The translations under genes were made by a program, and so were the position numbers. From contig CAKRRD010000014.1 in NCBI GenBank assembly GCA_934394815.1, forward strand, positions 1 to 59,220: a DNA stretch of 59,220 nt, given 5' to 3'. This DNA is from an uncultured Acetatifactor sp. GTDB lineage: Bacteria; Bacillota; Clostridia; Lachnospirales; Lachnospiraceae. Positions 1 through 59,220 of this stretch are shown in pieces (positions within the stretch are counted from its first letter, which is position 1; each line of letters begins with the position of its first letter). A model generated the notes under the pieces. It worked only from the letters and a program-made list of their open reading frames with translations. It was not told the DNA's origin and made no database searches.

Positions 1-180
1 GAGGAGCCTACACCGACACCTGTAGTGACCGAGGAGCCTACACCGACGCCGGTAGTGACCGAGGAACCCACACCGACCCCGGTAGTGACCGAGGAGCCCA
101 CACCGACTCCGGTAGTGACCGAGGAGCCTACACCGACCCCAGTAGTGACCGAGGAACCTACGCCGACTCCGACTCCGACT
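1..180 (+). repeat. Six 30-bp tandem coding repeats
   Basis: Six head-to-tail 30-bp units begin at 1, 31, 61, 91, 121 and 151. They differ mainly at third codon positions and encode the EEPTPTPVVT decapeptide. The last copy is divergent. The array runs off the left edge, so the true copy number is unknown. Such minisatellites change length by slippage or recombination. Confidence 0.9.
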
Positions 181-405
181 CCGACGGCAGCCCCGTCCAC
201 TCCGGATACACCCCAGGTACTTGGTGCGAGACGCCGCAGAATGGTGACCATCGAAGATGAAGCAGCCCCGTTAGCTGACAGAGCAGTTCTGGGAGCATCC
301 AGACGTCCCCAGACCGGTGATGATTCCAAGGCATGGAATCTGGGATTTGCTCTTTCCCTGACAGGACTGGGAGCATGGCTTGTCATTAAGAGAAAGCAGT
401 CATAA
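1..405 (+). CDS. C-terminal part of a sortase-anchored surface protein (5' end outside window)
   Basis: The frame is open from the first base and no start is present, so only the tail of a longer cell-wall protein is seen. It opens with six tandem copies of a Glu-Glu-Pro-Thr-Pro-Thr-Pro-Val-Val-Thr unit (the last one drifts into Thr-Pro repeats), a typical extended wall-spanning stalk. Then come a basic Arg-rich stretch, the LPXTG-like sorting motif RPQTGD, a hydrophobic segment of about 20 residues and the positive tail KRKQS. Class A sortases cleave such motifs and link the protein to peptidoglycan. The functional ectodomain lies upstream of the window and cannot be named. Confidence 0.85.
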   Translation, partial: EEPTPTPVVTEEPTPTPVVTEEPTPTPVVTEEPTPTPVVTEEPTPTPVVTEEPTPTPTPTPTAAPSTPDTPQVLGARRRRMVTIEDEAAPLADRAVLGASRRPQTGDDSKAWNLGFALSLTGLGAWLVIKRKQS

Positions 406-458
406 CGATGCAAAGTGTATTTACCATAAAACAATCAAGGAAAGAAGAGGTAACACAA

Positions 459-1025
459 ATGAAAAAAAGATGGATGGGCCTTATCCTGACGGTCATCATG
501 GTGCTTGGTCTGGTCGGCTGCGGCAGGAATACGGAATTGTCTTCCGTAAGCCGTGATCCCGCAACGGATGACGGAACCATATGGTTCGACGAAGAGGCGG
601 TAGCATTGGCGGGTTCCGTACGGAGAGCCGGTATGAGCGAGGCAGAGCTTGCCCGCGCGGATGAACTCCGCGCCATGGCAGCCGAGGCACTGGATATTGT
701 AAATGCCAGAAGAGCAGAGAGCGGTCTAGCAGCGCTGACCTGGAGCAATGGGCTGGAGTCCTGCGCTATGGTAAGGGCACAGGAAGCTGCTTCCAAGTTC
801 TCCCATACCAGACCGAACGGAACGGACTGGTATACCGTGAACAGCGAACTGATGTGGGGCGAGAACCTGGCGAAGGGTTATGACTCCGCACAGAGTGTGG
901 TAGATGCCTGGATGGCTTCTCCGACACATGCAGCGAATATTCTGGCAGGCGATTTCACCACTTGCAGTATCGCAGTCTATGAGACGAACGGCAAGCTGTA
1001 CTTTGCGCAGGAGTTCGGTTATTAA
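459..1025 (+). CDS. CAP/SCP-domain lipoprotein
   Basis: A secreted protein of 188 residues. The start at 459 is preceded by an AGAAGAGG ribosome site, whereas the longer upstream frame has none. The N-terminus is a lipoprotein signal peptide (Met-Lys-Lys-Arg, hydrophobic core, lipobox LVGC with Cys about residue 20). The C-terminal two thirds is a CAP (SCP/PR1) domain: the segments HTRPNG, GENLA and SPTHAANIL match family signatures, including the cavity His. The domain is common in Bacillota exoproteins, but its biochemical role there is poorly defined. It sits 53 bp after the surface protein and may be cotranscribed with it. A strong terminator follows. Confidence 0.85.
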   Translation: MKKRWMGLILTVIMVLGLVGCGRNTELSSVSRDPATDDGTIWFDEEAVALAGSVRRAGMSEAELARADELRAMAAEALDIVNARRAESGLAALTWSNGLESCAMVRAQEAASKFSHTRPNGTDWYTVNSELMWGENLAKGYDSAQSVVDAWMASPTHAANILAGDFTTCSIAVYETNGKLYFAQEFGY

Positions 1026-1069
1026 AGTGGTATTTCTTATCATGAGGGGATAGAGAAATCATATTAGGA

Positions 1070-1107
1070 GAGAGTTGATATTTTAACGGAATATTAACTC
1101 TCTTTTT
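1070..1107 (+). terminator. Intrinsic terminator of the CAP gene
   Basis: A 13-bp stem (arms 1070-1082 and 1090-1102, one G-T wobble) with a 7-nt loop is followed by five T. Confidence 0.88.
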
Positions 1108-1124
1108 GTATTCGAAAGATGGAT

Positions 1125-1162
1125 ATATTCATATGGAAATATTCATATGAAAATGGTATAAT
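1125..1162 (+). promoter_or_regulatory. Chemoreceptor promoter with exact-phase 14-bp direct repeat
   Basis: Two abutting 14-bp copies of ATATTCATATGRAA (1125-1138 and 1139-1152, one difference) lie directly upstream of a TATAAT -10 at 1157-1162. No good -35 hexamer is visible where the repeats lie, so the repeats may bind an activator. About 160 nt of leader follow before the chemoreceptor start at 1331. I found no known riboswitch in that leader; short pairings such as GTGAAA/TTTCAC (1186-1224) are the only structure noticed. Confidence 0.55.
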
Positions 1163-1330
1163 AAATAATGAAGACGTATTTCTGTGAAAGATCACCGGCT
1201 TGAATGGTAGAAAAGCATTTCACCGTAGAACTATCCGGGCGCTGTCGGGTATGTGGTCATTTAACAAGGGAAATACAGAGCATGAAAATAACAAAATAAC
1301 AATAATATTACAGCGCAGAAATGGGGATAT

Positions 1331-3355
1331 ATGAGTACAAAAGCATCACAGAAAGGCACAAAGGCACAGGCATCCGGGAAGACGACGATCCGGGAACGCC
1401 TGCAAAAGGCAATCAGCAAACTGGTACTGTTCTCGATCACCCCATTGGTCATTCTTACCGTGATCCTGAATCTGTCCAGCACCATGAGAACCCTGGAGAA
1501 CGATATGCTGGTGGTTGCTGAGATTTCTGCAGACCGTATCAGTGAGGAACTGAATGTAACGACAGCCATCGTATCCGAACTTGGATGCAGCTATCAGTTG
1601 TCTTCTCCCGTATTTACCCAGGAACAGAAGCAGCAGTTTATCAACCAGCGGGTGGAATCCTACGGAATGGTCAGGGGCAAGCTGATCGGATCCAGTGGTA
1701 TCTGCGCTTATGACGGAACGGATTACAGTGATCGTGACTATTTCAAGAGATCCATGCAGGGTGAGGTCGTGGTATCGGATCCCGTGATCTCGAAGACGGA
1801 TGGAAAGCTCAGCGTCATCATTTCCGCACCGGTATATGCAGGCGGAGACAAGAACAACGAGATCGTAGGCGTGGTATTTGTCGTGCCGGATCCGGAGTTT
1901 TTGAATGATATCGCGGCAGCCATCAGTGTCAGCAGGAATTCCGAATGTTATCTGCTGGGTGCCACCGGTATTACCATTGCCCACAGTGATTCTGCCATTG
2001 CACAGGAGCAGAAGAACAATAGTGAACTGTCCCAGACAGACAGATCCTTACGGAGCATTGCAAAAGTAGAGCAGAAAATGATGACCGGTGCCACCGGCTA
2101 TGATGCTTATATCAGAAACGGCATCTGTACGATCCAGGCGTATGCGCCGATTGAAGGCACTGATGGCTGGAGTGTAGCGGTGGATGCACCGTTGACGGAT
2201 TTCTTAAGTTCTACCATCGCATGTGTAGTCATTGGAGTAGCCGTAGGCGTTGTGGCAATGCTCTTCAGTGTGCGCAGAGCAAAACAGATTGGCCGGAATA
2301 TTGGTGAGCCGGTTGCAAAATGTACGGAGAGATTACGTCTTTTGGCAGAGGGAGATCTGCATACCCCTGCACCGGTGATCCGGACACAGGATGAGACACA
2401 GGTTCTGGCGGAAGCTACGGCGGTACTGTCCGATAATTTACAGAAGGTCATTGGCGATGCGGATTACCTTCTGGGAGAGATGTCCGAGGGCAATTTTGCC
2501 ATCGCAACGAATTCTCCGGAAGCTTATGTGGGAGATTTCCAGGGATTACTGGATTCCATCCGCAAGCTGAACCGTAAGCTCAGTGAGACCTTAAGTGAGA
2601 TCAAGACGGCAGTGGGCCAGGTATCTCTGGGAGCAGGACAGATGGCAGATGCGGCACAGAGCCTTGCAGAAGGAGCTACCGATCAGGCCGGTTCCGTGGA
2701 AGAATTGCAGGCGACCATCACGAATGTGACGGAGATCGTCGAGAAGAATGCCAAGGCATTGGGCGGCTCCTATCAGAAAGCAAAGGATTACCAGCAGCAG
2801 GCCAAGGACAGCGGAGCGGAAATGAAGGGCCTGACCGATGCCATGCAGCGTATCAATGATACTTCCAGGCAGATCAGTGATATCATCGGTGAGATCGAAG
2901 ATATCGCTTCCCAGACGAATCTGTTGTCACTGAATGCAGCCATTGAGGCAGCCAGAGCCGGAGAGGCCGGAAGAGGATTTGCTGTGGTGGCAGACCAGAT
3001 CCGGAAGCTGGCCGATGACAGTGCACAGTCGGCGGTGCATACCAGAGAACTGATCGAGACCTCCCTGCAGGAGATCGAATATGGCAACCAGATCACGGAC
3101 AAGACGGCCGAGGCATTGCAGAAGGTCGTAGAGGGTATCGAGGATCTGGCAAATGAATCTAGGAAAGCCATGGAGGAATCCAAGGCACAGGCAGATGCCA
3201 TGCTGCAGATCGAACAGGGCATCGAGCAGATTTCTACGGTGGTACAGAATAACTCCGCTACGGCAGAGGAGACTTCTGCGACCAGTGAGGAGCTGTCTGC
3301 GCAGGCCACTAACATGAACGAACTGACTTCTGCATTCCAGCTAAGAGATAGGTAA
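1331..3355 (+). CDS. Methyl-accepting chemotaxis protein
   Basis: A transmembrane chemoreceptor of 674 residues. A basic N-terminus is followed by a membrane segment (about residues 30-50), an extracytoplasmic dCache-like sensor (about 55-275, with motifs such as YSDRDYFK and SAPVY), a second membrane segment (about 285-310), a HAMP-like linker and a long coiled-coil signalling domain. The hallmark hairpin tip reads [20 protein letters not shown]. It would control CheA kinase in response to an unknown small molecule. The ribosome site GGGGA precedes the ATG. It is a single-gene unit between terminators. No che or flagellar genes lie in the window. Confidence 0.93.
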
Positions 3356-3409
3356 GGAAAAGATCGAACGGATATAAGAAATATTTTGAAATAAGAAATA
3401 CATAGATAA

Positions 3410-3449
3410 CAAAACGGTGTCTGAGGGGGAGGAAACAGACACCGTTTTG
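3410..3449. terminator. Bidirectional terminator between convergent genes
   Basis: A perfect 14-bp inverted repeat (3410-3423 and 3436-3449) with a 12-nt loop. The arm ends in CAAAA/TTTTG, so U-rich tracts occur in both directions. It serves the chemoreceptor and the reverse-strand aminotransferase. Confidence 0.88.
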
Positions 3450-3474
3450 CTGTCTATATCGGAAATGTGGAAGG

Positions 3475-4686
3475 CTATCTGCGATATCTTTCCATGATGG
3501 TGAGAAGTCGTCTCATGGCATCGACGGCAGCATCGTGATCCTGAGAGAAATTCACGCGGAAGCTGTCGGTACAACTGGCTCCGAATTCTGTACCGGGGGT
3601 AATGGTGACACCGGCCAGCTCTCGGACGACTTTTGCAAACTCCGTAATGGAGATATCCAGAGGCGGAAGCTTGGGGAACAGGTAACTTCCGGCATCGGTA
3701 GGACGAACCTCTACACCGGGGACTTCCCGAAGAAGTGCTACGAGATCATCCCGGATTGCCTGATGCTTTGCAATTCGATCAGCCATGAATCCCTCCGGCT
3801 CTGAGAACCAGGTGTGGAAGACGGCCTGACAATAACCGGCACAACGAAGAGATACGATGGCCTGTAATTTTTCCATACGGGTAATAACGGATTCACTTCC
3901 GAAGGCGACACCGAGACGGAAACCACTGAGGGACTCTGTCTTGGAGGGGCCGATAATGGTGACCATTTCCTCGGGGAGATCTTCCAGTGCACACAGATGG
4001 GTGTAATCTTTTCCGTCAAAAATCTGACGGGAATACAGTTCATCTACAATCAGTGAGACATGATATTTTTTCGCCAGTTTTGCGATGGAATGAATTTCCT
4101 CAGAGGAGTATACGGCGCCGGTAGGATTATTCGGATTGGAGAACAGGAACAGGCGGATTCCCTCCTTGAACCGTTCCTCCAGATAAGCCAGATCAATGCC
4201 GGAACCGTCTTTTGCATGGAAATAGTCCATGGGAATGGGAACCGGAGTACATTCAAAAAATTCTGCCAGTTTTCTGTTGGCGAAATAGTCGGGTTCTACG
4301 ATGGCGACCTTATCTCCGCGCGCGGCCATGGAGCCGATAGCCAGAAACAGAGCCCCCTGAGTACCGGGAGTCATGATAATGTTTTTGGAAGGATCAATGG
4401 TGGCATGTGTAAAAGTGGTGAGTTTGTCGGCCAGTTCTTCGCGGAGTGTCATTTTTCCGCGGTATTCGGTGTAAGCCTGTCTGCCACCCTGCTGAAAACC
4501 CTCTACAAAAGCTTCCAGACTTCCGGGCAAAGGCTCAAATGCATCGACATCGCCGTGAGAGAAATCTACTTTTCTTCCTTCCAAATGATCACCGCGCAGA
4601 TCCAAAACGGCTTTTTTCTGCAATGCTTCCTGTCCGGGAGCGTTATCCACTCCTAATTTCGCAAATTTATCCAATAATAAATCCAT
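3475..4686 (-). CDS. Class I/II PLP-dependent aminotransferase
   Basis: An aminotransferase of fold type I, about 403 residues. Visible signatures are SNPNNPTGA (substrate/cofactor binding), VDELYS (pyridine-ring Asp and Tyr), GPSKTESLSGFRLG (Schiff-base Lys) and a C-terminal Arg region (FRVNFS). The second ATG (4686) is preferred because a GAGGG ribosome site lies about 6 nt upstream, while the first ATG (4692) abuts it. It transfers an amino group from an amino acid to a 2-oxo acid; the substrate is unknown. It diverges from the LysR gene across a palindrome-rich 120-bp region and is a probable target of that regulator. Confidence 0.88.
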   Translation of the reverse strand: MDLLLDKFAKLGVDNAPGQEALQKKAVLDLRGDHLEGRKVDFSHGDVDAFEPLPGSLEAFVEGFQQGGRQAYTEYRGKMTLREELADKLTTFTHATIDPSKNIIMTPGTQGALFLAIGSMAARGDKVAIVEPDYFANRKLAEFFECTPVPIPMDYFHAKDGSGIDLAYLEERFKEGIRLFLFSNPNNPTGAVYSSEEIHSIAKLAKKYHVSLIVDELYSRQIFDGKDYTHLCALEDLPEEMVTIIGPSKTESLSGFRLGVAFGSESVITRMEKLQAIVSLRCAGYCQAVFHTWFSEPEGFMADRIAKHQAIRDDLVALLREVPGVEVRPTDAGSYLFPKLPPLDISITEFAKVVRELAGVTITPGTEFGASCTDSFRVNFSQDHDAAVDAMRRLLTIMERYRR

Positions 4687-4722
4687 GTACATTCCCTCGC
4701 TTTCTGAAAAGTTATGGCTTGA

Positions 4723-4793
4723 TTATAGGCGCAGACAGACTTATAATCAAATACAAATATTTGTATATAACTTATAGAAATCAGTTATAAGCC
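4723..4793. promoter_or_regulatory. Divergent LysR-type control region with nested palindromes
   Basis: Three inverted repeats are packed here: GATTATA-N14-TATAATC (4723-4750), a perfect 16-bp palindrome ATACAAATATTTGTAT (4753-4768) and ACTTAT-N11-ATAAG (4772-4793). The reverse-strand aminotransferase promoter can be read as TTGATT-N17-TATAAT (4752 to 4724). The ACTTAT-N11-ATAAG element recurs upstream of the next gene (5781-5803), which points to it as the LysR binding site. Confidence 0.65.
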
Positions 4794-4806
4794 AGAAGGA
4801 GAGTTT

Positions 4807-5778
4807 ATGCAGGAATATGAATATGTCTATCAGGTATATAAGGAGAAAAGTTTTTCCAAAGCCGCCAGAAATCTTTTTATTTCGCAGCCGGCACTGAGTG
4901 CTACCATTAAAAAAATCGAAAACCGGCTGGGTGTAAAACTGTTTGAACGGACCACCACGTCGGTGACATTGACGGAAGCTGGGGAAGCCTATGTGGAAAC
5001 AGCCCGGAAAATCATGGAGCTGGAAACGGATCTGTCGGTCTATCTGGAGGATCTTGCCAATTTAAATACGGGAAGACTGGTACTGTCCGGAACTGCCTTT
5101 TTCTGTTCCTATGTGATTCCTCCGGTGGTGGCCGCCTATCAGAAAAAATATCCGGGAGTAACTTTGGAAATGATGGAGTCGGATTCCCTGCTGCTCTATC
5201 CCATGGCAAATGAAAATGATCTGGATCTTATTGTAGATGCCGGCTATTTTGAGGAAGAAAAATTTGAAGTGCAGACACTGTTTACAGAGCATATTTTATT
5301 GGCCGTTCCGATGACAATGGTAACGACAGGACAGCAGAGGGAAAGGGCACTTACGGCAGAGGATATCAGGAAAGGAAGGTTTTTAAAACCGGAAGTAAAA
5401 GGCATTTCCGTGAAAGAGTTTGAAGATCGTCCCTTCCTGTTGCTGAAAAAGGAACACGACCTGTATCATCGAGCCATGGCGATCTGTGAGGAGCAGGGAA
5501 TGGCACCGGAATCCCTTCTTCATTTGAATCAGCTGATGACGGCATATTCTCTGGCATGCCAGGGAATGGGGCTGACTTTCGTATCGGATACGCTGGTGCG
5601 GCAGAGCCGCATTCAGGCAGATGTAGTGTATTTCAAACTGAATGTTCAGAATGAAAAGCTGACTTGCAGAGATGTCTTTGTTGCTTATCGGAAAAACCGG
5701 CATATTACAAGGGCCATGAGAAGCTTTATAGAGCTGGCACAGAAAATATACTATAACTATTCGGATAACAGATCGTAG
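4807..5778 (+). CDS. LysR-family transcriptional regulator
   Basis: A regulator of 323 residues. The N-terminal winged helix-turn-helix (about 1-60) has the LysR pattern SFSKAARNLFISQPALS followed by KLFERT. The rest is the periplasmic-binding-protein-like effector domain. A good AAGGAG ribosome site lies 4 nt before the ATG. It diverges from the aminotransferase and lies upstream of the aspartate-dehydrogenase-like gene. Both flanking regions carry the same ACTTAT-N11-ATAAG element, so it probably controls itself and both neighbours. The effector is unknown; an amino or 2-oxo acid would fit the targets. Confidence 0.92.
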   Translation: MQEYEYVYQVYKEKSFSKAARNLFISQPALSATIKKIENRLGVKLFERTTTSVTLTEAGEAYVETARKIMELETDLSVYLEDLANLNTGRLVLSGTAFFCSYVIPPVVAAYQKKYPGVTLEMMESDSLLLYPMANENDLDLIVDAGYFEEEKFEVQTLFTEHILLAVPMTMVTTGQQRERALTAEDIRKGRFLKPEVKGISVKEFEDRPFLLLKKEHDLYHRAMAICEEQGMAPESLLHLNQLMTAYSLACQGMGLTFVSDTLVRQSRIQADVVYFKLNVQNEKLTCRDVFVAYRKNRHITRAMRSFIELAQKIYYNYSDNRS

Positions 5779-5780
5779 TA

Positions 5781-5868
5781 ACTTATTTGATTTGGTTATA
5801 AGTAGATAAGCAATTCCAATAACGGAATTCCGGCAAACCATTGACCCGGACAGCCAGAATGCTATAAT
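5781..5868 (+). promoter_or_regulatory. LysR box and promoter of the aspartate-dehydrogenase-like gene
   Basis: ACTTAT-N11-ATAAGT (5781-5803) repeats the element found before the LysR gene. Downstream is a promoter TTGACC-N16-TATAAT (5841-5846 and 5863-5868). The box is centred about 80 bp before the likely start of transcription. About 65 nt of leader follow without a terminator. Confidence 0.65.
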
Positions 5869-5933
5869 GAGCAAAAATGAGATGCAGGGTCGGATAATGG
5901 ATCCGCAATGCATGGAAACGGAAGGGAAAACAT

Positions 5934-6683
5934 ATGAGCAGAATTGGTTTACTGGGCTGTGGAAAAATCGGTGGTATGCTTTTAGCGGATATCTTACAGG
6001 GAGAGAAACATCAGGTGACTTTTATTCAGGATCCTTTTTGTGGCGATCAGGGGCAGATTCCGGTGGTATCCAAGGCAGACCCCAGACTTCTGGAGCAGAC
6101 GGATCTGGTGATCGAGACGGCAACGGCTGACGTATTAAAGGAAAATATTGCGTTGATCCTGAAATATTGTGATTTAATGCTTTTCTCTGTTACCGCGTTT
6201 TCCGAGGATGCTTTTTATGAAGAAGTAAAAAGACTTATGGAAAAATATCATCATAAGGTATATCTGCCCCATGGAGCGATTCTGGGTGTGGACGGAATTG
6301 CGGACGGCAGGCAGCTGATCACATCGGTAGATATTACGACGACCAAGAATCCGAAGAGTCTTGGCAGAGAGGACACGGAGAAGACAGTCGTCTATGAAGG
6401 CTGCACCAGAGGAGCGTGTCAGGCTTATCCCAGAAATGTCAACGTGCATGCAACGGTGGCATTGGCCGGTATTGGCTTTGACAGAACCCATTCCAGAATC
6501 ATATCCGATCCGTCCGTATCCACCAATACCCATGTGATCCGGGTGGAAGGAGAAGGAATTCATTTTGAACTGACGATCAGCAGCTTCTCTACCGGAGGAG
6601 TCACCGGAAAATATACGCCTTATTCTGCGGTGGCAAGTATGCATAAGGTATTGGATGATGCGGAAGGCTTCCGTTTTGTATAA
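5934..6683 (+). CDS. L-aspartate dehydrogenase-like oxidoreductase (NadX/AspDH family)
   Basis: A protein of 249 residues with an N-terminal Rossmann motif (GLLGCGKIGG), then the family segments GAILGVDGI, YPRNVNVHATVALAGIGFDRT and the catalytic-region NTHVI, with the conserved His. AspDH enzymes interconvert L-aspartate and iminoaspartate/oxaloacetate with NAD(P)H, feeding NAD synthesis or amino acid breakdown. No nadA or nadC lies nearby. Next to an aminotransferase and amidohydrolases, a catabolic or amine-scavenging role seems more likely (inference). The ribosome site GAAGGGA is well placed. The LysR box upstream suggests induction. A terminator follows. Confidence 0.85.
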   Translation: MSRIGLLGCGKIGGMLLADILQGEKHQVTFIQDPFCGDQGQIPVVSKADPRLLEQTDLVIETATADVLKENIALILKYCDLMLFSVTAFSEDAFYEEVKRLMEKYHHKVYLPHGAILGVDGIADGRQLITSVDITTTKNPKSLGREDTEKTVVYEGCTRGACQAYPRNVNVHATVALAGIGFDRTHSRIISDPSVSTNTHVIRVEGEGIHFELTISSFSTGGVTGKYTPYSAVASMHKVLDDAEGFRFV

Positions 6684-6705
6684 CAGGAATTAAAAGATAA
6701 CAATG

Positions 6706-6746
6706 CAGCACTCCTTCCTGTTGGCAGGTCAGAGTGCTGTTTTTGT
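6706..6746 (+). terminator. Intrinsic terminator or partial readthrough hairpin
   Basis: An 8-bp outer stem (6706-6713 with 6732-6739) and an inner CCTG/CAGG stem precede TTTTTTGTT. It lies only 24 bp before the next start with no obvious promoter between, so downstream genes may depend on readthrough. Confidence 0.75.
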
Positions 6747-6769
6747 TAAAAAGAAAGGTGGAATGGGGA

Positions 6770-7597
6770 ATGTTCCGATATGACAGAGAGAAATGTATTC
6801 ATTGTGGATTATGTGAAAAGGTCTGTTCCTACAGGACGGGAAATATCAGACATTCCAAAGAGGGGGTAATTTTTGAACAACAGGATTGCTTTCATTGCGG
6901 ACAATGCATTGCTGTCTGCCCGGCAGGCGCTCTTTCCAATGATGAATACGACAGTAATGAATGGATGGAAAAAAAAGATGCACCGCAGGAACTATCTCCG
7001 GAGTCACTCCAATTTGCCATGGAATTCCGAAGAAGTATCCGCCATTTTACGGAGAAACCGGTCTCGAAAGAAATCTTGCAGCAGGTGATCAATGCCGGGC
7101 GTTATGCTCCCAGCGGAGGGAACCGCCAAAAACTGCGTTATATCGTGCTGCAACAGGATCTGGAAGAATTCCGCAGGATAATTGTCGATGGATTTGCCGG
7201 ATTGCAGGAGAGCGGAGAACTGGAGAAAATTTTAAATTACAATGAAGGTTATCTGGCAAAATGGAAAGAGATCATAGAAGAAGATCGTTCGGGGCACCGG
7301 ATCCATGATCGCTTTCTGTTTCATGCAGGAACCGTAATCTTAACCTGTGGGCCAAAGATCAGTACGTTAGAGGCTGGCATGGCATTACAGAATATGGATC
7401 TTATGGCCAATGCTCTGGGACTGGGCTGCTGTTATGTGGGATTTCTGCGGACCGCAGCAATATATCTTCCGAAAGTTAGGGAGTATCTGGAACTGCCGGA
7501 AGAAGAACTGCTGTTAAATGGGATGGTGATCGGCTATCCGGCCATCCGTTTTCAGCGTACCACGATCAAGCGTCCGGTGAAGATCACTTTTCGTTGA
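6770..7597 (+). CDS. Ferredoxin-nitroreductase fusion protein
   Basis: A protein of 275 residues. An N-terminal 2x[4Fe-4S] ferredoxin domain (CIHCGLCEKVC and CFHCGQCIAVCP, about residues 8-50) is fused to an FMN-dependent nitroreductase-fold domain (RRSIRHF at about 80, then APSGGNRQ and a C-terminal GYP). Such fusions are frequent in clostridia and reduce nitro or other organic acceptors, or act as flavin-based electron carriers; the substrate is unknown. The ATG at 6770 follows AAAGGTGG. The longer frame starts inside the terminator and is rejected. The M20 gene follows 17 bp later and is probably cotranscribed. Confidence 0.88.
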   Translation: MFRYDREKCIHCGLCEKVCSYRTGNIRHSKEGVIFEQQDCFHCGQCIAVCPAGALSNDEYDSNEWMEKKDAPQELSPESLQFAMEFRRSIRHFTEKPVSKEILQQVINAGRYAPSGGNRQKLRYIVLQQDLEEFRRIIVDGFAGLQESGELEKILNYNEGYLAKWKEIIEEDRSGHRIHDRFLFHAGTVILTCGPKISTLEAGMALQNMDLMANALGLGCCYVGFLRTAAIYLPKVREYLELPEEELLLNGMVIGYPAIRFQRTTIKRPVKITFR

Positions 7598-7614
7598 AAG
7601 GAGAAATTCGTAAA

Positions 7615-8781
7615 ATGCAGGAAAACTTGCAAAAAGGCTTACAACTTCTGCAGAAAGAACAGGAGGAGATGGAACAGCTGCTGCGTCAGTTGGTAAAGAT
7701 AGAGAGTCCCTCTGTGGCAAAAGAGGGAGTGGATCAGGTAAGTAATTGTATCAAAGAATTCTGTGACCGGTGTGGGTTTCATACGACTTCTTTCTTTTTT
7801 CCAAAGGCAGGAGCGACGCTGATCGTTGATTCTGCCACAGAGGCCCAGGATCCGTCACCGGTGCTGCTTCTGGCCCATATGGATACCGTGCATGCCATAG
7901 GGTCTTTCGGAACGGAAATCCTTACAGAAGATGAGAACTTCTTTTACGGTCCCGGAGTATTTGACTGCAAGGGAGGAATCGTCATCGCACTGTATGTTAT
8001 GAAGACACTGGCTGAGACCGGGTACAACAGACATCCGGTCAGACTGATTCTCTCCGGAGACGAGGAAACGGGCCATATTCTTTCCAAAGAACAGGGGATT
8101 TAGAAAATACTGGAATATGCCAAAGGAGGAATTGCCGCATTTAACTGCGAAAGCGGCATGATGGATGGAAGGATCGCCGTAGCAAGAAAGGGGATTTTCA
8201 ATGTTTCCTATTTGATCTATGGTGTGGCGGCCCATTCCGGGAATGCTCCGGAACAGGGAAGAAATGCCATCCTGGAGGCGGCACACAAAGTCATTGCGGT
8301 GGAGCAGCTGACAGATTTTCAGGGAACGACATATAACTGTGGAGTTATACACGGAGGAAAAACATCCAGTACGATTCCGGATGAATGCAGGGTGGATATC
8401 TGTGTGCGCTTCCGGGAGAAAAAGGCAGCGGAAACAGCAATGAAGAAGTTACAGGAGATTGCGGAGCAGACTTATATCGAGGGAACGGTTACGGAGATGA
8501 TCGTGACAGCGGCTCCCCATGGACCGATGGAGGATACAGAGGAGAACCGGAGACTGTTTGAAAAGTACCGGCAGGCGGTGGAGGAGACAGGAGGAATGCC
8601 GGTGACTCCATATATGGCCGGAGGAGCTTCCGATTCTTTTTATACGACGGAAGCACGGGTACCGACCATCTGCGGAGTGGGTATCCGGGGAAGTGACAAT
8701 CACAGTCCCAAAGAGAGAGCACTGAAAGAATCGTTAGCAGAGAGGACACAGGCATTGCTTGCAACGATCTGGACATTATAG
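7615..8781 (+). pseudogene. M20 metallopeptidase interrupted by one in-frame TAG
   Basis: The reading frame encodes a complete M20 (ArgE/DapE/CPG2-type) amidohydrolase of about 388 codons except for a TAG at 8101-8103. Before it are the zinc motifs AHMDTVH, GPGVFDCKGG and GDEETGH. After it, in the same frame, are AAFNCESG, the dimerisation domain and the last metal His region (NHSPKER). There is no frameshift or decay elsewhere, so the mutation is recent, strain-specific or a sequencing error. If real, the product is cut at about residue 162 and inactive. A GAG or CAG to TAG change would explain it. The family hydrolyses N-acyl, N-carbamoyl or peptide bonds. Confidence 0.82.
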
Positions 8782-8808
8782 GAGGAAAACGGGAAAGGAG
8801 CTGATTAT

Positions 8809-9975
8809 ATGGAAATCAGAGAACTGGTAGAACAGGAATACGAGGCAGCGGTAGAGAGGAGACATTATATTCACAGACACCCGGAATTGTCGTTTCAGGA
8901 ATATAAGACGACGGACTATATTCAGAAACTTATGGAGGAATGGGGAATCCCTTATGAACGATTACAGTCCGGGACTGGTCTGGCAGCATGGCTGACCGGT
9001 GAAGAACAGGGAAAAACCATTGCATTCCGTGCGGATATTGATGCACTTCCTATTGTAGAGGATACAGGACTTCCGTTTGCATCGGAGAACGAGGGCGTCA
9101 TGCACGGCTGCGGACATGATATGCATACTGCCAATCTCCTGGGATTTGCCCATATTCTGTCCACGCACAGGGAACTGGTAAAGGGAAAGGTGAAGTTTCT
9201 GTTCCAACCTGCAGAGGAACTGTTCCCGGGAGGGTCCAGAAGCATTATCGGGGAAGGTTATCTTGACGATGTGGATGCGATTTACGGACTGCATGTGCGT
9301 CCCGGAATGCTTTACAACGAGGTATCGGCAGGCAAGGGGGGCATTTATGCCGGCTCCACCGTATATAAGATCAGGATCAAAGGAAAAGGAGGGCATGGAT
9401 CGGCACCCTCTACGGCGGTGGATCCGATTGTGGCGGCAGCCGGTGTGGTGAATGCATTACAGACAATTGTCAGCAGGAATGTGAATCCTCTGGATGCACT
9501 GGTAGTCAGTACCTGCATTATCCGGAGTGGCAGTAAGGGAAATATTATTCCGGAGGATGCCTATCTGGAAGGACAGTTCCGATGCTATAAGGAGGAAGTG
9601 AAGGATCTGGCAATAAAGCGCATCCGCCAGATTGCAGAGAGCATCAGTGAAGGATACGGATGCAGCGCGGAGGTCACTTTCGAAGAGGGATATGCACCGG
9701 TAACAAACCATGATGAAAATGTGGATGTGATTACTGCCGCAATTCAGAAAATAGGAGATATCAGAATGAACGAACAGCCACCGCAGCTGGGCGGAGAGGA
9801 TTTTGGATATTATCTTCGTAAAACTTCCGGAGCATTTTTCAATATCGGTCTGCAGAGTTCCGGAGAACAGGAAGTGGTATCCCTGCATAATGCACACATT
9901 CTGATGGATGATCGTGCACTTCGTACCGGCATGGAAGCTTTTTTGGGAATCTATTTCGAAGAATGCGGGAGATAA
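8809..9975 (+). CDS. M20D amidohydrolase (N-acyl-amino acid/hippurate hydrolase type)
   Basis: A protein of 388 residues with the M20D hallmarks HRHPELSFQE near the N-terminus, FRADIDALPI, GCGHDMHTANLLG (metal Cys and His residues), QPAEE, and GKGGHGSAP in the dimerisation domain. Close relatives cleave N-acyl-L-amino acids, hippurate, indole-acetyl conjugates or N-acetyl-diaminopimelate. It lies 27 bp after the interrupted M20 gene and closes the operon that begins with the nitroreductase fusion. Its likely job is to release a free amino acid from an N-acylated form for the neighbouring transaminase and dehydrogenase (inference). Confidence 0.9.
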   Translation: MEIRELVEQEYEAAVERRHYIHRHPELSFQEYKTTDYIQKLMEEWGIPYERLQSGTGLAAWLTGEEQGKTIAFRADIDALPIVEDTGLPFASENEGVMHGCGHDMHTANLLGFAHILSTHRELVKGKVKFLFQPAEELFPGGSRSIIGEGYLDDVDAIYGLHVRPGMLYNEVSAGKGGIYAGSTVYKIRIKGKGGHGSAPSTAVDPIVAAAGVVNALQTIVSRNVNPLDALVVSTCIIRSGSKGNIIPEDAYLEGQFRCYKEEVKDLAIKRIRQIAESISEGYGCSAEVTFEEGYAPVTNHDENVDVITAAIQKIGDIRMNEQPPQLGGEDFGYYLRKTSGAFFNIGLQSSGEQEVVSLHNAHILMDDRALRTGMEAFLGIYFEECGR

Positions 9976-9997
9976 TTCTCAGTTTCAAATTGGAAAT

Positions 9998-10057
9998 TAT
10001 CAATATTTGATAGAAAGTGAAAAAAATTATTGACAAACAATAAAATAAGGCTATAAT
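9998..10057 (+). promoter_or_regulatory. Promoter A with TATC-N7-GATA operator
   Basis: The box TATCAATATTTGATA (9998-10012) has perfect 6-bp arms around TAT. Seventeen bp downstream is a strong promoter, TTGACA (10030-10035), N16, TATAAT (10052-10057). This puts the box centre near -61, the classic position for an activator that contacts RNA polymerase alpha. The same box and spacing recur at promoters B and D. Confidence 0.75.
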
Positions 10058-10079
10058 AGTCATCATAAATAATAAATTT

Positions 10080-10116
10080 GACGAAGAGGTCAGGAGAAAT
10101 TCTCCTGACCTTTTTT
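10080..10116 (+). promoter_or_regulatory. Leader A: hexaloop hairpin overlapping an intrinsic terminator
   Basis: GAC-GAAGAG-GTC (10080-10091) can form a hairpin with a 6-nt loop. It overlaps the 5' arm of a perfect 10-bp terminator stem (10087-10096 with 10102-10111) followed by six T. The two structures exclude each other, as in antitermination. The hairpin begins only about 15-20 nt after the predicted transcription start, too little for a metabolite riboswitch. Confidence 0.72.
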
Positions 10117-10144
10117 GCGTATGAGAAAAAGGAGTGCGGATAAT

Positions 10145-10927
10145 ATGAGTCGAAAAAATGGTATCAAAAGAGCAAATGAAAATTATGATCCTGCAAAGGA
10201 GCCGATCCTTGCGGCAGTTGATATCCGCAAGTCCTTTAAGGATCTGGAAGTATTGAAAGGTGTAGATCTGTATGTGAAACAGGGAGAGGTCGTAGTTATC
10301 ATCGGACCTTCCGGTTCCGGAAAAAGTACCATGCTGCGCTGCCTGAACCAGCTGGAGAAGTGCAACAAGGGAGAAATCTATTATAAAGGTGTGCCGGTAT
10401 CGGACAAAGATGTGAAGATCAGTGATCTGAGAGCACATGTGGGAATGGTATTCCAGCACTTTAACCTGTTCCCGCATCTGACGGTAATGGAAAACATCAT
10501 TATGGCTCCCATGCGGGTGAAAAATATGAAGCGTGAGGATGCGGAGAAGCTTGCGGAGGAACTGCTTGCCAAGGTGGGACTGCTGGATAAAAGAGATGAA
10601 TATCCCACCAGACTTTCCGGAGGACAGAAGCAGAGAATTGCTATCGCCAGAGCACTTGCCATGAGCCCGGATGTGATGCTGTTTGATGAACCGACTTCCG
10701 CACTGGATCCGGAGATGGTGGGAGAAGTGCTTCAGGTTATGAAGGATATGGCAGAAACCGGTATGACTATGGTGATTGTGACACATGAGATGGGATTTGC
10801 CAAAGAGGTGGCATCCAGAGTGGTATTTATGGATGGCGGTGGAATCCTGGCACAGGGTACTCCGGAACAGTTGTTTACCGAATGCGATAATGACCGTGTA
10901 AAGAATTTCCTGAACAGTGTTTTGTAG
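10145..10927 (+). CDS. Polar amino acid ABC transporter ATP-binding protein
   Basis: An ATPase subunit of 260 residues in the GlnQ/ArtP class: Walker [11 protein letters not shown]-loop [13 protein letters not shown], signature LSGGQKQR, Walker [13 protein letters not shown], and the switch His in VTHEMGFA. The ATG at 10145 has an AAGGAG site 10 nt upstream. It energises import of an amino acid-like solute. The operon continues with one permease but no solute-binding protein. Two orphan binding proteins under a matching promoter at 28.9-30.8 kb are the best candidates for its missing partner. Confidence 0.95.
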
Positions 10928-10962
10928 AGAACGGACAACTTAAGAGAGGAAAGGTGAAGAAA

Positions 10963-11661
10963 ATGAATAAAACAATAGAATTAATGATCCAATATAAAAA
11001 ACTGTTATGGAGCGGTATTGAGATTACGCTGGTGATTTCGCTGGCCGCAATTTTACTGGGTCTGGTGCTTGGCATTCTGTTGGCGATCATGAAGATCGGC
11101 CGCTTCAAATTATTGAATAAGATCGCATCTGTCTATGTAGAAGTCATGCGAGGTATTCCGGTCATGGTTATTTTGTGTATGTCCTACTATGGAACAGCAC
11201 TTCTGGGAATCCGGTATCCCAGTATTCCTATGTTTGGAGGTGCCTGTACTTCGGATCGTCTGATCGCCGCAGTGATCGGCCTGGCACTGAACGCAGCAGC
11301 CCAGATCTGCGAGATCGTCCGCGGCGGTATCCAGTCCATTGATTTTGGACAGACGGAAGCGGCACTTTCCCTTGGCATGAGCGGAAAGGATACGATGTTC
11401 AAAGTCGTACTTCCCCAGGCAGTCATCAACATTATTCCTTCGCTGGGAAATGACTTTGTTAACATGATCAAGACATCCTCCAATGTTACCATTATCGGTC
11501 TGGCAGATCTGATGTATGTGTCCAATCTGATCCGGGGCCAGAGCTATCGGCCGTTTGCCCCTTTCGTGATTGTCGGTGCCATCTACTTTGTCATGACATA
11601 CAGTATGTCGTTCCTGGTAAAGAGATATGAGAAGCATATTACCAAGAGCAGACAGAGATAG
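10963..11661 (+). CDS. Polar amino acid ABC transporter permease
   Basis: A PAAT-family inner-membrane permease of 232 residues with about five hydrophobic segments. It has the EAA-loop signature (QTEAALSLGMSGKDTMFKVVLPQAV) that docks on the ATPase, and the family segment EVMRGIPVMV. The ATG at 10963 is preferred over an upstream GTG that lies within the ribosome site. It lies 35 bp after the ATPase and 14 bp before the ammonium transporter. A single permease gene implies a homodimeric channel. Confidence 0.94.
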   Translation: MNKTIELMIQYKKLLWSGIEITLVISLAAILLGLVLGILLAIMKIGRFKLLNKIASVYVEVMRGIPVMVILCMSYYGTALLGIRYPSIPMFGGACTSDRLIAAVIGLALNAAAQICEIVRGGIQSIDFGQTEAALSLGMSGKDTMFKVVLPQAVINIIPSLGNDFVNMIKTSSNVTIIGLADLMYVSNLIRGQSYRPFAPFVIVGAIYFVMTYSMSFLVKRYEKHITKSRQR

Positions 11662-11675
11662 GGGAGGTGACAGGA

Positions 11676-13472
11676 ATGAATATTAATGTGGTAAATACCG
11701 TATTCCTGTTTGCTGCCACAGCTATGATCTTTTTCATGCAGGCAGGATTTGCAATGCTGGAGACCGGGTTTACCCGGGCAAAAAATACCGGCAACATCAT
11801 TATGAAGAATGTCATTGATTTTGCCATCGGAAGTGTAGCCTTTACTCTGGTCGGCTTTGGACTGATGTATGGAAACGGACTTCCGGTCATCGGTGATATA
11901 GCGGGAATAGCCAGTGCCAAAAATTATGGAACGGCAATGCTGCCGGAGGGAGTACCGTTTTTCCTGTTCGTCATTTTCCAGACGGTGTTTGCGGGAACCG
12001 CAGCAACCATTGTCTCAGGAGGTATGGCGGAACGTACCAAATTTTCCGCATATTGCATTATTTCACTGGTGCTCAGCCTGTTTGTCTATCCCATAGAAGC
12101 AAGATGGGTATGGAGTGACCAGGGATGGCTGCACATGTTAGGGTTCCATGATTTCTCCGGCGGCACGGTGGTGCATTTGTGTGGCGGCCTCACCGCATTG
12201 CTGGGAGCCTGGTTCTTAGGACCCCGGATCGGAAAATATGATAAGGAAGGAAAACCCAGAGCAATTCAGGGACACAATATTGCAATAGCAGCACTGGGAC
12301 TGTTCATTCTCTGGTTTGGATGGTTTGGATTTACCGGAGGCATGGTACAGAATCTGACAGCGGATTCTGCAGAAGTTCTGGGAAAAGTACTGGTGAATGT
12401 GAACCTTTCTGCAGCCACCTGTGTCTGTACGGTTGTGCTTACGACCTGGATCAAATATGGCAAGTCCGATGTTCCTTTGTCGCTGAATGGCATCCTGATG
12501 GGACTGGTGGTCATCACCCCTGCCGCAGATACAGTATCCGCGGGATCCGCAATGTTAATGGCAGTTCTGGCGGGTATTGTCATGGTGTTCGGTGTGGAAT
12601 TTGTAGATGAAGTACTGAAGATCGATGATCCGGTCGGTGCATTTACGATTCACGGAATCGGTGGTGCCATGGGAACGCTGCTGGTTGGATTTTTCTCAGA
12701 TGGAACCGGAACAGACGGCCACAGGGGACTTTTACTGGGAGGCGGCCTGCGGGTACTGGGAATCCAGTTATTGGGAGTCATTGCCGTCGCAGTCTGGGTT
12801 GGCGGTGTGATGTATCTGGTATTTAAGGCAGTGAAAAAGAGTAACGGACTTCGGGTGGAGCCGGAAGATGAACTCATCGGCCTGGATGAATCCGAACATG
12901 CACTGGGTAGTGCTTATCCGAACTTTACATTGTTGCCGGACGCAACAGAATATTTCTATATCGGTGATAAAGTAAAGCAGATTGAACTGACCTCCAGAGA
13001 CGAGATTCCGGAAGATAAGAAGACAGAGAAACCTGCCGGAACAGAAGAGACAGTTCCGGCAGGAGTGGAGAATAAAAAGGGACTGAAACTGACGCAGGTA
13101 ACTGTCATCTGCAATCAGGCAAAGCTGGAGGCATTAAAGGAAGGTCTGAATCAGATCGGTATTACCGGTATCACCATTACCAATGTCATGGGCTGTGGTG
13201 TGCAGAAGGGACGCAACAAATATTTCCGTGGTATTCCGGTGGGAATGCAGCTACTGCCGAAGGTTCGTGTGGATGTTGTGGTATCGAAAGTGTCGGTGGC
13301 AAGAATTGTTGACGTAACCAGAAAAATACTCTACACTGGAAATATCGGTGACGGCAAGATCTTTGTTTACGATGTAGAAAATGTTATTAAAGTAAGAACC
13401 GGTGAAGAAGGATATGCTGCCCTGCAGTACAGCGACGTCATCTGGGATGAAAAAAATCCGGACAAATCATGA
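11676..13472 (+). CDS. Ammonium transporter fused to a C-terminal PII domain
   Basis: A protein of 598 residues. Residues 1-400 are an Amt channel with the pore histidines in GTVVHLCGG and FTIHGIGGAMG. After a charged linker (about 400-470) comes a PII signal-transduction domain (about 475-590) with LPKVRVDVVV and TGNIGDGKIFVYDVENVIKVRTGEEG. The T-loop reads KYFRGIPVGMQ: the tyrosine equivalent to Tyr51, which is uridylylated in enterobacteria, is replaced. Gating would therefore depend on ADP/ATP/2-oxoglutarate binding, not uridylylation (inference). In this operon it should recover ammonium lost during ureide breakdown. The ATG follows GGGGAGGTGA. Confidence 0.92.
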   Translation: MNINVVNTVFLFAATAMIFFMQAGFAMLETGFTRAKNTGNIIMKNVIDFAIGSVAFTLVGFGLMYGNGLPVIGDIAGIASAKNYGTAMLPEGVPFFLFVIFQTVFAGTAATIVSGGMAERTKFSAYCIISLVLSLFVYPIEARWVWSDQGWLHMLGFHDFSGGTVVHLCGGLTALLGAWFLGPRIGKYDKEGKPRAIQGHNIAIAALGLFILWFGWFGFTGGMVQNLTADSAEVLGKVLVNVNLSAATCVCTVVLTTWIKYGKSDVPLSLNGILMGLVVITPAADTVSAGSAMLMAVLAGIVMVFGVEFVDEVLKIDDPVGAFTIHGIGGAMGTLLVGFFSDGTGTDGHRGLLLGGGLRVLGIQLLGVIAVAVWVGGVMYLVFKAVKKSNGLRVEPEDELIGLDESEHALGSAYPNFTLLPDATEYFYIGDKVKQIELTSRDEIPEDKKTEKPAGTEETVPAGVENKKGLKLTQVTVICNQAKLEALKEGLNQIGITGITITNVMGCGVQKGRNKYFRGIPVGMQLLPKVRVDVVVSKVSVARIVDVTRKILYTGNIGDGKIFVYDVENVIKVRTGEEGYAALQYSDVIWDEKNPDKS

Positions 13473-13506
13473 CGAGAACAGAGTGTAAAGAGGAAGGAAA
13501 AGCAAC

Positions 13507-14244
13507 GTGGCGGAATTACAGACATTAGCGAAGGCATTAGATATTTTGTTATTGCTGGGGGAAGAGAAAAACGGTCTGTCGGTAGAGGGAATCGCCGGCA
13601 GACTGGAGATCCCGGAAAGCACAACGTATCGTCTGCTGCAGACTCTGGAAAAAAAGGGATTTGTGGAACGGGAGAACCGAGGCAGTCTGGTGTTGGGCTA
13701 CAGTATTTTAAACCTTGCAAGAGATACTTATGAGAAAATTGACAGACAGTTGGGACTGGCAGCATCCGCTGCCATGGAGCAGCTGACGGAGGAACTCTGT
13801 GAGACCAGCCTTTTGTCAGTACGCAGCAGCATCTATTCCACAGCGCTGCTCAGTATTCCCTGCAGGGAAAGAATTCGTTTTGTGGCAGATGAGAAACGGC
13901 TGATGCCGATCCACCTGGGGGCCTCCGGAAGAGCAATCCTTGCCTATGAGAGTGATAAGATATATCAACAGGTGCTTTCGAATCTAAAAGAAAAGGAAGA
14001 ACAGAAAATCCTGGAAGAGCGTATCTGCTTTACCAGAAAACACGGTTATGCAATTTCCCGGTCAGAATTTGACGAGGGTTCTCTCGGTATTGCAGTTCCG
14101 GTATATGATCTCAGCGGAAGAGTCTGTGCCAGCCTTGGTATTATAGGACCGGAATACCGGATCAGGGAAGCGGAGATTGAGAGCCGTATTGTTCCAAGAC
14201 TTCATGAGGCCAGCAAAGCAATCACGCAACAGCTTACAAATTAA
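13507..14244 (+). CDS. IclR-family transcriptional regulator
   Basis: A protein of 245 residues with a GTG start preceded by GGAAGG. The N-terminal winged helix (about 1-65) contains LAKALDILLLL and IPESTTYRLLQTLEKKGF. The C-terminal IclR effector domain contains HLGASGRAILAY and SLGIAVPVYD. IclR proteins bind short palindromes as dimers and often control ring-opening or carboxylate catabolism. It is the last gene of unit A and abuts promoter B, whose TATC-N7-GATA box lies 7 bp after its stop codon. It is the leading candidate for the factor that reads this box throughout the locus (inference). Confidence 0.92.
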   Translation: MAELQTLAKALDILLLLGEEKNGLSVEGIAGRLEIPESTTYRLLQTLEKKGFVERENRGSLVLGYSILNLARDTYEKIDRQLGLAASAAMEQLTEELCETSLLSVRSSIYSTALLSIPCRERIRFVADEKRLMPIHLGASGRAILAYESDKIYQQVLSNLKEKEEQKILEERICFTRKHGYAISRSEFDEGSLGIAVPVYDLSGRVCASLGIIGPEYRIREAEIESRIVPRLHEASKAITQQLTN

Positions 14245-14251
14245 TCATAAT

Positions 14252-14312
14252 TATCGCATTATGATAATAAAATCAAAAATATTATTGACAAATAGAAAAA
14301 AGGTGTTAAACT
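14252..14312 (+). promoter_or_regulatory. Promoter B with TATC-N7-GATA operator
   Basis: The box is TATC-GCATTAT-GATA (14252-14266). It lies inside a larger perfect 8-bp inverted repeat, ATCATAAT-N6-ATTATGAT (14244-14265). TTGACA (14285-14290) follows 18 bp downstream, with a weaker -10 TAAACT (14307-14312) after N16. The poor -10 fits dependence on an activator. Confidence 0.72.
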
Positions 14313-14353
14313 GGAATCAAACAAAAGAAATACAGTACAAATAAGTATTCACA

Positions 14354-14391
14354 GACGATGGAGTCAGGGAGGAATCCCCGGCTCCTTTTTT
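14354..14391 (+). promoter_or_regulatory. Leader B: hexaloop hairpin overlapping an intrinsic terminator
   Basis: GAC-GATGGA-GTC (14354-14365) overlaps the 5' arm of a terminator stem (14360-14369 with 14376-14385, one A-C mismatch, one wobble) followed by six T. It matches leader A in order and spacing. Confidence 0.7.
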
Positions 14392-14457
14392 GTGTACATT
14401 ATCAAGCTTTTCAGCGGGATGGTGTACAAGGTATACAAACCGGGAGAGGAGAATGTT

Positions 14458-15090
14458 ATGAGAATTTTAGTGATCAATCCAAACAGTGACGAGCATACCG
14501 ATGAGGTAATGAGACAGAAAGCAGCGGCTTTTGTAAAAGGAGAAATCGAAGTGGATGTAAAGCATGCTTCCAAGGCTCCAAAACTGGTGGGCGCCGGATA
14601 TGACCAATATCTGGGAGCGGAGGAAATGGTCCGCTATGTACAGGAAGGGGACGAATATGATGCTTTTATCGTAGCCTGTCATGGAGATCCTAATCTGGAT
14701 ATCCTGAAATCCATTACAGACAAGCCGGTCGTGGGGATTGCACAGGCATCCATGAAGGTGGCATCCATGCTGGGAAATACCTTCGCAGTCATTTCTCCTT
14801 CGCTGGATTCGTATTCCCCTAAGGTGGCGCTGGCAAGAAAATATCATTGTAATGATCTGTTCGTGGGATGCAAGATTGCAAAGAGTAATGAGACCGAAGA
14901 TATTATTGCGGCGGCCAGAGAAGCAAAAGAGGATTATAACGTGGACTGTATTGTCCTGGGATGTGCCAATTATGTACTGGCAGATAGAGAAGCGGAAAAA
15001 GAACTTGGAATTCCGGTGATAGATGGTCTGGCATGTGCATTGTTTATGGCAGAAGGACTGGCAAAATATAAAAAATACAAGGAAGCATAA
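14458..15090 (+). CDS. Asp/Glu/hydantoin racemase family protein
   Basis: A protein of 210 residues, opening with MRILVINPNSDEHT, the family start signature. Both catalytic cysteines are present: ACHGDPNLD (about residue 77) and VLGCANY (about 175). The family includes hydantoin racemase HyuE and allantoin racemase, which interconvert enantiomers of 5-substituted hydantoins so that a stereospecific hydrolase can use both. As first gene of a unit with a cyclic amidohydrolase and an N-carbamoyl-type hydrolase, a hydantoin or ureide racemase role is strongly suggested. The ATG at 14458 follows GGAGAGGAG. An aspartate or glutamate racemase role cannot be excluded. Confidence 0.85.
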   Translation: MRILVINPNSDEHTDEVMRQKAAAFVKGEIEVDVKHASKAPKLVGAGYDQYLGAEEMVRYVQEGDEYDAFIVACHGDPNLDILKSITDKPVVGIAQASMKVASMLGNTFAVISPSLDSYSPKVALARKYHCNDLFVGCKIAKSNETEDIIAAAREAKEDYNVDCIVLGCANYVLADREAEKELGIPVIDGLACALFMAEGLAKYKKYKEA

Positions 15091-15105
15091 AAGTAGGTGA
15101 AAGAG

Positions 15106-16785
15106 ATGAACACAGCAGAGGTTTTGGTAAAATGCCTGGAAAATGAAGGCGTGGAATATATTTTCGGAATCCCCGGAGAAGAAAATCTGGATGTTATGAA
15201 TGCACTGGTAGATTCCAAAATCCGTTTTATTACCGTTCGACATGAACAGGGAGCTGCGTTTATGGCAGATGTATATGGAAGACTTACCGGAAAAGCGGGA
15301 GTCTGTATGTCTACGCTGGGTCCCGGAGCGACCAACCTGGTGACCGGAGTAGCGGATGCCAATTCTGACGGGGCCCCTTTAGTGGCTATTACGGGCCAGG
15401 TAGGCACAGAACGGATGCACCTGACTTCCCATCAGTATCTGGATCTTGTCAATATGTTCTCACCTATCACCAAGAGAAGCAAACAGATCGTCAAACCGGA
15501 TACAGTCAATGAAATTGTCAGAATTGCATTCAAGTATGCGGAAAGTGAAAAACCGGGAGCCTGCCACATTGATCTGCCCTGTGATATTGCCGGAATGAAG
15601 ATTGAAGACGGTCCGGGACAACAACCTTTGCATCATCACCAGGCAAATATCGAAATGGCGGATATTGCAAGTCTGGAAGCGGCGGCCGGAGCCATTTTTC
15701 AGGCCAAACGTCCGATTATGCTGGTCGGTCATTCGGCAGTGCGTAACAGAGCAGCAAGAGCTATTACGGAATTTGCAGAGAATCTGAAGATTCCGGTGAT
15801 CAACACCATGATGGCAAAAGGAGTGCTTTCCTACGAACATCCTTATTCCCTGTGGACCATCGGAATCCCGCAGGAAGATTATGTGGATATTGCATTGGAA
15901 CAGGCAGATCTGGTAATTGCCGTAGGATACGATATTGTGGAGTATGCTCCAAGAAAATGGAATGCCGGTAACCGGCACAGGATCCTGCATATTGATACGA
16001 GAGCCAGCCACATCAATAAGCTGTATCAGCCGGAGATCGAGGTCATCGGTGACATTTCCTATTCCCTGCGCCAGATCGCCCTTCGCTGCAGCCGGACGAT
16101 AGAGCCGAAGTGGGCGCTGGATATCAAAAAGAAGATGGTGGAGGAATATGAAAGCTATAAAGATGACAGGAGCTTTCCGCTGAAACCGCAGAAAATTCTC
16201 TATGATATCCGGAAAGTCCTGGGAAAAGATGACATTCTCGTATCCGATGTCGGTGCCCACAAGATGTGGATTGCCAGACATTATCATTGTTATGAACCGA
16301 ATACCTGTATCATTTCCAATGGATTTGCAACCATGGGAATTGCGGTTCCCGGCGCGATCTCAGCGAAACTGATCAATCCGGAGAAAAAAGTACTGGCGGT
16401 GACAGGAGACGGAGGCTTTATGATGAACTGCCAGGAGTTTGAAACGGCACTCAGAGAGAGAATTCCTTTTGTGACACTGATCTTTAACGACAGCAGCTAT
16501 GGACTGATCAAATGGAAACAGCAGGACCGGTTCGGCAAGAGCTGTTATGTGGACTTTACCAATCCGGATTTTGTAAAATTTGCCGAGAGCATGCATGCCA
16601 TTGGCTACCGGATCGAGTCGCCGGAGGAGTTGATCCCTACATTAAACAAGGCATTCGAACAGAAGGTTCCGGTCATTATTGACTGCCCGGTAGACTATGG
16701 AGAGAATACCAAACTGACACAGCATCTGAAAGATATCTGTGCAAAGCTCAGAGGACAGACTGGATGCGTGAAATCGGAAAAGTGA
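15106..16785 (+). CDS. TPP-dependent enzyme, acetolactate synthase-like
   Basis: A three-domain thiamine-diphosphate enzyme of 559 residues. The N-terminal Pyr domain has FGIPGEENLD and catalytic Glu47 in RHEQGAAFMAD. The C-terminal PP domain has the GDGGFMMN...FND cofactor motif. It most resembles catabolic acetolactate synthases that join two pyruvates. Glyoxylate carboligase, expected in classical allantoin use, lacks this Glu, so that role is unlikely. No regulatory small subunit is present. It may instead act on a 2-oxo acid made by the downstream aminotransferase (inference). The ATG at 15106 is chosen over an upstream GTG inside the ribosome site. Confidence 0.85.
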   Translation: MNTAEVLVKCLENEGVEYIFGIPGEENLDVMNALVDSKIRFITVRHEQGAAFMADVYGRLTGKAGVCMSTLGPGATNLVTGVADANSDGAPLVAITGQVGTERMHLTSHQYLDLVNMFSPITKRSKQIVKPDTVNEIVRIAFKYAESEKPGACHIDLPCDIAGMKIEDGPGQQPLHHHQANIEMADIASLEAAAGAIFQAKRPIMLVGHSAVRNRAARAITEFAENLKIPVINTMMAKGVLSYEHPYSLWTIGIPQEDYVDIALEQADLVIAVGYDIVEYAPRKWNAGNRHRILHIDTRASHINKLYQPEIEVIGDISYSLRQIALRCSRTIEPKWALDIKKKMVEEYESYKDDRSFPLKPQKILYDIRKVLGKDDILVSDVGAHKMWIARHYHCYEPNTCIISNGFATMGIAVPGAISAKLINPEKKVLAVTGDGGFMMNCQEFETALRERIPFVTLIFNDSSYGLIKWKQQDRFGKSCYVDFTNPDFVKFAESMHAIGYRIESPEELIPTLNKAFEQKVPVIIDCPVDYGENTKLTQHLKDICAKLRGQTGCVKSEK

Positions 16786-16792
16786 GGCAGCT

Positions 16793-17200
16793 ATGGCAGT
16801 AGAAAACAGTGTAGTATTTTTACCGGTACGGGATATTGAAAAGACAACGCAGTTTTACCGGGATGTGATCGGATTCCCGGTAGTACAGACACAATCGGAG
16901 GGCATCTGCCGGATCTTTGACACGGGATATGGATACTTCGGATTTTGCCAGTATCCGGATCACAGGCCGCCTTTAAACGGGCCGTTGGGGGTGTGCCTTT
17001 CGCTGAATTGTCATGATATGGAGGATGTAGACCGGAAGTATCGGGAGATTACGGAAAAAGGATGTCAGACGGATTGTGCACCAAAGCGGATGGAAAATTT
17101 CCCGGTTTACGGTTTTTTCATGAAAGACCCGGATGCATATAAGCTGGAATTCCAATATGTTCTCCTGCCGGAACAACAGCTTATGGGAGGAAGGAAGTGA
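16793..17200 (+). CDS. VOC (glyoxalase/bleomycin-resistance fold) protein
   Basis: A protein of 135 residues with the paired beta-alpha-beta-beta-beta modules of the VOC superfamily: FLPVRDIEKTTQFYRDVIGFPVV at the start and DPDAYKLEFQ, with a metal-type Glu, at the end. Members isomerise, open or cleave small metabolites using a divalent metal. Eight bp separate it from the TPP gene and four from the next. It may be an epimerase or lyase for the ureide skeleton. No specific reaction can be assigned. Confidence 0.8.
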   Translation: MAVENSVVFLPVRDIEKTTQFYRDVIGFPVVQTQSEGICRIFDTGYGYFGFCQYPDHRPPLNGPLGVCLSLNCHDMEDVDRKYREITEKGCQTDCAPKRMENFPVYGFFMKDPDAYKLEFQYVLLPEQQLMGGRK

Positions 17201-17204
17201 GCAT

Positions 17205-18383
17205 ATGGAGAAAGGGAAAACATTCAGAGAACGCATGCTTGCCATAGCCCGGATCGGAAGACAGGAAGACGGCGGGATCAGCAGAGTGTTTGGTAGTGAT
17301 TATTATAAGGAAGCCGCCGGTAAAATCCTTCGGGAAATGCAGGAGCTTGGAATGCGTGCTTACATTGACCCGGTGGGTAATGTACATGGAATTCAGGAAT
17401 GCGGAAAGAAAAATGCAAAAGAGATTCTCATAGCCTCCCATCTGGATACGGTGAAAGAAGGCGGTGTATACGATGGCCTGCTGGGACTGATGGCGGGAAT
17501 CGAATGTGTACGCAGATTACAGGAGGAAAACCGAGAACTGCCGTATGATCTTCATGTGATTGCCACCAATGGAGAGGAAGGCAATGAACTGGGAGGAACC
17601 TTCGGAAGCAGATGCCTGATGGGCATGGCACCGACAGAGGATGCAGCCTATCTGGAACTGGCCGGAAAATACGGATTTACCAGAGAGGATCTCATAAACA
17701 GTATTTATGACACGTCCCGTTGTAAAGCGTATCTGGAACTGCATATCGAGCAGGGAAAAACGTTGGACGAGGAGAACATCCAGATCGGCGCAGTGACGGG
17801 GATCGTGGGATTACAGCGGTATAAGATAAAGATTCATGGCATCAGCAATCATGCGGGAACCACAATGATGGAATACCGGCAGGATGCGCTGGTGGAACTG
17901 GCACAGCTCATCGCGGATACGGACCGCTGGACCAGAGAAATCGGTAACCGCCTGGTATGCACCTTCAGCAGAATCCAGGTATCGCCCAATGTATTTGCGG
18001 TAATCAATAATGAGGCGGAAGTAATTCTGGAGTGTCGGAACCAGAACGTGGATACCATGGCGGAATTGATACAAAAGGTGCAACAGCGTATCGGGGAACT
18101 GCCGGATGCCAGCATGGAACAGATCGTCAGAAAAGAGCCGGTCACCTGTGCTCCCGATATTGTGGATGCGGTGGAGGCTTCCGCCGGAGAACTTGGATGC
18201 ACATGCATACGGATGCCGAGCGGAGCGACTCACGACGGTAACTGTTTTGCAACGAAGATGCCCATCGGCATGATCTTTGTTCCCAGTGTCGGAGGACTGA
18301 GCCACTGCAAGGAAGAATATACTCCTTGGGAAGATGTGGACCGGGGAGTGGAGGTATTGTATCAGACATTATTGAAAATATAG
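17205..18383 (+). CDS. N-carbamoyl-L-amino acid / allantoate amidohydrolase family
   Basis: An M20-type Zn/Mn hydrolase of 392 residues in the HyuC/AllC group. Signatures are SHLDTVKEGGVYDG (metal His and Asp), NGEEGNELGGTFGSR, LELHIEQG, NHAGTT in the dimer interface, SGATHDGNCF and a C-terminal VGGLSHCKEEYT. Relatives remove the carbamoyl group from N-carbamoyl amino acids, or act on allantoate or ureidoglycolate, releasing ammonia and carbon dioxide. Its place directly before the cyclic amidohydrolase gives the classic hydantoin order: ring opening, then decarbamoylation. The ATG at 17205 has a GGAGGAAGG site. Confidence 0.88.
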   Translation: MEKGKTFRERMLAIARIGRQEDGGISRVFGSDYYKEAAGKILREMQELGMRAYIDPVGNVHGIQECGKKNAKEILIASHLDTVKEGGVYDGLLGLMAGIECVRRLQEENRELPYDLHVIATNGEEGNELGGTFGSRCLMGMAPTEDAAYLELAGKYGFTREDLINSIYDTSRCKAYLELHIEQGKTLDEENIQIGAVTGIVGLQRYKIKIHGISNHAGTTMMEYRQDALVELAQLIADTDRWTREIGNRLVCTFSRIQVSPNVFAVINNEAEVILECRNQNVDTMAELIQKVQQRIGELPDASMEQIVRKEPVTCAPDIVDAVEASAGELGCTCIRMPSGATHDGNCFATKMPIGMIFVPSVGGLSHCKEEYTPWEDVDRGVEVLYQTLLKI

Positions 18384-18406
18384 ACAGAAGGACAGGAGGA
18401 AACATT

Positions 18407-19798
18407 ATGTTGGATTTAATTTTGAAAAATGCAAATGTTTTTGTGGGAGATTCTTTCAGCAAGGTAAGTGTCGGTGTAAAGGATGGCAGGATCGTGACCA
18501 TCTGTGAAGATGCTTATATGCCGGAAGCAAAAGAGGTAATGGATTTGACCGGACAGTATCTGATTCCGGGCACCATTGATACGCATATGCATGTACGGGA
18601 TCCCGGACATGTGGAAAGAGGCAACTTCTATACGGAGACCATGTGTGCGGCAGCAGGCGGCGTAACTACCATTATGGAGCATCCCATCAGTGTTCCCCCT
18701 CAGTACAATGTGGAAATTCTGGAGAACCGTATCAAACGTGCAGAAGACCAGTGCGTGGTAGATTTCTGCTTCTATGGAGCGGCAGGAGCAGAGTTCCCGG
18801 AGGAGATCACGAAGCTGGCAGCAGACGGCCGGATCGTGGCATTCAAATCCTTCCTGCATCAGGCACCCCAGGGCAGATATGACGAATTTAAAGGACTGAC
18901 CATGGCCGATGACGCAGAACTGTTAGTAGGCATGACAGAGATTGCCAAGACAGGGCTGCTGTGTGCGTTCCATTCCGAGAATAATGACCTGATCAATTAT
19001 TACAGCAAGAAATTCCAGGAGGAAGGCCGGGTCAGCGGAAGAGACCATTCCCTGTCCAGACCGGTATTCACGGAAGTACAGTCGGTAGAAAGAGTACTGC
19101 GCTTTGCCAAAGAGACCGGAGCAAGAGTAGAGATTGCCCATGTATCTACGCCCCAGGCCATGGAACTGATCGTGAAAGCAAGACAGGAAGGTCAGGATGT
19201 CTATATTGAAACCTGTCCTCATTACCTGTTCCTGGATGAGGATGACCAGGCGAAATTCGGACCGTTTTCCAAGTGCAATCCGCCTTTGAGAAAGAAGGAA
19301 CTGCAGGAAGGGTTATGGAAATTTATCAACGATGGCAGCGTGGACTATATCGGAAGTGATCACAGTCCGTTCCTGCTGGAGGAAAAGACCAGAGGACTGG
19401 ATAATATCTTCAAGGCAAATGCAGGCTTCCCCGGTGCGGATCTCCGCCTGCCGCTGATGCTGGATGCTGTGACCAAGGGTAAGGTAAAACTGGAAAGGGT
19501 CATTGAACTGTTATGCACCAATCCTGCCAAAATCTTTAATATTTATCCTCAGAAGGGTGAGATCCGCGTAGGTGCGGATGCCGATTTTGTATCCTTTAAT
19601 CTGGACAACGAGATGATCGTAGACAAGAATAAGTGCTATTCCCATGCAAAAGAGATTGCGATTCCTTATGACGGATGGAAGCTTCATTGCCAGCTGACCA
19701 GTACTGTTGTAAGAGGAAGAGTTGTCATGAAGGATGGCATAGTAGACGAGTCAGCCAAAGCATATGGCAGGCTGGTAACACCTAATAAGAGAAATTAG
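18407..19798 (+). CDS. Cyclic amidohydrolase (hydantoinase/allantoinase/dihydropyrimidinase family), copy 1
   Basis: An amidohydrolase-superfamily enzyme of 463 residues with a binuclear metal site: DTHMHVRD (HxH), FKSF (carboxylated Lys), HSEN, EIAHVST (His) and GSDHSP (Asp). It opens five- or six-membered cyclic amides such as hydantoins, allantoin or dihydropyrimidines to N-carbamoyl acids. Sequence alone does not separate hydantoinase from allantoinase here; the Arg-Asp-Pro after HxH is closer to allantoinase-like members. The ATG at 18407 follows AGGAGG. A second, diverged copy lies at 25.4 kb in another unit under the same control. Confidence 0.88.
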   Translation: MLDLILKNANVFVGDSFSKVSVGVKDGRIVTICEDAYMPEAKEVMDLTGQYLIPGTIDTHMHVRDPGHVERGNFYTETMCAAAGGVTTIMEHPISVPPQYNVEILENRIKRAEDQCVVDFCFYGAAGAEFPEEITKLAADGRIVAFKSFLHQAPQGRYDEFKGLTMADDAELLVGMTEIAKTGLLCAFHSENNDLINYYSKKFQEEGRVSGRDHSLSRPVFTEVQSVERVLRFAKETGARVEIAHVSTPQAMELIVKARQEGQDVYIETCPHYLFLDEDDQAKFGPFSKCNPPLRKKELQEGLWKFINDGSVDYIGSDHSPFLLEEKTRGLDNIFKANAGFPGADLRLPLMLDAVTKGKVKLERVIELLCTNPAKIFNIYPQKGEIRVGADADFVSFNLDNEMIVDKNKCYSHAKEIAIPYDGWKLHCQLTSTVVRGRVVMKDGIVDESAKAYGRLVTPNKRN

Positions 19799-19844
19799 GA
19801 ATCCGGCAGAGCAGGAGCAAATAGGGAAAAGAGGTCAGCAGCGG

Positions 19845-21122
19845 ATGAGAGCAACGGATGAAACAACGGAAAAACTGAGAGATGTGCGGGACGAACTTCT
19901 GAAAAAATATCAGGAATATAAGGACAGGGGGCTGTCCCTGAATATCAGCAGAGGACTGCCCTGTAAGGAACAGCTGGATCTGAACAGGGAAATGTTCCAT
20001 ATTCTGGATGAGACAAACTGTTATGCGGAAGATGGAACAGATACCAGAAATTATGGAGTCATGTATGGCCTTCCGGAATGTATCCATCTGTTTTCGGAAC
20101 TGCTTCATATTCCGGAGAAGAACATTGTGTTAGGCGGGGAATCCAGCCTGAATCTGATGTATGACCAGTTTATGAGATATTATGCCTTCGGTACGCTGGG
20201 CAGTGAACCGTGGTGCAGGCAGGGACATCTGAAATGGTTATGTCCGGTTCCGGGATATGACTGTCATTTTAATCTGACAGAAGCTCTGGGATTTGAGATG
20301 ATCAATATTCCCATGAGCAAAGAGGGACCGGACATGGATCTGATCGAAAAACTGGTGGCAGAGGATCCTTCGATCAAGGGAATCTGGTGTGTGCCCCAGT
20401 ATACCAACCCGCAGGGGTACTGCTACAGTGATGAGACGGTGGAACGTCTGGCAAAAATGAAAACAGCGGCTAAGGATTTCCGCATTTTCTGGGATAATGC
20501 TTATGCGGTCCATCATTTATACAAGGAAAATATTGTAAAAGATATTTTCGAGGCGGCAAAGCCTTATGGAAATGAGAATCGTATCCTGTATTTCTTTTCA
20601 ACGGCCAAGATCACTTTCCCCGGTTCCGGTGTCTGCCTGATGGCCACCGGAGACGAAGGCATCGCGGAAGTGAAGGAATTATTAAAGCTGCAGATTTTCA
20701 GCCATGACAAGCTGAACCAGCTGCGTCATGTAAAATATCTCAGATCTCCGGAACACATCAAGGAGCATATGAAAGATATTGCAGAGATTCTTCGCCCTCG
20801 TTTCGATCTGGTGGACGGGCTGTTGTCGGAGGGGATTTTATATGAAGATCTCTTGAACTGGTTTAAGCCGGATGGAGGATATTTTATCACGGTGGACAGC
20901 TATCCCGGCTGTGCGGCAGAGATATTGCGTAAGATGGAAGAAGCAGGAGTCAGGGTGGCGACGGCCGGAGCAACCTATCCGTATCACAAAGATCCCTGCG
21001 ACACCAATATCCGGCTGGCACCTACTTATCCGCCGGTGGAAGAACTGACCACAGCGATAAAGTTATTCTGCATTGTGGCGAATCTTGTGGGAATTGAGAA
21101 AATACTGGAGGAGAGATCGTGA
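19845..21122 (+). CDS. Type Ic aspartate aminotransferase-like enzyme
   Basis: A PLP enzyme of 425 residues in the Ic aminotransferase group (Pfam Asp_aminotransf type), recognised from the LNISRGLPCKEQLDL opening, DTRNYG, VPQYTNPQG, IFWDNAYAVHH (Asp/Tyr contacts) and FSTAKITFPGSGV (Schiff-base Lys). Characterised relatives act on aspartate or tyrosine. Here it probably moves the amino group off the amino acid freed by the carbamoylase, giving a 2-oxo acid. Its stop overlaps the start of the next gene as GTGA, which implies translational coupling with the dehydrogenase. Confidence 0.87.
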   Translation: MRATDETTEKLRDVRDELLKKYQEYKDRGLSLNISRGLPCKEQLDLNREMFHILDETNCYAEDGTDTRNYGVMYGLPECIHLFSELLHIPEKNIVLGGESSLNLMYDQFMRYYAFGTLGSEPWCRQGHLKWLCPVPGYDCHFNLTEALGFEMINIPMSKEGPDMDLIEKLVAEDPSIKGIWCVPQYTNPQGYCYSDETVERLAKMKTAAKDFRIFWDNAYAVHHLYKENIVKDIFEAAKPYGNENRILYFFSTAKITFPGSGVCLMATGDEGIAEVKELLKLQIFSHDKLNQLRHVKYLRSPEHIKEHMKDIAEILRPRFDLVDGLLSEGILYEDLLNWFKPDGGYFITVDSYPGCAAEILRKMEEAGVRVATAGATYPYHKDPCDTNIRLAPTYPPVEELTTAIKLFCIVANLVGIEKILEERS

Positions 21123-22078
21123 AATATCTGTGCAATGAACTCTACAGACACTTGCTTCCCGGATCTTTAGATGACAGAATTCTGTATTTGTCCAATGAGG
21201 AATGCGAAAATTGCGGCAGAGGATATGATCTGTCAGGAATCGAAGGCATGATCGGACAGCCTTTCTATGTGAATAAACCATTTTTGGACCGCATGCCGAA
21301 GTTAAAATGGGTGCAGATCACGGGAGCGGGCTATGACAGGGCAGATGTGGAGGAACTGAAAAAAAGAGAGATTATCCTGACCAATACGCGGGGAGTTATG
21401 AGCATTTCCATTGCAGAAGATGTTTTTGCCAAGATGCTTTTCTTCTCCAGGGAAATTCGCCATATGGAGGATGACAGCAGAGACAGACACTGGGATATGT
21501 TTGGACAGGATCAGTGGATGTGCAGCTGTTATACGGATCTGTATGGCAAGACACTGGGGATTCTGGGCTATGGATCCATTGGATCGGAGATCGCGAAAAG
21601 GGCAGCAGCCTTTGGCATGAAAATCCATGTTTTTTCCAGACACCCGGTCACAGATCCGCTTGTGACAAGATGCTTTGCAGGACAGGAGAGTCTATGGGAG
21701 TTCTACGGAAGCTGTGACTTCCTGGTTCTGGCACTGCCGTTGACAGCCGATACGCACCATATGATAGACCGTAAGGCATTCCTTGCCATGAAAGAATCTG
21801 CAGTGCTGATCAATGTGGCCAGAGGCCCCATTGTAGATACACAGGCACTGCTTTGGGCATTGGAGGAAGACCGGATCCGTGGGGCGGCCCTGGATGTTTT
21901 TGAACAGGAGCCGCTGCCGGAGGACAGTGTGCTATGGCACCATCCGAAGCTGTTTTTGACCCCTCATAAAGCCGGGATGGGAGACAGCTGGAAACGGTTT
22001 ATCGGCGAACTGATCGTGCGCAATATTGAACATTTTGAATTGCAGGAAGCACTGGAAAACAGAATAATTATCGCATAG
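21119..22078 (+). CDS. D-isomer-specific 2-hydroxyacid dehydrogenase
   Basis: An NAD(P)-dependent dehydrogenase of 319 residues: GYGSIG nucleotide motif in the Rossmann domain, catalytic Arg in INVARGPIVDT, Glu in EQEPLP and His in TPHKAG. It reduces a 2-oxo acid to a D-2-hydroxy acid or the reverse. The GTG start overlaps the aminotransferase stop, so the two proteins are made together and probably act in series. The last codons (Ile-Ile-Ala-stop) are also part of the TATC-N7-GATA box of the next promoter, an unusual overlap of coding and operator sequence. Confidence 0.9.
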   Translation: MKYLCNELYRHLLPGSLDDRILYLSNEECENCGRGYDLSGIEGMIGQPFYVNKPFLDRMPKLKWVQITGAGYDRADVEELKKREIILTNTRGVMSISIAEDVFAKMLFFSREIRHMEDDSRDRHWDMFGQDQWMCSCYTDLYGKTLGILGYGSIGSEIAKRAAAFGMKIHVFSRHPVTDPLVTRCFAGQESLWEFYGSCDFLVLALPLTADTHHMIDRKAFLAMKESAVLINVARGPIVDTQALLWALEEDRIRGAALDVFEQEPLPEDSVLWHHPKLFLTPHKAGMGDSWKRFIGELIVRNIEHFELQEALENRIIIA

Positions 22079-22149
22079 TGATAGAAATAAAAATAATTAA
22101 AACAAATATAGATAAAAGCATTGACAACCTGATGACTTTGCTATATGAT
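22069..22149 (+). promoter_or_regulatory. Promoter C with TATC-N7-GATA operator inside the preceding stop region
   Basis: The box TATC-GCATAGT-GATA (22069-22083) spans the stop of the dehydrogenase. The promoter is TTGACA (22121-22126), N17, TATGAT (22144-22149). The gap from box to -35 is 37 bp, about two helical turns more than at A, B and D, so the box stays on the same DNA face (about -81 versus -61). Confidence 0.68.
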
Positions 22150-22171
22150 GCAACTAATTTAAACACAAAGC

Positions 22172-22209
22172 GAACAAGGGCGTTCATCATAAGAGATGAA
22201 CGTCCTTTT
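22172..22209 (+). promoter_or_regulatory. Leader C: hexaloop hairpin overlapping an intrinsic terminator
   Basis: GAAC-AAGGGC-GTTC (22172-22185) overlaps an 11-bp terminator stem (22178-22188 with 22195-22205, one wobble) and a short T tract. A further 9-bp pairing (AAACACAAA 22161-22169 with TTTGTGTTT 22207-22215) could extend the structure. Confidence 0.68.
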
Positions 22210-22245
22210 GTGTTTGAAGGAGAAAAGAAGAGAGGAGAACACAGT

Positions 22246-23133
22246 ATGAAAAATCACATCAACAAATTACTTTCACTCGGCATGGCATTGACCATGATCG
22301 CAACAATGGCAGGGTGCGGCAGTGCAGAAACAACGGCATCTACCGACAGTGGTACTACAGCTTCTACGGAAAGCGCAGCATCCACTGCAGCCGCTTCTGG
22401 AACAGGAGAGGTTACCAAGGTTGTCTTTGGTATTAAACAGGATCTGATTCCTAATTCTTATGTGGATGAAAACGGAAAGCCTGCCGGACAGAACATCGAA
22501 GTGTATGAGAAGATTGACGAACTGTTACCGCAGTATGAATTCGAATATGATGCTGTGGATGCGGATTCCATTCTTCTGGGAATTGATTCCGGAAAGTATG
22601 CAGGCGGTCTGGGCAACTATTTCTGGAATGAGAGCCGTGCGGAAAAATATCTGTTCCCGGAGAAGAATATCAGTGCGGGAGTTCTTGGATTTATCACGAC
22701 CAAGGATCATGAAGACCTTACTTCCTATGATGATGTTGCAGCACAGGAATTGACAGTGGCACCCAAGGTCTCATCGGATGCAGTTTATGCTACTATCCAG
22801 GAATACAACAATGAACACCCCGATAAAACTGTAAAGTGCGATACGGTAGGAGAAAAACTGGCGGTGGGAGAAGCGATGAAGCAGGTCATGGAAGGAAGAT
22901 ACGATCTTTGTGTATTCCTGAAAAATAATTATGACAGTGTAAAGGACGAAGTTGATCCCAATGGCGATCTGATATTTATTCCGTTTACTTCCATTAAGAC
23001 CTGGGTAATTTTCGGACAGGGACAGGAGGAATTGATAAAAGCTATTGACGGAGCAATGCAGACCCTGGAGGAAAACGGGACATTAGAAGAAATTTCCATG
23101 AAGTACTATGGTGAGAATGTATATCGCTATTAA
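22246..23133 (+). CDS. Amino acid ABC transporter substrate-binding lipoprotein
   Basis: A solute-binding protein of 295 residues. The lipoprotein signal peptide has lipobox MAGC (Cys about residue 25), followed by a Ser/Thr/Ala-rich tether and a family 3 type II periplasmic-binding fold (VVFGIKQDLIPNSY onward). It is anchored outside the membrane and delivers a solute to the two permeases and ATPase downstream. It is only distantly like the two binding proteins at 28.9-30.8 kb, so its ligand probably differs. The ATG at 22246 follows AGAGGAG. A hairpin after the gene separates it from the permeases. Confidence 0.92.
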   Translation: MKNHINKLLSLGMALTMIATMAGCGSAETTASTDSGTTASTESAASTAAASGTGEVTKVVFGIKQDLIPNSYVDENGKPAGQNIEVYEKIDELLPQYEFEYDAVDADSILLGIDSGKYAGGLGNYFWNESRAEKYLFPEKNISAGVLGFITTKDHEDLTSYDDVAAQELTVAPKVSSDAVYATIQEYNNEHPDKTVKCDTVGEKLAVGEAMKQVMEGRYDLCVFLKNNYDSVKDEVDPNGDLIFIPFTSIKTWVIFGQGQEELIKAIDGAMQTLEENGTLEEISMKYYGENVYRY

Positions 23134-23143
23134 GATATAAAGA

Positions 23144-23178
23144 AAAAGGGAAGCGGCTATGCACAGCTTCCCTTTTTT
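23144..23178 (+). terminator. Intercistronic hairpin with T tract
   Basis: AAAAGGGAAGC pairs with GCTTCCCTTTT around an 11-nt loop, followed by a T run. It lies between the binding-protein gene and the first permease and probably lowers permease expression relative to the binding protein. It lacks the hexaloop motif of the leaders. Confidence 0.78.
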
Positions 23179-23194
23179 AGAAGGAGTGACGAAT

Positions 23195-23917
23195 ATGAGA
23201 TTATTTGTACCGGAACAATGTGCAGATGCTATTTTGAAATTGCTGCCTTATATCCCGTATACACTTTTAGTGGTAATTGTTGCAATGTTTCTCAGTTCCC
23301 TGTTTGGACTGATTCTGGCATATATGAAACTGTCGGGGAATAAAGTGGCAAAATCTGTTGCAGTGATAATTACGGAGATGGTGAGAGGAACCCCGTTTCT
23401 GATTCTTTTGTTTGTAGTATTTTATGCACTGCCTGAATTGCTGAAGATGATTCACATCAATATGGATGGGGTGGGGAAACTTACCTATCTTTTCATTACG
23501 TTGACGCTTTTCAGCGGCTCCAGACTGGCAGAGGTTTTCCGGTCAGCATATGAAGCGGTAGACTCTACACAGATGGAGGCCGCAGTGAGTTGCGGGCTTT
23601 CCGGATTTCAGGCATTTTATCGTATTATACTTCCCCAGGCTTTTTACATAGCACTTCCGAATCTCGGGAATTCGCTGCTGGCGGTACTTATGGAAACTTC
23701 TTTGGGTTATACGATTGGTCTGGTGGACATCATGGGCAAGGCCAAACTGATCAATAGTTTTTCTTACAGCACATATACGCTGGAAATATATCTGGCGGTG
23801 GCATTGATTTACTGGTTTTTATCTTTTTTAATAGACAGATTGTTTGGAGCTATGGAGCAGACTGCAGGAAAGCCTTATAAAATGGTTACGGACAGTGGGA
23901 AAGGAGAGAAAACATGA
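23195..23917 (+). CDS. Amino acid ABC transporter permease, subunit 1
   Basis: A PAAT permease of 240 residues with several hydrophobic helices and the EAA-loop segment MEAAVSCGLSGFQAFYRIILPQA. TEMVRGTPFLILL matches the family. The ATG at 23195 follows AAGGAG. It overlaps the next permease by four bases (ATGA), implying a coupled heterodimeric channel. Confidence 0.93.
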   Translation: MRLFVPEQCADAILKLLPYIPYTLLVVIVAMFLSSLFGLILAYMKLSGNKVAKSVAVIITEMVRGTPFLILLFVVFYALPELLKMIHINMDGVGKLTYLFITLTLFSGSRLAEVFRSAYEAVDSTQMEAAVSCGLSGFQAFYRIILPQAFYIALPNLGNSLLAVLMETSLGYTIGLVDIMGKAKLINSFSYSTYTLEIYLAVALIYWFLSFLIDRLFGAMEQTAGKPYKMVTDSGKGEKT

Positions 23918-24624
23918 AATACAGTGTTGCATTTATCAGAGAAAATTTTCTGTTTATCTTAGGCGGGATTCCGGTATCTCTGGAAGTGGTAGCAGTGGCA
24001 CTTCTGATCTCCACACCGCTTGGATTTATGCTGGCACTATTGCGCAATAAGAAAATACCGGTGATCGATCAGCTTCTGGCATTATATGTTTCTTTCATGC
24101 GAGGAACACCGCTTATCGTACAGATATTCATTATGTACAGCGGCGGTCCCCGTTTCCTCAATGCGCTGGTAAAACAAATGGGACTGGAAATAGATGTATT
24201 TGGTGTGAATCCCATCCACTATGCTTTTGCAGTATTCAGCATCAACAGTACAGCATTCATGTGTGAAGTATTTCGTTCTGCACTGGCAAGCGTCGGGAAG
24301 GAACAGATGGAGGCAGCGGTTTCGGTAGGATTGACCAAAGCACAGGCTTACAGGAGAATTATTTTACCGCAGGCAATGGTCAGTGCAATTCCTAATATTT
24401 GCAATAATACATTGAAACTGTTCAAAAATACTTCATTGGTTTATGTCATGTCCATTATGGATATTACCGGACGCGCAAAATATGCGGCAGGAGAAGGATA
24501 TAATTATATTGAAGCATATACAATGATATTTATTGTGTACATTGTGATCTGCCTGTTAATGGAAAGAGGATTTGCGATGCTTGAGGACCGCCTGAAAGTA
24601 TTCCGCAAGCCATTGGCCGCCTGA
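23914..24624 (+). CDS. Amino acid ABC transporter permease, subunit 2
   Basis: A second PAAT permease of 236 residues with the family segments [16 protein letters not shown] and [24 protein letters not shown]. It starts at ATGA overlapping the stop of subunit 1. The two differ clearly in sequence, so unit C has a heterodimeric channel, unlike the single-permease unit A. Confidence 0.93.
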
Positions 24625-24647
24625 TCGAGGGAAAGAGAGGAAACAAG

Positions 24648-25391
24648 ATGATAGAGATAAGCCATGTAAAAAAGAGTTTTGGAGATAATTGTGTCATTAA
24701 AGATGTAAATCTGAGAATGAAAAAAGGAGACGTGGTAGTCATTCTCGGGCCGAGCGGTTCGGGAAAAACAACTTTTTTAAGATGCCTGAATTTCCTGGAA
24801 AAGGCAGATGCCGGTTCCATGGTGCTGGGAGACATGGCGGTGGATTTTGCAGAGGCAACCAAAGAGGATATTTTGCAGGTAAGGAAGAAAACGGCATTTG
24901 TATTTCAAAATTATGCTCTTTTCCGCAATAAAACGGTGATTCAGAATGTGATGGAAGGTCTGGTGATCGGTCGTAAGATGCCGAAAAAGGAAGCCAGAAA
25001 AATAGCGGAAAACGCGTTGACCAAGGTGGGACTTGCAAACCGGCTGGAGTATTATCCCTCTCAGTTATCCGGAGGACAGCAACAGAGAGTTGGAATTGCC
25101 AGAGCCATTGCATTAAACCCGGAAGTCATTTTGTTTGACGAGCCGACTTCTGCATTGGATCCGGAACTGATCGGTGAAGTATTATCCATTATGAAACAAC
25201 TTGCGGAAGAGGGCGCGACCATGATTGTGGTCACTCACGAAATGTCGTTTGCCAGAGAAGTGGCAACACATGTTATTTTCATGGACGGCGGCTATATTAT
25301 AGAAGAAGGAACACCTGAGGAAATCTTTGCCGGGGCAACACAGGAACGTACCAGAGCCTTTTTAAAGCGCATCACACAGCAGAAGGGGTAA
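24648..25391 (+). CDS. Amino acid ABC transporter ATP-binding protein
   Basis: An ATPase of 247 residues in the GlnQ class: Walker [10 protein letters not shown], signature LSGGQQQR, Walker [13 protein letters not shown] and switch His in VTHEMSFA. It completes the importer begun at 22246. It is a clear relative of, but distinct from, the ATPase of unit A. The gene lies 16 bp upstream of a cyclic amidohydrolase, linking uptake directly to ring opening. Confidence 0.95.
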
Positions 25392-25407
25392 AGGAGGCAA
25401 AAAGCGA

Positions 25408-26802
25408 ATGGAACTACTGATCAGCGGTGGACAGGTTCTTTTGGATGGAGGGCTTCAGAAATGCGATATAGGAATTGAAAAGGGACGGATTGTGTCCCTG
25501 CAAAAATCCGGGCAGGCGAAGCCGGACCAATATGATCGGGTCATTGATGCTGCCGGAAAGTATGTGCTACCGGGAAGCATTGATACACATGTACATATAC
25601 GTGCACCGGGAGGCGATCACAGAGAGACTTTCCTTACAGGTACCATGGCGGCAGCAGCCGGTGGAACAACCATGATCATGGAGCAGCCAATCTGTAATCC
25701 GACACCCTACAACAGAGAGAATCTGGAGTACAGGAATTCTTTTGCCGGCAAAGAGGCAGTGGTAGATTATGGCTTTTACGGGGCAGCGGGATGTGAATAT
25801 CCTGAAAAAATAGACGAACTGAAAGATTCAGGGATTCTGGCGTATAAAACATTTCTCCAGGGACCGGTACCCGGAAGAGAAGCAGAATTTACCAATCTGT
25901 TTATGGATGATGATGCAAAACTGTTTCGTGGAATGATGGATGTGGCAAAGACAGGAAAAGCATTGATGATTCATGCGGAGAATCATAAGGTGATCGGCGT
26001 GCTGGAACAGGAACTCCGCCGTCAGGGCAGGACGACGGGAATAGCCCATGTGAGGTCAAGACCTGATTTCACAGAAACAGAGACAATTCGAAAGATTATT
26101 TCTTTTGCGGAAGTCACAGGAACCAGGTTGATCTTTGCCCATGTCTCTACAGCAGAAGCAATGGAGGATATCCGCAGGGCAAAACTTTCCGGCATGGAGG
26201 TATATTGTGAGACCTGTGTGCACTATCTGACATTGACGCAGAAAGCACTGGAACAGTTCGGACCTTTTGCAAAGTGTAATCCGCCGGTGAGAGATCCGGA
26301 GAATCAGAAAGGACTGTGGCAGTTTTGTAATGACGGTTATACGGTTGACGCTATCGGAAGTGATCATTCTCCGTTTCTATATCATGAAAAAGCGGATTTC
26401 GCAGAGGACATTTTCAAGGCACCGCCGGGACTTGTGGGAATAGACCTACGGGTTCCCCTGATGCTGGATGCCGTACTCCGGGGCAAAAGCACCTTGGAGA
26501 ACATGGTGGAACTGCTGAGTCTGCGGCCGGCGAAAATGCTGGGAATCCAGGACAGAAAGGGCAGGATTGCCCTTGGACAGGATGCAGATCTTTTGATTTT
26601 TGACAAAAGGGGAAAGACTCTGGTGGATCGGAATAAAAGCTATTCCAGATCAGCGGAAAGCCAGATGGTATATCAGGGACAGACTCTGAAGGGAAGCATT
26701 GACAAGACATTGGTCCGCGGAAAAATCGTTGCAGAGTGCGGAAAAGTAAATCCGGAAAATGCCGGATACGGACAATGGATCCGACCGGAAAATGCGAGGT
26801 AG
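25408..26802 (+). CDS. Cyclic amidohydrolase (hydantoinase/allantoinase family), copy 2
   Basis: An enzyme of 464 residues with the full metal set: DTHVHIRAPG (HxH), AYKTF (carboxylated Lys), HAEN, FAHVST and GSDHSP. It shares many blocks with copy 1 (FYGAAG, SRPxFTE, KCNPP, LPLMLDAV-like) but is clearly diverged, so the two probably have different ring substrates or stereopreference. It has an AGGAGG-type ribosome site. It sits between the importer and the enolase-superfamily gene, so its substrate is plausibly what that importer carries. Confidence 0.88.
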   Translation: MELLISGGQVLLDGGLQKCDIGIEKGRIVSLQKSGQAKPDQYDRVIDAAGKYVLPGSIDTHVHIRAPGGDHRETFLTGTMAAAAGGTTMIMEQPICNPTPYNRENLEYRNSFAGKEAVVDYGFYGAAGCEYPEKIDELKDSGILAYKTFLQGPVPGREAEFTNLFMDDDAKLFRGMMDVAKTGKALMIHAENHKVIGVLEQELRRQGRTTGIAHVRSRPDFTETETIRKIISFAEVTGTRLIFAHVSTAEAMEDIRRAKLSGMEVYCETCVHYLTLTQKALEQFGPFAKCNPPVRDPENQKGLWQFCNDGYTVDAIGSDHSPFLYHEKADFAEDIFKAPPGLVGIDLRVPLMLDAVLRGKSTLENMVELLSLRPAKMLGIQDRKGRIALGQDADLLIFDKRGKTLVDRNKSYSRSAESQMVYQGQTLKGSIDKTLVRGKIVAECGKVNPENAGYGQWIRPENAR

Positions 26803-26808
26803 AAGAGC

Positions 26809-27984
26809 ATGAAAATTACGAAGGTGGAGATTAAGAAATTAAATATCAGTGATGTCTGGACCCCGGTCATCTGCAGAATATATACGGATGAAGGAATCTA
26901 TGGTGATGGCGAAGCCGCATTGGCATTCGGCGTCGGAGCCACGGGAGTCTACGGAATCCTGCAGGATTACGCAAAACAGATCATTGGAATGGATCCGATG
27001 TGTAATGAACTGATCTGGGACAAACTGTATCGATATACCTTCTGGGGGCAGGCGGGAGGTGCTGTAATATGGGGAGCAATCTCAGCTATCGATATTGCCC
27101 TGTGGGATATTAAGGGCAAAAAGCTACAGGTTCCCCTGCATGTGCTCCTGGGAGGAAAAAGACGTGACAGTGTGCGGTGTTATGCGAGCCAGCTTCAGAT
27201 GGGATGGGAGCCGGTATTTCATGCGCTGGCCACGACACAGGAATATGTAGATGCTGCGAAGAAGGTTGTTGCAGAAGGTTATGACGCACTTAAGGTAAAT
27301 TTTTTTGTATATGACCGGGATGGACGCAGATTTGCAAAAGAGGAAATGAAAGGTGTGTTGTCTGCCTGTTATATGGATCTTTTAGAGGAGAGAATTGCAG
27401 CGGTGCGGGAAGCAGTGGGACCGGGAATCGATATTATTATGGAAAACCATGCCAATATGGATGCGGTTTCTGCAGTGCAGGTAGCCACAATGGCAGAAAA
27501 GTATGGAATCTTCTTTTTTGAAGAGCCGGCAACACCAAATGCGGCCATGAATAAGGTGATTAGTGAGAAAATACATATTCCAATCGCTCAGGGAGAGCGG
27601 ATTTTTACCCGATGGCAGTTTGCTCCCTACTTTGAAAATCGCTCTGTTCAGATTATCCAGCCGGATATCGGAAACTGCGGAGGACTTACGGAGGCAAAAA
27701 AGATCTGTGATATGGCAAATGTCTATGATGTGTCTGTGCAGGCGCATGTCTGTGCGTCTCCGCTATCCACGGCAGTGGCACTGCACCTGGAGAGTGTAAT
27801 TCCCAATTTTATTATTCACGAGCACCACAGAAACTGTCTGTATCCTCATAATCAGAAATTGTGTACGATGGATTATCAGCCGGTGAATGGTAGAATGATG
27901 ATTCCTGATGGCGTGGGAATCGGCTGCGAATTTACGGAAGAAACCATGCATATGGAAAACAGCCAGACGACTGTGGTACAGTAA
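26809..27984 (+). CDS. Mandelate racemase/muconate lactonizing (enolase superfamily) enzyme
   Basis: A protein of 391 residues with an N-terminal capping domain and a beta/alpha barrel. IMENHANMD, FFFEEPATP and PIAQGERIF carry the acidic Mg ligands; the His in VQAHVCASPLSTA is the likely general base. The layout resembles the sugar-acid dehydratase branch (galactonate/mannonate type). Superfamily members abstract a proton next to a carboxylate, giving racemisation or dehydration. In this locus it may epimerise an N-carbamoyl or amino acid product, or dehydrate a hydroxy acid; neither is proven. It starts 6 bp after the amidohydrolase stop. Confidence 0.85.
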   Translation: MKITKVEIKKLNISDVWTPVICRIYTDEGIYGDGEAALAFGVGATGVYGILQDYAKQIIGMDPMCNELIWDKLYRYTFWGQAGGAVIWGAISAIDIALWDIKGKKLQVPLHVLLGGKRRDSVRCYASQLQMGWEPVFHALATTQEYVDAAKKVVAEGYDALKVNFFVYDRDGRRFAKEEMKGVLSACYMDLLEERIAAVREAVGPGIDIIMENHANMDAVSAVQVATMAEKYGIFFFEEPATPNAAMNKVISEKIHIPIAQGERIFTRWQFAPYFENRSVQIIQPDIGNCGGLTEAKKICDMANVYDVSVQAHVCASPLSTAVALHLESVIPNFIIHEHHRNCLYPHNQKLCTMDYQPVNGRMMIPDGVGIGCEFTEETMHMENSQTTVVQ

Positions 27985-28015
27985 TCTGACTGCTCTCCGG
28001 AAAAATAAGAATCCG

Positions 28016-28621
28016 TTAGTCTGCCTTTTGGGAAAGATAGTTGCGGAAGTCTGACAGGATCTGATCCAGATCACTGGAAAAAATATCAAGACCGACACCA
28101 TAGAAGTCAGGGAGAGCAATATTGCGCTCTTTGGCTTCTTTTTCAATCTCTTCGATAAAAATGCCTTTCCCGGGAATAAGCTCGCGGTCAATTTCCTTGG
28201 GACGTCCGCCGCCGTTTTTGTAGAAATTGGTATAGTTGACACCGCAGGTAGGGGAACCGTCACAGCCCACAATGCTGATGATTTTATAACCGACCATCTG
28301 ATAGTTTTCTATGTAATCGACAATGAACCGGGCCTGCTCCCTGCAGAACCGCCGGTAGCCGGCGCTGTCAAATACGTTTTTGCCGCCCCAGTAGCGGTTG
28401 CTTCCGAAGTGGAGCATTTCCGTACAGGGAAGCTGTACGACACCCAGATCGTATTTCTGGATCGTGTCTATGATCCCGGAATGAACGCCGCTGTAACGGG
28501 CACGCTCCAATACCTTACTGTTGGAGTTGAGAAGACAGTGACAGACAAAAATGATCTTTTTGCTGCGTTCATCCTCCAGCATTTCCATGGATCCTGAATA
28601 TGTAATACCTTCTTCTTTCAT
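28016..28621 (-). CDS. TudS-related (DUF523-like) putative desulfidase
   Basis: A protein of 201 residues read on the reverse strand. The conserved cysteines of the TudS/DUF523 group are present: VCHCLLNSNS near the N-terminus, QLPCTE and VGCDGSPTCG. TudS binds a [4Fe-4S] cluster through three cysteines and removes sulfur from thiouracil; this branch is a predicted desulfidase of unknown substrate. The start at 28621 has an AAAGGAG site; upstream ATGs lie in the terminator hairpin and are rejected. The gene diverges from the binding-protein pair across a shared operator and has its own hexaloop/terminator leader, so it belongs to the ureide regulon. Confidence 0.82.
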   Translation of the reverse strand: MKEEGITYSGSMEMLEDERSKKIIFVCHCLLNSNSKVLERARYSGVHSGIIDTIQKYDLGVVQLPCTEMLHFGSNRYWGGKNVFDSAGYRRFCREQARFIVDYIENYQMVGYKIISIVGCDGSPTCGVNYTNFYKNGGGRPKEIDRELIPGKGIFIEEIEKEAKERNIALPDFYGVGLDIFSSDLDQILSDFRNYLSQKAD

Positions 28622-28649
28622 AACGACTCCTTTCTGTCCTGACAGGGAC

Positions 28650-28686
28650 AAAAAAGGCGCATCCTCTTTGGAATGCGCCATTGCAT
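28650..28686 (-). promoter_or_regulatory. Leader E (reverse strand): hexaloop hairpin overlapping an intrinsic terminator
   Basis: On the reverse strand, ATGC-AATGGC-GCAT (28686 to 28673) overlaps the 5' arm of the terminator GGCGCAT-N10-ATGCGCC (28679 to 28656), followed by six T (28655 to 28650). It matches the four forward leaders in design. Confidence 0.7.
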
Positions 28687-28705
28687 ACATATTGTTATTG
28701 CATAT

Positions 28706-28733
28706 ATTTTACCATTAAAAAAACGGAAGTCAA
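28706..28733 (-). promoter_or_regulatory. Promoter of the desulfidase gene
   Basis: Reverse strand TTGACT (28733 to 28728), N16, TAAAAT (28711 to 28706). The shared box at 28741-28755 lies 7 bp upstream of this -35. Confidence 0.65.
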
Positions 28734-28740
28734 TGGTATT

Positions 28741-28801
28741 TACCACAGAATGATAAAAAATATTAAAAAGTTATTGACAAATAGTATTTGCAGGGTATAA
28801 T
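28741..28801 (+). promoter_or_regulatory. Promoter D with shared operator TACC-N7-GATA
   Basis: The box TACC-ACAGAAT-GATA (28741-28755) differs from the others by one base in the left half. TTGACA (28774-28779), N16, TATAAT (28796-28801) follows 18 bp downstream. Read in reverse, the same box serves the divergent desulfidase promoter. Confidence 0.7.
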
Positions 28802-28829
28802 GAGTTTATATTCAATCGGATACAGAACA

Positions 28830-28869
28830 GACAAAGAAGTCACAGCACAGAAAGTGCGTGGCTTTTTTT
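28830..28869 (+). promoter_or_regulatory. Leader D: hexaloop hairpin overlapping an intrinsic terminator
   Basis: GAC-AAAGAA-GTC (28830-28841) overlaps a terminator stem (28837-28848 with 28854-28864, one bulged A) followed by seven T (28863-28869). About 70 nt remain before the start of the first binding-protein gene. Confidence 0.7.
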
Positions 28870-28938
28870 GTTGCCGGAAACAGGATTGGATACCAGAAAG
28901 CTGGATCTTAGAGAAAAAGTGAAACGGAGGAAGAGATT

Positions 28939-29856
28939 ATGAAAAAATTAGTGGCGGTATTATTGACAGCAACCATGTGCTTTTCACTGGCAGCATGTGG
29001 TTCAGAGACTGGAGGAACTGCGGAAGCAACCACGACCGTACAGGCAAGTGTGGCAGAGTCCACAGCAGAGACAACGTCTGCAGCCACAAGAACGGGAAAG
29101 ACCGATGCGGCAGAATATGAATATGAAGTAGGCCCGGCAATTCAGGAGATTCTGGACAAAGGGAAGCTGGTTGTAGGCATTGATTCCGGATATGTTCCGT
29201 TTTGCTTTACCGATCCGGCAACCGGGGAATCTTATGGTGTTAATGTTACGGTTGCCAGGAAAGTTGCAGAGGTACTTGGCGTAGAATGCGATATTGTTTC
29301 TGAGACGTTCTCCGCAGTATTGTCAGATTTGTCTGTAGACAAGATTGATCTGGTAGCTGCAATGGTAACTGTTACCGAAGAGAGATCACAGATCATGGAT
29401 TTCACAGAGCCGCTTTATCAGGATAAGGATTATATTTTAGTCAGAACAGAGGATGCGGATAAATATACGTCCAAAGAGGCACTGGCCGGTGCAATTGTCG
29501 TGGCCAACAACGGCTCAGTACAGTATACTCACGCCCAGGAACTGGAAAATGTCAACCTGATTGCAACGGATAGTACGGCAGATGCTGCACTTCAGGTCGT
29601 AACAGGAACTGCAGATGCCATGGTGACCAACGATGCAAACGGCCGTCTGTATGAAATCGGCTATGCCGGAAAACTGACCATGGTCAAGGAAGTGCAGTGG
29701 GAGAACAGTGATGCCTCTCTGGCGGTCAACAAGGGAGATGAAGATCTGTGTGCACTGGTGAACCAGATTATTGAGAAGGAAATTCAGCCTTCTGTAGATC
29801 AGATGCTGGATGAGGAGACACAGCGTGGTGTAGAGATGCTTGGGATTGGCCAGTAA
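28939..29856 (+). CDS. Amino acid-type substrate-binding lipoprotein, tandem copy 1
   Basis: A family 3 solute-binding protein of 305 residues. The signal peptide ends in lipobox LAACG (Cys about residue 20). A low-complexity tether leads to the binding domain, which begins GPAIQEILDKGKLVVGIDSGYVPFC and contains the ligand-contact type motif FTEPLYQDKDYILV. No permease or ATPase follows, so it must feed a transporter encoded elsewhere; unit A (10.1-11.7 kb) lacks a binding protein and shares the same promoter design. A closely similar copy lies just downstream. Confidence 0.92.
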   Translation: MKKLVAVLLTATMCFSLAACGSETGGTAEATTTVQASVAESTAETTSAATRTGKTDAAEYEYEVGPAIQEILDKGKLVVGIDSGYVPFCFTDPATGESYGVNVTVARKVAEVLGVECDIVSETFSAVLSDLSVDKIDLVAAMVTVTEERSQIMDFTEPLYQDKDYILVRTEDADKYTSKEALAGAIVVANNGSVQYTHAQELENVNLIATDSTADAALQVVTGTADAMVTNDANGRLYEIGYAGKLTMVKEVQWENSDASLAVNKGDEDLCALVNQIIEKEIQPSVDQMLDEETQRGVEMLGIGQ

Positions 29857-29900
29857 TGGATGACAAAAGCAGCATAAGAGAAAAATGGGAGGACAACATT

Positions 29901-30821
29901 ATGAAAAAATTGACAGCAGCATTATTGGCAGCAGCCATGTGTTTTTCACTTGTTGCATACGGTTCCGAAAAGGACGCTGATACCCCCGCATCCACAACGG
30001 CAGTGACCGGGACAGCAGAAGCAGCGACAACAGTGGAAGCAACATCCACTACCGGAAAGGGAAGTACGGAAAACGCAGAATATGAATATGAAATCGGTCC
30101 TGCCATTCAGGAGATCCAGAGCCGGGGAAAGCTGATCGTAGGTATTGACTCCGGATATGTTCCCTTCTGTTATACGGATCCCGCAACCGGTGAATCCTAC
30201 GGTGTCAATGTTCTGGTGGCTCAAAAGGTCGCAGAGGTACTGGGTGTGGAGTGCGAGGTCGTATCTGAGACATTCTCCGCAGTATTGTCGGATCTGTCTG
30301 TAGACAAGATCGATCTGGTCGGTGCCATGGTAGTCAACACAGAAGAGAGAGCACAGACGATGGACTTTACCGAATCTCTCAGACAGGGATATGATTACAT
30401 ACTGGTACGCTCCGAGGATGCAGATAAATATACTTCCAAAGAAGCTCTGGCAGGTGCTATTGTAGTGGCAAACAATGGCTCCGTACAGTATAAGCATGCG
30501 GAAGAACTGGAAGGTGTTACCCTGATCGCAACAGACAGTACAGCAGATGCAGCGCTGCAGGTAGTGACGGGAACAGCGGATGTGATGGTTACCAGTGATG
30601 CCAACGGACTGCTGTATGAGATGGGCTATGCCGGAAAGCTGACGATGGATAAGGATGTAAACTGGGAGAACAGCACAGCATCTCTGGCGGTTGCCAAGGG
30701 AGACAGTGATCTGCTGGATCTGGTCAATCAGATTATTGTCAATGAGATCCGCCCGGATGTAGAAAGCCTGATCGAGGAAGAAACTGCACGTGGCGTAGAA
30801 ATGCTTGGAGTAGGAAAGTAA
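29901..30821 (+). CDS. Amino acid-type substrate-binding protein, tandem copy 2, lipobox Cys lost
   Basis: A close paralogue of the preceding gene (306 residues) with nearly identical blocks such as GIDSGYVPFC, SETFSAVLSDLSVDKIDLV and KYTSKEALAGAIVVANNGSVQY. The position equivalent to the lipobox Cys reads LVAYG: Cys is replaced by Tyr (TAC). It therefore cannot be lipidated there and may be released or held by an uncleaved signal helix. The mature domain looks intact and selected (many synonymous differences), so it is probably functional. The ATG at 29901 follows GGGAGG; the longer frame begins at the previous stop (ATGGA overlap). Confidence 0.88.
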   Translation: MKKLTAALLAAAMCFSLVAYGSEKDADTPASTTAVTGTAEAATTVEATSTTGKGSTENAEYEYEIGPAIQEIQSRGKLIVGIDSGYVPFCYTDPATGESYGVNVLVAQKVAEVLGVECEVVSETFSAVLSDLSVDKIDLVGAMVVNTEERAQTMDFTESLRQGYDYILVRSEDADKYTSKEALAGAIVVANNGSVQYKHAEELEGVTLIATDSTADAALQVVTGTADVMVTSDANGLLYEMGYAGKLTMDKDVNWENSTASLAVAKGDSDLLDLVNQIIVNEIRPDVESLIEEETARGVEMLGVGK

Positions 30822-30917
30822 ATCTATATTTCGCGCGGAATTTGAAGATTTCCGGAAGTGATAAAATCGGCTGCCACAGCATACAATGCTTAATAGAAAC
30901 AAGCATTGGAGGCGGCC

Positions 30918-33605
30918 GTGTTCGAGAAGCAGAATATACAGGAAACTGTAAAGGAACTGAAAAGTGATGCAGTGAAGGGCCTTACCGATGGTGAGGCCTT
31001 TCGTCGTTTGCAGCAAAATGGCAGAAATGAAATGAAGGCTGCGAAGAAAAAGACGAAGCTACAGCTTTTTCTGGAGCAGTTAAAGGATCCGTTGATCTAC
31101 ATATTGCTGATTGCGGCGGTGGTATCCGTCCTTCTGGAGGAAGTCAGCGATGCTGTGATCATCGGCACGGTAGTGCTGGTAAACGCGCTGGTGGGCATGC
31201 TTCAGGAGGGAAAAGCACGGAAAGCACTGGAAGCGTTGAAAAAGCTGACCAGCCCCCGGACCATTGTGATCCGGGACGGTATCCGCCGGGAGATTCCGGC
31301 GGCGGAACTGGTAACCGGAGATCTGGTGGAGCTGGAGGCGGGAGCGCAGGTACCGGCGGATATCCGCCTGACGAGGAGCGCGAATCTTCAAGTGGAAGAA
31401 TCCGCCCTTACCGGAGAATCGGCACCGGTGGAAAAGGATGCCCTGTTTCTGGCGGATTGCAGGCAGGAGATCCCATTGGCCGAACGGGTCAATATGGTGT
31501 ACATGTCCACTGTGGTGACCCATGGCCATGGGGAGGGACTGGTAACAGCCACCGGCATGAATACGGAGATCGGCAGGATCGCTTCCATGATCACGGATAC
31601 GGAAGACGAAATGACACCGTTACAGAAGCGGCTGGGGGATCTGGGGAAGCTTTTGAGTATTCTGTCTCTGGGAGTATGCGCGGCATTGTTTCTGTTGGCA
31701 GTATTCCAGCACAGAAATATTCCCGAAATGCTTCTGGTGGCGATTTCCCTGGCTGTGGCGGCGGTGCCGGAAGGTCTGCCTGCGGTGGTGACAATCTGTC
31801 TGGCCCTGTCAGTGACCAGAATGGTCAAGGTACATACGATCATCCGCAGGCTTCCCTCCGTGGAGACGCTGGGAGCGGTAAGCGTGGTCTGCTCGGATAA
31901 GACCGGAACCCTGACCCAGAACCGGCTCACAGTGGAGAAATGCTGGTGGTATGACGTACTGGAAGATACGAGTGGCAACAGGAAGAAAGGCATATCCCAT
32001 GTCCGGCAGGAAATGATACGGGGAATGCTCCTGTGTAATGACGCCTCCCTGCAGGGAGGGCAGCGGATCGGGGATCCCACGGAACTGGCACTGTTAGACT
32101 TCGGAGAGAAAATGGGAATGCACCGGGAACGACTGGAAAAGCAATATCCCCGGTATGACGAGGCACCCTTTGATTCGGATCGGAAGATGATGACGACCTA
32201 TCACAGGACTTTGAAAAACGGTGGTCATAAGGGGAATATAGCCTATACCAAAGGAGCCCCGGATGTGATCGTGCAGCATTGTACCCACATTTTACAGGAC
32301 GGAAGAAGTGTTCCCATGACATCTGCCCAGCAAAAAAGGATTGGAGAAGTGGTGGAACTGATGAGCTCTCTGGCACTCAGGACACTGGCGGTGGCCCAGA
32401 GCGGCGGAACTCCCGGAAGCAGGGAAGAGGGAATGACTTTCCTGGGAATTGTGGGAATGCGGGATCCCGCCAGACCGGAGGCAGCAGAAGCCGTGGAAAT
32501 CTTCCGGCATGCGGGAGTGACCACGGTGATGATCACGGGGGATCATGTGGATACCGCCTATGCCATTGCCAGACAGCTGGGGATCGCCGGGCATCGCAGC
32601 CAGTGCATTACGGGACAGGAGCTGGGCAGGCTGGATGACAATGCTTTTGCCCGGAGGATCCGGGACATCCGGGTATATGCCCGGGTGACTCCGGCCCAGA
32701 AGGTACGGATCGTGAAAGGGTTACAGCAAAATGGCGAGATCGTAGCCATGACGGGAGACGGGGTGAACGATGCTCCGTCGCTGAAAGCAGCGGACATCGG
32801 TGTGGCTATGGGAAGCGGTGTGGATGTGGCCAAACAGGCGGCGGATATGATTCTGACGGATGACAATTTTGCCACCATCGAGAAAGCCATTGAGGAGGGC
32901 AGAGGAGTCTATGAGAATATCCGGAAGTCCGTGATCTTTTTGTTGTCCTCCAATCTGGGAGAACTGATGACCATGTTCGTGGCGGTGGCGCTGGGACTGG
33001 CATCTCCCTTAAAATCCAGCCATATTCTGTGGATCAATCTGATCACAGATTCCTTTCCCGCACTGGCGCTGGGAGTGGATAAAAATGACGGGAAAAGCCT
33101 GATGCGCTGTCCACCGAGAAAATCTACGGAGAGTCTGTTTGCCCGGGGCGGCATGGCCTGTACGTTACTATACGGAGCCTTGATCACCGGAATCGGACTG
33201 GCAGCATTTCTGGTGCTTCCCTGTGGGATACTGGCGGGCAGGGGAGAACTGTCATGGAATCTGGCGGTCTATGTGGAACAGATCCGGGAATTGCTGTCCC
33301 AGGAGAGGATTCTGGCAAGATCCCAGACCTATGCTTTCACGGTGTTAGGAATGTGCCAGCTGTATCATGCGGTGGGAATGCGGGATATGCAGAAATCCGT
33401 ATTTGCCATGAGACCCTGGGACAATCTGCTGATGGTGGCAGCCTGCATCATTGGATTTGTGCTGCAGTTTGCGGTAACGGAAGTGCCGTTTCTTATTGCA
33501 GCTTTCGGAACCTCCCATCTGTCGGGACAGGAATGGCTGTTACTAAACGTGCTGGCGGCATTTCCCCTGCTGGCCCATGAGGTGGTGGCGTTGCTGAAAA
33601 AGTAA
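30918..33605 (+). CDS. P2-type calcium-transporting ATPase
   Basis: An integral membrane cation pump of 895 residues. It has an N-terminal cation_ATPase_N segment, actuator motif TGESAPV, M4 motif PEGLP, phosphorylation site [10 protein letters not shown], hinge [21 protein letters not shown], and M6 segment [13 protein letters not shown]. The M4 Glu and M6 Asn/Asp match calcium site II of SERCA/PMR1 pumps, so calcium export is the best call; sodium or manganese is possible. A GTG start at 30918 is chosen because GGAGG lies 5 nt upstream; the longer TTG start lies inside that site. A 7-bp hairpin (AATGCTT/AAGCATT) immediately precedes the ribosome site. Confidence 0.92.
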
Positions 33606-33755
33606 GTACCGACGTATCCAACGAATACCGCGCCGGAAGTTACATGGCTCTGAATAGTCGCAATATTCACAGAAAATTTACATTTTCCTCGCATGGAGTT
33701 TATAGTCAATTGTTACAATAAAATTGATAAAAAACTTTCATGGGAGGACAATGTG

Positions 33756-34595
33756 ATGAAAATTATCAGAAAAACAGTGATCGTTATGCTTCTGTGTTTC
33801 TTTTTTCTGACCTATGGTGTATTGCCGCAGGTACAGGCCGCAGGTAAAGATGCTCCCGTGATCGTAGTGGCACACCGGGCAGGGGCCAAAGTAGCCCCGG
33901 AGAACACGGTGGCGGCATTGGAACAGGCTGTCCGGGACGGCGCCCCCATTGCTGAGATCGATGTACAGCAGCTGGCAGACGGGACACTGATCGTGATGCA
34001 CGACAGTAATTTTAAGCGGACGGCCGGAGAGGATATCTGCGTATGGGATGCAGAGGCGGAGGATCTTGGAAGCCTGGAAGTGGGAAGCGGTTTTTCGGCG
34101 GCATACCGGGGAGAACAGGTTCCGACACTGGAAGAGATGCTTGCCTGTGCCAGAGGCCGGATCACACTAATGATCGAACTGAAATACACCGGTCAGGAAG
34201 AGATGCTTGAGGAAGGTGTTCTGACACTGTTAAAAAAATACGATATGGTGGATGAATGTATCATAGGATCCATGAACAGGGGAATTCTGCAGAAAATGAA
34301 GGAATTGGAACCGGGCATCGCTACCGTTTTTATTGCCCATGATCTGGAACAGACGGACTATGATCTGGACTATGCCGACAGCTACAGCATTGAAGGGAAA
34401 AATCTCACAGTGGCCATGGTGGAGGCTATCCATTACCGGGGAAAATCGGTGTACGGCTGGACCGCCAACAGCTCCGGCGCAATGTTAAAGATTGTAGACT
34501 GCGGAGCCGACGGTGTGGTTACGGACGATGTGAGATTATTACAGACTTTTTTGCGAGAACAGGCTTGCCGTAGAGCGTTTGCGAGTGTATACTGA
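33756..34595 (+). CDS. Secreted glycerophosphodiester phosphodiesterase
   Basis: A protein of 279 residues with a signal peptide (hydrophobic core about 7-24, likely cleavage after VQA). It is a GDPD barrel with VVAHRAG (catalytic His), EIDVQQ (metal Glu/Asp), VMHDSN (second His), IELKY (Glu/Lys) and GADGVVTDD at the end. It hydrolyses glycerophosphodiesters to glycerol-3-phosphate and an alcohol, on the outer face of the membrane. The ATG at 33756 follows GGGAGG. It may supply phosphate or glycerol from phospholipid debris, or trim teichoic acid. Confidence 0.92.
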   Translation: MKIIRKTVIVMLLCFFFLTYGVLPQVQAAGKDAPVIVVAHRAGAKVAPENTVAALEQAVRDGAPIAEIDVQQLADGTLIVMHDSNFKRTAGEDICVWDAEAEDLGSLEVGSGFSAAYRGEQVPTLEEMLACARGRITLMIELKYTGQEEMLEEGVLTLLKKYDMVDECIIGSMNRGILQKMKELEPGIATVFIAHDLEQTDYDLDYADSYSIEGKNLTVAMVEAIHYRGKSVYGWTANSSGAMLKIVDCGADGVVTDDVRLLQTFLREQACRRAFASVY

Positions 34596-34638
34596 TTAGT
34601 TGAAAAGAGGGGAAGAATACGGAAGCAGGTTAGTATTT

Positions 34639-35976
34639 ATGAGCAGGATATGGGAATTTTTCGAGAATCTGGATGAATATGTATATGTAGCGGATGCAGA
34701 GACTTATGAACTGGTATATATGAATAAGAAGACTTTGCGGAACTACGGGTTTCAAGGCAATGAAGAAATTGCCGGGCTGAAATGCTATGAGATATTGCAG
34801 GGGAACTCTTTCCCCTGCGGTATGTGCAATAATAAGCAGCTGAGTCCCGGCTGTTTTAAGGAATGGGAATACTACAATCCCCTGTTGAAGAGAGAACTCA
34901 ACATCAAGGATACTCTGGTGGAGGAAGACGGCAGAAAATACCGTATGGAGATTGCCATAGACTGTGGTTTCCTGAAGGAAAAAGGGGAGAACTCCGCAGA
35001 CTACCGTAACATGGAGGCTGCTTTGAATGAGGCCATCCGTGTGGCACTGCGGCAGGAGACCATGGATCAGACCCTGCAGGTGCTGCTGGAGTTCATCGGC
35101 AAGACACTGGAAGCGGAGCGGGTCTATATATTTGAAAGAGATGACCGCAGATACGACAGCAATACCTATGAATGGGTGGCGAAAGGTGTTTCGCCGGAGA
35201 AGGACACCCTCCAGAATCTGCCACCGGAGATCTGCGCCGGATGGTATCAGAAGTTCGATGAGAATATGAATATCGTTACAGAGAATCTGGAAGAGATGAA
35301 GGATGTGGATCCCCAGATGTACGAGGTTCTTGCAAGACAGAATATCCATTCTCTGGTGGTGATTCCGCTCTACGATGATGGTAAAGTGATCGGCTTCTAC
35401 GGAGTAGACAACCCACCGGCCAGATATTTTAACTTTGTCTCGGAAATGCTTCAGATCGTGGGACACTTTATCGTATCTTCCCTGAAACAGAGGAATCTGG
35501 TGCGGGAACTGGAAGTGATGAGCTATTCGGATCCCCTGACCACTCTGGGGAACCGTTATGCCATGGAACGATATCTGGAACAGACAGATCACACAGAACC
35601 CATCGGTGTGGTCTATTGTGATATCACGGGGTTAAAACGTGTCAATGACAGCGAGGGACATTCTGCCGGGGACCGGCTGATCAGAAGATGCTGTGAGTGC
35701 CTGAAACGGGTATTCGCGGGAAAAGGACTATTCCGTATCGGCGGAGATGAACTGGTTGTTCTGTGTACCGGAATCGAGGAAAAGGAACTCTACCGCAAGG
35801 TGGAAGAACTGAAGGCGGAACTGGCCGCCAGCAATGCTGCGATGGCGGTAGGAGCGGCAGTGAATACGCTGGAAGAAGTGGGGAAGGATCATCTGTTGAC
35901 GGAGCCCGAGAGACGGATGTATCAGGATAAGGCGGAATATTACCACAATACCGGTCTCGACCGTAGAAGAGTCTGA
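34639..35976 (+). CDS. PAS-GAF-GGDEF signalling protein (probable diguanylate cyclase)
   Basis: A soluble protein of 445 residues: a PAS-like domain (about 1-120, VYVADAETYELVYMN and a Cys-rich loop FPCGMCNNKQLSPGC that could hold a metal or redox sensor), a GAF domain (about 140-300) and a C-terminal GGDEF domain. The active motif reads GGDEL, the last residue conservatively changed, with the DPLTTLGNR entry motif intact. No RxxD inhibitory site stands five residues before it, so product inhibition may be absent. It likely makes cyclic di-GMP. The ATG at 34639 is taken over an upstream TTG that has no clear ribosome site. Confidence 0.85.
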   Translation: MSRIWEFFENLDEYVYVADAETYELVYMNKKTLRNYGFQGNEEIAGLKCYEILQGNSFPCGMCNNKQLSPGCFKEWEYYNPLLKRELNIKDTLVEEDGRKYRMEIAIDCGFLKEKGENSADYRNMEAALNEAIRVALRQETMDQTLQVLLEFIGKTLEAERVYIFERDDRRYDSNTYEWVAKGVSPEKDTLQNLPPEICAGWYQKFDENMNIVTENLEEMKDVDPQMYEVLARQNIHSLVVIPLYDDGKVIGFYGVDNPPARYFNFVSEMLQIVGHFIVSSLKQRNLVRELEVMSYSDPLTTLGNRYAMERYLEQTDHTEPIGVVYCDITGLKRVNDSEGHSAGDRLIRRCCECLKRVFAGKGLFRIGGDELVVLCTGIEEKELYRKVEELKAELAASNAAMAVGAAVNTLEEVGKDHLLTEPERRMYQDKAEYYHNTGLDRRRV

Positions 35977-36029
35977 GCCAGCCCCGAAATGCTGTTTTCT
36001 AAAAGTTATATGTTGAGAATTTCTATCAG

Positions 36030-36058
36030 GCAGTTCCCTTGACGGGAACTGCTTTTTT
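36030..36058 (+). terminator. Intrinsic terminator after the GGDEF gene
   Basis: A perfect 9-bp stem (36030-36038 with 36044-36052), 5-nt loop and six T. Its loop and 3' arm also contain the -35 of the next promoter. Confidence 0.85.
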
Positions 36059-36096
36059 CTATATTATTTACATGTAGGTTAGCTACGACTAACTTA
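36039..36096 (+). promoter_or_regulatory. Promoter and iron-regulator-like box of the flavodoxin unit
   Basis: TTGACG (36039-36044), N17, TATTAT (36062-36067). Just downstream is an inverted repeat TAGGTTAG-N6-CTAACTTA (36075-36096, arms matching at 7 of 8), close to the DtxR/IdeR type of iron box. Lying across the transcription start, it would act as a repressor site. Confidence 0.6.
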
Positions 36097-36127
36097 ATGC
36101 TTTCGGATATTGGGAGGTGAATGTTGA

Positions 36128-36730
36128 TTGAGTCAGGAAACATGGGAGATCCTGTGCGGAATGCGAGCAGATAATGTGGAATTGCAGCTTGCTTTGCAAT
36201 GTGCACCGTTGATCACGGGACTGAAAGTCTCCAATCTGCTGACGATTTCGCCCAAAGCTTTTCCGCAGGTGGAAAAGATCATAGGGGGCAGCGTGCTTTC
36301 CATGTATCCTTTATTGGAGACAGAGGAAAAAATGGCAATACTGTTATACCGGAAAGAGCGTCTGGAAAAGTATCTGGAAATGTCACAGGTACAGAAACTG
36401 CTGCAGGAGGCGGGCTATATATCCCGTCAGCTGGAAGACATTTTACCGGTCTTTTGTAAACGCTATGAGACCTATGCGGAGAGAGGAAAGCCATTTCCCC
36501 ATGAACTGGGACTATTGTTAGGGTATCCTCCGGAAGATGTGGAAGGGTTCATCAGACATCAGGGGAGGAACAGTCTCTGTACCGGCTACTGGAAGGTGTA
36601 TGCGGACAAAGAAGGAAAGCAGAGACTTTTTGAAAAATATGAATATGCCAGGGAAAATTTGATCCAGCTGTTACATTTTGGGTTGAAGATGACAGAAATC
36701 ATAGATATCTGCGGAGGTACCGCGGCATAG
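36128..36730 (+). CDS. DUF3793 family protein
   Basis: A soluble protein of 200 residues. A TTG start is used, 7 nt after GGGAGGTGA; no in-frame ATG fits. Recognisable features are PFPHELGLLLGYPPEDVEGFI and several conserved Cys. The family is typical of clostridia and is usually beside flavodoxin or ferrous-iron transport genes, as here. The function is unknown, and an iron-starvation role is inferred from the operator and the flavodoxin 39 bp downstream. Confidence 0.78.
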   Translation: MSQETWEILCGMRADNVELQLALQCAPLITGLKVSNLLTISPKAFPQVEKIIGGSVLSMYPLLETEEKMAILLYRKERLEKYLEMSQVQKLLQEAGYISRQLEDILPVFCKRYETYAERGKPFPHELGLLLGYPPEDVEGFIRHQGRNSLCTGYWKVYADKEGKQRLFEKYEYARENLIQLLHFGLKMTEIIDICGGTAA

Positions 36731-36769
36731 AAAAAGCACAGAAAGTGCAAAAAAGAGGAGGATTATCAT

Positions 36770-37201
36770 ATGGATAAGATTTATGTAGTATTCTGGACAC
36801 AGGGCGGTAACACTCAGGCTATGGCAGAAGCCATCGGCGAGGGAATCCGGGAAGCAGGAAAGGAAGCGGAGGTAGTATTTGTCACGGGAGCAAACCTTGA
36901 CGAACTGAAGGCTGCACCGAAGTTTGCACTGGGATGCCCCGCTATGGGAGCAGAAGTTCTGGAGGAGTCCGAGATGGAGCCTTTTGTATGTGATGTGGAA
37001 GGCTTTGCGTCCGGCAAAAAGATCGCACTGTTCGGCTCTTACGGCTGGGGAGATGGTGAATGGATGAGAGACTGGACCACCCGTATGGAAGCAGCTGGTG
37101 CTGCCGTATTGAACGGAGAGGGTCTGATTTGTCACGAGACACCGGACGAGGACGGTCTGGCTGAGTGCAGAGAACTGGGCAGACAGCTGGCAAATGCATA
37201 A
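36770..37201 (+). CDS. Flavodoxin
   Basis: A short-chain clostridial flavodoxin of 143 residues. WTQGGNTQ binds the FMN phosphate, GCPAMGAE and FGSYGWGDGEWMRDW form the isoalloxazine loops. It carries low-potential electrons in place of ferredoxin, typically when iron is scarce, which fits the iron-box-like operator upstream of the pair. Confidence 0.93.
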   Translation: MDKIYVVFWTQGGNTQAMAEAIGEGIREAGKEAEVVFVTGANLDELKAAPKFALGCPAMGAEVLEESEMEPFVCDVEGFASGKKIALFGSYGWGDGEWMRDWTTRMEAAGAAVLNGEGLICHETPDEDGLAECRELGRQLANA

Positions 37202-37230
37202 GAATATCTGGAAGTAAAATAAGACGATAC

Positions 37231-37275
37231 ATAACAAAAGCTTCACTCTCCGTCGGAGAGTGAAGCTTTTGTTAT
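37231..37275. terminator. Bidirectional terminator, 21-bp perfect stem
   Basis: Perfect 21-bp arms (37231-37251 and 37255-37275) around a 3-nt loop end in AACAAAAG/CTTTTGTT. It serves the flavodoxin unit and the convergent reverse-strand gene. Confidence 0.9.
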
Positions 37276-37283
37276 GCTGAGGA

Positions 37284-39569
37284 TCAGGCATCCTTGTCAC
37301 CGCTCAGATAATAGCGTTCCAATGCCACAGTCTCGGGAACCGGGATATTGCCGTTCCGCAGCTTCCTGGTCAGTACATCCAGATGGTGCAGACCCTGTGC
37401 CACTTTGATCTTACGGCGATCTAACAGTTCGCTGTACAACGGGTTCTGGGCCAGTGTATTACAGATATCCGCCGGGAACGGGCAGTAAGTGAACATGATC
37501 TGACGGGCGACTTTGTTCAGTCTCGGAGATCCGGCACCTTCGAACAGCACCCAGATCATATAATCTCTTACGAACATTTCCTTGAAACTGTTCTTCGCAC
37601 GCTGCAGGCTGGATTTTACCTTTTCCTTGGCTTCCGTGCTCAGATCATGATTCTTGCGGTAGAACTGGATATAATCAAAATATTCACTGGTCAGGGAACG
37701 GATGGAGACATCGTTCCAGCGGTTGCCCTGGACTCTCTTACACAGTTCCCAACGGAACTCGCCGGTCAGGTGGGTAAAGGTGGTCTTCAGATCTTCCAGA
37801 TGGAAGATGGAGAATACCATACGTCCGGGGCTGTTGCGGCGCTTGCCTTCGATCTCCTGCCACATGACACCACGGATACCTACATTGGGCATTAGGATGA
37901 TGTCCGGCAGATATTCCAGATGAATGGTCTCTTTGCCCATGACATCAATGTGTTCCATATCCAGACTTTCCCGATAGAAGGCCGTGTAGTCCACACGGCG
38001 GATATCCTCCAGAATCTGGGCAACACGGGACACTGTGACATAGGAACTTTCCAAATCCTTCAGCACATCATCTGCACAGAACAGGGGACAGAAGGTGGTG
38101 ATCCGTCCGAAGGTGATCTTGTTGACCTGCGGGAACATATTCCGAAGCTCGTAATTGACCTTGGCCATGGCATTGCTTTCCAGCGCCTTGAGCTCCGCAT
38201 CCGTGATGTTGCCGCCGACCTTCTGCTTATGAATGTAATCGGAATAATCCTGATCGAACTCGTTGCGGCTGGGAGCTTTCCGGCCGCGGAAGATCGCCAT
38301 CAGCCAGTCGTAAAATGTATAGACACCGATGTCGCTGTGATCGGTCATGTTCTCCGCCAGACGATACAGAGTGACTGCATTTTTCAGACCGGCCAGTTCC
38401 TCATCCACATAGCCGAAATACAGGAACATTTTTACCGGCATGGGGATATGAGGCTGCTCCAGTGTCTGGGTGAAGATCAGAGAATAGAGCAGATAAAATT
38501 CTTCTGTAAGCTGTCTGCGCAGAAGAGCAGCCTCCTGATCCTGGGAAGAACGGTCGGAGAGCAGCTTGAATGCATGAACGTGCTGACGGAAGCTGGCCAC
38601 GGTATCCAGATCGGAACCGGCATAGTCCAGGATCGTATTCAGAGAGCCGGCCAGCCTGCCGAGAATGTCGGAATCTCCGGAAGAGTCTGTATCGGCAGAA
38701 TCACTGGATTCCAGAAGATCCAGACTGCTCTGGAAACTTTGGGATCTGGAGAGAAACAGTTCATGATCAATGAGAGACAGATCACCGGCTTTGGAAAGCA
38801 TACGGTGAATGCGGTCATAGACCATCTTGCTGTCGTCATTGTCCTGTCCCAGCTTATAGAACAGGGAAGTATAAAAATCAAAAAGATCATTACCGGATTC
38901 CCGGAAATAGAAAGATTCCACCTGTTGCAGATAATGGAATTGTTCCTCTAAGCTCTGGTAGGTACGCCGGAAATCCAGACTGCCTTTTCGGAGCATACCG
39001 ATGGACAGATCGGATTCCTGCACCAGGATTCTGTAATTGTCGGAAGCCAGAATCCGGCTCAGTCCCATATAATAGCCGTTCAGCCAGATATCCGGAGAAT
39101 CGTCTCCGAGGAAGGCATTCAACTCATCGAAATGTTCCAGAGATCTTGCATTTACACGATAGCGGCTGCACAAGGTATTATAAGTGTCGATGTCGTCTGT
39201 CAGGGTGCGGTACAGCTCACTGCAGTTTAGTTCGGAGATGGAACTGCGGTTCAACAGAATATTAATCTGACGGAAGCAGGACAGACAGAACAGGCGTGCC
39301 ACGTCAGGATGCTTTTGCAAAATATCATCCAGAGAATCCAGACTGGTCAGAGGATAGGTCAGAATCGTGGTATCCTCCAGCGTGATATAGCCCAGCAGAT
39401 GAATCTCGGAACAGATCTCACAGATCCCAATCACATCCCCCTTGCCCAGATGGTAAGAACCACCGGGGTAGGTGACATTCACTTTGCCGTTCGTGATCAG
39501 ATGTAATGCAGTCATGGGCTGCCCATAGCTATATATTGTTTTCCCCTTCTCCAATACGATTCCAGCCAT
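37284..39569 (-). CDS. Large protein with N-terminal cyclic-nucleotide-binding domain
   Basis: A protein of 761 residues, starting at 39569 with a GAGGT site 7 nt upstream. The first 110 residues form a cNMP-binding beta-barrel (VLEKGKTIYSYGQPMTALHLITNGKV, then YHLGKGDVIG). The remaining 650 residues match no domain I recognise; they are helical, soluble and rich in Leu, Asp and Tyr, with an acidic Ser/Asp linker near the middle. There is no DNA-binding helix-turn-helix, so it is not a CRP-type factor. Similar long proteins appear in Lachnospiraceae without known function. It diverges from the gene at 39754. Confidence 0.75.
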   Translation of the reverse strand: MAGIVLEKGKTIYSYGQPMTALHLITNGKVNVTYPGGSYHLGKGDVIGICEICSEIHLLGYITLEDTTILTYPLTSLDSLDDILQKHPDVARLFCLSCFRQINILLNRSSISELNCSELYRTLTDDIDTYNTLCSRYRVNARSLEHFDELNAFLGDDSPDIWLNGYYMGLSRILASDNYRILVQESDLSIGMLRKGSLDFRRTYQSLEEQFHYLQQVESFYFRESGNDLFDFYTSLFYKLGQDNDDSKMVYDRIHRMLSKAGDLSLIDHELFLSRSQSFQSSLDLLESSDSADTDSSGDSDILGRLAGSLNTILDYAGSDLDTVASFRQHVHAFKLLSDRSSQDQEAALLRRQLTEEFYLLYSLIFTQTLEQPHIPMPVKMFLYFGYVDEELAGLKNAVTLYRLAENMTDHSDIGVYTFYDWLMAIFRGRKAPSRNEFDQDYSDYIHKQKVGGNITDAELKALESNAMAKVNYELRNMFPQVNKITFGRITTFCPLFCADDVLKDLESSYVTVSRVAQILEDIRRVDYTAFYRESLDMEHIDVMGKETIHLEYLPDIILMPNVGIRGVMWQEIEGKRRNSPGRMVFSIFHLEDLKTTFTHLTGEFRWELCKRVQGNRWNDVSIRSLTSEYFDYIQFYRKNHDLSTEAKEKVKSSLQRAKNSFKEMFVRDYMIWVLFEGAGSPRLNKVARQIMFTYCPFPADICNTLAQNPLYSELLDRRKIKVAQGLHHLDVLTRKLRNGNIPVPETVALERYYLSGDKDA

Positions 39570-39753
39570 TCCGATACCTCGTCTTGTCATACAAATATTT
39601 ATACACATTATACACCATAATACCAACAATTTTCTACTGTACTTTTGATAGAAATGTGATAAAATAAAACTACATATGTGTCACTTTTACATGGATAGAC
39701 AAAAAAGTGATGTTTTCAGTAGAAAACGGTACGTGGAAAGGTATGTTGGGGTT

Positions 39754-40227
39754 ATGGAACAGAGCAGTGAATACAGAGAACAGTTGCTGGAATCATATAA
39801 GCAGGCGGTGAGACCGTTACTTCCTTATCTGCCCTGGCTGCAGCAGAGCGCCGGCAAAAGAGCCAGCTCTCTGTACAGCGGACAGGATATCGGAGCGAAC
39901 TCTGTGCCGTTTCCGGTATATGACGGAACGCTTTTGAATTTTGTGAGGGAAGCGTCAAAAAGCCCTCTGATGGATCGCAATTATGCCTATGTATACACAA
40001 GACACCGGATCCGCACGCATCAGGAGGAACGGAATATTATCCGGAAGGCCGGCTGGAAGGAATGGGATATCCTCAGAGGAATCCTGTCAAAATATGTCCT
40101 GGGCGGCAGAACGAAGGGAAATCTGTGGAGTGAGGCGGTATCGGAACAGATTTTTTATCTGGTGCTGAAGCAGATGCAGGAGATCATAGAGTTCTGGGAT
40201 AAGACACCGGCGGACGGAACGCTTTGA
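39754..40227 (+). CDS. Uncharacterised protein
   Basis: 157 residues from the ATG at 39754 (GGAAAGG about 10 nt upstream); an earlier ATG at 39676 gives 183 residues. I do not recognise a domain. It is soluble, basic at the start, Tyr- and Trp-containing, with RRxR-like RHRIRTHQEERN in the middle and an amphipathic C-terminal helix. Its stop lies 23 bp before the TetR start, so the two are likely cotranscribed. Confidence 0.6.
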   Translation: MEQSSEYREQLLESYKQAVRPLLPYLPWLQQSAGKRASSLYSGQDIGANSVPFPVYDGTLLNFVREASKSPLMDRNYAYVYTRHRIRTHQEERNIIRKAGWKEWDILRGILSKYVLGGRTKGNLWSEAVSEQIFYLVLKQMQEIIEFWDKTPADGTL

Positions 40228-40250
40228 GTGGGGAAAGGCAGGATAGATCC

Positions 40251-40838
40251 ATGGGAGAAAAATCAGTACAGAAAAAGCGATATATTGTAGAGAAGGCCAG
40301 AGAAGTATTTGTGGAAAAAGGCTTCAAGAAAGTCACCATGAAGGACATCGTGGAGGCCTGTGACATCAGCCGGGGCGGACTCTATTTGTATTTTGAGAAT
40401 ACCAGCCAGATCTTCATGGAAGTGCTCCGCATGGAGAGCCAAGAGGCGGATGATGTATTTTCCGACAGTATTACGGAGGATGCCACTGCGGCGGATATCC
40501 TGCTGTTGTTTTTAAAGGAGCAGAAGAAGGAACTTCTCCGCAAGAAGAACACGCTGACACAGGCGACCTATGAGTTCTATTTTGAAAATGAACTGCCTAA
40601 GAAGGACAATATTTTGAAAAAGCAGTTTGATTCCGCGGTAAAGATCATTGAAAAGCTGATCGAGGCGGGTGTGGACAACGGCGAGTTTTTATGCGAGGAC
40701 TGCGAAGGAACCGCCAGAAATATCATGTTTGTGCTGGAAGGACTGAAGATTTCGGCACAGACTATCGGCGTGACGGCAGAGGCGGTGGATCGTGAGATCC
40801 TGTATCTGCTGCGGGGTCTGGGCGTGGAAGAAGAATAA
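40251..40838 (+). CDS. TetR-family transcriptional regulator
   Basis: A repressor of 195 residues. The N-terminal helix-turn-helix (about 10-55) reads AREVFVEKGFKKVTMKDIVEACDISRGGLYLYFENT, the typical TetR pattern. The C-terminal ligand domain is not assignable. It lies 63 bp upstream of the aspartoacylase-like pair, which it may control. No clear palindrome was found in the short gap. Confidence 0.9.
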   Translation: MGEKSVQKKRYIVEKAREVFVEKGFKKVTMKDIVEACDISRGGLYLYFENTSQIFMEVLRMESQEADDVFSDSITEDATAADILLLFLKEQKKELLRKKNTLTQATYEFYFENELPKKDNILKKQFDSAVKIIEKLIEAGVDNGEFLCEDCEGTARNIMFVLEGLKISAQTIGVTAEAVDREILYLLRGLGVEEE

Positions 40839-40901
40839 GACAACGGGTGATGATGCTTCAGGGAAGATTTCCTTGGAGCATTTTCGCTGTAAAGAGAGGA
40901 A

Positions 40902-41840
40902 ATGGCAAATATGACAGAAAATATCATCAGTATGGAACTCCCGGCGGGAGGTCATCTGGCAATCCGCAGGAACCGGATCTGCCCGGCGGGAGAAACACGG
41001 AATTTACGCCGGATCAGTCTGGTCTCCGGTATCCACGGAGATGAATTGGAAGGACAATATATCTGTTATGAGACGGCGCGGAGAGTAAAAGAGCATCCGG
41101 AATATCTGCAGGGAATCGTGGACATCTATCCGGCACTGAATCCGCTGGGGATCGACATGGCCAGCCGGACGGTGCCGCGGCTGAATATGGATATGAACCG
41201 GATGTTCCCGGGAAATTCCTCCGGAGATATGATGGAGCGGATCACGGCAGCCGTGGTGGATTCCCTGATCGGATCCGACATTTGTATCGATCTGCATGCC
41301 AGCGATATTTTTGTGCGGGAGATTCCACAGGTACGACTCAGTGAGGATTTTGCGGAAGCCCTGCTTCCCTACGCGAAAATGACCAATGCCGACATGATCT
41401 GGATGAATGCCACCGCCACGGTGCATGAATCCACCCTGGCTCATTCCCTGAATCTGCTGGGTGTGCCCACGCTGGTGCTGGAGATGGGTCAGGGGCATGA
41501 TATTCACAGATCCTTCGGCGACCAGATTGTGGACGGTATTTTCCATATCATGAGCGAGATGGGGATCTGGAGCGGACCGGAGCCGAAGGTGCAGGAGCCT
41601 GCGGTATCCAGCGACGGCGAGGTGGAATTCATCCGCAGCGAGTCGGACGGTGTGTTCCTGCCGCTGATAGAGCACAATCATTATGTAAAAAAAGGAGATC
41701 TGATCGGGGAAGTGGTGAATCCGTATGAAGGTACGGTGAAACAGCAGATCCGCACCGCAAAGGGCGGTCTGCTGTTTACCCTGAGAGCCTATCCGGTGGT
41801 CTATGAAGGAGATCTGCTGGCGCGGATCCTGACGGAGTGA
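40902..41840 (+). CDS. Succinylglutamate desuccinylase/aspartoacylase-like M14 hydrolase
   Basis: A carboxypeptidase-fold Zn hydrolase of 312 residues. The metal and substrate motifs are intact: SGIHGDELEG (His and Glu ligands), DMNRMFPG (Arg clamp), CIDLHAS (second His) and LEMGQG (general base Glu). A C-terminal beta domain follows. Family members deacylate N-acyl amino acids such as N-acetylaspartate or N-succinylglutamate. It lies 7 bp before a paralogue that has lost its metal site. Confidence 0.88.
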   Translation: MANMTENIISMELPAGGHLAIRRNRICPAGETRNLRRISLVSGIHGDELEGQYICYETARRVKEHPEYLQGIVDIYPALNPLGIDMASRTVPRLNMDMNRMFPGNSSGDMMERITAAVVDSLIGSDICIDLHASDIFVREIPQVRLSEDFAEALLPYAKMTNADMIWMNATATVHESTLAHSLNLLGVPTLVLEMGQGHDIHRSFGDQIVDGIFHIMSEMGIWSGPEPKVQEPAVSSDGEVEFIRSESDGVFLPLIEHNHYVKKGDLIGEVVNPYEGTVKQQIRTAKGGLLFTLRAYPVVYEGDLLARILTE

Positions 41841-41847
41841 GAAAATT

Positions 41848-42783
41848 ATGTTTGAGAGAGATATTTATACCATACATTCAACTTACAGAGAAGACATGCG
41901 TATCAAGGGCTTCCAGTTTGGCAAGGGCGAGAAGTCTGCCTGCATCGTGGGAGCGGCCAGAGGCAACGAGATCCAGCAGATGTATATCTGCTCCCAGCTG
42001 GTGAAGACGCTGGGGGAACTGGAAAACAACGGCTGTATCAGTGCCGGCAAGCAGATTCTGGTAATCCCCACGATCAACGCCTATTCCGTGAACATCAGCA
42101 GACGTTTTTTCGGTGTCAAGGAAGCGGATATCAACCGGAGTTTTCCGGGAAATGATTATGGAGAACCGGCAGATCGCCTGACCAATGCACTGCTTACGGA
42201 GATTAAAGATTACGTATACGGCATCCAGTTTACGTCCTTCTACCGACCGGGAGAATTTGTACCTCATGTGCGTATGATGGAGACAGGATACCAGAATGCT
42301 TCTCTGGCAAATCTGTTCGGACTTCCCTATGTGGTGGTGCGCAAGCCGATCCCGATTGACACGAAGACATTGAATTATAACTGGCAGGATGAGATGACGG
42401 CAGCATTTTCCGTCTATACGAACCAGAACAGCCAGATCGATGAGGCGAGCGCAAGGCAGGCGGTAGCAGCGGTTTTACGATTCTTAAAGCGGATGGGACT
42501 GATCCGGTACGAGAGCCATTCCGGCTATATCAGTCATGTATTATATGAAAAGGACTTAAGCGATGTACATACGAACCGGGCGGGAATTTTCCGGGGAAAG
42601 GTACATGCGGGAGACGATGTACGCTACGGCAATGAGATGGCAGAGATCATAGATCCTTATGACGGATCCGTGCGGGAGACCATTCTGGCACCTACGGACG
42701 GCATTGTATTTTTCGCCCACACGGAGGCACTGATCTGCGAGAAGGACATTGCCTACCGGCTGATCCACAGACTGCACGAATGA
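41848..42783 (+). CDS. Aspartoacylase-like paralogue with degenerate metal site
   Basis: Similar in length (311 residues) and layout to the upstream gene: INRSFPG, GLPYVVVRK and the C-terminal beta domain are retained. But the zinc HGxE motif reads ARGNE (His to Arg), and the DLHAS segment with the second His is replaced by IQFTS. Two of three zinc ligands are therefore gone and hydrolysis by the usual mechanism is unlikely. The frame is long and intact, so it is probably a maintained non-catalytic partner or uses another chemistry, not a decaying pseudogene. Confidence 0.8.
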   Translation: MFERDIYTIHSTYREDMRIKGFQFGKGEKSACIVGAARGNEIQQMYICSQLVKTLGELENNGCISAGKQILVIPTINAYSVNISRRFFGVKEADINRSFPGNDYGEPADRLTNALLTEIKDYVYGIQFTSFYRPGEFVPHVRMMETGYQNASLANLFGLPYVVVRKPIPIDTKTLNYNWQDEMTAAFSVYTNQNSQIDEASARQAVAAVLRFLKRMGLIRYESHSGYISHVLYEKDLSDVHTNRAGIFRGKVHAGDDVRYGNEMAEIIDPYDGSVRETILAPTDGIVFFAHTEALICEKDIAYRLIHRLHE

Positions 42784-42907
42784 CGAACCGCTCAAAAAGG
42801 CAGGTAAAATCTATCTAAATTTGTTGTTTTCTGCTATTGTGGGAAAAATAAGTATGTTGTATAGTTATAGTTACATAGTAAATGTAAATTATTTTCGGAG
42901 GAGAGAC

Positions 42908-45900
42908 ATGGGCAACGTAAGACGTATCTATGTAGAGAAAAAAGAGCCTTATGCCGTCAAGGCAAAAGAACTGCACGACGAACTGAAAAACTATCTGGGC
43001 ATCGATGTGGCGAAGGTTCGTGAATTTATCCGCTATGACGTGGAGAATATTTCGGATGAGGTATTTGCAAGAGCCTGCAAGACCGTATTTTCCGAGCCTC
43101 CCGTAGATGATCTGTATGAGGAAACGATAGAGATCCCTGCGGATGCAAGAGTATTTTCCGTAGAGTTCCTTCCAGGACAGTTCGATCAGAGAGCGGATTC
43201 CGCAGTACAGTGCGTGAAGTTCCTCAAGGAGGATGAAGATCCCGTCATCCGCACCGCTGTGACTTATATGATCGAAGGACAGGTGTCCGACGAGGAATTT
43301 TCCAAGATCAAATCTTACTGTATCAACCCTGTGGATTCCAGAGAGACCGGCATGGTGAAGCCGGATACTCTGATCACAGTGTATGACGATCCCGCTGATG
43401 TTGCTGTTTTTGACGGCTTCAGAGATATGGAGGAGAGCAGATTAAAGGCTCTGTATGAATCTCTGGGACTTGCCATGACTTTCAAAGATTTCCTGCATAT
43501 CCAGAAATATTTCCATGATGATGAGAAGAGAGATCCTTCCATGACGGAGATCCGTGTGCTGGATACCTATTGGTCCGATCACTGCCGTCATACCACATTT
43601 TCCACCGAACTGACCGACGTGGAATTCGGCGAAGGCTATTACCGTTCTCCTCTGGAGACCACTTACCAGAGCTATCTGGATACCAGAGAAGAGATATTCC
43701 AGGGCAGAGAGGACAAGTTCGTCTGCCTGATGGATCTGGCACTGATGGCCATGCGGAAGCTGAAAAAAGACGGCAGGCTGGATGACATGGAAGAATCCGA
43801 TGAGATCAATGCCTGCTCCGTAGTGGTTCCCGTGGAGATGGATTACGGCGACCATAGAGAGACCGAGGAGTGGCTGGTATTTTTCAAAAACGAGACCCAC
43901 AACCATCCTACAGAGATCGAGCCTTTCGGTGGTGCTGCCACCTGTCTGGGCGGTGCCATCCGTGATCCCCTGTCCGGCCGTGGCTATGTATATCAGGCAA
44001 TGCGTGTCACCGGTGCTGCGGATCCTACCGTTCCTGTATCCGAGACTCTGCACGGCAAGCTCTCCCAGAAGAAGCTGGTAAGAGGCGCAGCCAGTGGCTA
44101 TTCCTCTTATGGTAACCAGATCGGTCTGGCTACCGGCTTTGTAAAAGAGATCTATCATCCCTCTTACGTGGCAAAGCGTATGGAGATCGGTGCCGTTATG
44201 GGCGCTGCTCCCCGCAGAAATGTCATCCGTGAGACCTCCGATCCCGGCGACATCATTATTCTGCTGGGCGGACGTACCGGCCGTGACGGCTGCGGTGGTG
44301 CTACCGGATCCTCCAAGGTACATACCGATACCTCCATCGAGACCTGTGGTGCCGAGGTACAGAAGGGTAATGCACCTACCGAGCGTAAGATCCAGAGACT
44401 GTTCCGCCGTGAGGAAGTCAGCCGCCTGATCAAGAAGTGTAACGACTTCGGTGCCGGCGGTGTCTCCGTTGCCATCGGTGAGCTGGCAGACGGCCTGACC
44501 GTAGATCTGGACAAGGTACCCAAGAAATACGCCGGACTGGACGGCACGGAACTTGCCATCTCTGAGTCCCAGGAGCGTATGGCAGTGGTTGTAGATCCCA
44601 AGGATGTGGATACTTTCTTAGGCTATGCCCAGGAAGAGAACTTAGAGGCTGTTCCCGTGGCGGTAGTTACCGAGGAGCCGAGACTGGTACTGAACTGGAG
44701 AGGCAAGCCTATCGTAGATCTGAAGAGAGCTTTCTTAGATACCAACGGCGCACACCAGGAGACCAGAGTAAAGGTAGATATTCCTTCCGAAGAAGAGAAT
44801 TATTTCGATAAATGGGCGGTTCCCGCAGTAGGCGAGAAGCTGGAAGAGGGAGATGTGAAGGGTGCCTGGGTGGCACTGTTAAATGATCTTAATGTATGTT
44901 CCCAGAAGGGTCTGGTGGAGATGTTCGACTCCTCCATCGGTGCCGGCAGCGTACTGATGCCTTACGGCGGAAAATATCAGCTGACCGAGACCCAGACCAT
45001 GGTAGCAAAGCTGCCCGTGCTGGAAGGCAAGACCGATACCGTGACCATGATGAGTTACGGCTTCGATCCTTATCTGTCTTCCTGGAGCCCTTATCACGGA
45101 GCTGTCTATGCAGTGACAGAGTCCATGGCGAAGATCGTGGCTTCCGGCGGTGATTTCAGCAAGATCCGTTTCACCTTCCAGGAGTATTTCCGCAGAATGA
45201 CCAGTGATCCCGAGCGTTGGAGCCAGCCTTTTGCGGCACTCTTAGGTGCCTACGATGCACAGATCGGTTTCGGTCTGCCCTCCATCGGCGGTAAGGATAG
45301 TATGTCCGGTACCTTCAATGACATTGACGTGCCTCCCACACTGGTATCCTTTGCAGTGGATGTGGCAAAATCCGGTGACATCATTACTCCGGAACTGAAG
45401 ACCCCAGGCAACAAGCTGGTGCGCTTCTCTATTGACAAAGACGATTTCGACATTCCCATGTATGAGAATGTGGCAGAATTATACAGCAAGATCCATGAAC
45501 TGACCGAAAACGGCACTATCGTATCCGCTTACGCTCTGGATTCCAAGGGTGTGGCAGCAGCCGTAGCCAAGATGGCTTTCGGTAACAAGCTGGGCGTGAA
45601 GATCGACGATGAGGTAACTACTGACGATCTGTTTGACAACGGACTGGGCGATATTCTGGCAGAGATCCCCGCAGACAGGATGGCTGTACTGGAAGAGAAG
45701 GAACTGGATTACACCGTAATCGGTACGGTGACTGAGGAGCCTGCGTTCGTATACGGCGATGTGGAGATCACCATGGAGGAGGCACTTGCTTCCTGGACCT
45801 CCAAACTGGAGAAGGTATTCCCCACCAAGGCTGTGAAGGGTACCGAGGCTGTGAACAGCGATGTCTACAAGGCAGACAGCATCTATGTATGCAGGCATAA

Positions 45901-46705
45901 GATCGCAAAGCCCACCGTATTCATTCCGGTATTCCCCGGAACCAACTGCGAGTACGACAGCACCAAGGCATTTGAGCGTGCCGGAGCCCATGTGGAGACG
46001 AGAGTGTTCCGCAACCTGACCGCAGAGGATATCAGAGAATCCGTAGAGGAATTCGAGAAGTCCATCGCACAGGCGCAGATCATCATGTTCCCCGGCGGCT
46101 TCTCAGCAGGTGATGAGCCCGACGGCAGTGCGAAGTTCTTCGCAACAGCGTTCCAGAATGAGAAACTGAAGGAAGCTGTCATGAAGCTGTTAAATGAGAG
46201 AGACGGTCTGGCACTGGGCATCTGTAACGGATTCCAGGCACTGATCAAGCTGGGACTGGTTCCCTACGGCGAGATCACCGGTCAGAAGGAGGATTCTCCT
46301 ACCCTGACCTTCAATACCATTAACCGTCATATCTCCAAGATGGTATACACCAAGGTTGTATCCAATAAGTCTCCCTGGTTACAGGGCGCTACGCTGGGTG
46401 CTACCTATTGCAACCCCGCATCCCACGGAGAGGGCCGCTTCGTAGCACCGAAGGAGTGGATCGACAAACTCTTTGCGAACGGACAGGTCGCTACCCAGTA
46501 CGCTGACCAGAACGGCAATGTATCCATGGACGAAGAGTACAACATCAACGGATCCTACTGTGCAATCGAAGGCATCACCTCCCCCGACGGCAGATGCTTC
46601 GGTAAGATGGCACACTCCGAGAGAAGAGATACCGCGGTAGCCATGAATATCTACGGTGAGCAGGATATGAAGATCTTCGAGTCCGGCGTGCAGTACTTTA
46701 AATAA
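42908..46705 (+). CDS. purL: Phosphoribosylformylglycinamidine synthase, single-chain
   Basis: A large PurL of 1265 residues that joins FGAM synthetase and glutaminase in one chain. The synthetase half has HCRHTTFSTEL, NETHNHPTEIEPFGGAATCLGG and GGRTGRDGCGGATGSS. The C-terminal class I amidotransferase domain has FPGTNCEYDS, PGGFSAGDE, the nucleophile Cys in LGICNGFQ and the His/Glu pair near PASHGEGR. It catalyses the fourth step of purine synthesis: FGAR plus glutamine and ATP to FGAM. The ATG at 42908 follows GGAGGAGAG. No other pur genes flank it. Codon use is markedly C-ending, typical of a highly expressed gene. Confidence 0.97.
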   Translation: MGNVRRIYVEKKEPYAVKAKELHDELKNYLGIDVAKVREFIRYDVENISDEVFARACKTVFSEPPVDDLYEETIEIPADARVFSVEFLPGQFDQRADSAVQCVKFLKEDEDPVIRTAVTYMIEGQVSDEEFSKIKSYCINPVDSRETGMVKPDTLITVYDDPADVAVFDGFRDMEESRLKALYESLGLAMTFKDFLHIQKYFHDDEKRDPSMTEIRVLDTYWSDHCRHTTFSTELTDVEFGEGYYRSPLETTYQSYLDTREEIFQGREDKFVCLMDLALMAMRKLKKDGRLDDMEESDEINACSVVVPVEMDYGDHRETEEWLVFFKNETHNHPTEIEPFGGAATCLGGAIRDPLSGRGYVYQAMRVTGAADPTVPVSETLHGKLSQKKLVRGAASGYSSYGNQIGLATGFVKEIYHPSYVAKRMEIGAVMGAAPRRNVIRETSDPGDIIILLGGRTGRDGCGGATGSSKVHTDTSIETCGAEVQKGNAPTERKIQRLFRREEVSRLIKKCNDFGAGGVSVAIGELADGLTVDLDKVPKKYAGLDGTELAISESQERMAVVVDPKDVDTFLGYAQEENLEAVPVAVVTEEPRLVLNWRGKPIVDLKRAFLDTNGAHQETRVKVDIPSEEENYFDKWAVPAVGEKLEEGDVKGAWVALLNDLNVCSQKGLVEMFDSSIGAGSVLMPYGGKYQLTETQTMVAKLPVLEGKTDTVTMMSYGFDPYLSSWSPYHGAVYAVTESMAKIVASGGDFSKIRFTFQEYFRRMTSDPERWSQPFAALLGAYDAQIGFGLPSIGGKDSMSGTFNDIDVPPTLVSFAVDVAKSGDIITPELKTPGNKLVRFSIDKDDFDIPMYENVAELYSKIHELTENGTIVSAYALDSKGVAAAVAKMAFGNKLGVKIDDEVTTDDLFDNGLGDILAEIPADRMAVLEEKELDYTVIGTVTEEPAFVYGDVEITMEEALASWTSKLEKVFPTKAVKGTEAVNSDVYKADSIYVCRHKIAKPTVFIPVFPGTNCEYDSTKAFERAGAHVETRVFRNLTAEDIRESVEEFEKSIAQAQIIMFPGGFSAGDEPDGSAKFFATAFQNEKLKEAVMKLLNERDGLALGICNGFQALIKLGLVPYGEITGQKEDSPTLTFNTINRHISKMVYTKVVSNKSPWLQGATLGATYCNPASHGEGRFVAPKEWIDKLFANGQVATQYADQNGNVSMDEEYNINGSYCAIEGITSPDGRCFGKMAHSERRDTAVAMNIYGEQDMKIFESGVQYFK

Positions 46706-46729
46706 ATGGAAAGTTAGTGGAATATCCCC

Positions 46730-46869
46730 GTAGCCCGCGCTGGGGATAAGGACAGCAGACCCGCTCTCGCTTCAAAGCAGAGCGTAGCGGTACATAAGCG
46801 AGGACAGTACCCTCGCTAAGTACCGACGTCTGCTTAGAGTCTGCTGTCCTTACCCCCAACGTGGGCTAC
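46730..46869. repeat. Large branched inverted repeat
   Basis: Arms of 31 nt (46730-46760 and 46839-46869) match at 28 positions. Inside, two further hairpins form a three-way junction: one at about 46761-46790 (CGCTCT/AGAGCG) and one at 46789-46824 (GGTAC...AGCGAGG / CCTCGCT...GTACC). RNA or DNA cruciform folding is expected. Confidence 0.8.
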
Positions 46870-46936
46870 TGGTTTCTTGAAAAAATCCAAAATGATAAAG
46901 TTAGCATAGCTACGAGCCATGCTAAGTCAAACTCAA

Positions 46937-46977
46937 AACAGGTCTCTGTGGTGAAACTGCCAGAGTCCTGTTTTTTT
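46937..46977 (+). terminator. Terminator-like hairpin downstream of purL
   Basis: AACAGG-T-CTCTG pairs with CAGAG-T-CCTGTT around a 12-nt loop, followed by seven T in total. It probably ends the purL transcript after the branched structure. Confidence 0.75.
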
Positions 46978-46985
46978 GAACCGCT

Positions 46986-47193
46986 GTACATACTAAATTC
47001 TGTTTTTCGACTTTCACACATGTATTTTTCTGGTTATAGTACATACCAAATTCTTTATTTTGGCTTTGACACATGTATTTCTCAGACTATAGTACATACC
47101 AAATTCTTTATTTTGACTTTTGCACATGTATTTTTCTGGTTATAGTACATACTAAAAATCGCTTTTTGATTTTCGCGCATGTATTTTTTGATT
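46986..47193 (+). repeat. 53-bp tandem repeats, about 3.8 copies
   Basis: Units start at 46986, 47039, 47092 and 47145, each opening with GTACATAC; the fourth is diverged and partial. Each of the first three carries a -35-like hexamer (TTCACA, TTGACA, TTTGCA) 16 bp before TATAGT; the second (47066-47071 and 47088-47093) is a near-consensus promoter. The sequence is AT-rich with no long open frame of merit. Confidence 0.8.
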
Positions 47194-47215
47194 CAAGCAG
47201 TATCCTACAAGCAAA

Positions 47216-47256
47216 AACTCCAACATGCCGAATACATTATTCCACCTGTTGGAGTT
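47216..47256. repeat. Hairpin near the right end of the element
   Basis: AACTCCAACA (47216-47225) pairs perfectly with TGTTGGAGTT (47247-47256); a GCAAA/TTTGC pairing extends the base. No T tract follows, so it is not a standard terminator. Confidence 0.65.
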
Positions 47257-47319
47257 ACATTTGCTAATATTTATTCCACTAACTTTCTATTTACAACCTC
47301 CCTGTGCTGATAGTACCAC

Positions 47320-47348
47320 TTGTAAAGTCTTGTCAGAATCGGTATAAT
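47320..47348 (+). promoter_or_regulatory. Promoter of the EAL-HDOD gene
   Basis: TTGTAA (47320-47325), N17, TATAAT (47343-47348), just outside the right terminal repeat and 24 bp before the start codon. Confidence 0.68.
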
Positions 47349-47372
47349 ATAGGTAAATTGGGAGGTAAATAT

Positions 47373-48590
47373 ATGCTGCTTACATTAGTACCGCTTTTTG
47401 ATGAAAATATGGCCGTTTGTGCGTACTCCTTTTTTACCCAGAGAGAGAATTTTCTGTTGAATCCTCTGCTGCTTGGGACAGCACAGTTCGATGGGGCATC
47501 CCAGATCACGGGACTGGAGCTGATCCAGAAGATGGGAATTGCTACCCTGTCCCAGGGGAAAGAGATCTTTGTACCGATCAGCAATATCTCTATCTTTGCG
47601 GATATTCCGGAACAGTGCGATGCACCCCATAACAAGATCGTGCTTCTGATCGACAATACGATCCCACCTATCGAGATGTATGTGAACCGCCTGAAGGAAC
47701 TGAAACAGGAAGGCTATAAGCTGGCCATCCGCAAACTGGCTGTCAGTGATTTTGAGAATTACCGAGAAGTTCTGAAACTGATGGACTATGTTCTTTTGAA
47801 TAACCGTAAGATTGCCATTGATAAGGCCAAGATTTATTTTGGCAAGCTGTTCCCGAACATCAGTCTCTGTGCCGGTAATATTGATACCATGGAAGAGTTC
47901 GAACGCTTGAAGGAAACCGGTGGCTACCGTCTGTACGAAGGTAAGTTCTACCGGGTACCCATTACCAAGGGACAGACCGATGTGGTACCTTTGAAGGGCA
48001 ATTATATCGACCTGTTGAATATTGTGAACAGCCCCGACTTCGAACTGACCACGGCAGCGGATATTATCGGACGCGATACGGCACTTACCATTGATCTGTT
48101 GAAGATGGTACAGCCGCTGGCAGTGAATTCCGAGATTACTTCCATTCGACATGCCGCAGCCATGCTGGGACAGCGGGAATTGAAGAAATGGATTAACACC
48201 GCCGTAGCCAATGCCCTGTATGCCGACAAGCCCAACGAAGTTACCAGACTGTCACTGCTTCGTGCGAAATTTGCGGAGAATCTGGCAGAAGCCTTCGGCC
48301 TGAAAGCACAGAAAGACGAGCTGTTCCTGATGGGATTGTTCTCTGTTCTGGATGTGATCCTCGAGAAGCCTATGGCAGAGGCTCTGAAGGTAGTCCATGT
48401 GGCAGGCGAGATCAGCAATGCCCTGATCTATCGGATTGGTGTGCTGGCACCGGTGTACGAATTCATGCTCCAGTATGAGACTGCCAACTGGGCAGAGGTA
48501 TCCAGACAGATGCTGTTGAAGAACATTGATATGGATGCCGTATACGATGCTTATGTATCGGCACTGAAGTGGTATTGCACCGTCAGATAA
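47373..48590 (+). CDS. EAL-HDOD domain signalling protein (YuxH type)
   Basis: A protein of 405 residues. The N-terminal half has the layout of a degenerate EAL domain (LTLVPLFDENMAVCAYSFF, IPPIEMYVNRLKELKQEGYKLAIR), lacking the catalytic Glu-Ala-Leu motif, so cyclic di-GMP hydrolysis is unlikely. The C-terminal half is an HDOD domain (VNSPDFELTTAADIIGRDTALTIDLLKMV, SIRHAAAMLGQRELKKW), a protein-interaction relative of HD hydrolases. Such proteins take part in motility and signalling. The ATG at 47373 follows GGGAGG. Confidence 0.88.
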   Translation: MLLTLVPLFDENMAVCAYSFFTQRENFLLNPLLLGTAQFDGASQITGLELIQKMGIATLSQGKEIFVPISNISIFADIPEQCDAPHNKIVLLIDNTIPPIEMYVNRLKELKQEGYKLAIRKLAVSDFENYREVLKLMDYVLLNNRKIAIDKAKIYFGKLFPNISLCAGNIDTMEEFERLKETGGYRLYEGKFYRVPITKGQTDVVPLKGNYIDLLNIVNSPDFELTTAADIIGRDTALTIDLLKMVQPLAVNSEITSIRHAAAMLGQRELKKWINTAVANALYADKPNEVTRLSLLRAKFAENLAEAFGLKAQKDELFLMGLFSVLDVILEKPMAEALKVVHVAGEISNALIYRIGVLAPVYEFMLQYETANWAEVSRQMLLKNIDMDAVYDAYVSALKWYCTVR

Positions 48591-48729
48591 CCATAGGAAA
48601 TTGTATTAAAAAATATACTTGTATTTTGTATACATTTATGTTATTTTCTTCAAGAACTTGTAATTATATCCTCTATAAATGGGGAGGAATAGTAGCAAAG
48701 GCGCAAACAGCGCGGAAAGGAAATTTCAT

Positions 48730-49344
48730 ATGAAAAAGAACAAGACACTTGAGATGGTACAGTTGGCCGTACTCATCGCTATTATGCTGATCCTGGCGTT
48801 TACACCGCTTGGATATCTGCGTATCGGACCGTTAGCAATCTCCCTGATGACCATTCCCGTAGTTATCGGTGCAATGATCTTAGGTTCTACAGGCGGAGCC
48901 GTACTGGGACTGGTATTTGGACTGACCAGTTTTTACCAGTGTTTCGCAGGAGATCCTTTTGGAGCAGCCCTGGTAGCTATGAATCCGTTCTTTACTTTTC
49001 TGGTATGTATCCCCACCAGAACTCTGATGGGATGGTTGTCCGGCGTGATTTTCAAGGCACTGTGGAAGATCGACAAGACGAAGACCGTATCCTACTTTGT
49101 GACCGGTCTGCTGGGAGCATTTATGAACACCCTGTTCTTCATGTCCACTCTGATGATCTGCTTCGGTCATACTGAGTATCTGCAGAGCATGAATGCAACC
49201 GGAGCCAATCTGTTTATGTTTGCTGTGGCATTCTGCGGTATCAACGGAGCACTGGAGATGCCTATGAGCTGTGTAGTAGGTGGTGGCGTTGCCAAGGCTG
49301 TCAGCGTAGCATTGAAGAAAAATGCAGCGATCAAAGAGCAGTAA
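48730..49344 (+). CDS. ECF transporter substrate-specific (S) component
   Basis: A membrane protein of 204 residues with about six hydrophobic helices. The first helix contains the small-residue pattern that contacts the ECF T subunit (VQLAVLIAIMLILAFTPLGYL). The segment GPLAISLMTIPVVIGAMILGSTGGAVLGLVFGLTSF resembles pantothenate/vitamin S components. It binds a vitamin and pairs with a shared ATPase/T module encoded elsewhere. The exact vitamin is uncertain. The ATG at 48730 follows AAAGGAAA. No known vitamin riboswitch is apparent in the 139-bp upstream gap. Confidence 0.82.
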   Translation: MKKNKTLEMVQLAVLIAIMLILAFTPLGYLRIGPLAISLMTIPVVIGAMILGSTGGAVLGLVFGLTSFYQCFAGDPFGAALVAMNPFFTFLVCIPTRTLMGWLSGVIFKALWKIDKTKTVSYFVTGLLGAFMNTLFFMSTLMICFGHTEYLQSMNATGANLFMFAVAFCGINGALEMPMSCVVGGGVAKAVSVALKKNAAIKEQ

Positions 49345-49394
49345 GCGTATCTGAGATTTGCAGGAATGAAAAATAAATAGCAAAGAAGATAAGT

Positions 49395-49437
49395 CCCCGG
49401 GAGTATGACGAAACGTCATGGCCCGGGGGTTTTGTTT
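49395..49437 (+). terminator. Terminator after the ECF S-component
   Basis: CCCCGGG (49395-49401) pairs with CCCGGGG (49422-49428) over an inner ATGACG/CGTCAT stem, followed by TTTTGTTTT. Confidence 0.85.
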
Positions 49438-49554
49438 TATTAAGGTAATTAATTTATTCAAGAAATTGCCATATTGCCGGATGGTTTGAAAAATGCAGAC
49501 GTTTTACACTTAACGTGCCGGCAATATGTCACGGCACGGAATCGCCGCATGGGA

Positions 49555-50754
49555 TTACAGGGAAGCCCACAGCACCCGCAGGGCATCTGCTGTGGCAGCA
49601 ACATTTCCTTGGATCATGGGAGCGGAGCCGCCGCCCCTAGCCTGAAGGTCACACCGCATGCGGGTGGCCAGTTCCTGACAGTTACAGGAGGAACTGCCCA
49701 CGATAAAGCGGTAACCGTTCGCATCGTTCCCGGCAAAGATGCCGCAGTAGCCGGAATATTTTTCGGTCAGGGAATTCACAGCATTGCGCAGGGCAATGGT
49801 ATCCAGTTCGCCGACGAAGAGAAGTACATGGTTGTTCTCCTCCGGAGAGGGGAGTGTATTCATCTGTACCTTCAGAAGTTCTGCCTGCAGAGTATTGGCA
49901 CGCTCTTTTTGCAGTCTGGCATCCTCTCTGGCCCGGACAACGGCATCGGCTACTTCCGGCTGTTTAGCGGACAGCAGGGAAGAGATGGCCCAGACGGAAT
50001 CCTGTTTTTCAGTATAGTCAGCCAGAGCACGGCCGCCGCAGAGAATATTAATGCGGACACCGCCCCGGTGACTCTGGACATTCACGATTTTGATGAGCCC
50101 AATCTGTCCGGTGCTGTCCACGTGAGGGGCACAGCAGGCACAAAGATCCACACCGGGGATCTCCACGATGCGGACATTTTCCGTCAGGGCCAGTTTGCTG
50201 CGGTAATTTAAGATCGTCAGTTCTTCGGAGGAAGGCCAGCTGATGTTGACCGGAAGGTTCTGCCAGATGTAGGTGTTAGCCTCCTGCTCGATGCGGCGCA
50301 GCTGTTCCAGAGAGACCTCTCCGTTCATATCCAGGGTAACTTCCCTGTCGCTTAAGTGAAAGCCTACATTTTCCAGTCCGAAATGGGAATGCAGTAAGCC
50401 GGAGATCATATGCTCTCCGGAGTGCTGCTGCATGAAATCAAACCGACGGTTCCAGTCCACGTGACCGGTGACCGGAGTGCCGACGGGAAGTTCACAGGCC
50501 AGTTTATGATACAGGATGCCCTGTCCGATGTTGACGTCCAGTACTTCCAGACCGTTCAGGGTGCCTTTGTCGGCGGACTGACCGCCTTCTTCCGGAAAAA
50601 ATGCGGAAGCGTCGAGAACGATCCGGTAATATCCTTCTTCTTTGGCGGGGACACATTCGGTCACCACGGCGGTAAAATCCGTCTGGTGGACATTTTCATA
50701 ATATATCTTACGTGTGCCCTGGGAATTCATTTGTGCATTGCTGATACGATCCAT
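49555..50754 (-). CDS. AlaX-type alanyl-tRNA editing protein
   Basis: A protein of 399 residues in the reverse strand. It has the editing core of AlaRS: an N-terminal beta domain (FFPEEGGQSAD), the zinc motifs QQHSGEHM (HxxxH) and CACCAPHV (CxxxH), then a coiled coil and a C-terminal DHHA1-like domain ending GGGSAPMIQGNV. It hydrolyses Ser- or Gly-tRNA(Ala) in trans, preventing mistranslation. The start is tentative: 50754 and 50730 are both ATG and neither has a strong ribosome site. Confidence 0.9.
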   Translation of the reverse strand: MDRISNAQMNSQGTRKIYYENVHQTDFTAVVTECVPAKEEGYYRIVLDASAFFPEEGGQSADKGTLNGLEVLDVNIGQGILYHKLACELPVGTPVTGHVDWNRRFDFMQQHSGEHMISGLLHSHFGLENVGFHLSDREVTLDMNGEVSLEQLRRIEQEANTYIWQNLPVNISWPSSEELTILNYRSKLALTENVRIVEIPGVDLCACCAPHVDSTGQIGLIKIVNVQSHRGGVRINILCGGRALADYTEKQDSVWAISSLLSAKQPEVADAVVRAREDARLQKERANTLQAELLKVQMNTLPSPEENNHVLLFVGELDTIALRNAVNSLTEKYSGYCGIFAGNDANGYRFIVGSSSCNCQELATRMRCDLQARGGGSAPMIQGNVAATADALRVLWASL

Positions 50755-51118
50755 AGATGTCTGTCCAATCTGTTATAATTTTATCCTGTAAACAATACCG
50801 GACATTCGATGAAGATACGGCGCTGTTACAGGCCTCTGAATGATGATCCTAAAATAGAAAATACATATCTATTCTATATCAGATCCGGTAGAAAAAGCAA
50901 TGGAAAATGTAAGCTTTTACAAAGCTTTGGCAGATTCTCCAAGGAGTGTCAAGATTGCGTCAGGGTTTTTTGTGGGTTTTTATACAGGCCGGCTCTATTG
51001 CGGCACTCATTTTTTTATGATATAATAAACCGATTATGCAGAAGACCATAACAGAAGCATAAAACGTATCATGAGAGAAACACAAACGTCGCGAAAAGCG
51101 GCAGAATGCGAGGAAAGA
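50755..51118 (+). promoter_or_regulatory. Upstream region of carAB with promoter
   Basis: A 364-bp gap between divergent genes. The carA promoter reads TTGCGG (50998-51003), N17, TATAAT (51021-51026). No PyrR attenuator or intact terminator was recognised between promoter and start (about 90 nt). The rest of the gap shows nothing further that I can support. Confidence 0.6.
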
Positions 51119-52306
51119 ATGAAGGCATTTTTGATTTTGGAAGATGGCACGGTGTTCGAAGGAACGCACATCGGTGCAGACAAAGAGATCATCAGTGAAA
51201 TCGTATTTAACACATCCATGGCCGGATATCTGGAGGTACTGACCGACCCGTCCTATGCGGGACAGGCAGTATGTATGACATACCCCCTGATCGGTAACTA
51301 CGGCATATGTAAGGATGACTGTGAGTCAGAAAGACCCTGGCCGGACGGGTTTATCGTCAGAGAACTTTCCCGTATTCCCAGCAATTTCCGCTGTGACTGC
51401 ACGATTCAGGAATATCTGGAGGAGAACGGTGTGCCCGGTATCGCAGGAATCGATACCCGTGCATTGACCAAGATCCTGCGTGAGAAGGGTACCATGAACG
51501 GCATGATCACCACTAACGAAGCCTATGATCTGGACGAAGTGCTTCCGAAGCTGAAAGCATACACCACAGGTAAGGTTGTGGAAAAGGTGACCTGCAAGGA
51601 GAAATATGTGGTAAAGCCCACCACGGATCTGGTGCAGAACGGACCTTTGTCCGGAGCGGCGCGTTTTGATAAGGAAGCCTATGAAAAGGGCGTGAGAGAG
51701 CCGAAGCCCGCACTGGTAACGGAACTTTCCGGACAGGGACTGAAGGTGGCTCTGTTAGATCTGGGTGCCAAGAGAAATATCGCCAGATCCCTGGCAGAGA
51801 GAGGCTGTGAGGTGACCGTATACCCCGCAGGAACTCCCGCACAGGAGATCATTGATGATAATCCCGACGGTATCATGTTAAGTAACGGACCGGGAGACCC
51901 CAAGGAGTGTACCGGTGTGATCGCCGAGATCAAAAAGTTATACGATACCGAGATCCCTATTTTCGCAATCTGTCTGGGACATCAGCTGATGGCTCTGGCT
52001 ACCGGCGCAGATACCCATAAAATGAAATACGGACACAGAGGAGGCAACCATCCGGTAAAGGATCTGATGACCGGAAGGGTATATATTTCCTCTCAGAACC
52101 ACGGATATGTGGTAGATACCGACAAGCTGGATCCGTCCGTAGCGGTTCCCGCATTCATCAATGTCAACGACGGTACCAACGAGGGTCTGTCCTACACCGG
52201 CAAGAACATTTTCACCGTACAGTTCCATCCGGAAGCATGTCCGGGACCCCAGGACTCCGGTTACCTGTTTGACCGGTTCATTCATATGATGAGAGGAGAG
52301 AACTAA
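51119..52306 (+). CDS. carA: Carbamoyl-phosphate synthase small (glutaminase) subunit
   Basis: A protein of 395 residues that supplies ammonia from glutamine to CarB. The N-terminal CarA domain opens MKAFLILEDGTVFEG and contains GIDTRALTKILREKG. The class I amidotransferase domain has SNGPGDPKE, nucleophile Cys in FAICLGHQLMA and the His-Glu pair in VQFHPEACPGP. The ATG at 51119 is preferred (GAGGAAAG site); the longer frame adds a non-homologous 16-residue extension. carB starts 1 bp after its stop. Confidence 0.97.
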   Translation: MKAFLILEDGTVFEGTHIGADKEIISEIVFNTSMAGYLEVLTDPSYAGQAVCMTYPLIGNYGICKDDCESERPWPDGFIVRELSRIPSNFRCDCTIQEYLEENGVPGIAGIDTRALTKILREKGTMNGMITTNEAYDLDEVLPKLKAYTTGKVVEKVTCKEKYVVKPTTDLVQNGPLSGAARFDKEAYEKGVREPKPALVTELSGQGLKVALLDLGAKRNIARSLAERGCEVTVYPAGTPAQEIIDDNPDGIMLSNGPGDPKECTGVIAEIKKLYDTEIPIFAICLGHQLMALATGADTHKMKYGHRGGNHPVKDLMTGRVYISSQNHGYVVDTDKLDPSVAVPAFINVNDGTNEGLSYTGKNIFTVQFHPEACPGPQDSGYLFDRFIHMMRGEN

Positions 52307-52307
52307 G

Positions 52308-55300
52308 ATGCCCAAGAATCCTAATGTAAAACGAGTAATGGTAATCGGCTCCGGTCCTATTGTCATCGGACAGGCAGCGGAATTCGACTATGCAGGTACC
52401 CAGGCCTGCCGTTCCCTGAAGGAAGAGGGAGTAGAGGTAATCCTGGTGAACTCCAATCCTGCGACCATCATGACCGATAAAGATATCGCAGATAAGGTAT
52501 ATATTGAGCCCCTGAACGTAAAGGTCCTGGAGCAGATCATTGAAAAGGAAAAGCCCGACAGTATTCTCCCCACCCTGGGAGGACAGGCAGGCCTGAACCT
52601 TGGCATGGAGCTGGAGGAATCCGGTTTCCTGGCTGCACATAATGTAAAGCTGTTAGGTACTACTGCGGCAACCATCCGTAATGCGGAAGGCCGTCAGGAG
52701 TTCAAAGATCTGATGGAGCGTATCGGTGAGCCATGTGCGGCATCCAAGGTCGTTGAGAACGTGGAGGACGGTGTGGAATTCACCAACACCATCGGCTATC
52801 CTGTGGTATTGCGTCCGGCTTATACCTTGGGCGGTTCCGGCGGCGGTATCGCACATAATCAGGTAGAACTGGAAGAGATCCTGGAGAACGGTTTACGTCT
52901 GTCCCGTGTAGGACAGGTACTGGTAGAGCGTTGTATCGCGGGCTGGAAAGAGATCGAGTACGAAGTAATGCGTGACAGCGCAGGCAACTGCATCACCGTA
53001 TGTAACATGGAGAACATCGATCCCGTCGGCGTGCATACCGGAGACAGTATCGTAGTAGCGCCTTCCCAGACCCTGAGCGACAAGGAGTACCAGATGTTAC
53101 GTACTTCCGCTCTGAAGATCATCAACGAACTGCAGATCACCGGTGGATGTAACGTACAGTTTGCACTGCATCCCACCAGCTTTGAATATTGTGTTATCGA
53201 GGTAAATCCCCGTGTCAGCCGTTCTTCCGCACTGGCAAGTAAGGCGACCGGTTACCCCATTGCGAAGGTAGCAGCGAAGATCGCACTGGGCTTTACTCTG
53301 GATGAGATCAAAAATGCCATTACCCACAAGACCTATGCCAGCTTCGAGCCGACACTGGATTACTGTGTAGTAAAGATCCCCAGACTGCCTTTCGATAAAT
53401 TTATCACTGCAAAACGTACTCTGACCACACAGATGAAGGCAACCGGTGAGGTTATGAGTATCTGCAATAACTTCGAGGGAGCACTGATGAAAGCCATCCG
53501 TTCCCTGGAGCAGCATGTGGACTGCCTGCGCAGCTATGATTTCAGCGCTTTGTCTGTGGAGGAACTGTTAGAGCGTCTGAAGATCGTGGATGACCAGAGA
53601 ATCTATGTGATCGCTGAAGCAATCCGTAAGGGTATCAGCTATGAACAGATCCACGACATTACCAAGATCGACCTGTGGTTCATTGACAAGATCGCCATTC
53701 TGACCGAGATGGAGCATGCACTGGAGACACAGCCCCTGACAGTGGATCTGCTGAAGGAAGCCAAGAGAATCGAGTTCCCGGATAACGTCATCGCAAGACT
53801 GACCGGCAAGACCGAGGAAGAGATCAAGAAGATGCGTTATGACAACGGCATTAAGGCTGTCTACAAGATGGTAGACACCTGTGCTGCAGAGTTCGCAGCT
53901 TCTACTCCTTACTATTACTCCGTATTCGGCGGCGAGTGCGAAGCCAAGGAGACCACCGGACGCAAGAAAGTCCTGGTACTGGGTTCCGGTCCTATCCGTA
54001 TCGGACAGGGTATCGAGTTCGACTATTGTTCCGTACATGCCACCTGGGCATTTTCCAAGGCAGGCTATGAGACCATTATCATCAACAACAACCCGGAGAC
54101 CGTAAGTACCGACTTCGATATTGCGGACAAGTTGTATTTCGAGCCTTTGACTCCGGAAGATGTGGAATCTATCGTAAATATCGAGCATCCCGATGGTGCT
54201 GTGGTACAGTTCGGCGGACAGACCGCTATCAAGCTGACCGAGAGCCTGATGAAGATGGGCGTGCCCATCTTAGGTACCAAGGCGGAGGATGTAGATGCCG
54301 CTGAGGACAGAGAACTGTTCGACAAGATTCTGGAAGAGACCGAGATCCCCCGTGCAGCCGGCGGTACCGTATACACCGCAGAGGAAGCTAAGGCGGTGGC
54401 CAACAGACTGGGCTATCCCGTACTGGTACGTCCTTCCTATGTATTGGGCGGACAGGGCATGCAGATCGCTATCTCCGATGAAGAGATCGAAGAATTCATG
54501 GAGATCATCAATCGTATCGCACAGGATCACCCGATCTTGGTAGATAAGTATTTACAGGGTAAGGAGATCGAGGTCGATGCCGTATGCGACGGTACTGATA
54601 TCCTGATCCCCGGTATCATGGAGCATATCGAGAGAACCGGTATCCACTCCGGAGACAGTATCTCCGTATATCCGGCTCCGACCATTGATAAAGTAGTAAA
54701 AGAGAAGATTGCAGAGTATACCAGAAGACTGGCAAAGGCACTGCATGTCAAGGGACTGATCAATATCCAGTTCATTGCCATCGGTGACGAAGTGTATGTC
54801 ATTGAGGTTAACCCCCGCTCTTCCCGTACCGTACCTTATATCAGCAAGGTAACCGGCATTCCTATCGTGGATCTGGCTACCGAAGTGATCATCGGCAAGA
54901 CCATCCGTGAGCTTGGCTATGAGCCTGGCTTACAGCCCGAGGCAGAGTATTTTGCCATCAAGATGCCCGTGTTCTCCTTCGAGAAGATCCGCGGTGCCGA
55001 GATCAGCTTAGGACCGGAGATGAAGTCCACCGGTGAGTGCCTGGGTATTGCCAAGAGCTTCAACGAGGCACTGTACAAGGCATTCCTGGGAGCAGGTGTA
55101 GAACTGCCCAAGTATAAGAACATGATCATTACCGTAAAGGATGCGGATAAGGGAGAAGCAATCGAGATCGGAAGACGCTTCGAGAAGCTGGGATACACCA
55201 TCTACGCTACCAGAAGTACCGCAGCTGCTCTGAATGAGGCAGGTGTGAAGGCGAGAAAGGTCAACAAGATCTCTCAGGAATCCCCGACCGTGATGGATCT

Positions 55301-55508
55301 GATTCTGGGACACAAGATCGACCTTGTCATCGATACCCCTACCCAGGGCCGCGACAAGACCAGAGACGGCTTCCTGATCCGCCGTACCGCTATCGAGACC
55401 GGTATCTACTGCATCACCGCAATGGACACCGCCAATGCTCTCGTGACCAGCATGGAGCATATGAACGATTGCAAGGAACTGACGCTGGTGGATATTGCAC
55501 AGCTGTAA
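52308..55508 (+). CDS. carB: Carbamoyl-phosphate synthase large subunit
   Basis: A full-length CarB of 1066 residues with two homologous ATP-grasp halves (VMVIGSGPIVIGQAAEFDYAG at the start; VLVLGSGPIRIGQGIEFDYC at about 560), a linker oligomerisation domain and a C-terminal MGS-like allosteric domain (about 930 on). It makes carbamoyl phosphate for pyrimidines and arginine from bicarbonate, ATP and CarA-derived ammonia. Strongly C-ending codons suggest high expression. A perfect terminator follows. Confidence 0.98.
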   Translation: MPKNPNVKRVMVIGSGPIVIGQAAEFDYAGTQACRSLKEEGVEVILVNSNPATIMTDKDIADKVYIEPLNVKVLEQIIEKEKPDSILPTLGGQAGLNLGMELEESGFLAAHNVKLLGTTAATIRNAEGRQEFKDLMERIGEPCAASKVVENVEDGVEFTNTIGYPVVLRPAYTLGGSGGGIAHNQVELEEILENGLRLSRVGQVLVERCIAGWKEIEYEVMRDSAGNCITVCNMENIDPVGVHTGDSIVVAPSQTLSDKEYQMLRTSALKIINELQITGGCNVQFALHPTSFEYCVIEVNPRVSRSSALASKATGYPIAKVAAKIALGFTLDEIKNAITHKTYASFEPTLDYCVVKIPRLPFDKFITAKRTLTTQMKATGEVMSICNNFEGALMKAIRSLEQHVDCLRSYDFSALSVEELLERLKIVDDQRIYVIAEAIRKGISYEQIHDITKIDLWFIDKIAILTEMEHALETQPLTVDLLKEAKRIEFPDNVIARLTGKTEEEIKKMRYDNGIKAVYKMVDTCAAEFAASTPYYYSVFGGECEAKETTGRKKVLVLGSGPIRIGQGIEFDYCSVHATWAFSKAGYETIIINNNPETVSTDFDIADKLYFEPLTPEDVESIVNIEHPDGAVVQFGGQTAIKLTESLMKMGVPILGTKAEDVDAAEDRELFDKILEETEIPRAAGGTVYTAEEAKAVANRLGYPVLVRPSYVLGGQGMQIAISDEEIEEFMEIINRIAQDHPILVDKYLQGKEIEVDAVCDGTDILIPGIMEHIERTGIHSGDSISVYPAPTIDKVVKEKIAEYTRRLAKALHVKGLINIQFIAIGDEVYVIEVNPRSSRTVPYISKVTGIPIVDLATEVIIGKTIRELGYEPGLQPEAEYFAIKMPVFSFEKIRGAEISLGPEMKSTGECLGIAKSFNEALYKAFLGAGVELPKYKNMIITVKDADKGEAIEIGRRFEKLGYTIYATRSTAAALNEAGVKARKVNKISQESPTVMDLILGHKIDLVIDTPTQGRDKTRDGFLIRRTAIETGIYCITAMDTANALVTSMEHMNDCKELTLVDIAQL

Positions 55509-55520
55509 GATATGAGAGAA

Positions 55521-55553
55521 ACAATAAGGGAGCCGTCAGGCTCCCTTATTGTT
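55521..55553. terminator. Bidirectional terminator after carB
   Basis: A perfect 14-bp stem (55521-55534 with 55539-55552) around GTCA, ending TTATTGTTT. The last codons and stop of the convergent reverse-strand gene lie inside it. Confidence 0.82.
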
Positions 55554-56390
55554 TAACCATTCGTTGACAGTTTCGACGGATGCGTTGGTAACCAGAGCAA
55601 TCTGCTCTACAGACATACCGATAGCATACATGCCACAGGCATGCTCTCTGCAAGTGTCCAGCACGCCCCGATCATGTCCGCGTTTCTCCCGGGCATCCAG
55701 CTTTTCATTAATAATAGCTTCTAATGTTTCACTCATGATAGATCCCTCCTTTCGAAATAATAATTGATTTGCCTGTACCACAATCTCTACAATAGAACTG
55801 TATAAGGGATTGTTTTTATGTTGCTCATATTCCTGTAACATGCGATCAATGATCTCCGGATCGTCCAGCTTGTTGCTTAAGACTCGCAGCCACAGATTCT
55901 CTTCCAGAGGAAGCTGTGATAATACAACGATCTGCATAGGAATAATATCGCCGCAGATATAATAAATGCCGGGGGATACATTGCGGATTTTATAGCACTG
56001 TACCCATTCCAGATGCTTTATAAGCTTTTGCGGATACTTGGTAGTAGCGAAGGTCAGGGTGATATCCCGTATTTTCCGTTCGTCTACCGTGACGGTATCA
56101 ATTTTATAAAGGTATGCATAAGCATAGCCATTGTAAAAATCATCAATGCTCAGATAGTCGGAAGGACTTTTATATTCGATGATTTTGTATTTACGAAAGA
56201 TTCTTCCGATATTTTTTCGAATCTGATAGTTGTCATTCTTTTTCAATACAATGACATCGATCTGTTTCGGTTTCGTCCCCAGCTGATGCTCGTTGACATA
56301 CGACAGTTCACTGTTTTCGGCATCCAGATCCACCTGTATCCCGGCAAAAAAGGCAGGATGCCACTGGAGTAAATTTGTCCTGTTTTTCAT
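55536..56390 (-). CDS. Rpn/PD-(D/E)XK nuclease-fold family protein
   Basis: A protein of 284 residues. A PD-(D/E)XK-like core is suggested by IDVIVLKKNDN and IEYKSPSDYLS (Asp...Glu-x-Lys). The C-terminal 80 residues contain a charged segment (LDAREKRGHDRG) and a helix-turn-helix-like end (MSVEQIALVTNASVETVNEWL). Such proteins are multicopy in Lachnospiraceae and relate to Rpn recombination-promoting nucleases; some are wrongly labelled 3-isopropylmalate dehydrogenase. The physiological role is unknown. GGAGGT precedes the ATG. Confidence 0.75.
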   Translation of the reverse strand: MKNRTNLLQWHPAFFAGIQVDLDAENSELSYVNEHQLGTKPKQIDVIVLKKNDNYQIRKNIGRIFRKYKIIEYKSPSDYLSIDDFYNGYAYAYLYKIDTVTVDERKIRDITLTFATTKYPQKLIKHLEWVQCYKIRNVSPGIYYICGDIIPMQIVVLSQLPLEENLWLRVLSNKLDDPEIIDRMLQEYEQHKNNPLYSSIVEIVVQANQLLFRKEGSIMSETLEAIINEKLDAREKRGHDRGVLDTCREHACGMYAIGMSVEQIALVTNASVETVNEWLNNKGA

Positions 56391-56716
56391 AGAACCTCCT
56401 TCTGCGTAAAAATTAGGATCGTCAAAAATCCACTGTGAAATATTTAGAAATAGTAAAAGGGAATAAAAGCATGAATTTCTGAATGGAAAACGGGAAATCC
56501 CGAAAACAGATGCTGAGACCAGCTTTTTGAATTTTCTTCATAGAATAAATGCTTTGATTACATGATAGCAGTAGAAATAAGGGAAGTCAAGAAAAATTAA
56601 CTTCGAGGTCGGGTAACTTAAATTTGAAAATAAAATCCGCAAGTGCGGCATATACTAAGCGTATGGTAAATATTGTATGATCGCAAGCCTGTATCCCGCA
56701 GGCGGATTGGAGTCTC
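56391..56716. other. Intergenic region with small hairpins upstream of superoxide dismutase
   Basis: 326 bp, AT-rich, no credible gene. Two short hairpins are seen near the dismutase start: CCGCA-AG-TGCGG (about 56638-56649) and GCCTG-N7-CAGGC (about 56687-56703), the latter just before the ribosome site. A promoter is likely in the AT-rich part but I cannot fix it. Confidence 0.5.
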
Positions 56717-57430
56717 ATGTTAGAAGAACATTATCCTTTTGTCGCACAGCCCCTGCCCTACGAATATGATGCCCTGCTTCCGGTACTGGATGAGGAGACA
56801 CTGCATTTTCACCATGATAAGCATTATCAGACCTATGTGGACAAGCTGAATGCAATTCTCGCGGATTATCCTCAGTTACAGCAAATGACCTTGACGGAAC
56901 TGCTCACTTCGGAGGATAATAAACTTGCATCCTTGCAGGAGGAAGCCCGGGAAAGTATTCACAATAACGGTGGCGGCGTATATAACCACCAGCTGTATTT
57001 TGACAGTATGCGAAGCCCGGCAGGGCAGGAGCCTTGTGGAGCACTGGAGGAAGCGCTGATCCGGGATTTCGGATCGGTGAGACAATGGAAAGAGCAGATG
57101 TCACAGGCGGCCACGGGAGTCTTCGGCTCCGGCTGGGCATGGCTTGTGAGCGATCAGGACGGAACGCTTAGGATCCTGACGACGGCGAACCAGGATGTCC
57201 CGGATCTGAAATTGTATACACCGATATTTCTGATAGATGTATGGGAGCATGCCTATTATTTACAGTACCGGAACCGCAGACCGGATTATGTGGAAGGATG
57301 GCACAAGCTGATCCATTGGAAAAAGGCGGAGAGACGTTATGAACAGGTTCTCGGCAGGCTGGAAAGAGCGGCTGGTGAGGCAGAAAAAATGCAGAACAAC
57401 GATAGCCCGGCAGAAGAAAACAGTAGATAG
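56717..57430 (+). CDS. Fe/Mn superoxide dismutase
   Basis: A protein of 237 residues. All four metal ligands are present: His in LHFHHDKHYQTYV (about residue 32), His in NHQLYF, and Asp and His in DVWEHAYYLQY. GSGWAWLV is a family signature. It dismutates superoxide and protects an anaerobe during oxygen exposure. It is about 35 residues longer than usual, with a charged, Glu/Arg-rich C-terminal tail of no obvious function. Whether iron or manganese is used cannot be fixed from sequence. A Nudix gene lies 46 bp downstream, probably in the same unit. Confidence 0.93.
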   Translation: MLEEHYPFVAQPLPYEYDALLPVLDEETLHFHHDKHYQTYVDKLNAILADYPQLQQMTLTELLTSEDNKLASLQEEARESIHNNGGGVYNHQLYFDSMRSPAGQEPCGALEEALIRDFGSVRQWKEQMSQAATGVFGSGWAWLVSDQDGTLRILTTANQDVPDLKLYTPIFLIDVWEHAYYLQYRNRRPDYVEGWHKLIHWKKAERRYEQVLGRLERAAGEAEKMQNNDSPAEENSR

Positions 57431-57476
57431 AAACGATAGATAGCACAAGACTGCGGAACAGAAAGAGGAAATGAAA

Positions 57477-58136
57477 ATGGAGAACAGACCGATCATAAAA
57501 AAAGAACAGGTAGAGACCGTCTATGACAGCAGATTCATCAAAGTATTTGACCTGCAATATGAGCCCGGAAAACATTATTTTGATGCCACCAGAAGAAGCA
57601 TTGAGAAGCTGGCGGCAGTAAAAAATGACGAAGAATTTAAACAGATGCTGCCGGATGCGGTAAGCTGTGTCGTGATCCTGAAAGTTAAGGATCAGGAGCC
57701 GAGACTCTGCTTAAGCCGTGAGTATCGCTATCCTGCGGGACAGTTCCTGCTAAGCGTTCCGGCAGGATTGCTGGATCCAGAGGATGCGAAGGAAGAAAAT
57801 CCCGTATTCCATGCGGCAATCAGGGAATTGCGGGAAGAGACCGGCATTACACTGGAAGAAAGTGACAGCATCCGTCTGGTGAATCCGCTGGTATTCAGCA
57901 CCCCGGGCATGACGGACGAGAGCAATGCACTGGTGCAGATTACCCTGAACCGGGAGGAAATGCCGAAGGTAAGTCAGGAAGGTGCCGTTGGCACGGAATG
58001 CTTTGACGGATTTTTATTGGTGACCCAAGAAGAAGCACAGAAAATCTTAAAAGCCGGCGTGGATGACCAGGGACTTTTCTATCCCTTATATACCTGGGCG
58101 GCGCTGATGTGCTTTGTGACGGGAATGTGGGAATAA
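57477..58136 (+). CDS. Nudix hydrolase (ADP-ribose pyrophosphatase-like)
   Basis: A protein of 219 residues. The Nudix box ends AAIRELREETGITL, with the REx2EE catalytic residues intact, but the segment between the box Gly (PAGLLDPED) and RE is longer than the usual 23-residue motif. The N-terminal segment (ETVYDSRFIKVFDLQYEPG) and REYRYPAGQFLLSVPAGL resemble ADP-sugar pyrophosphatases, which cleave ADP-ribose and related compounds. The second ATG (57477) has the better ribosome-site spacing. It ends 6 bp before the convergent kinase gene, with no terminator between. Confidence 0.88.
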   Translation: MENRPIIKKEQVETVYDSRFIKVFDLQYEPGKHYFDATRRSIEKLAAVKNDEEFKQMLPDAVSCVVILKVKDQEPRLCLSREYRYPAGQFLLSVPAGLLDPEDAKEENPVFHAAIRELREETGITLEESDSIRLVNPLVFSTPGMTDESNALVQITLNREEMPKVSQEGAVGTECFDGFLLVTQEEAQKILKAGVDDQGLFYPLYTWAALMCFVTGMWE

Positions 58137-58142
58137 GGGAGC

Positions 58143-59220
58143 CTATCCCCGGAGCGTTATCACCGTGTGGAAGGTCAGAGTAGCATCGTTATAGTACATT
58201 TGGATATCCCCGTGGTATTTTTCGCAGATCTTGCGGATGCTTTTCAGCCCGAAGCCGTGAGAACGCTTATCCGCTTTGGTAGTGGCTGGATCTGCCGCAT
58301 CATTTTTAAAAGGGTTTACGCGGCAGGAATTGACCACTGTGATCAGAACAAAAGGTGTATTTTCCCGCTTGCTGCCATTGACTTCGATATAAGCGTCGGG
58401 AACTTTCCCGGCAGCTTCCATGGCATTATCCAGCAAATTGCAAAAAAGAGAAGTAAGGTCACTGTCCGGCAGAAAATGCAGTACACCACTGCGGATGTCA
58501 GCGGTAAAACTGATTCCCTGTTCAGTACACTGCCGCCTGTACCTTGCCATAATGGCGTTCAGAAGTTCGTTGTCGCAGATGCGGGCGGACTCTTTGAAAT
58601 CCGAAGAGAGAAGCAGTTCGTTAATATAGGCGTTGACTTTGTCCGGGGCATTCTGCTCGTTCAGAGATGCAATGGATTGCAAATGCTTCTTAATATCATG
58701 AATGAGAATTGCCTGGTTTTCGCTCTGCGAAAGCAGCATCTTATAATATTCCGTAAAATCTGTTTCCTTCTGCAGTAACAGCTGCACCTCTGTATATTTC
58801 CGATTTTTTTCCCGATTGTACTGATTGATTCCAAATACCAGCAGATTCATAAGTAACAGGAAAAAGGCACTGAGAGAGATCATCCGGTTCGTCCCGGGGG
58901 TCAATGTATACTGATCACCCATTCCCACAAAAGTAAGCATGATGAATACCGATGTGACGGGAATGATCATCAGCAGCAAAACAGAGTTATCGTAGGGATC
59001 CGCTGTTTCCTGCAGACTTTTGAACAAATGCGTAAGCAGATAAATGACTGCAAAAAAGGAGATCTTGCTGCACAGGATAAAAAGAATCGTATTGTGAAGC
59101 GAATCCATCTGCATATAAAAATGGGGAGCGGTCCGGGCGATGATACTATATACGATCAGCTCGCACATCCCCATGACAGCAGCGAGCAATGTGGAATGGA
59201 AGGCAGCTGCGCGCCATTTG
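58143..59220 (-). CDS. AgrC-like sensor histidine kinase (5' end outside window)
   Basis: The reverse-strand frame stays open to the right edge, so the N-terminus is missing. The visible 359 residues hold at least four membrane helices, a linker coiled coil, a phospho-acceptor region with HDIKKHLQSI, the N box NLLDNAMEAA and a G box HGFGLKSIRKICEKYHGD of the GHKL ATPase fold. This is the HPK10/AgrC class, which usually senses peptide signals and pairs with a LytTR response regulator; the partner would lie beyond the window. Confidence 0.88.
   Translation of the reverse strand, partial: KWRAAAFHSTLLAAVMGMCELIVYSIIARTAPHFYMQMDSLHNTILFILCSKISFFAVIYLLTHLFKSLQETADPYDNSVLLLMIIPVTSVFIMLTFVGMGDQYTLTPGTNRMISLSAFFLLLMNLLVFGINQYNREKNRKYTEVQLLLQKETDFTEYYKMLLSQSENQAILIHDIKKHLQSIASLNEQNAPDKVNAYINELLLSSDFKESARICDNELLNAIMARYRRQCTEQGISFTADIRSGVLHFLPDSDLTSLFCNLLDNAMEAAGKVPDAYIEVNGSKRENTPFVLITVVNSCRVNPFKNDAADPATTKADKRSHGFGLKSIRKICEKYHGDIQMYYNDATLTFHTVITLRG

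Follow-up and report, generated by a model that had tools for sequence, protein, structure and literature searches.

Five leaders in the window, the whole 59,220-nucleotide stretch of DNA analyzed here, are very probably transcription attenuators of a nitrogen regulon under an ANTAR protein, for which we use the name "NitR" in these Lachnospiraceae. The analysis computed directly the anatomy of the leaders and its conservation, stem covariation, target genes, the joint occurrence of leaders and ANTAR genes, and the space that most leaders lack for a second hairpin; we infer binding, antitermination and the signal. In the proposed mechanism, RNA polymerase would start at a strong promoter and soon make a C-G-closed hexaloop (purine at position 1, A at 2, G at 4 and mostly a purine at 5). 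Without the regulator, the 3' half of the hairpin would instead become part of an intrinsic terminator, which would halt transcription. Active NitR would bind the hexaloop, probably through G4, and hold the 5' arm of the terminator, after which polymerase would read into genes for organic nitrogen uptake and breakdown.

Each window leader (L1 to L5) contains, in order, a promoter of the TTGACA/TATAAT type, a hairpin with a stem of 3-4 bp and a loop of 6 nt, and an intrinsic terminator overlapping that hairpin, as read from the sequence in all five. On the + strand, L1 has its promoter at 10030..10057 (-35 TTGACA at 10030-10035, -10 TATAAT at 10052-10057), the hairpin TGAC-GAAGAG-GTCA at 10079..10092 (stem 10079-10082/10089-10092) and a terminator overlapping the hexaloop at 10083..10115 (minimum free energy (MFE) -22.4 kcal/mol, z -7.5). 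It precedes an operon (10145..13472, +) for an ABC ATPase, a permease and an ammonium transporter fused to P-II. L2 (+) has a promoter at 14285..14312 (TTGACA 14285-14290, TAAACT 14307-14312), the hairpin GAC-GATGGA-GTC at 14354..14365 (stem 14354-14356/14363-14365) and a terminator at 14360..14385 (leader MFE -19.9, z -3.2), followed by an operon (14458..22078, +) for an Asp/Glu/hydantoin racemase, a TPP enzyme, glyoxalase-like and M20 proteins, an amidohydrolase, an aminotransferase and a 2-hydroxyacid dehydrogenase. For L3 (+), the promoter lies at 22121..22149 (TTGACA 22121-22126, TATGAT 22144-22149), the hairpin GAAC-AAGGGC-GTTC at 22172..22185 (stem 22172-22175/22182-22185) and the terminator at 22176..22207 (MFE -20.0, z -6.5); its operon (22246..27984, +) encodes an SBP_bac_3 binding protein, two permeases, an ABC ATPase, an amidohydrolase and an MR/MLE enolase-superfamily enzyme. 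Two SBP_bac_3 binding proteins (28939..30821, +) follow L4, which comprises a promoter at 28774..28801 (+; TTGACA 28774-28779, TATAAT 28796-28801), the hairpin GAC-AAAGAA-GTC at 28830..28841 (+; stem 28830-28832/28839-28841) and a terminator with a one-nt bulge at 28833..28868 (+; MFE -18.3, z -6.3). L5 lies on the - strand, with its promoter at 28706..28733 (TTGACT 28733-28728, TAAAAT 28711-28706), the hairpin TGC-AATGGC-GCA at 28674..28685 (stem 28685-28683/28676-28674) and a terminator at 28656..28679 (leader MFE -17.9, z -3.2). The gene behind it (28016..28621, -) weakly resembles 2-thiouracil desulfurase (PF04463), with a score under the cut-off.

The sequence-only reading had described five leaders with A2, G4 and a purine at loop position 1, and all five loops bear this out; each also has a C-G closing pair, and position 1 is A in three of them. 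In every case the 3' arm of the hairpin sits inside the 5' arm of the terminator. The minimum-energy folds of the five leaders (-17.9 to -22.4 kcal/mol, z -3.2 to -7.5) hold the terminator and not the hexaloop, so the two structures are mutually exclusive, as that reading had held. The first terminator caller made 11 calls in the window (two terminators were called on both strands), with the motif present at four (L1, L2, L3 and L5) and absent at the other seven. L4 was missed due to the bulge in its stem, and an RNAfold-based caller was used later. No Rfam family of known riboswitches or leaders matched the window at gathering score, and carA at 51071 gave no match to the leader model R1.

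In Lachnospiraceae relatives the same element precedes nitrogen genes: glnA, type III glutamine synthetase (GSIII), P-II, ammonium transporters, GATase_2 proteins (glutamine amidotransferases), GATase-phosphoribosyltransferases and asparagine synthase. Among the 30 best-matching GSIII loci, anchored on the gene with no loop sequence required, a terminator lies upstream in 25, and in 22 its 5' arm is straddled by a C-G-closed R-A-N-G hexaloop. When straddling hexaloops of any sequence were counted at these loci, 24 of 27 were C-G-closed RANG; this count used stems of at least 4 bp, a cut under which the 3-bp stems of L2 and L4 fall. The loop profile in relatives is a purine at 1, A2, G4 and mostly a purine at 5. 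Conservation of A2/G4 and of the terminator overlap, on which the earlier proposal had been staked beforehand, thus holds in the relatives' leaders. Note that alignment A1 (19 of 21 leaders; L019 and L025 were left out for their odd terminators) and model R1 were built from leaders picked partly by eye, so that their covariation and the passing-leader results given below lean toward the motif. The gene-anchored GSIII/terminator tally and a stem-pair shuffle of 39 leaders are less circular. Those 39 leaders were selected on loop, closing pair and terminator. Of their 117 possible pairs at stem positions 2-4, 115 are formed, with a mismatch at the third stem pair of L015; shuffles within gene class gave 93.2 +/- 2.7 pairs, and 0 of 2000 reached 115.

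These data bear on whether A-rich sequence before the terminator 5' arm, the complement of the U-tract, merely yields hexaloop look-alikes by chance. A-rich bases ahead of terminators are common and the five leaders were first picked by eye; nevertheless such an origin is extremely improbable, as changes in the 5' arm of the stem are matched by changes in the terminator arm. Across 722 terminators (some counted twice) there were 138 straddling hexaloops, of which 54 were C-G-closed RANG. All but ten of these are leaders of window, MSJ-39, glnA or GSIII genes, and the remaining ten lie elsewhere in GSIII loci. Chance is contradicted by this tally, by the stem-pair shuffles and by co-occurrence with ANTAR genes, with 41 passing leaders in genomes with an ANTAR match and three in genomes without one (n=44).

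ANTAR matches were found in 175 of 200 Lachnospiraceae genomes. Among 20 genomes with an ANTAR match, 18 have leaders that pass a fixed test, versus 2 of 20 without (p = 5e-7). G4 was a criterion of that test, so its presence in 44 of 44 passing leaders is by construction. Of the 74 model R1 matches, 71 were examined; three weak ones, from genomes with an ANTAR match (G001, G008 and G014), were left out, which did not affect the genome counts. Absences are weak evidence: each genome yielded 411 to 1917 candidates, of which model R1 scored only the top 150 (43 in the class scan). No model R1 match was obtained in two of the 20 genomes with an ANTAR match, G007 and G010; in G007 the GSIII gene nonetheless carries a leader (L129). 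Genome G139 has a good GSIII leader and no ANTAR match, and its glnA contig stops short of the expected place of the ANTAR gene. Class-wide, matches occur in 27 of 73 genomes with an ANTAR match versus 2 of 75 without (p = 5e-8), but these are raw model matches, because in 10 of 28 class-wide loci the terminator fold is weak or absent (above -10 kcal/mol, as cut by script). The ten (L145, L151, L153, L154, L156, L157, L158, L166, L167 and L168) include both class-wide loci whose genomes have no ANTAR match.

An ANTAR gene lies beside glnA in 29 of 30 glnA loci; the strict leader caller passes 11 of the 30, and leaders recognized by eye or by script bring the total to 17. In Kineothrix sp. MSJ-39, the single relative returned by a genome scan with one window protein, the one ANTAR match is encoded directly downstream of glnA, and the glnA leader carries GAAC-AAAGGC-GTTC on a terminator. 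The window's own genome is assumed, from these relatives, to have an ANTAR gene. The suggestion that an RNA-binding antiterminator acts in trans, with an ANTAR protein as first candidate, is supported by the co-occurrence and by this glnA-ANTAR linkage with the same leader, and it agrees with the nitrogen targets, the stem covariation and the two-hexaloop version in three Clostridia described below.

The NitR ANTAR domain matches PF03861 with 60 bits against a cut-off of 27.3, and the structure model (pLDDT 89.7) has the three-helix ANTAR fold, with Rv1626, EutV and EutV-RNA as top Foldseek matches. In the receiver, the phospho-acceptor Asp is replaced by G or S in all 28 of 30 aligned proteins that cover the site. 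The signal would be nitrogen or glutamine status and, because the receiver is without this Asp, it perhaps acts via a partner protein, glutamine synthetase or another. Among the RNA-contact positions of EutV (n=30), R168 is Q in 30, R175 is G or S in 30 and Y164 is H in 29, and M172 is kept in 30. Changes at R168 and R175 may be linked to single-hexaloop leaders, a post hoc association with one exception: the G263 protein has R168, yet no upstream hexaloop was seen.

The lost contacts also fit a different account, in which another trans-acting factor or a small ligand reads the same hexaloop and ANTAR genes co-occur through a shared nitrogen lifestyle. Genome G116 has a good GSIII leader and no ANTAR match, and in a subset of 60 genomes the five that have no ANTAR match also lack type I glnA, so other factors may be lost with it. 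On the other hand, G021 keeps both ANTAR and GSIII leader in the absence of type I glnA, glnA and ANTAR genes are linked with the same leader, the loop agrees with the eut consensus, and leaders with two copies of this loop in G294, G267 and G319 stand alongside EutV-like ANTAR proteins. A hairpin of 12-16 nt is also small for a ligand aptamer. We consider another reader improbable, and an ANTAR protein the preferred one.

The sequence-only reading had voiced doubt over the single hairpin and over A1; both prove to be group features. Of the 44 passing leaders, 34 have A at position 1 and 10 have G; among the 70 leaders for which a promoter was predicted, 53 have fewer than 17 nt upstream of the stem, leaving no room for a second hairpin. 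For these 70 the median distance from predicted transcription start to hexaloop stem is 4.5 nt; the starts behind all spacing figures are predicted positions. This dependence on predictions leaves some room for a second hexaloop having been overlooked, through a non-canonical loop or a start further upstream, which would make these ordinary dual-hairpin ANTAR targets. One hairpin per leader had been claimed, and this stands for four window leaders and fails for L2, the only one of the five with an upstream C-G-closed hexaloop: a P1-like hairpin AGUAC-AAAUAA-GUAUU (14334..14349, +) that ends four bases 5' of the hexaloop stem and has U, not G, at loop position 4. Among the 23 leaders with at least 13 nt before the stem, five (L2, L016, L047 and the tandem units L115 and L116) have a C-G-closed upstream hexaloop versus 1.1 in shuffles, and two full hexaloops occur in GSIII leaders of three other Clostridia (G294, G267 and G319). 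We nevertheless regard an overlooked loop as unlikely, given the short spacings and an upstream hexaloop with purine 1 and G4 in just five of 70 leaders, two of which are whole tandem leader units. Of the 28 class-wide loci, 11 have a loose upstream R1/G4 hexaloop, which is C-G closed, well placed and has A2 only in L149, L155 and L163. Most of the 70 leaders thus lack the P1 plus P2 pair that defines ANTAR targets: a single hexaloop stands nearly at the predicted transcript start, and a second hairpin is retained in a minority, whose leaders are longer.

A joint reading, which we hold only slightly more probable than its negation, is that in Lachnospiraceae one hexaloop right at the transcript's 5' end may suffice for ANTAR antitermination, that a non-phosphorylated NitR with altered contacts (R168 to Q, R175 to G/S) would capture the loop as it leaves polymerase, and that the first hairpin would be dispensable, a remnant in some longer leaders, with the adjacently encoded glutamine synthetase as possible sensor. 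Relative to textbook ANTAR targets with two hexaloops, what differs is mostly a one-loop version of a known switch. The leaders suggest a nitrogen regulon within a family that includes many gut bacteria; no description of such a regulon in Lachnospiraceae was found in a literature search that covered mainly non-subscription journals.

NitR of Clostridium saccharobutylicum, an ANTAR-type antiterminator encoded next to glnA with a putative role in the control of nitrogen assimilation, resembles the present NitR in gene position and proposed role; a literature search found no paper on it. Putative ANTAR nitrogen regulons in Desulfotomaculum and Pelobacter, with hexaloop leaders before glutamate synthase, P-II and ammonium transporters, are given in PMC3369931. 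They were found by a two-hairpin model, and such models would miss single-hexaloop targets like these. AmiR of the Pseudomonas aeruginosa AmiR/AmiC system is likewise an ANTAR protein with a non-phosphorylated pseudo-receiver, according to PMC3369936, and in our reading of the alignment has, like NitR, His at the position of EutV Tyr164; the amiE leader is described with P1 and P2, unlike the single-hexaloop leaders here. The closest comparison is with the EutV/EutW eut leaders of Enterococcus faecalis, as described in PMC3369931 and PMC8934654. Both systems have a C-G-closed A2/G4/R5 hexaloop on the terminator 5' arm, several leaders per regulon and an ANTAR protein in the genome (here, in relatives), and the 13-nt consensus AGCAANGRRGCUY quoted in PMC3369931 shares A2, G4, R5 and the C-G closing pair with these leaders, as well as the A1 that 34 of the 44 passing ones have. 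The eut leaders have two hexaloops with a P1-P2 linker of 5-12 nt, whereas here there is mostly one, near the predicted transcript 5' end, and the linker in L2 is 4 nt. Loop position 1 is A or G here, NitR has a pseudo-receiver and is without several RNA contacts of EutV, and the targets are nitrogen assimilation genes rather than genes for ethanolamine use. EutV antitermination requires both hexaloops in these accounts, and why it should, with a dimer contacting one at a time, is a question raised by the authors of PMC8934654. That question can be tested directly on a large natural set of one-hexaloop leaders such as this, for which relatives of the same class supply two-loop counterparts.

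Between 10 and 31 kb of the window, five transcription units open with one common leader anatomy, as read from the sequence. In each leader (L1 to L5, with L5 on the minus strand), a TTGACA/TATAAT-type promoter is followed by a short gap, a hexaloop hairpin (3-4 bp stem, 6-nt loop) and then a terminator with a 5′ arm that starts inside the hexaloop hairpin. The loops are GAAGAG, GATGGA, AAGGGC, AAAGAA and AATGGC, each closed by a C-G pair. The minimum-energy fold is the terminator without the hexaloop in all five leaders, and the hexaloop therefore needs some stabilizing factor to prevail. The sequence-only reading had described five leaders whose hexaloop hairpin overlaps the terminator 5′ arm such that the two folds exclude each other, and sequence and minimum-energy folds bear this out in 5/5. 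A first scan placed the motif on 4 of the 11 terminator calls in the window, all four being leaders; L4 escaped due to a bulge.

To examine relatives, loci were anchored on genes rather than on the motif. For the 30 best-matching type III glutamine synthetase (GSIII) loci, stems of at least 4 bp were required, a minimum that would leave out L2 and L4. An upstream terminator was present at 25 of these loci, a hexaloop hairpin of some kind straddled its 5′ arm at 23, and a C-G-closed purine-A-N-G hexaloop did so at 22. This type makes up 24 of the 27 straddling hexaloops of any sequence at GSIII loci. For 30 glnA loci, the corresponding values were 20, 14 and 11. Fifteen glnA leaders were chosen by eye, and L027 and L029 were added by script. 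Stem covariation was assessed with 39 leaders taken by loop, closing pair and terminator. Stem pairs 2-4 were formed in 115 of 117 cases versus 93.2 ± 2.7 for shuffles within gene class (0/2000 as high), and shifting the arms by one base gave 57 and 86. An alignment assembled partly by eye (19/21 leaders) agreed, with pairing of 94.7% versus 80.6%.

Among 200 genomes of the family, 175 have a Pfam match to the ANTAR domain (a single one in 170, two in 5), and an ANTAR gene is assumed for the window's organism. This bacterium is, judging by protein similarity, related to Kineothrix sp. MSJ-39 (Lachnospiraceae), where one window amidohydrolase has an 88% match and the block M20-amidohydrolase-aminotransferase-dehydrogenase is conserved at 61-88% identity. 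The MSJ-39 copy of the block has another front gene and the leader AAGC-AAAGGC-GCTT (L004:208). Elsewhere in the window, at 8101-8103, an in-frame TAG stop divides an M20 peptidase gene into two same-frame ORFs (7594-8103 and 8158-8781, plus strand). The sole ANTAR match of MSJ-39 sits immediately 3′ of glnA, whose leader, GAAC-AAAGGC-GTTC, lies on a terminator. An ANTAR protein gene, here termed NitR, adjoins glnA in 29/30 glnA loci; the contig of the exception, L016, stops 86 bases past glnA.

A model (R1) derived from leaders chosen partly by eye was used to compare two sets of 20 genomes, one having an ANTAR match (ANTAR+) and the other lacking one (ANTAR−), scoring the best 150 of 411 to 1917 candidates per genome. 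This yielded 58 and 16 matches, respectively. A fixed test (stem of at least 3 bp, C-G closing pair, A2, G4, terminator energy of at most −10 kcal/mol, run of T) was passed by 41 of 55 examined ANTAR+ matches and 3 of 16 ANTAR− matches, corresponding to 18/20 versus 2/20 genomes (p = 5e-7). ANTAR+ genomes G007 and G010 gave no R1 match. The ANTAR− genomes with passing leaders are G139, where glnA is truncated at a contig end and the ANTAR gene may thus be absent from the assembly only, and G116, which is without explanation. Across 148 genomes of the class (best 43 candidates each), R1 matches occurred in 27/73 ANTAR+ versus 2/75 ANTAR− genomes (p = 5e-8). Note also that a leader 5′ of GSIII in ANTAR− genome G018 keeps its terminator and loop GAAGGT on a stem of just 2 bp, as if decaying after regulator loss.

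Genes behind leaders include glnA and GSIII. Scanning 20 of the 43 proteins downstream of passing leaders also identified class II glutamine amidotransferases (GATase_2, read as glutamate synthase), P-II, ammonium transporters, amidophosphoribosyltransferase-like proteins, asparagine synthase, carbon-nitrogen hydrolase, ornithine cyclodeaminase, a periplasmic binding protein and an ABC ATPase. Less clearly linked to nitrogen are a LuxR-type regulator, a pyridine-nucleotide oxidoreductase, a DUF1989 protein and an IS200-type transposase; one of the 20 proteins had no match. This target set fits the genes behind L1 (an ABC transporter, and an ammonium transporter and P-II domain fused in a single protein, 11667-13472, plus strand) and L2-L4 (racemase, amidohydrolase and solute-uptake genes). 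The gene behind L5 (28016-28621, minus strand) has a sub-threshold match only, to 2-thiouracil desulfurase (PF04463, E = 0.0066); genes close by include amidohydrolases and one resembling hydantoin racemase. No R1 match was found for carA and the following 1066-aa ORF, presumably carB (51071-55508, plus strand).

Space for a second hairpin was estimated from 83 distinct leaders, 70 with a predictable promoter, using predicted transcription starts. The median distance from start to stem is 4.5 nt, and 53/70 leaders have fewer than 17 nt before the stem, leaving no space for a 12-nt hairpin plus 5-nt linker. An upstream hexaloop with a purine at position 1 and G4 occurs in 5/70, two of which are the full tandem units L115 and L116. 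These two hexaloop-terminator units lie 5′ of one GSIII gene, possibly for tighter control. L1-L5 are at the long end of the range (13 to 35 nt), and none of the five has an upstream hexaloop with G4. The earlier claim of one hairpin per leader fails for L2, which carries an extra C-G-closed hairpin, AGUAC-AAAUAA-GUAUU (14334-14349; A1, A2, U4), ending four bases 5′ of the L2 hexaloop stem. The isolated stretch 14330-14370 folds as these two hairpins. Among 23 leaders with at least 13 nt before the stem, five (L2, L016, L047 with loop AATGGA, L115 and L116) have a C-G-closed upstream hexaloop versus 1.1 in shuffles, and a minority of longer leaders may therefore retain a first hairpin or its remnant. 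The leader of an ammonium transporter in G002 has two hexaloop hairpins ∼90 nt apart, the first on an apparent terminator. Beyond the main set, three genomes (G294, G267 and G319) have two hexaloops in the leader of GSIII, the first (C-G-closed AATGGT, AACGAT or GACGAT) ∼20 nt 5′ of the second, so the canonical arrangement is present in the same class.

In NitR, the EutV phospho-acceptor Asp is Gly or Ser in 28/28 proteins covering the site (30 aligned). At EutV RNA-contact positions, R168 is Gln (30/30), R175 is Gly or Ser (30/30), Y164 is His (29/30) and M172 is retained (30/30). ANTAR proteins from G294, G267 and G319 retain D54, Y164 and R168. In G265 and G292, where the glnA leaders have one hexaloop, the ANTAR proteins have F164, Q168 and G175; G263 is an exception, with R168 present and no second loop seen. 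The predicted NitR structure (pLDDT 89.7, nine sequences) comprises a domain resembling a receiver, one long helix and the three helices of the ANTAR domain, and its best Foldseek matches are Rv1626, EutV and EutV with RNA. A Pfam search of MSJ-39 NitR matched the ANTAR domain and no receiver family. Due to the missing phospho-acceptor, NitR is likely controlled by a partner, for which gene linkage makes glutamine synthetase a candidate. A NitR is reportedly known in C. saccharobutylicum, for which no paper was found in the literature searched.

Pseudo-receiver ANTAR proteins exist, such as AmiR (excerpts of PMC3369936), and a cyanobacterial glnA leader motif is described in an available portion of PMC2864571 that does not mention ANTAR. 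In the available portions of PMC3369931, ANTAR targets are linked to nitrogen genes and defined by a pair of hexaloop hairpins, both with A1 and G4, of which the second overlaps the terminator, with 5-12 nt between hairpins in eut leaders. Excerpts of PMC8934654 report that EutV contacts one hexaloop at a time with G4 as the base-specific contact, that EutV requires both hexaloops for antitermination, and that single-hexaloop sites are supposed where no polymerase time limit applies. The element found here matches the eut 13-mer AGCAANGRRGCUY (PMC3369931, in part) and would work like an ANTAR target. Two hairpins were sought and lacking in most leaders, and we therefore call the element a single-hexaloop variant of the ANTAR target.
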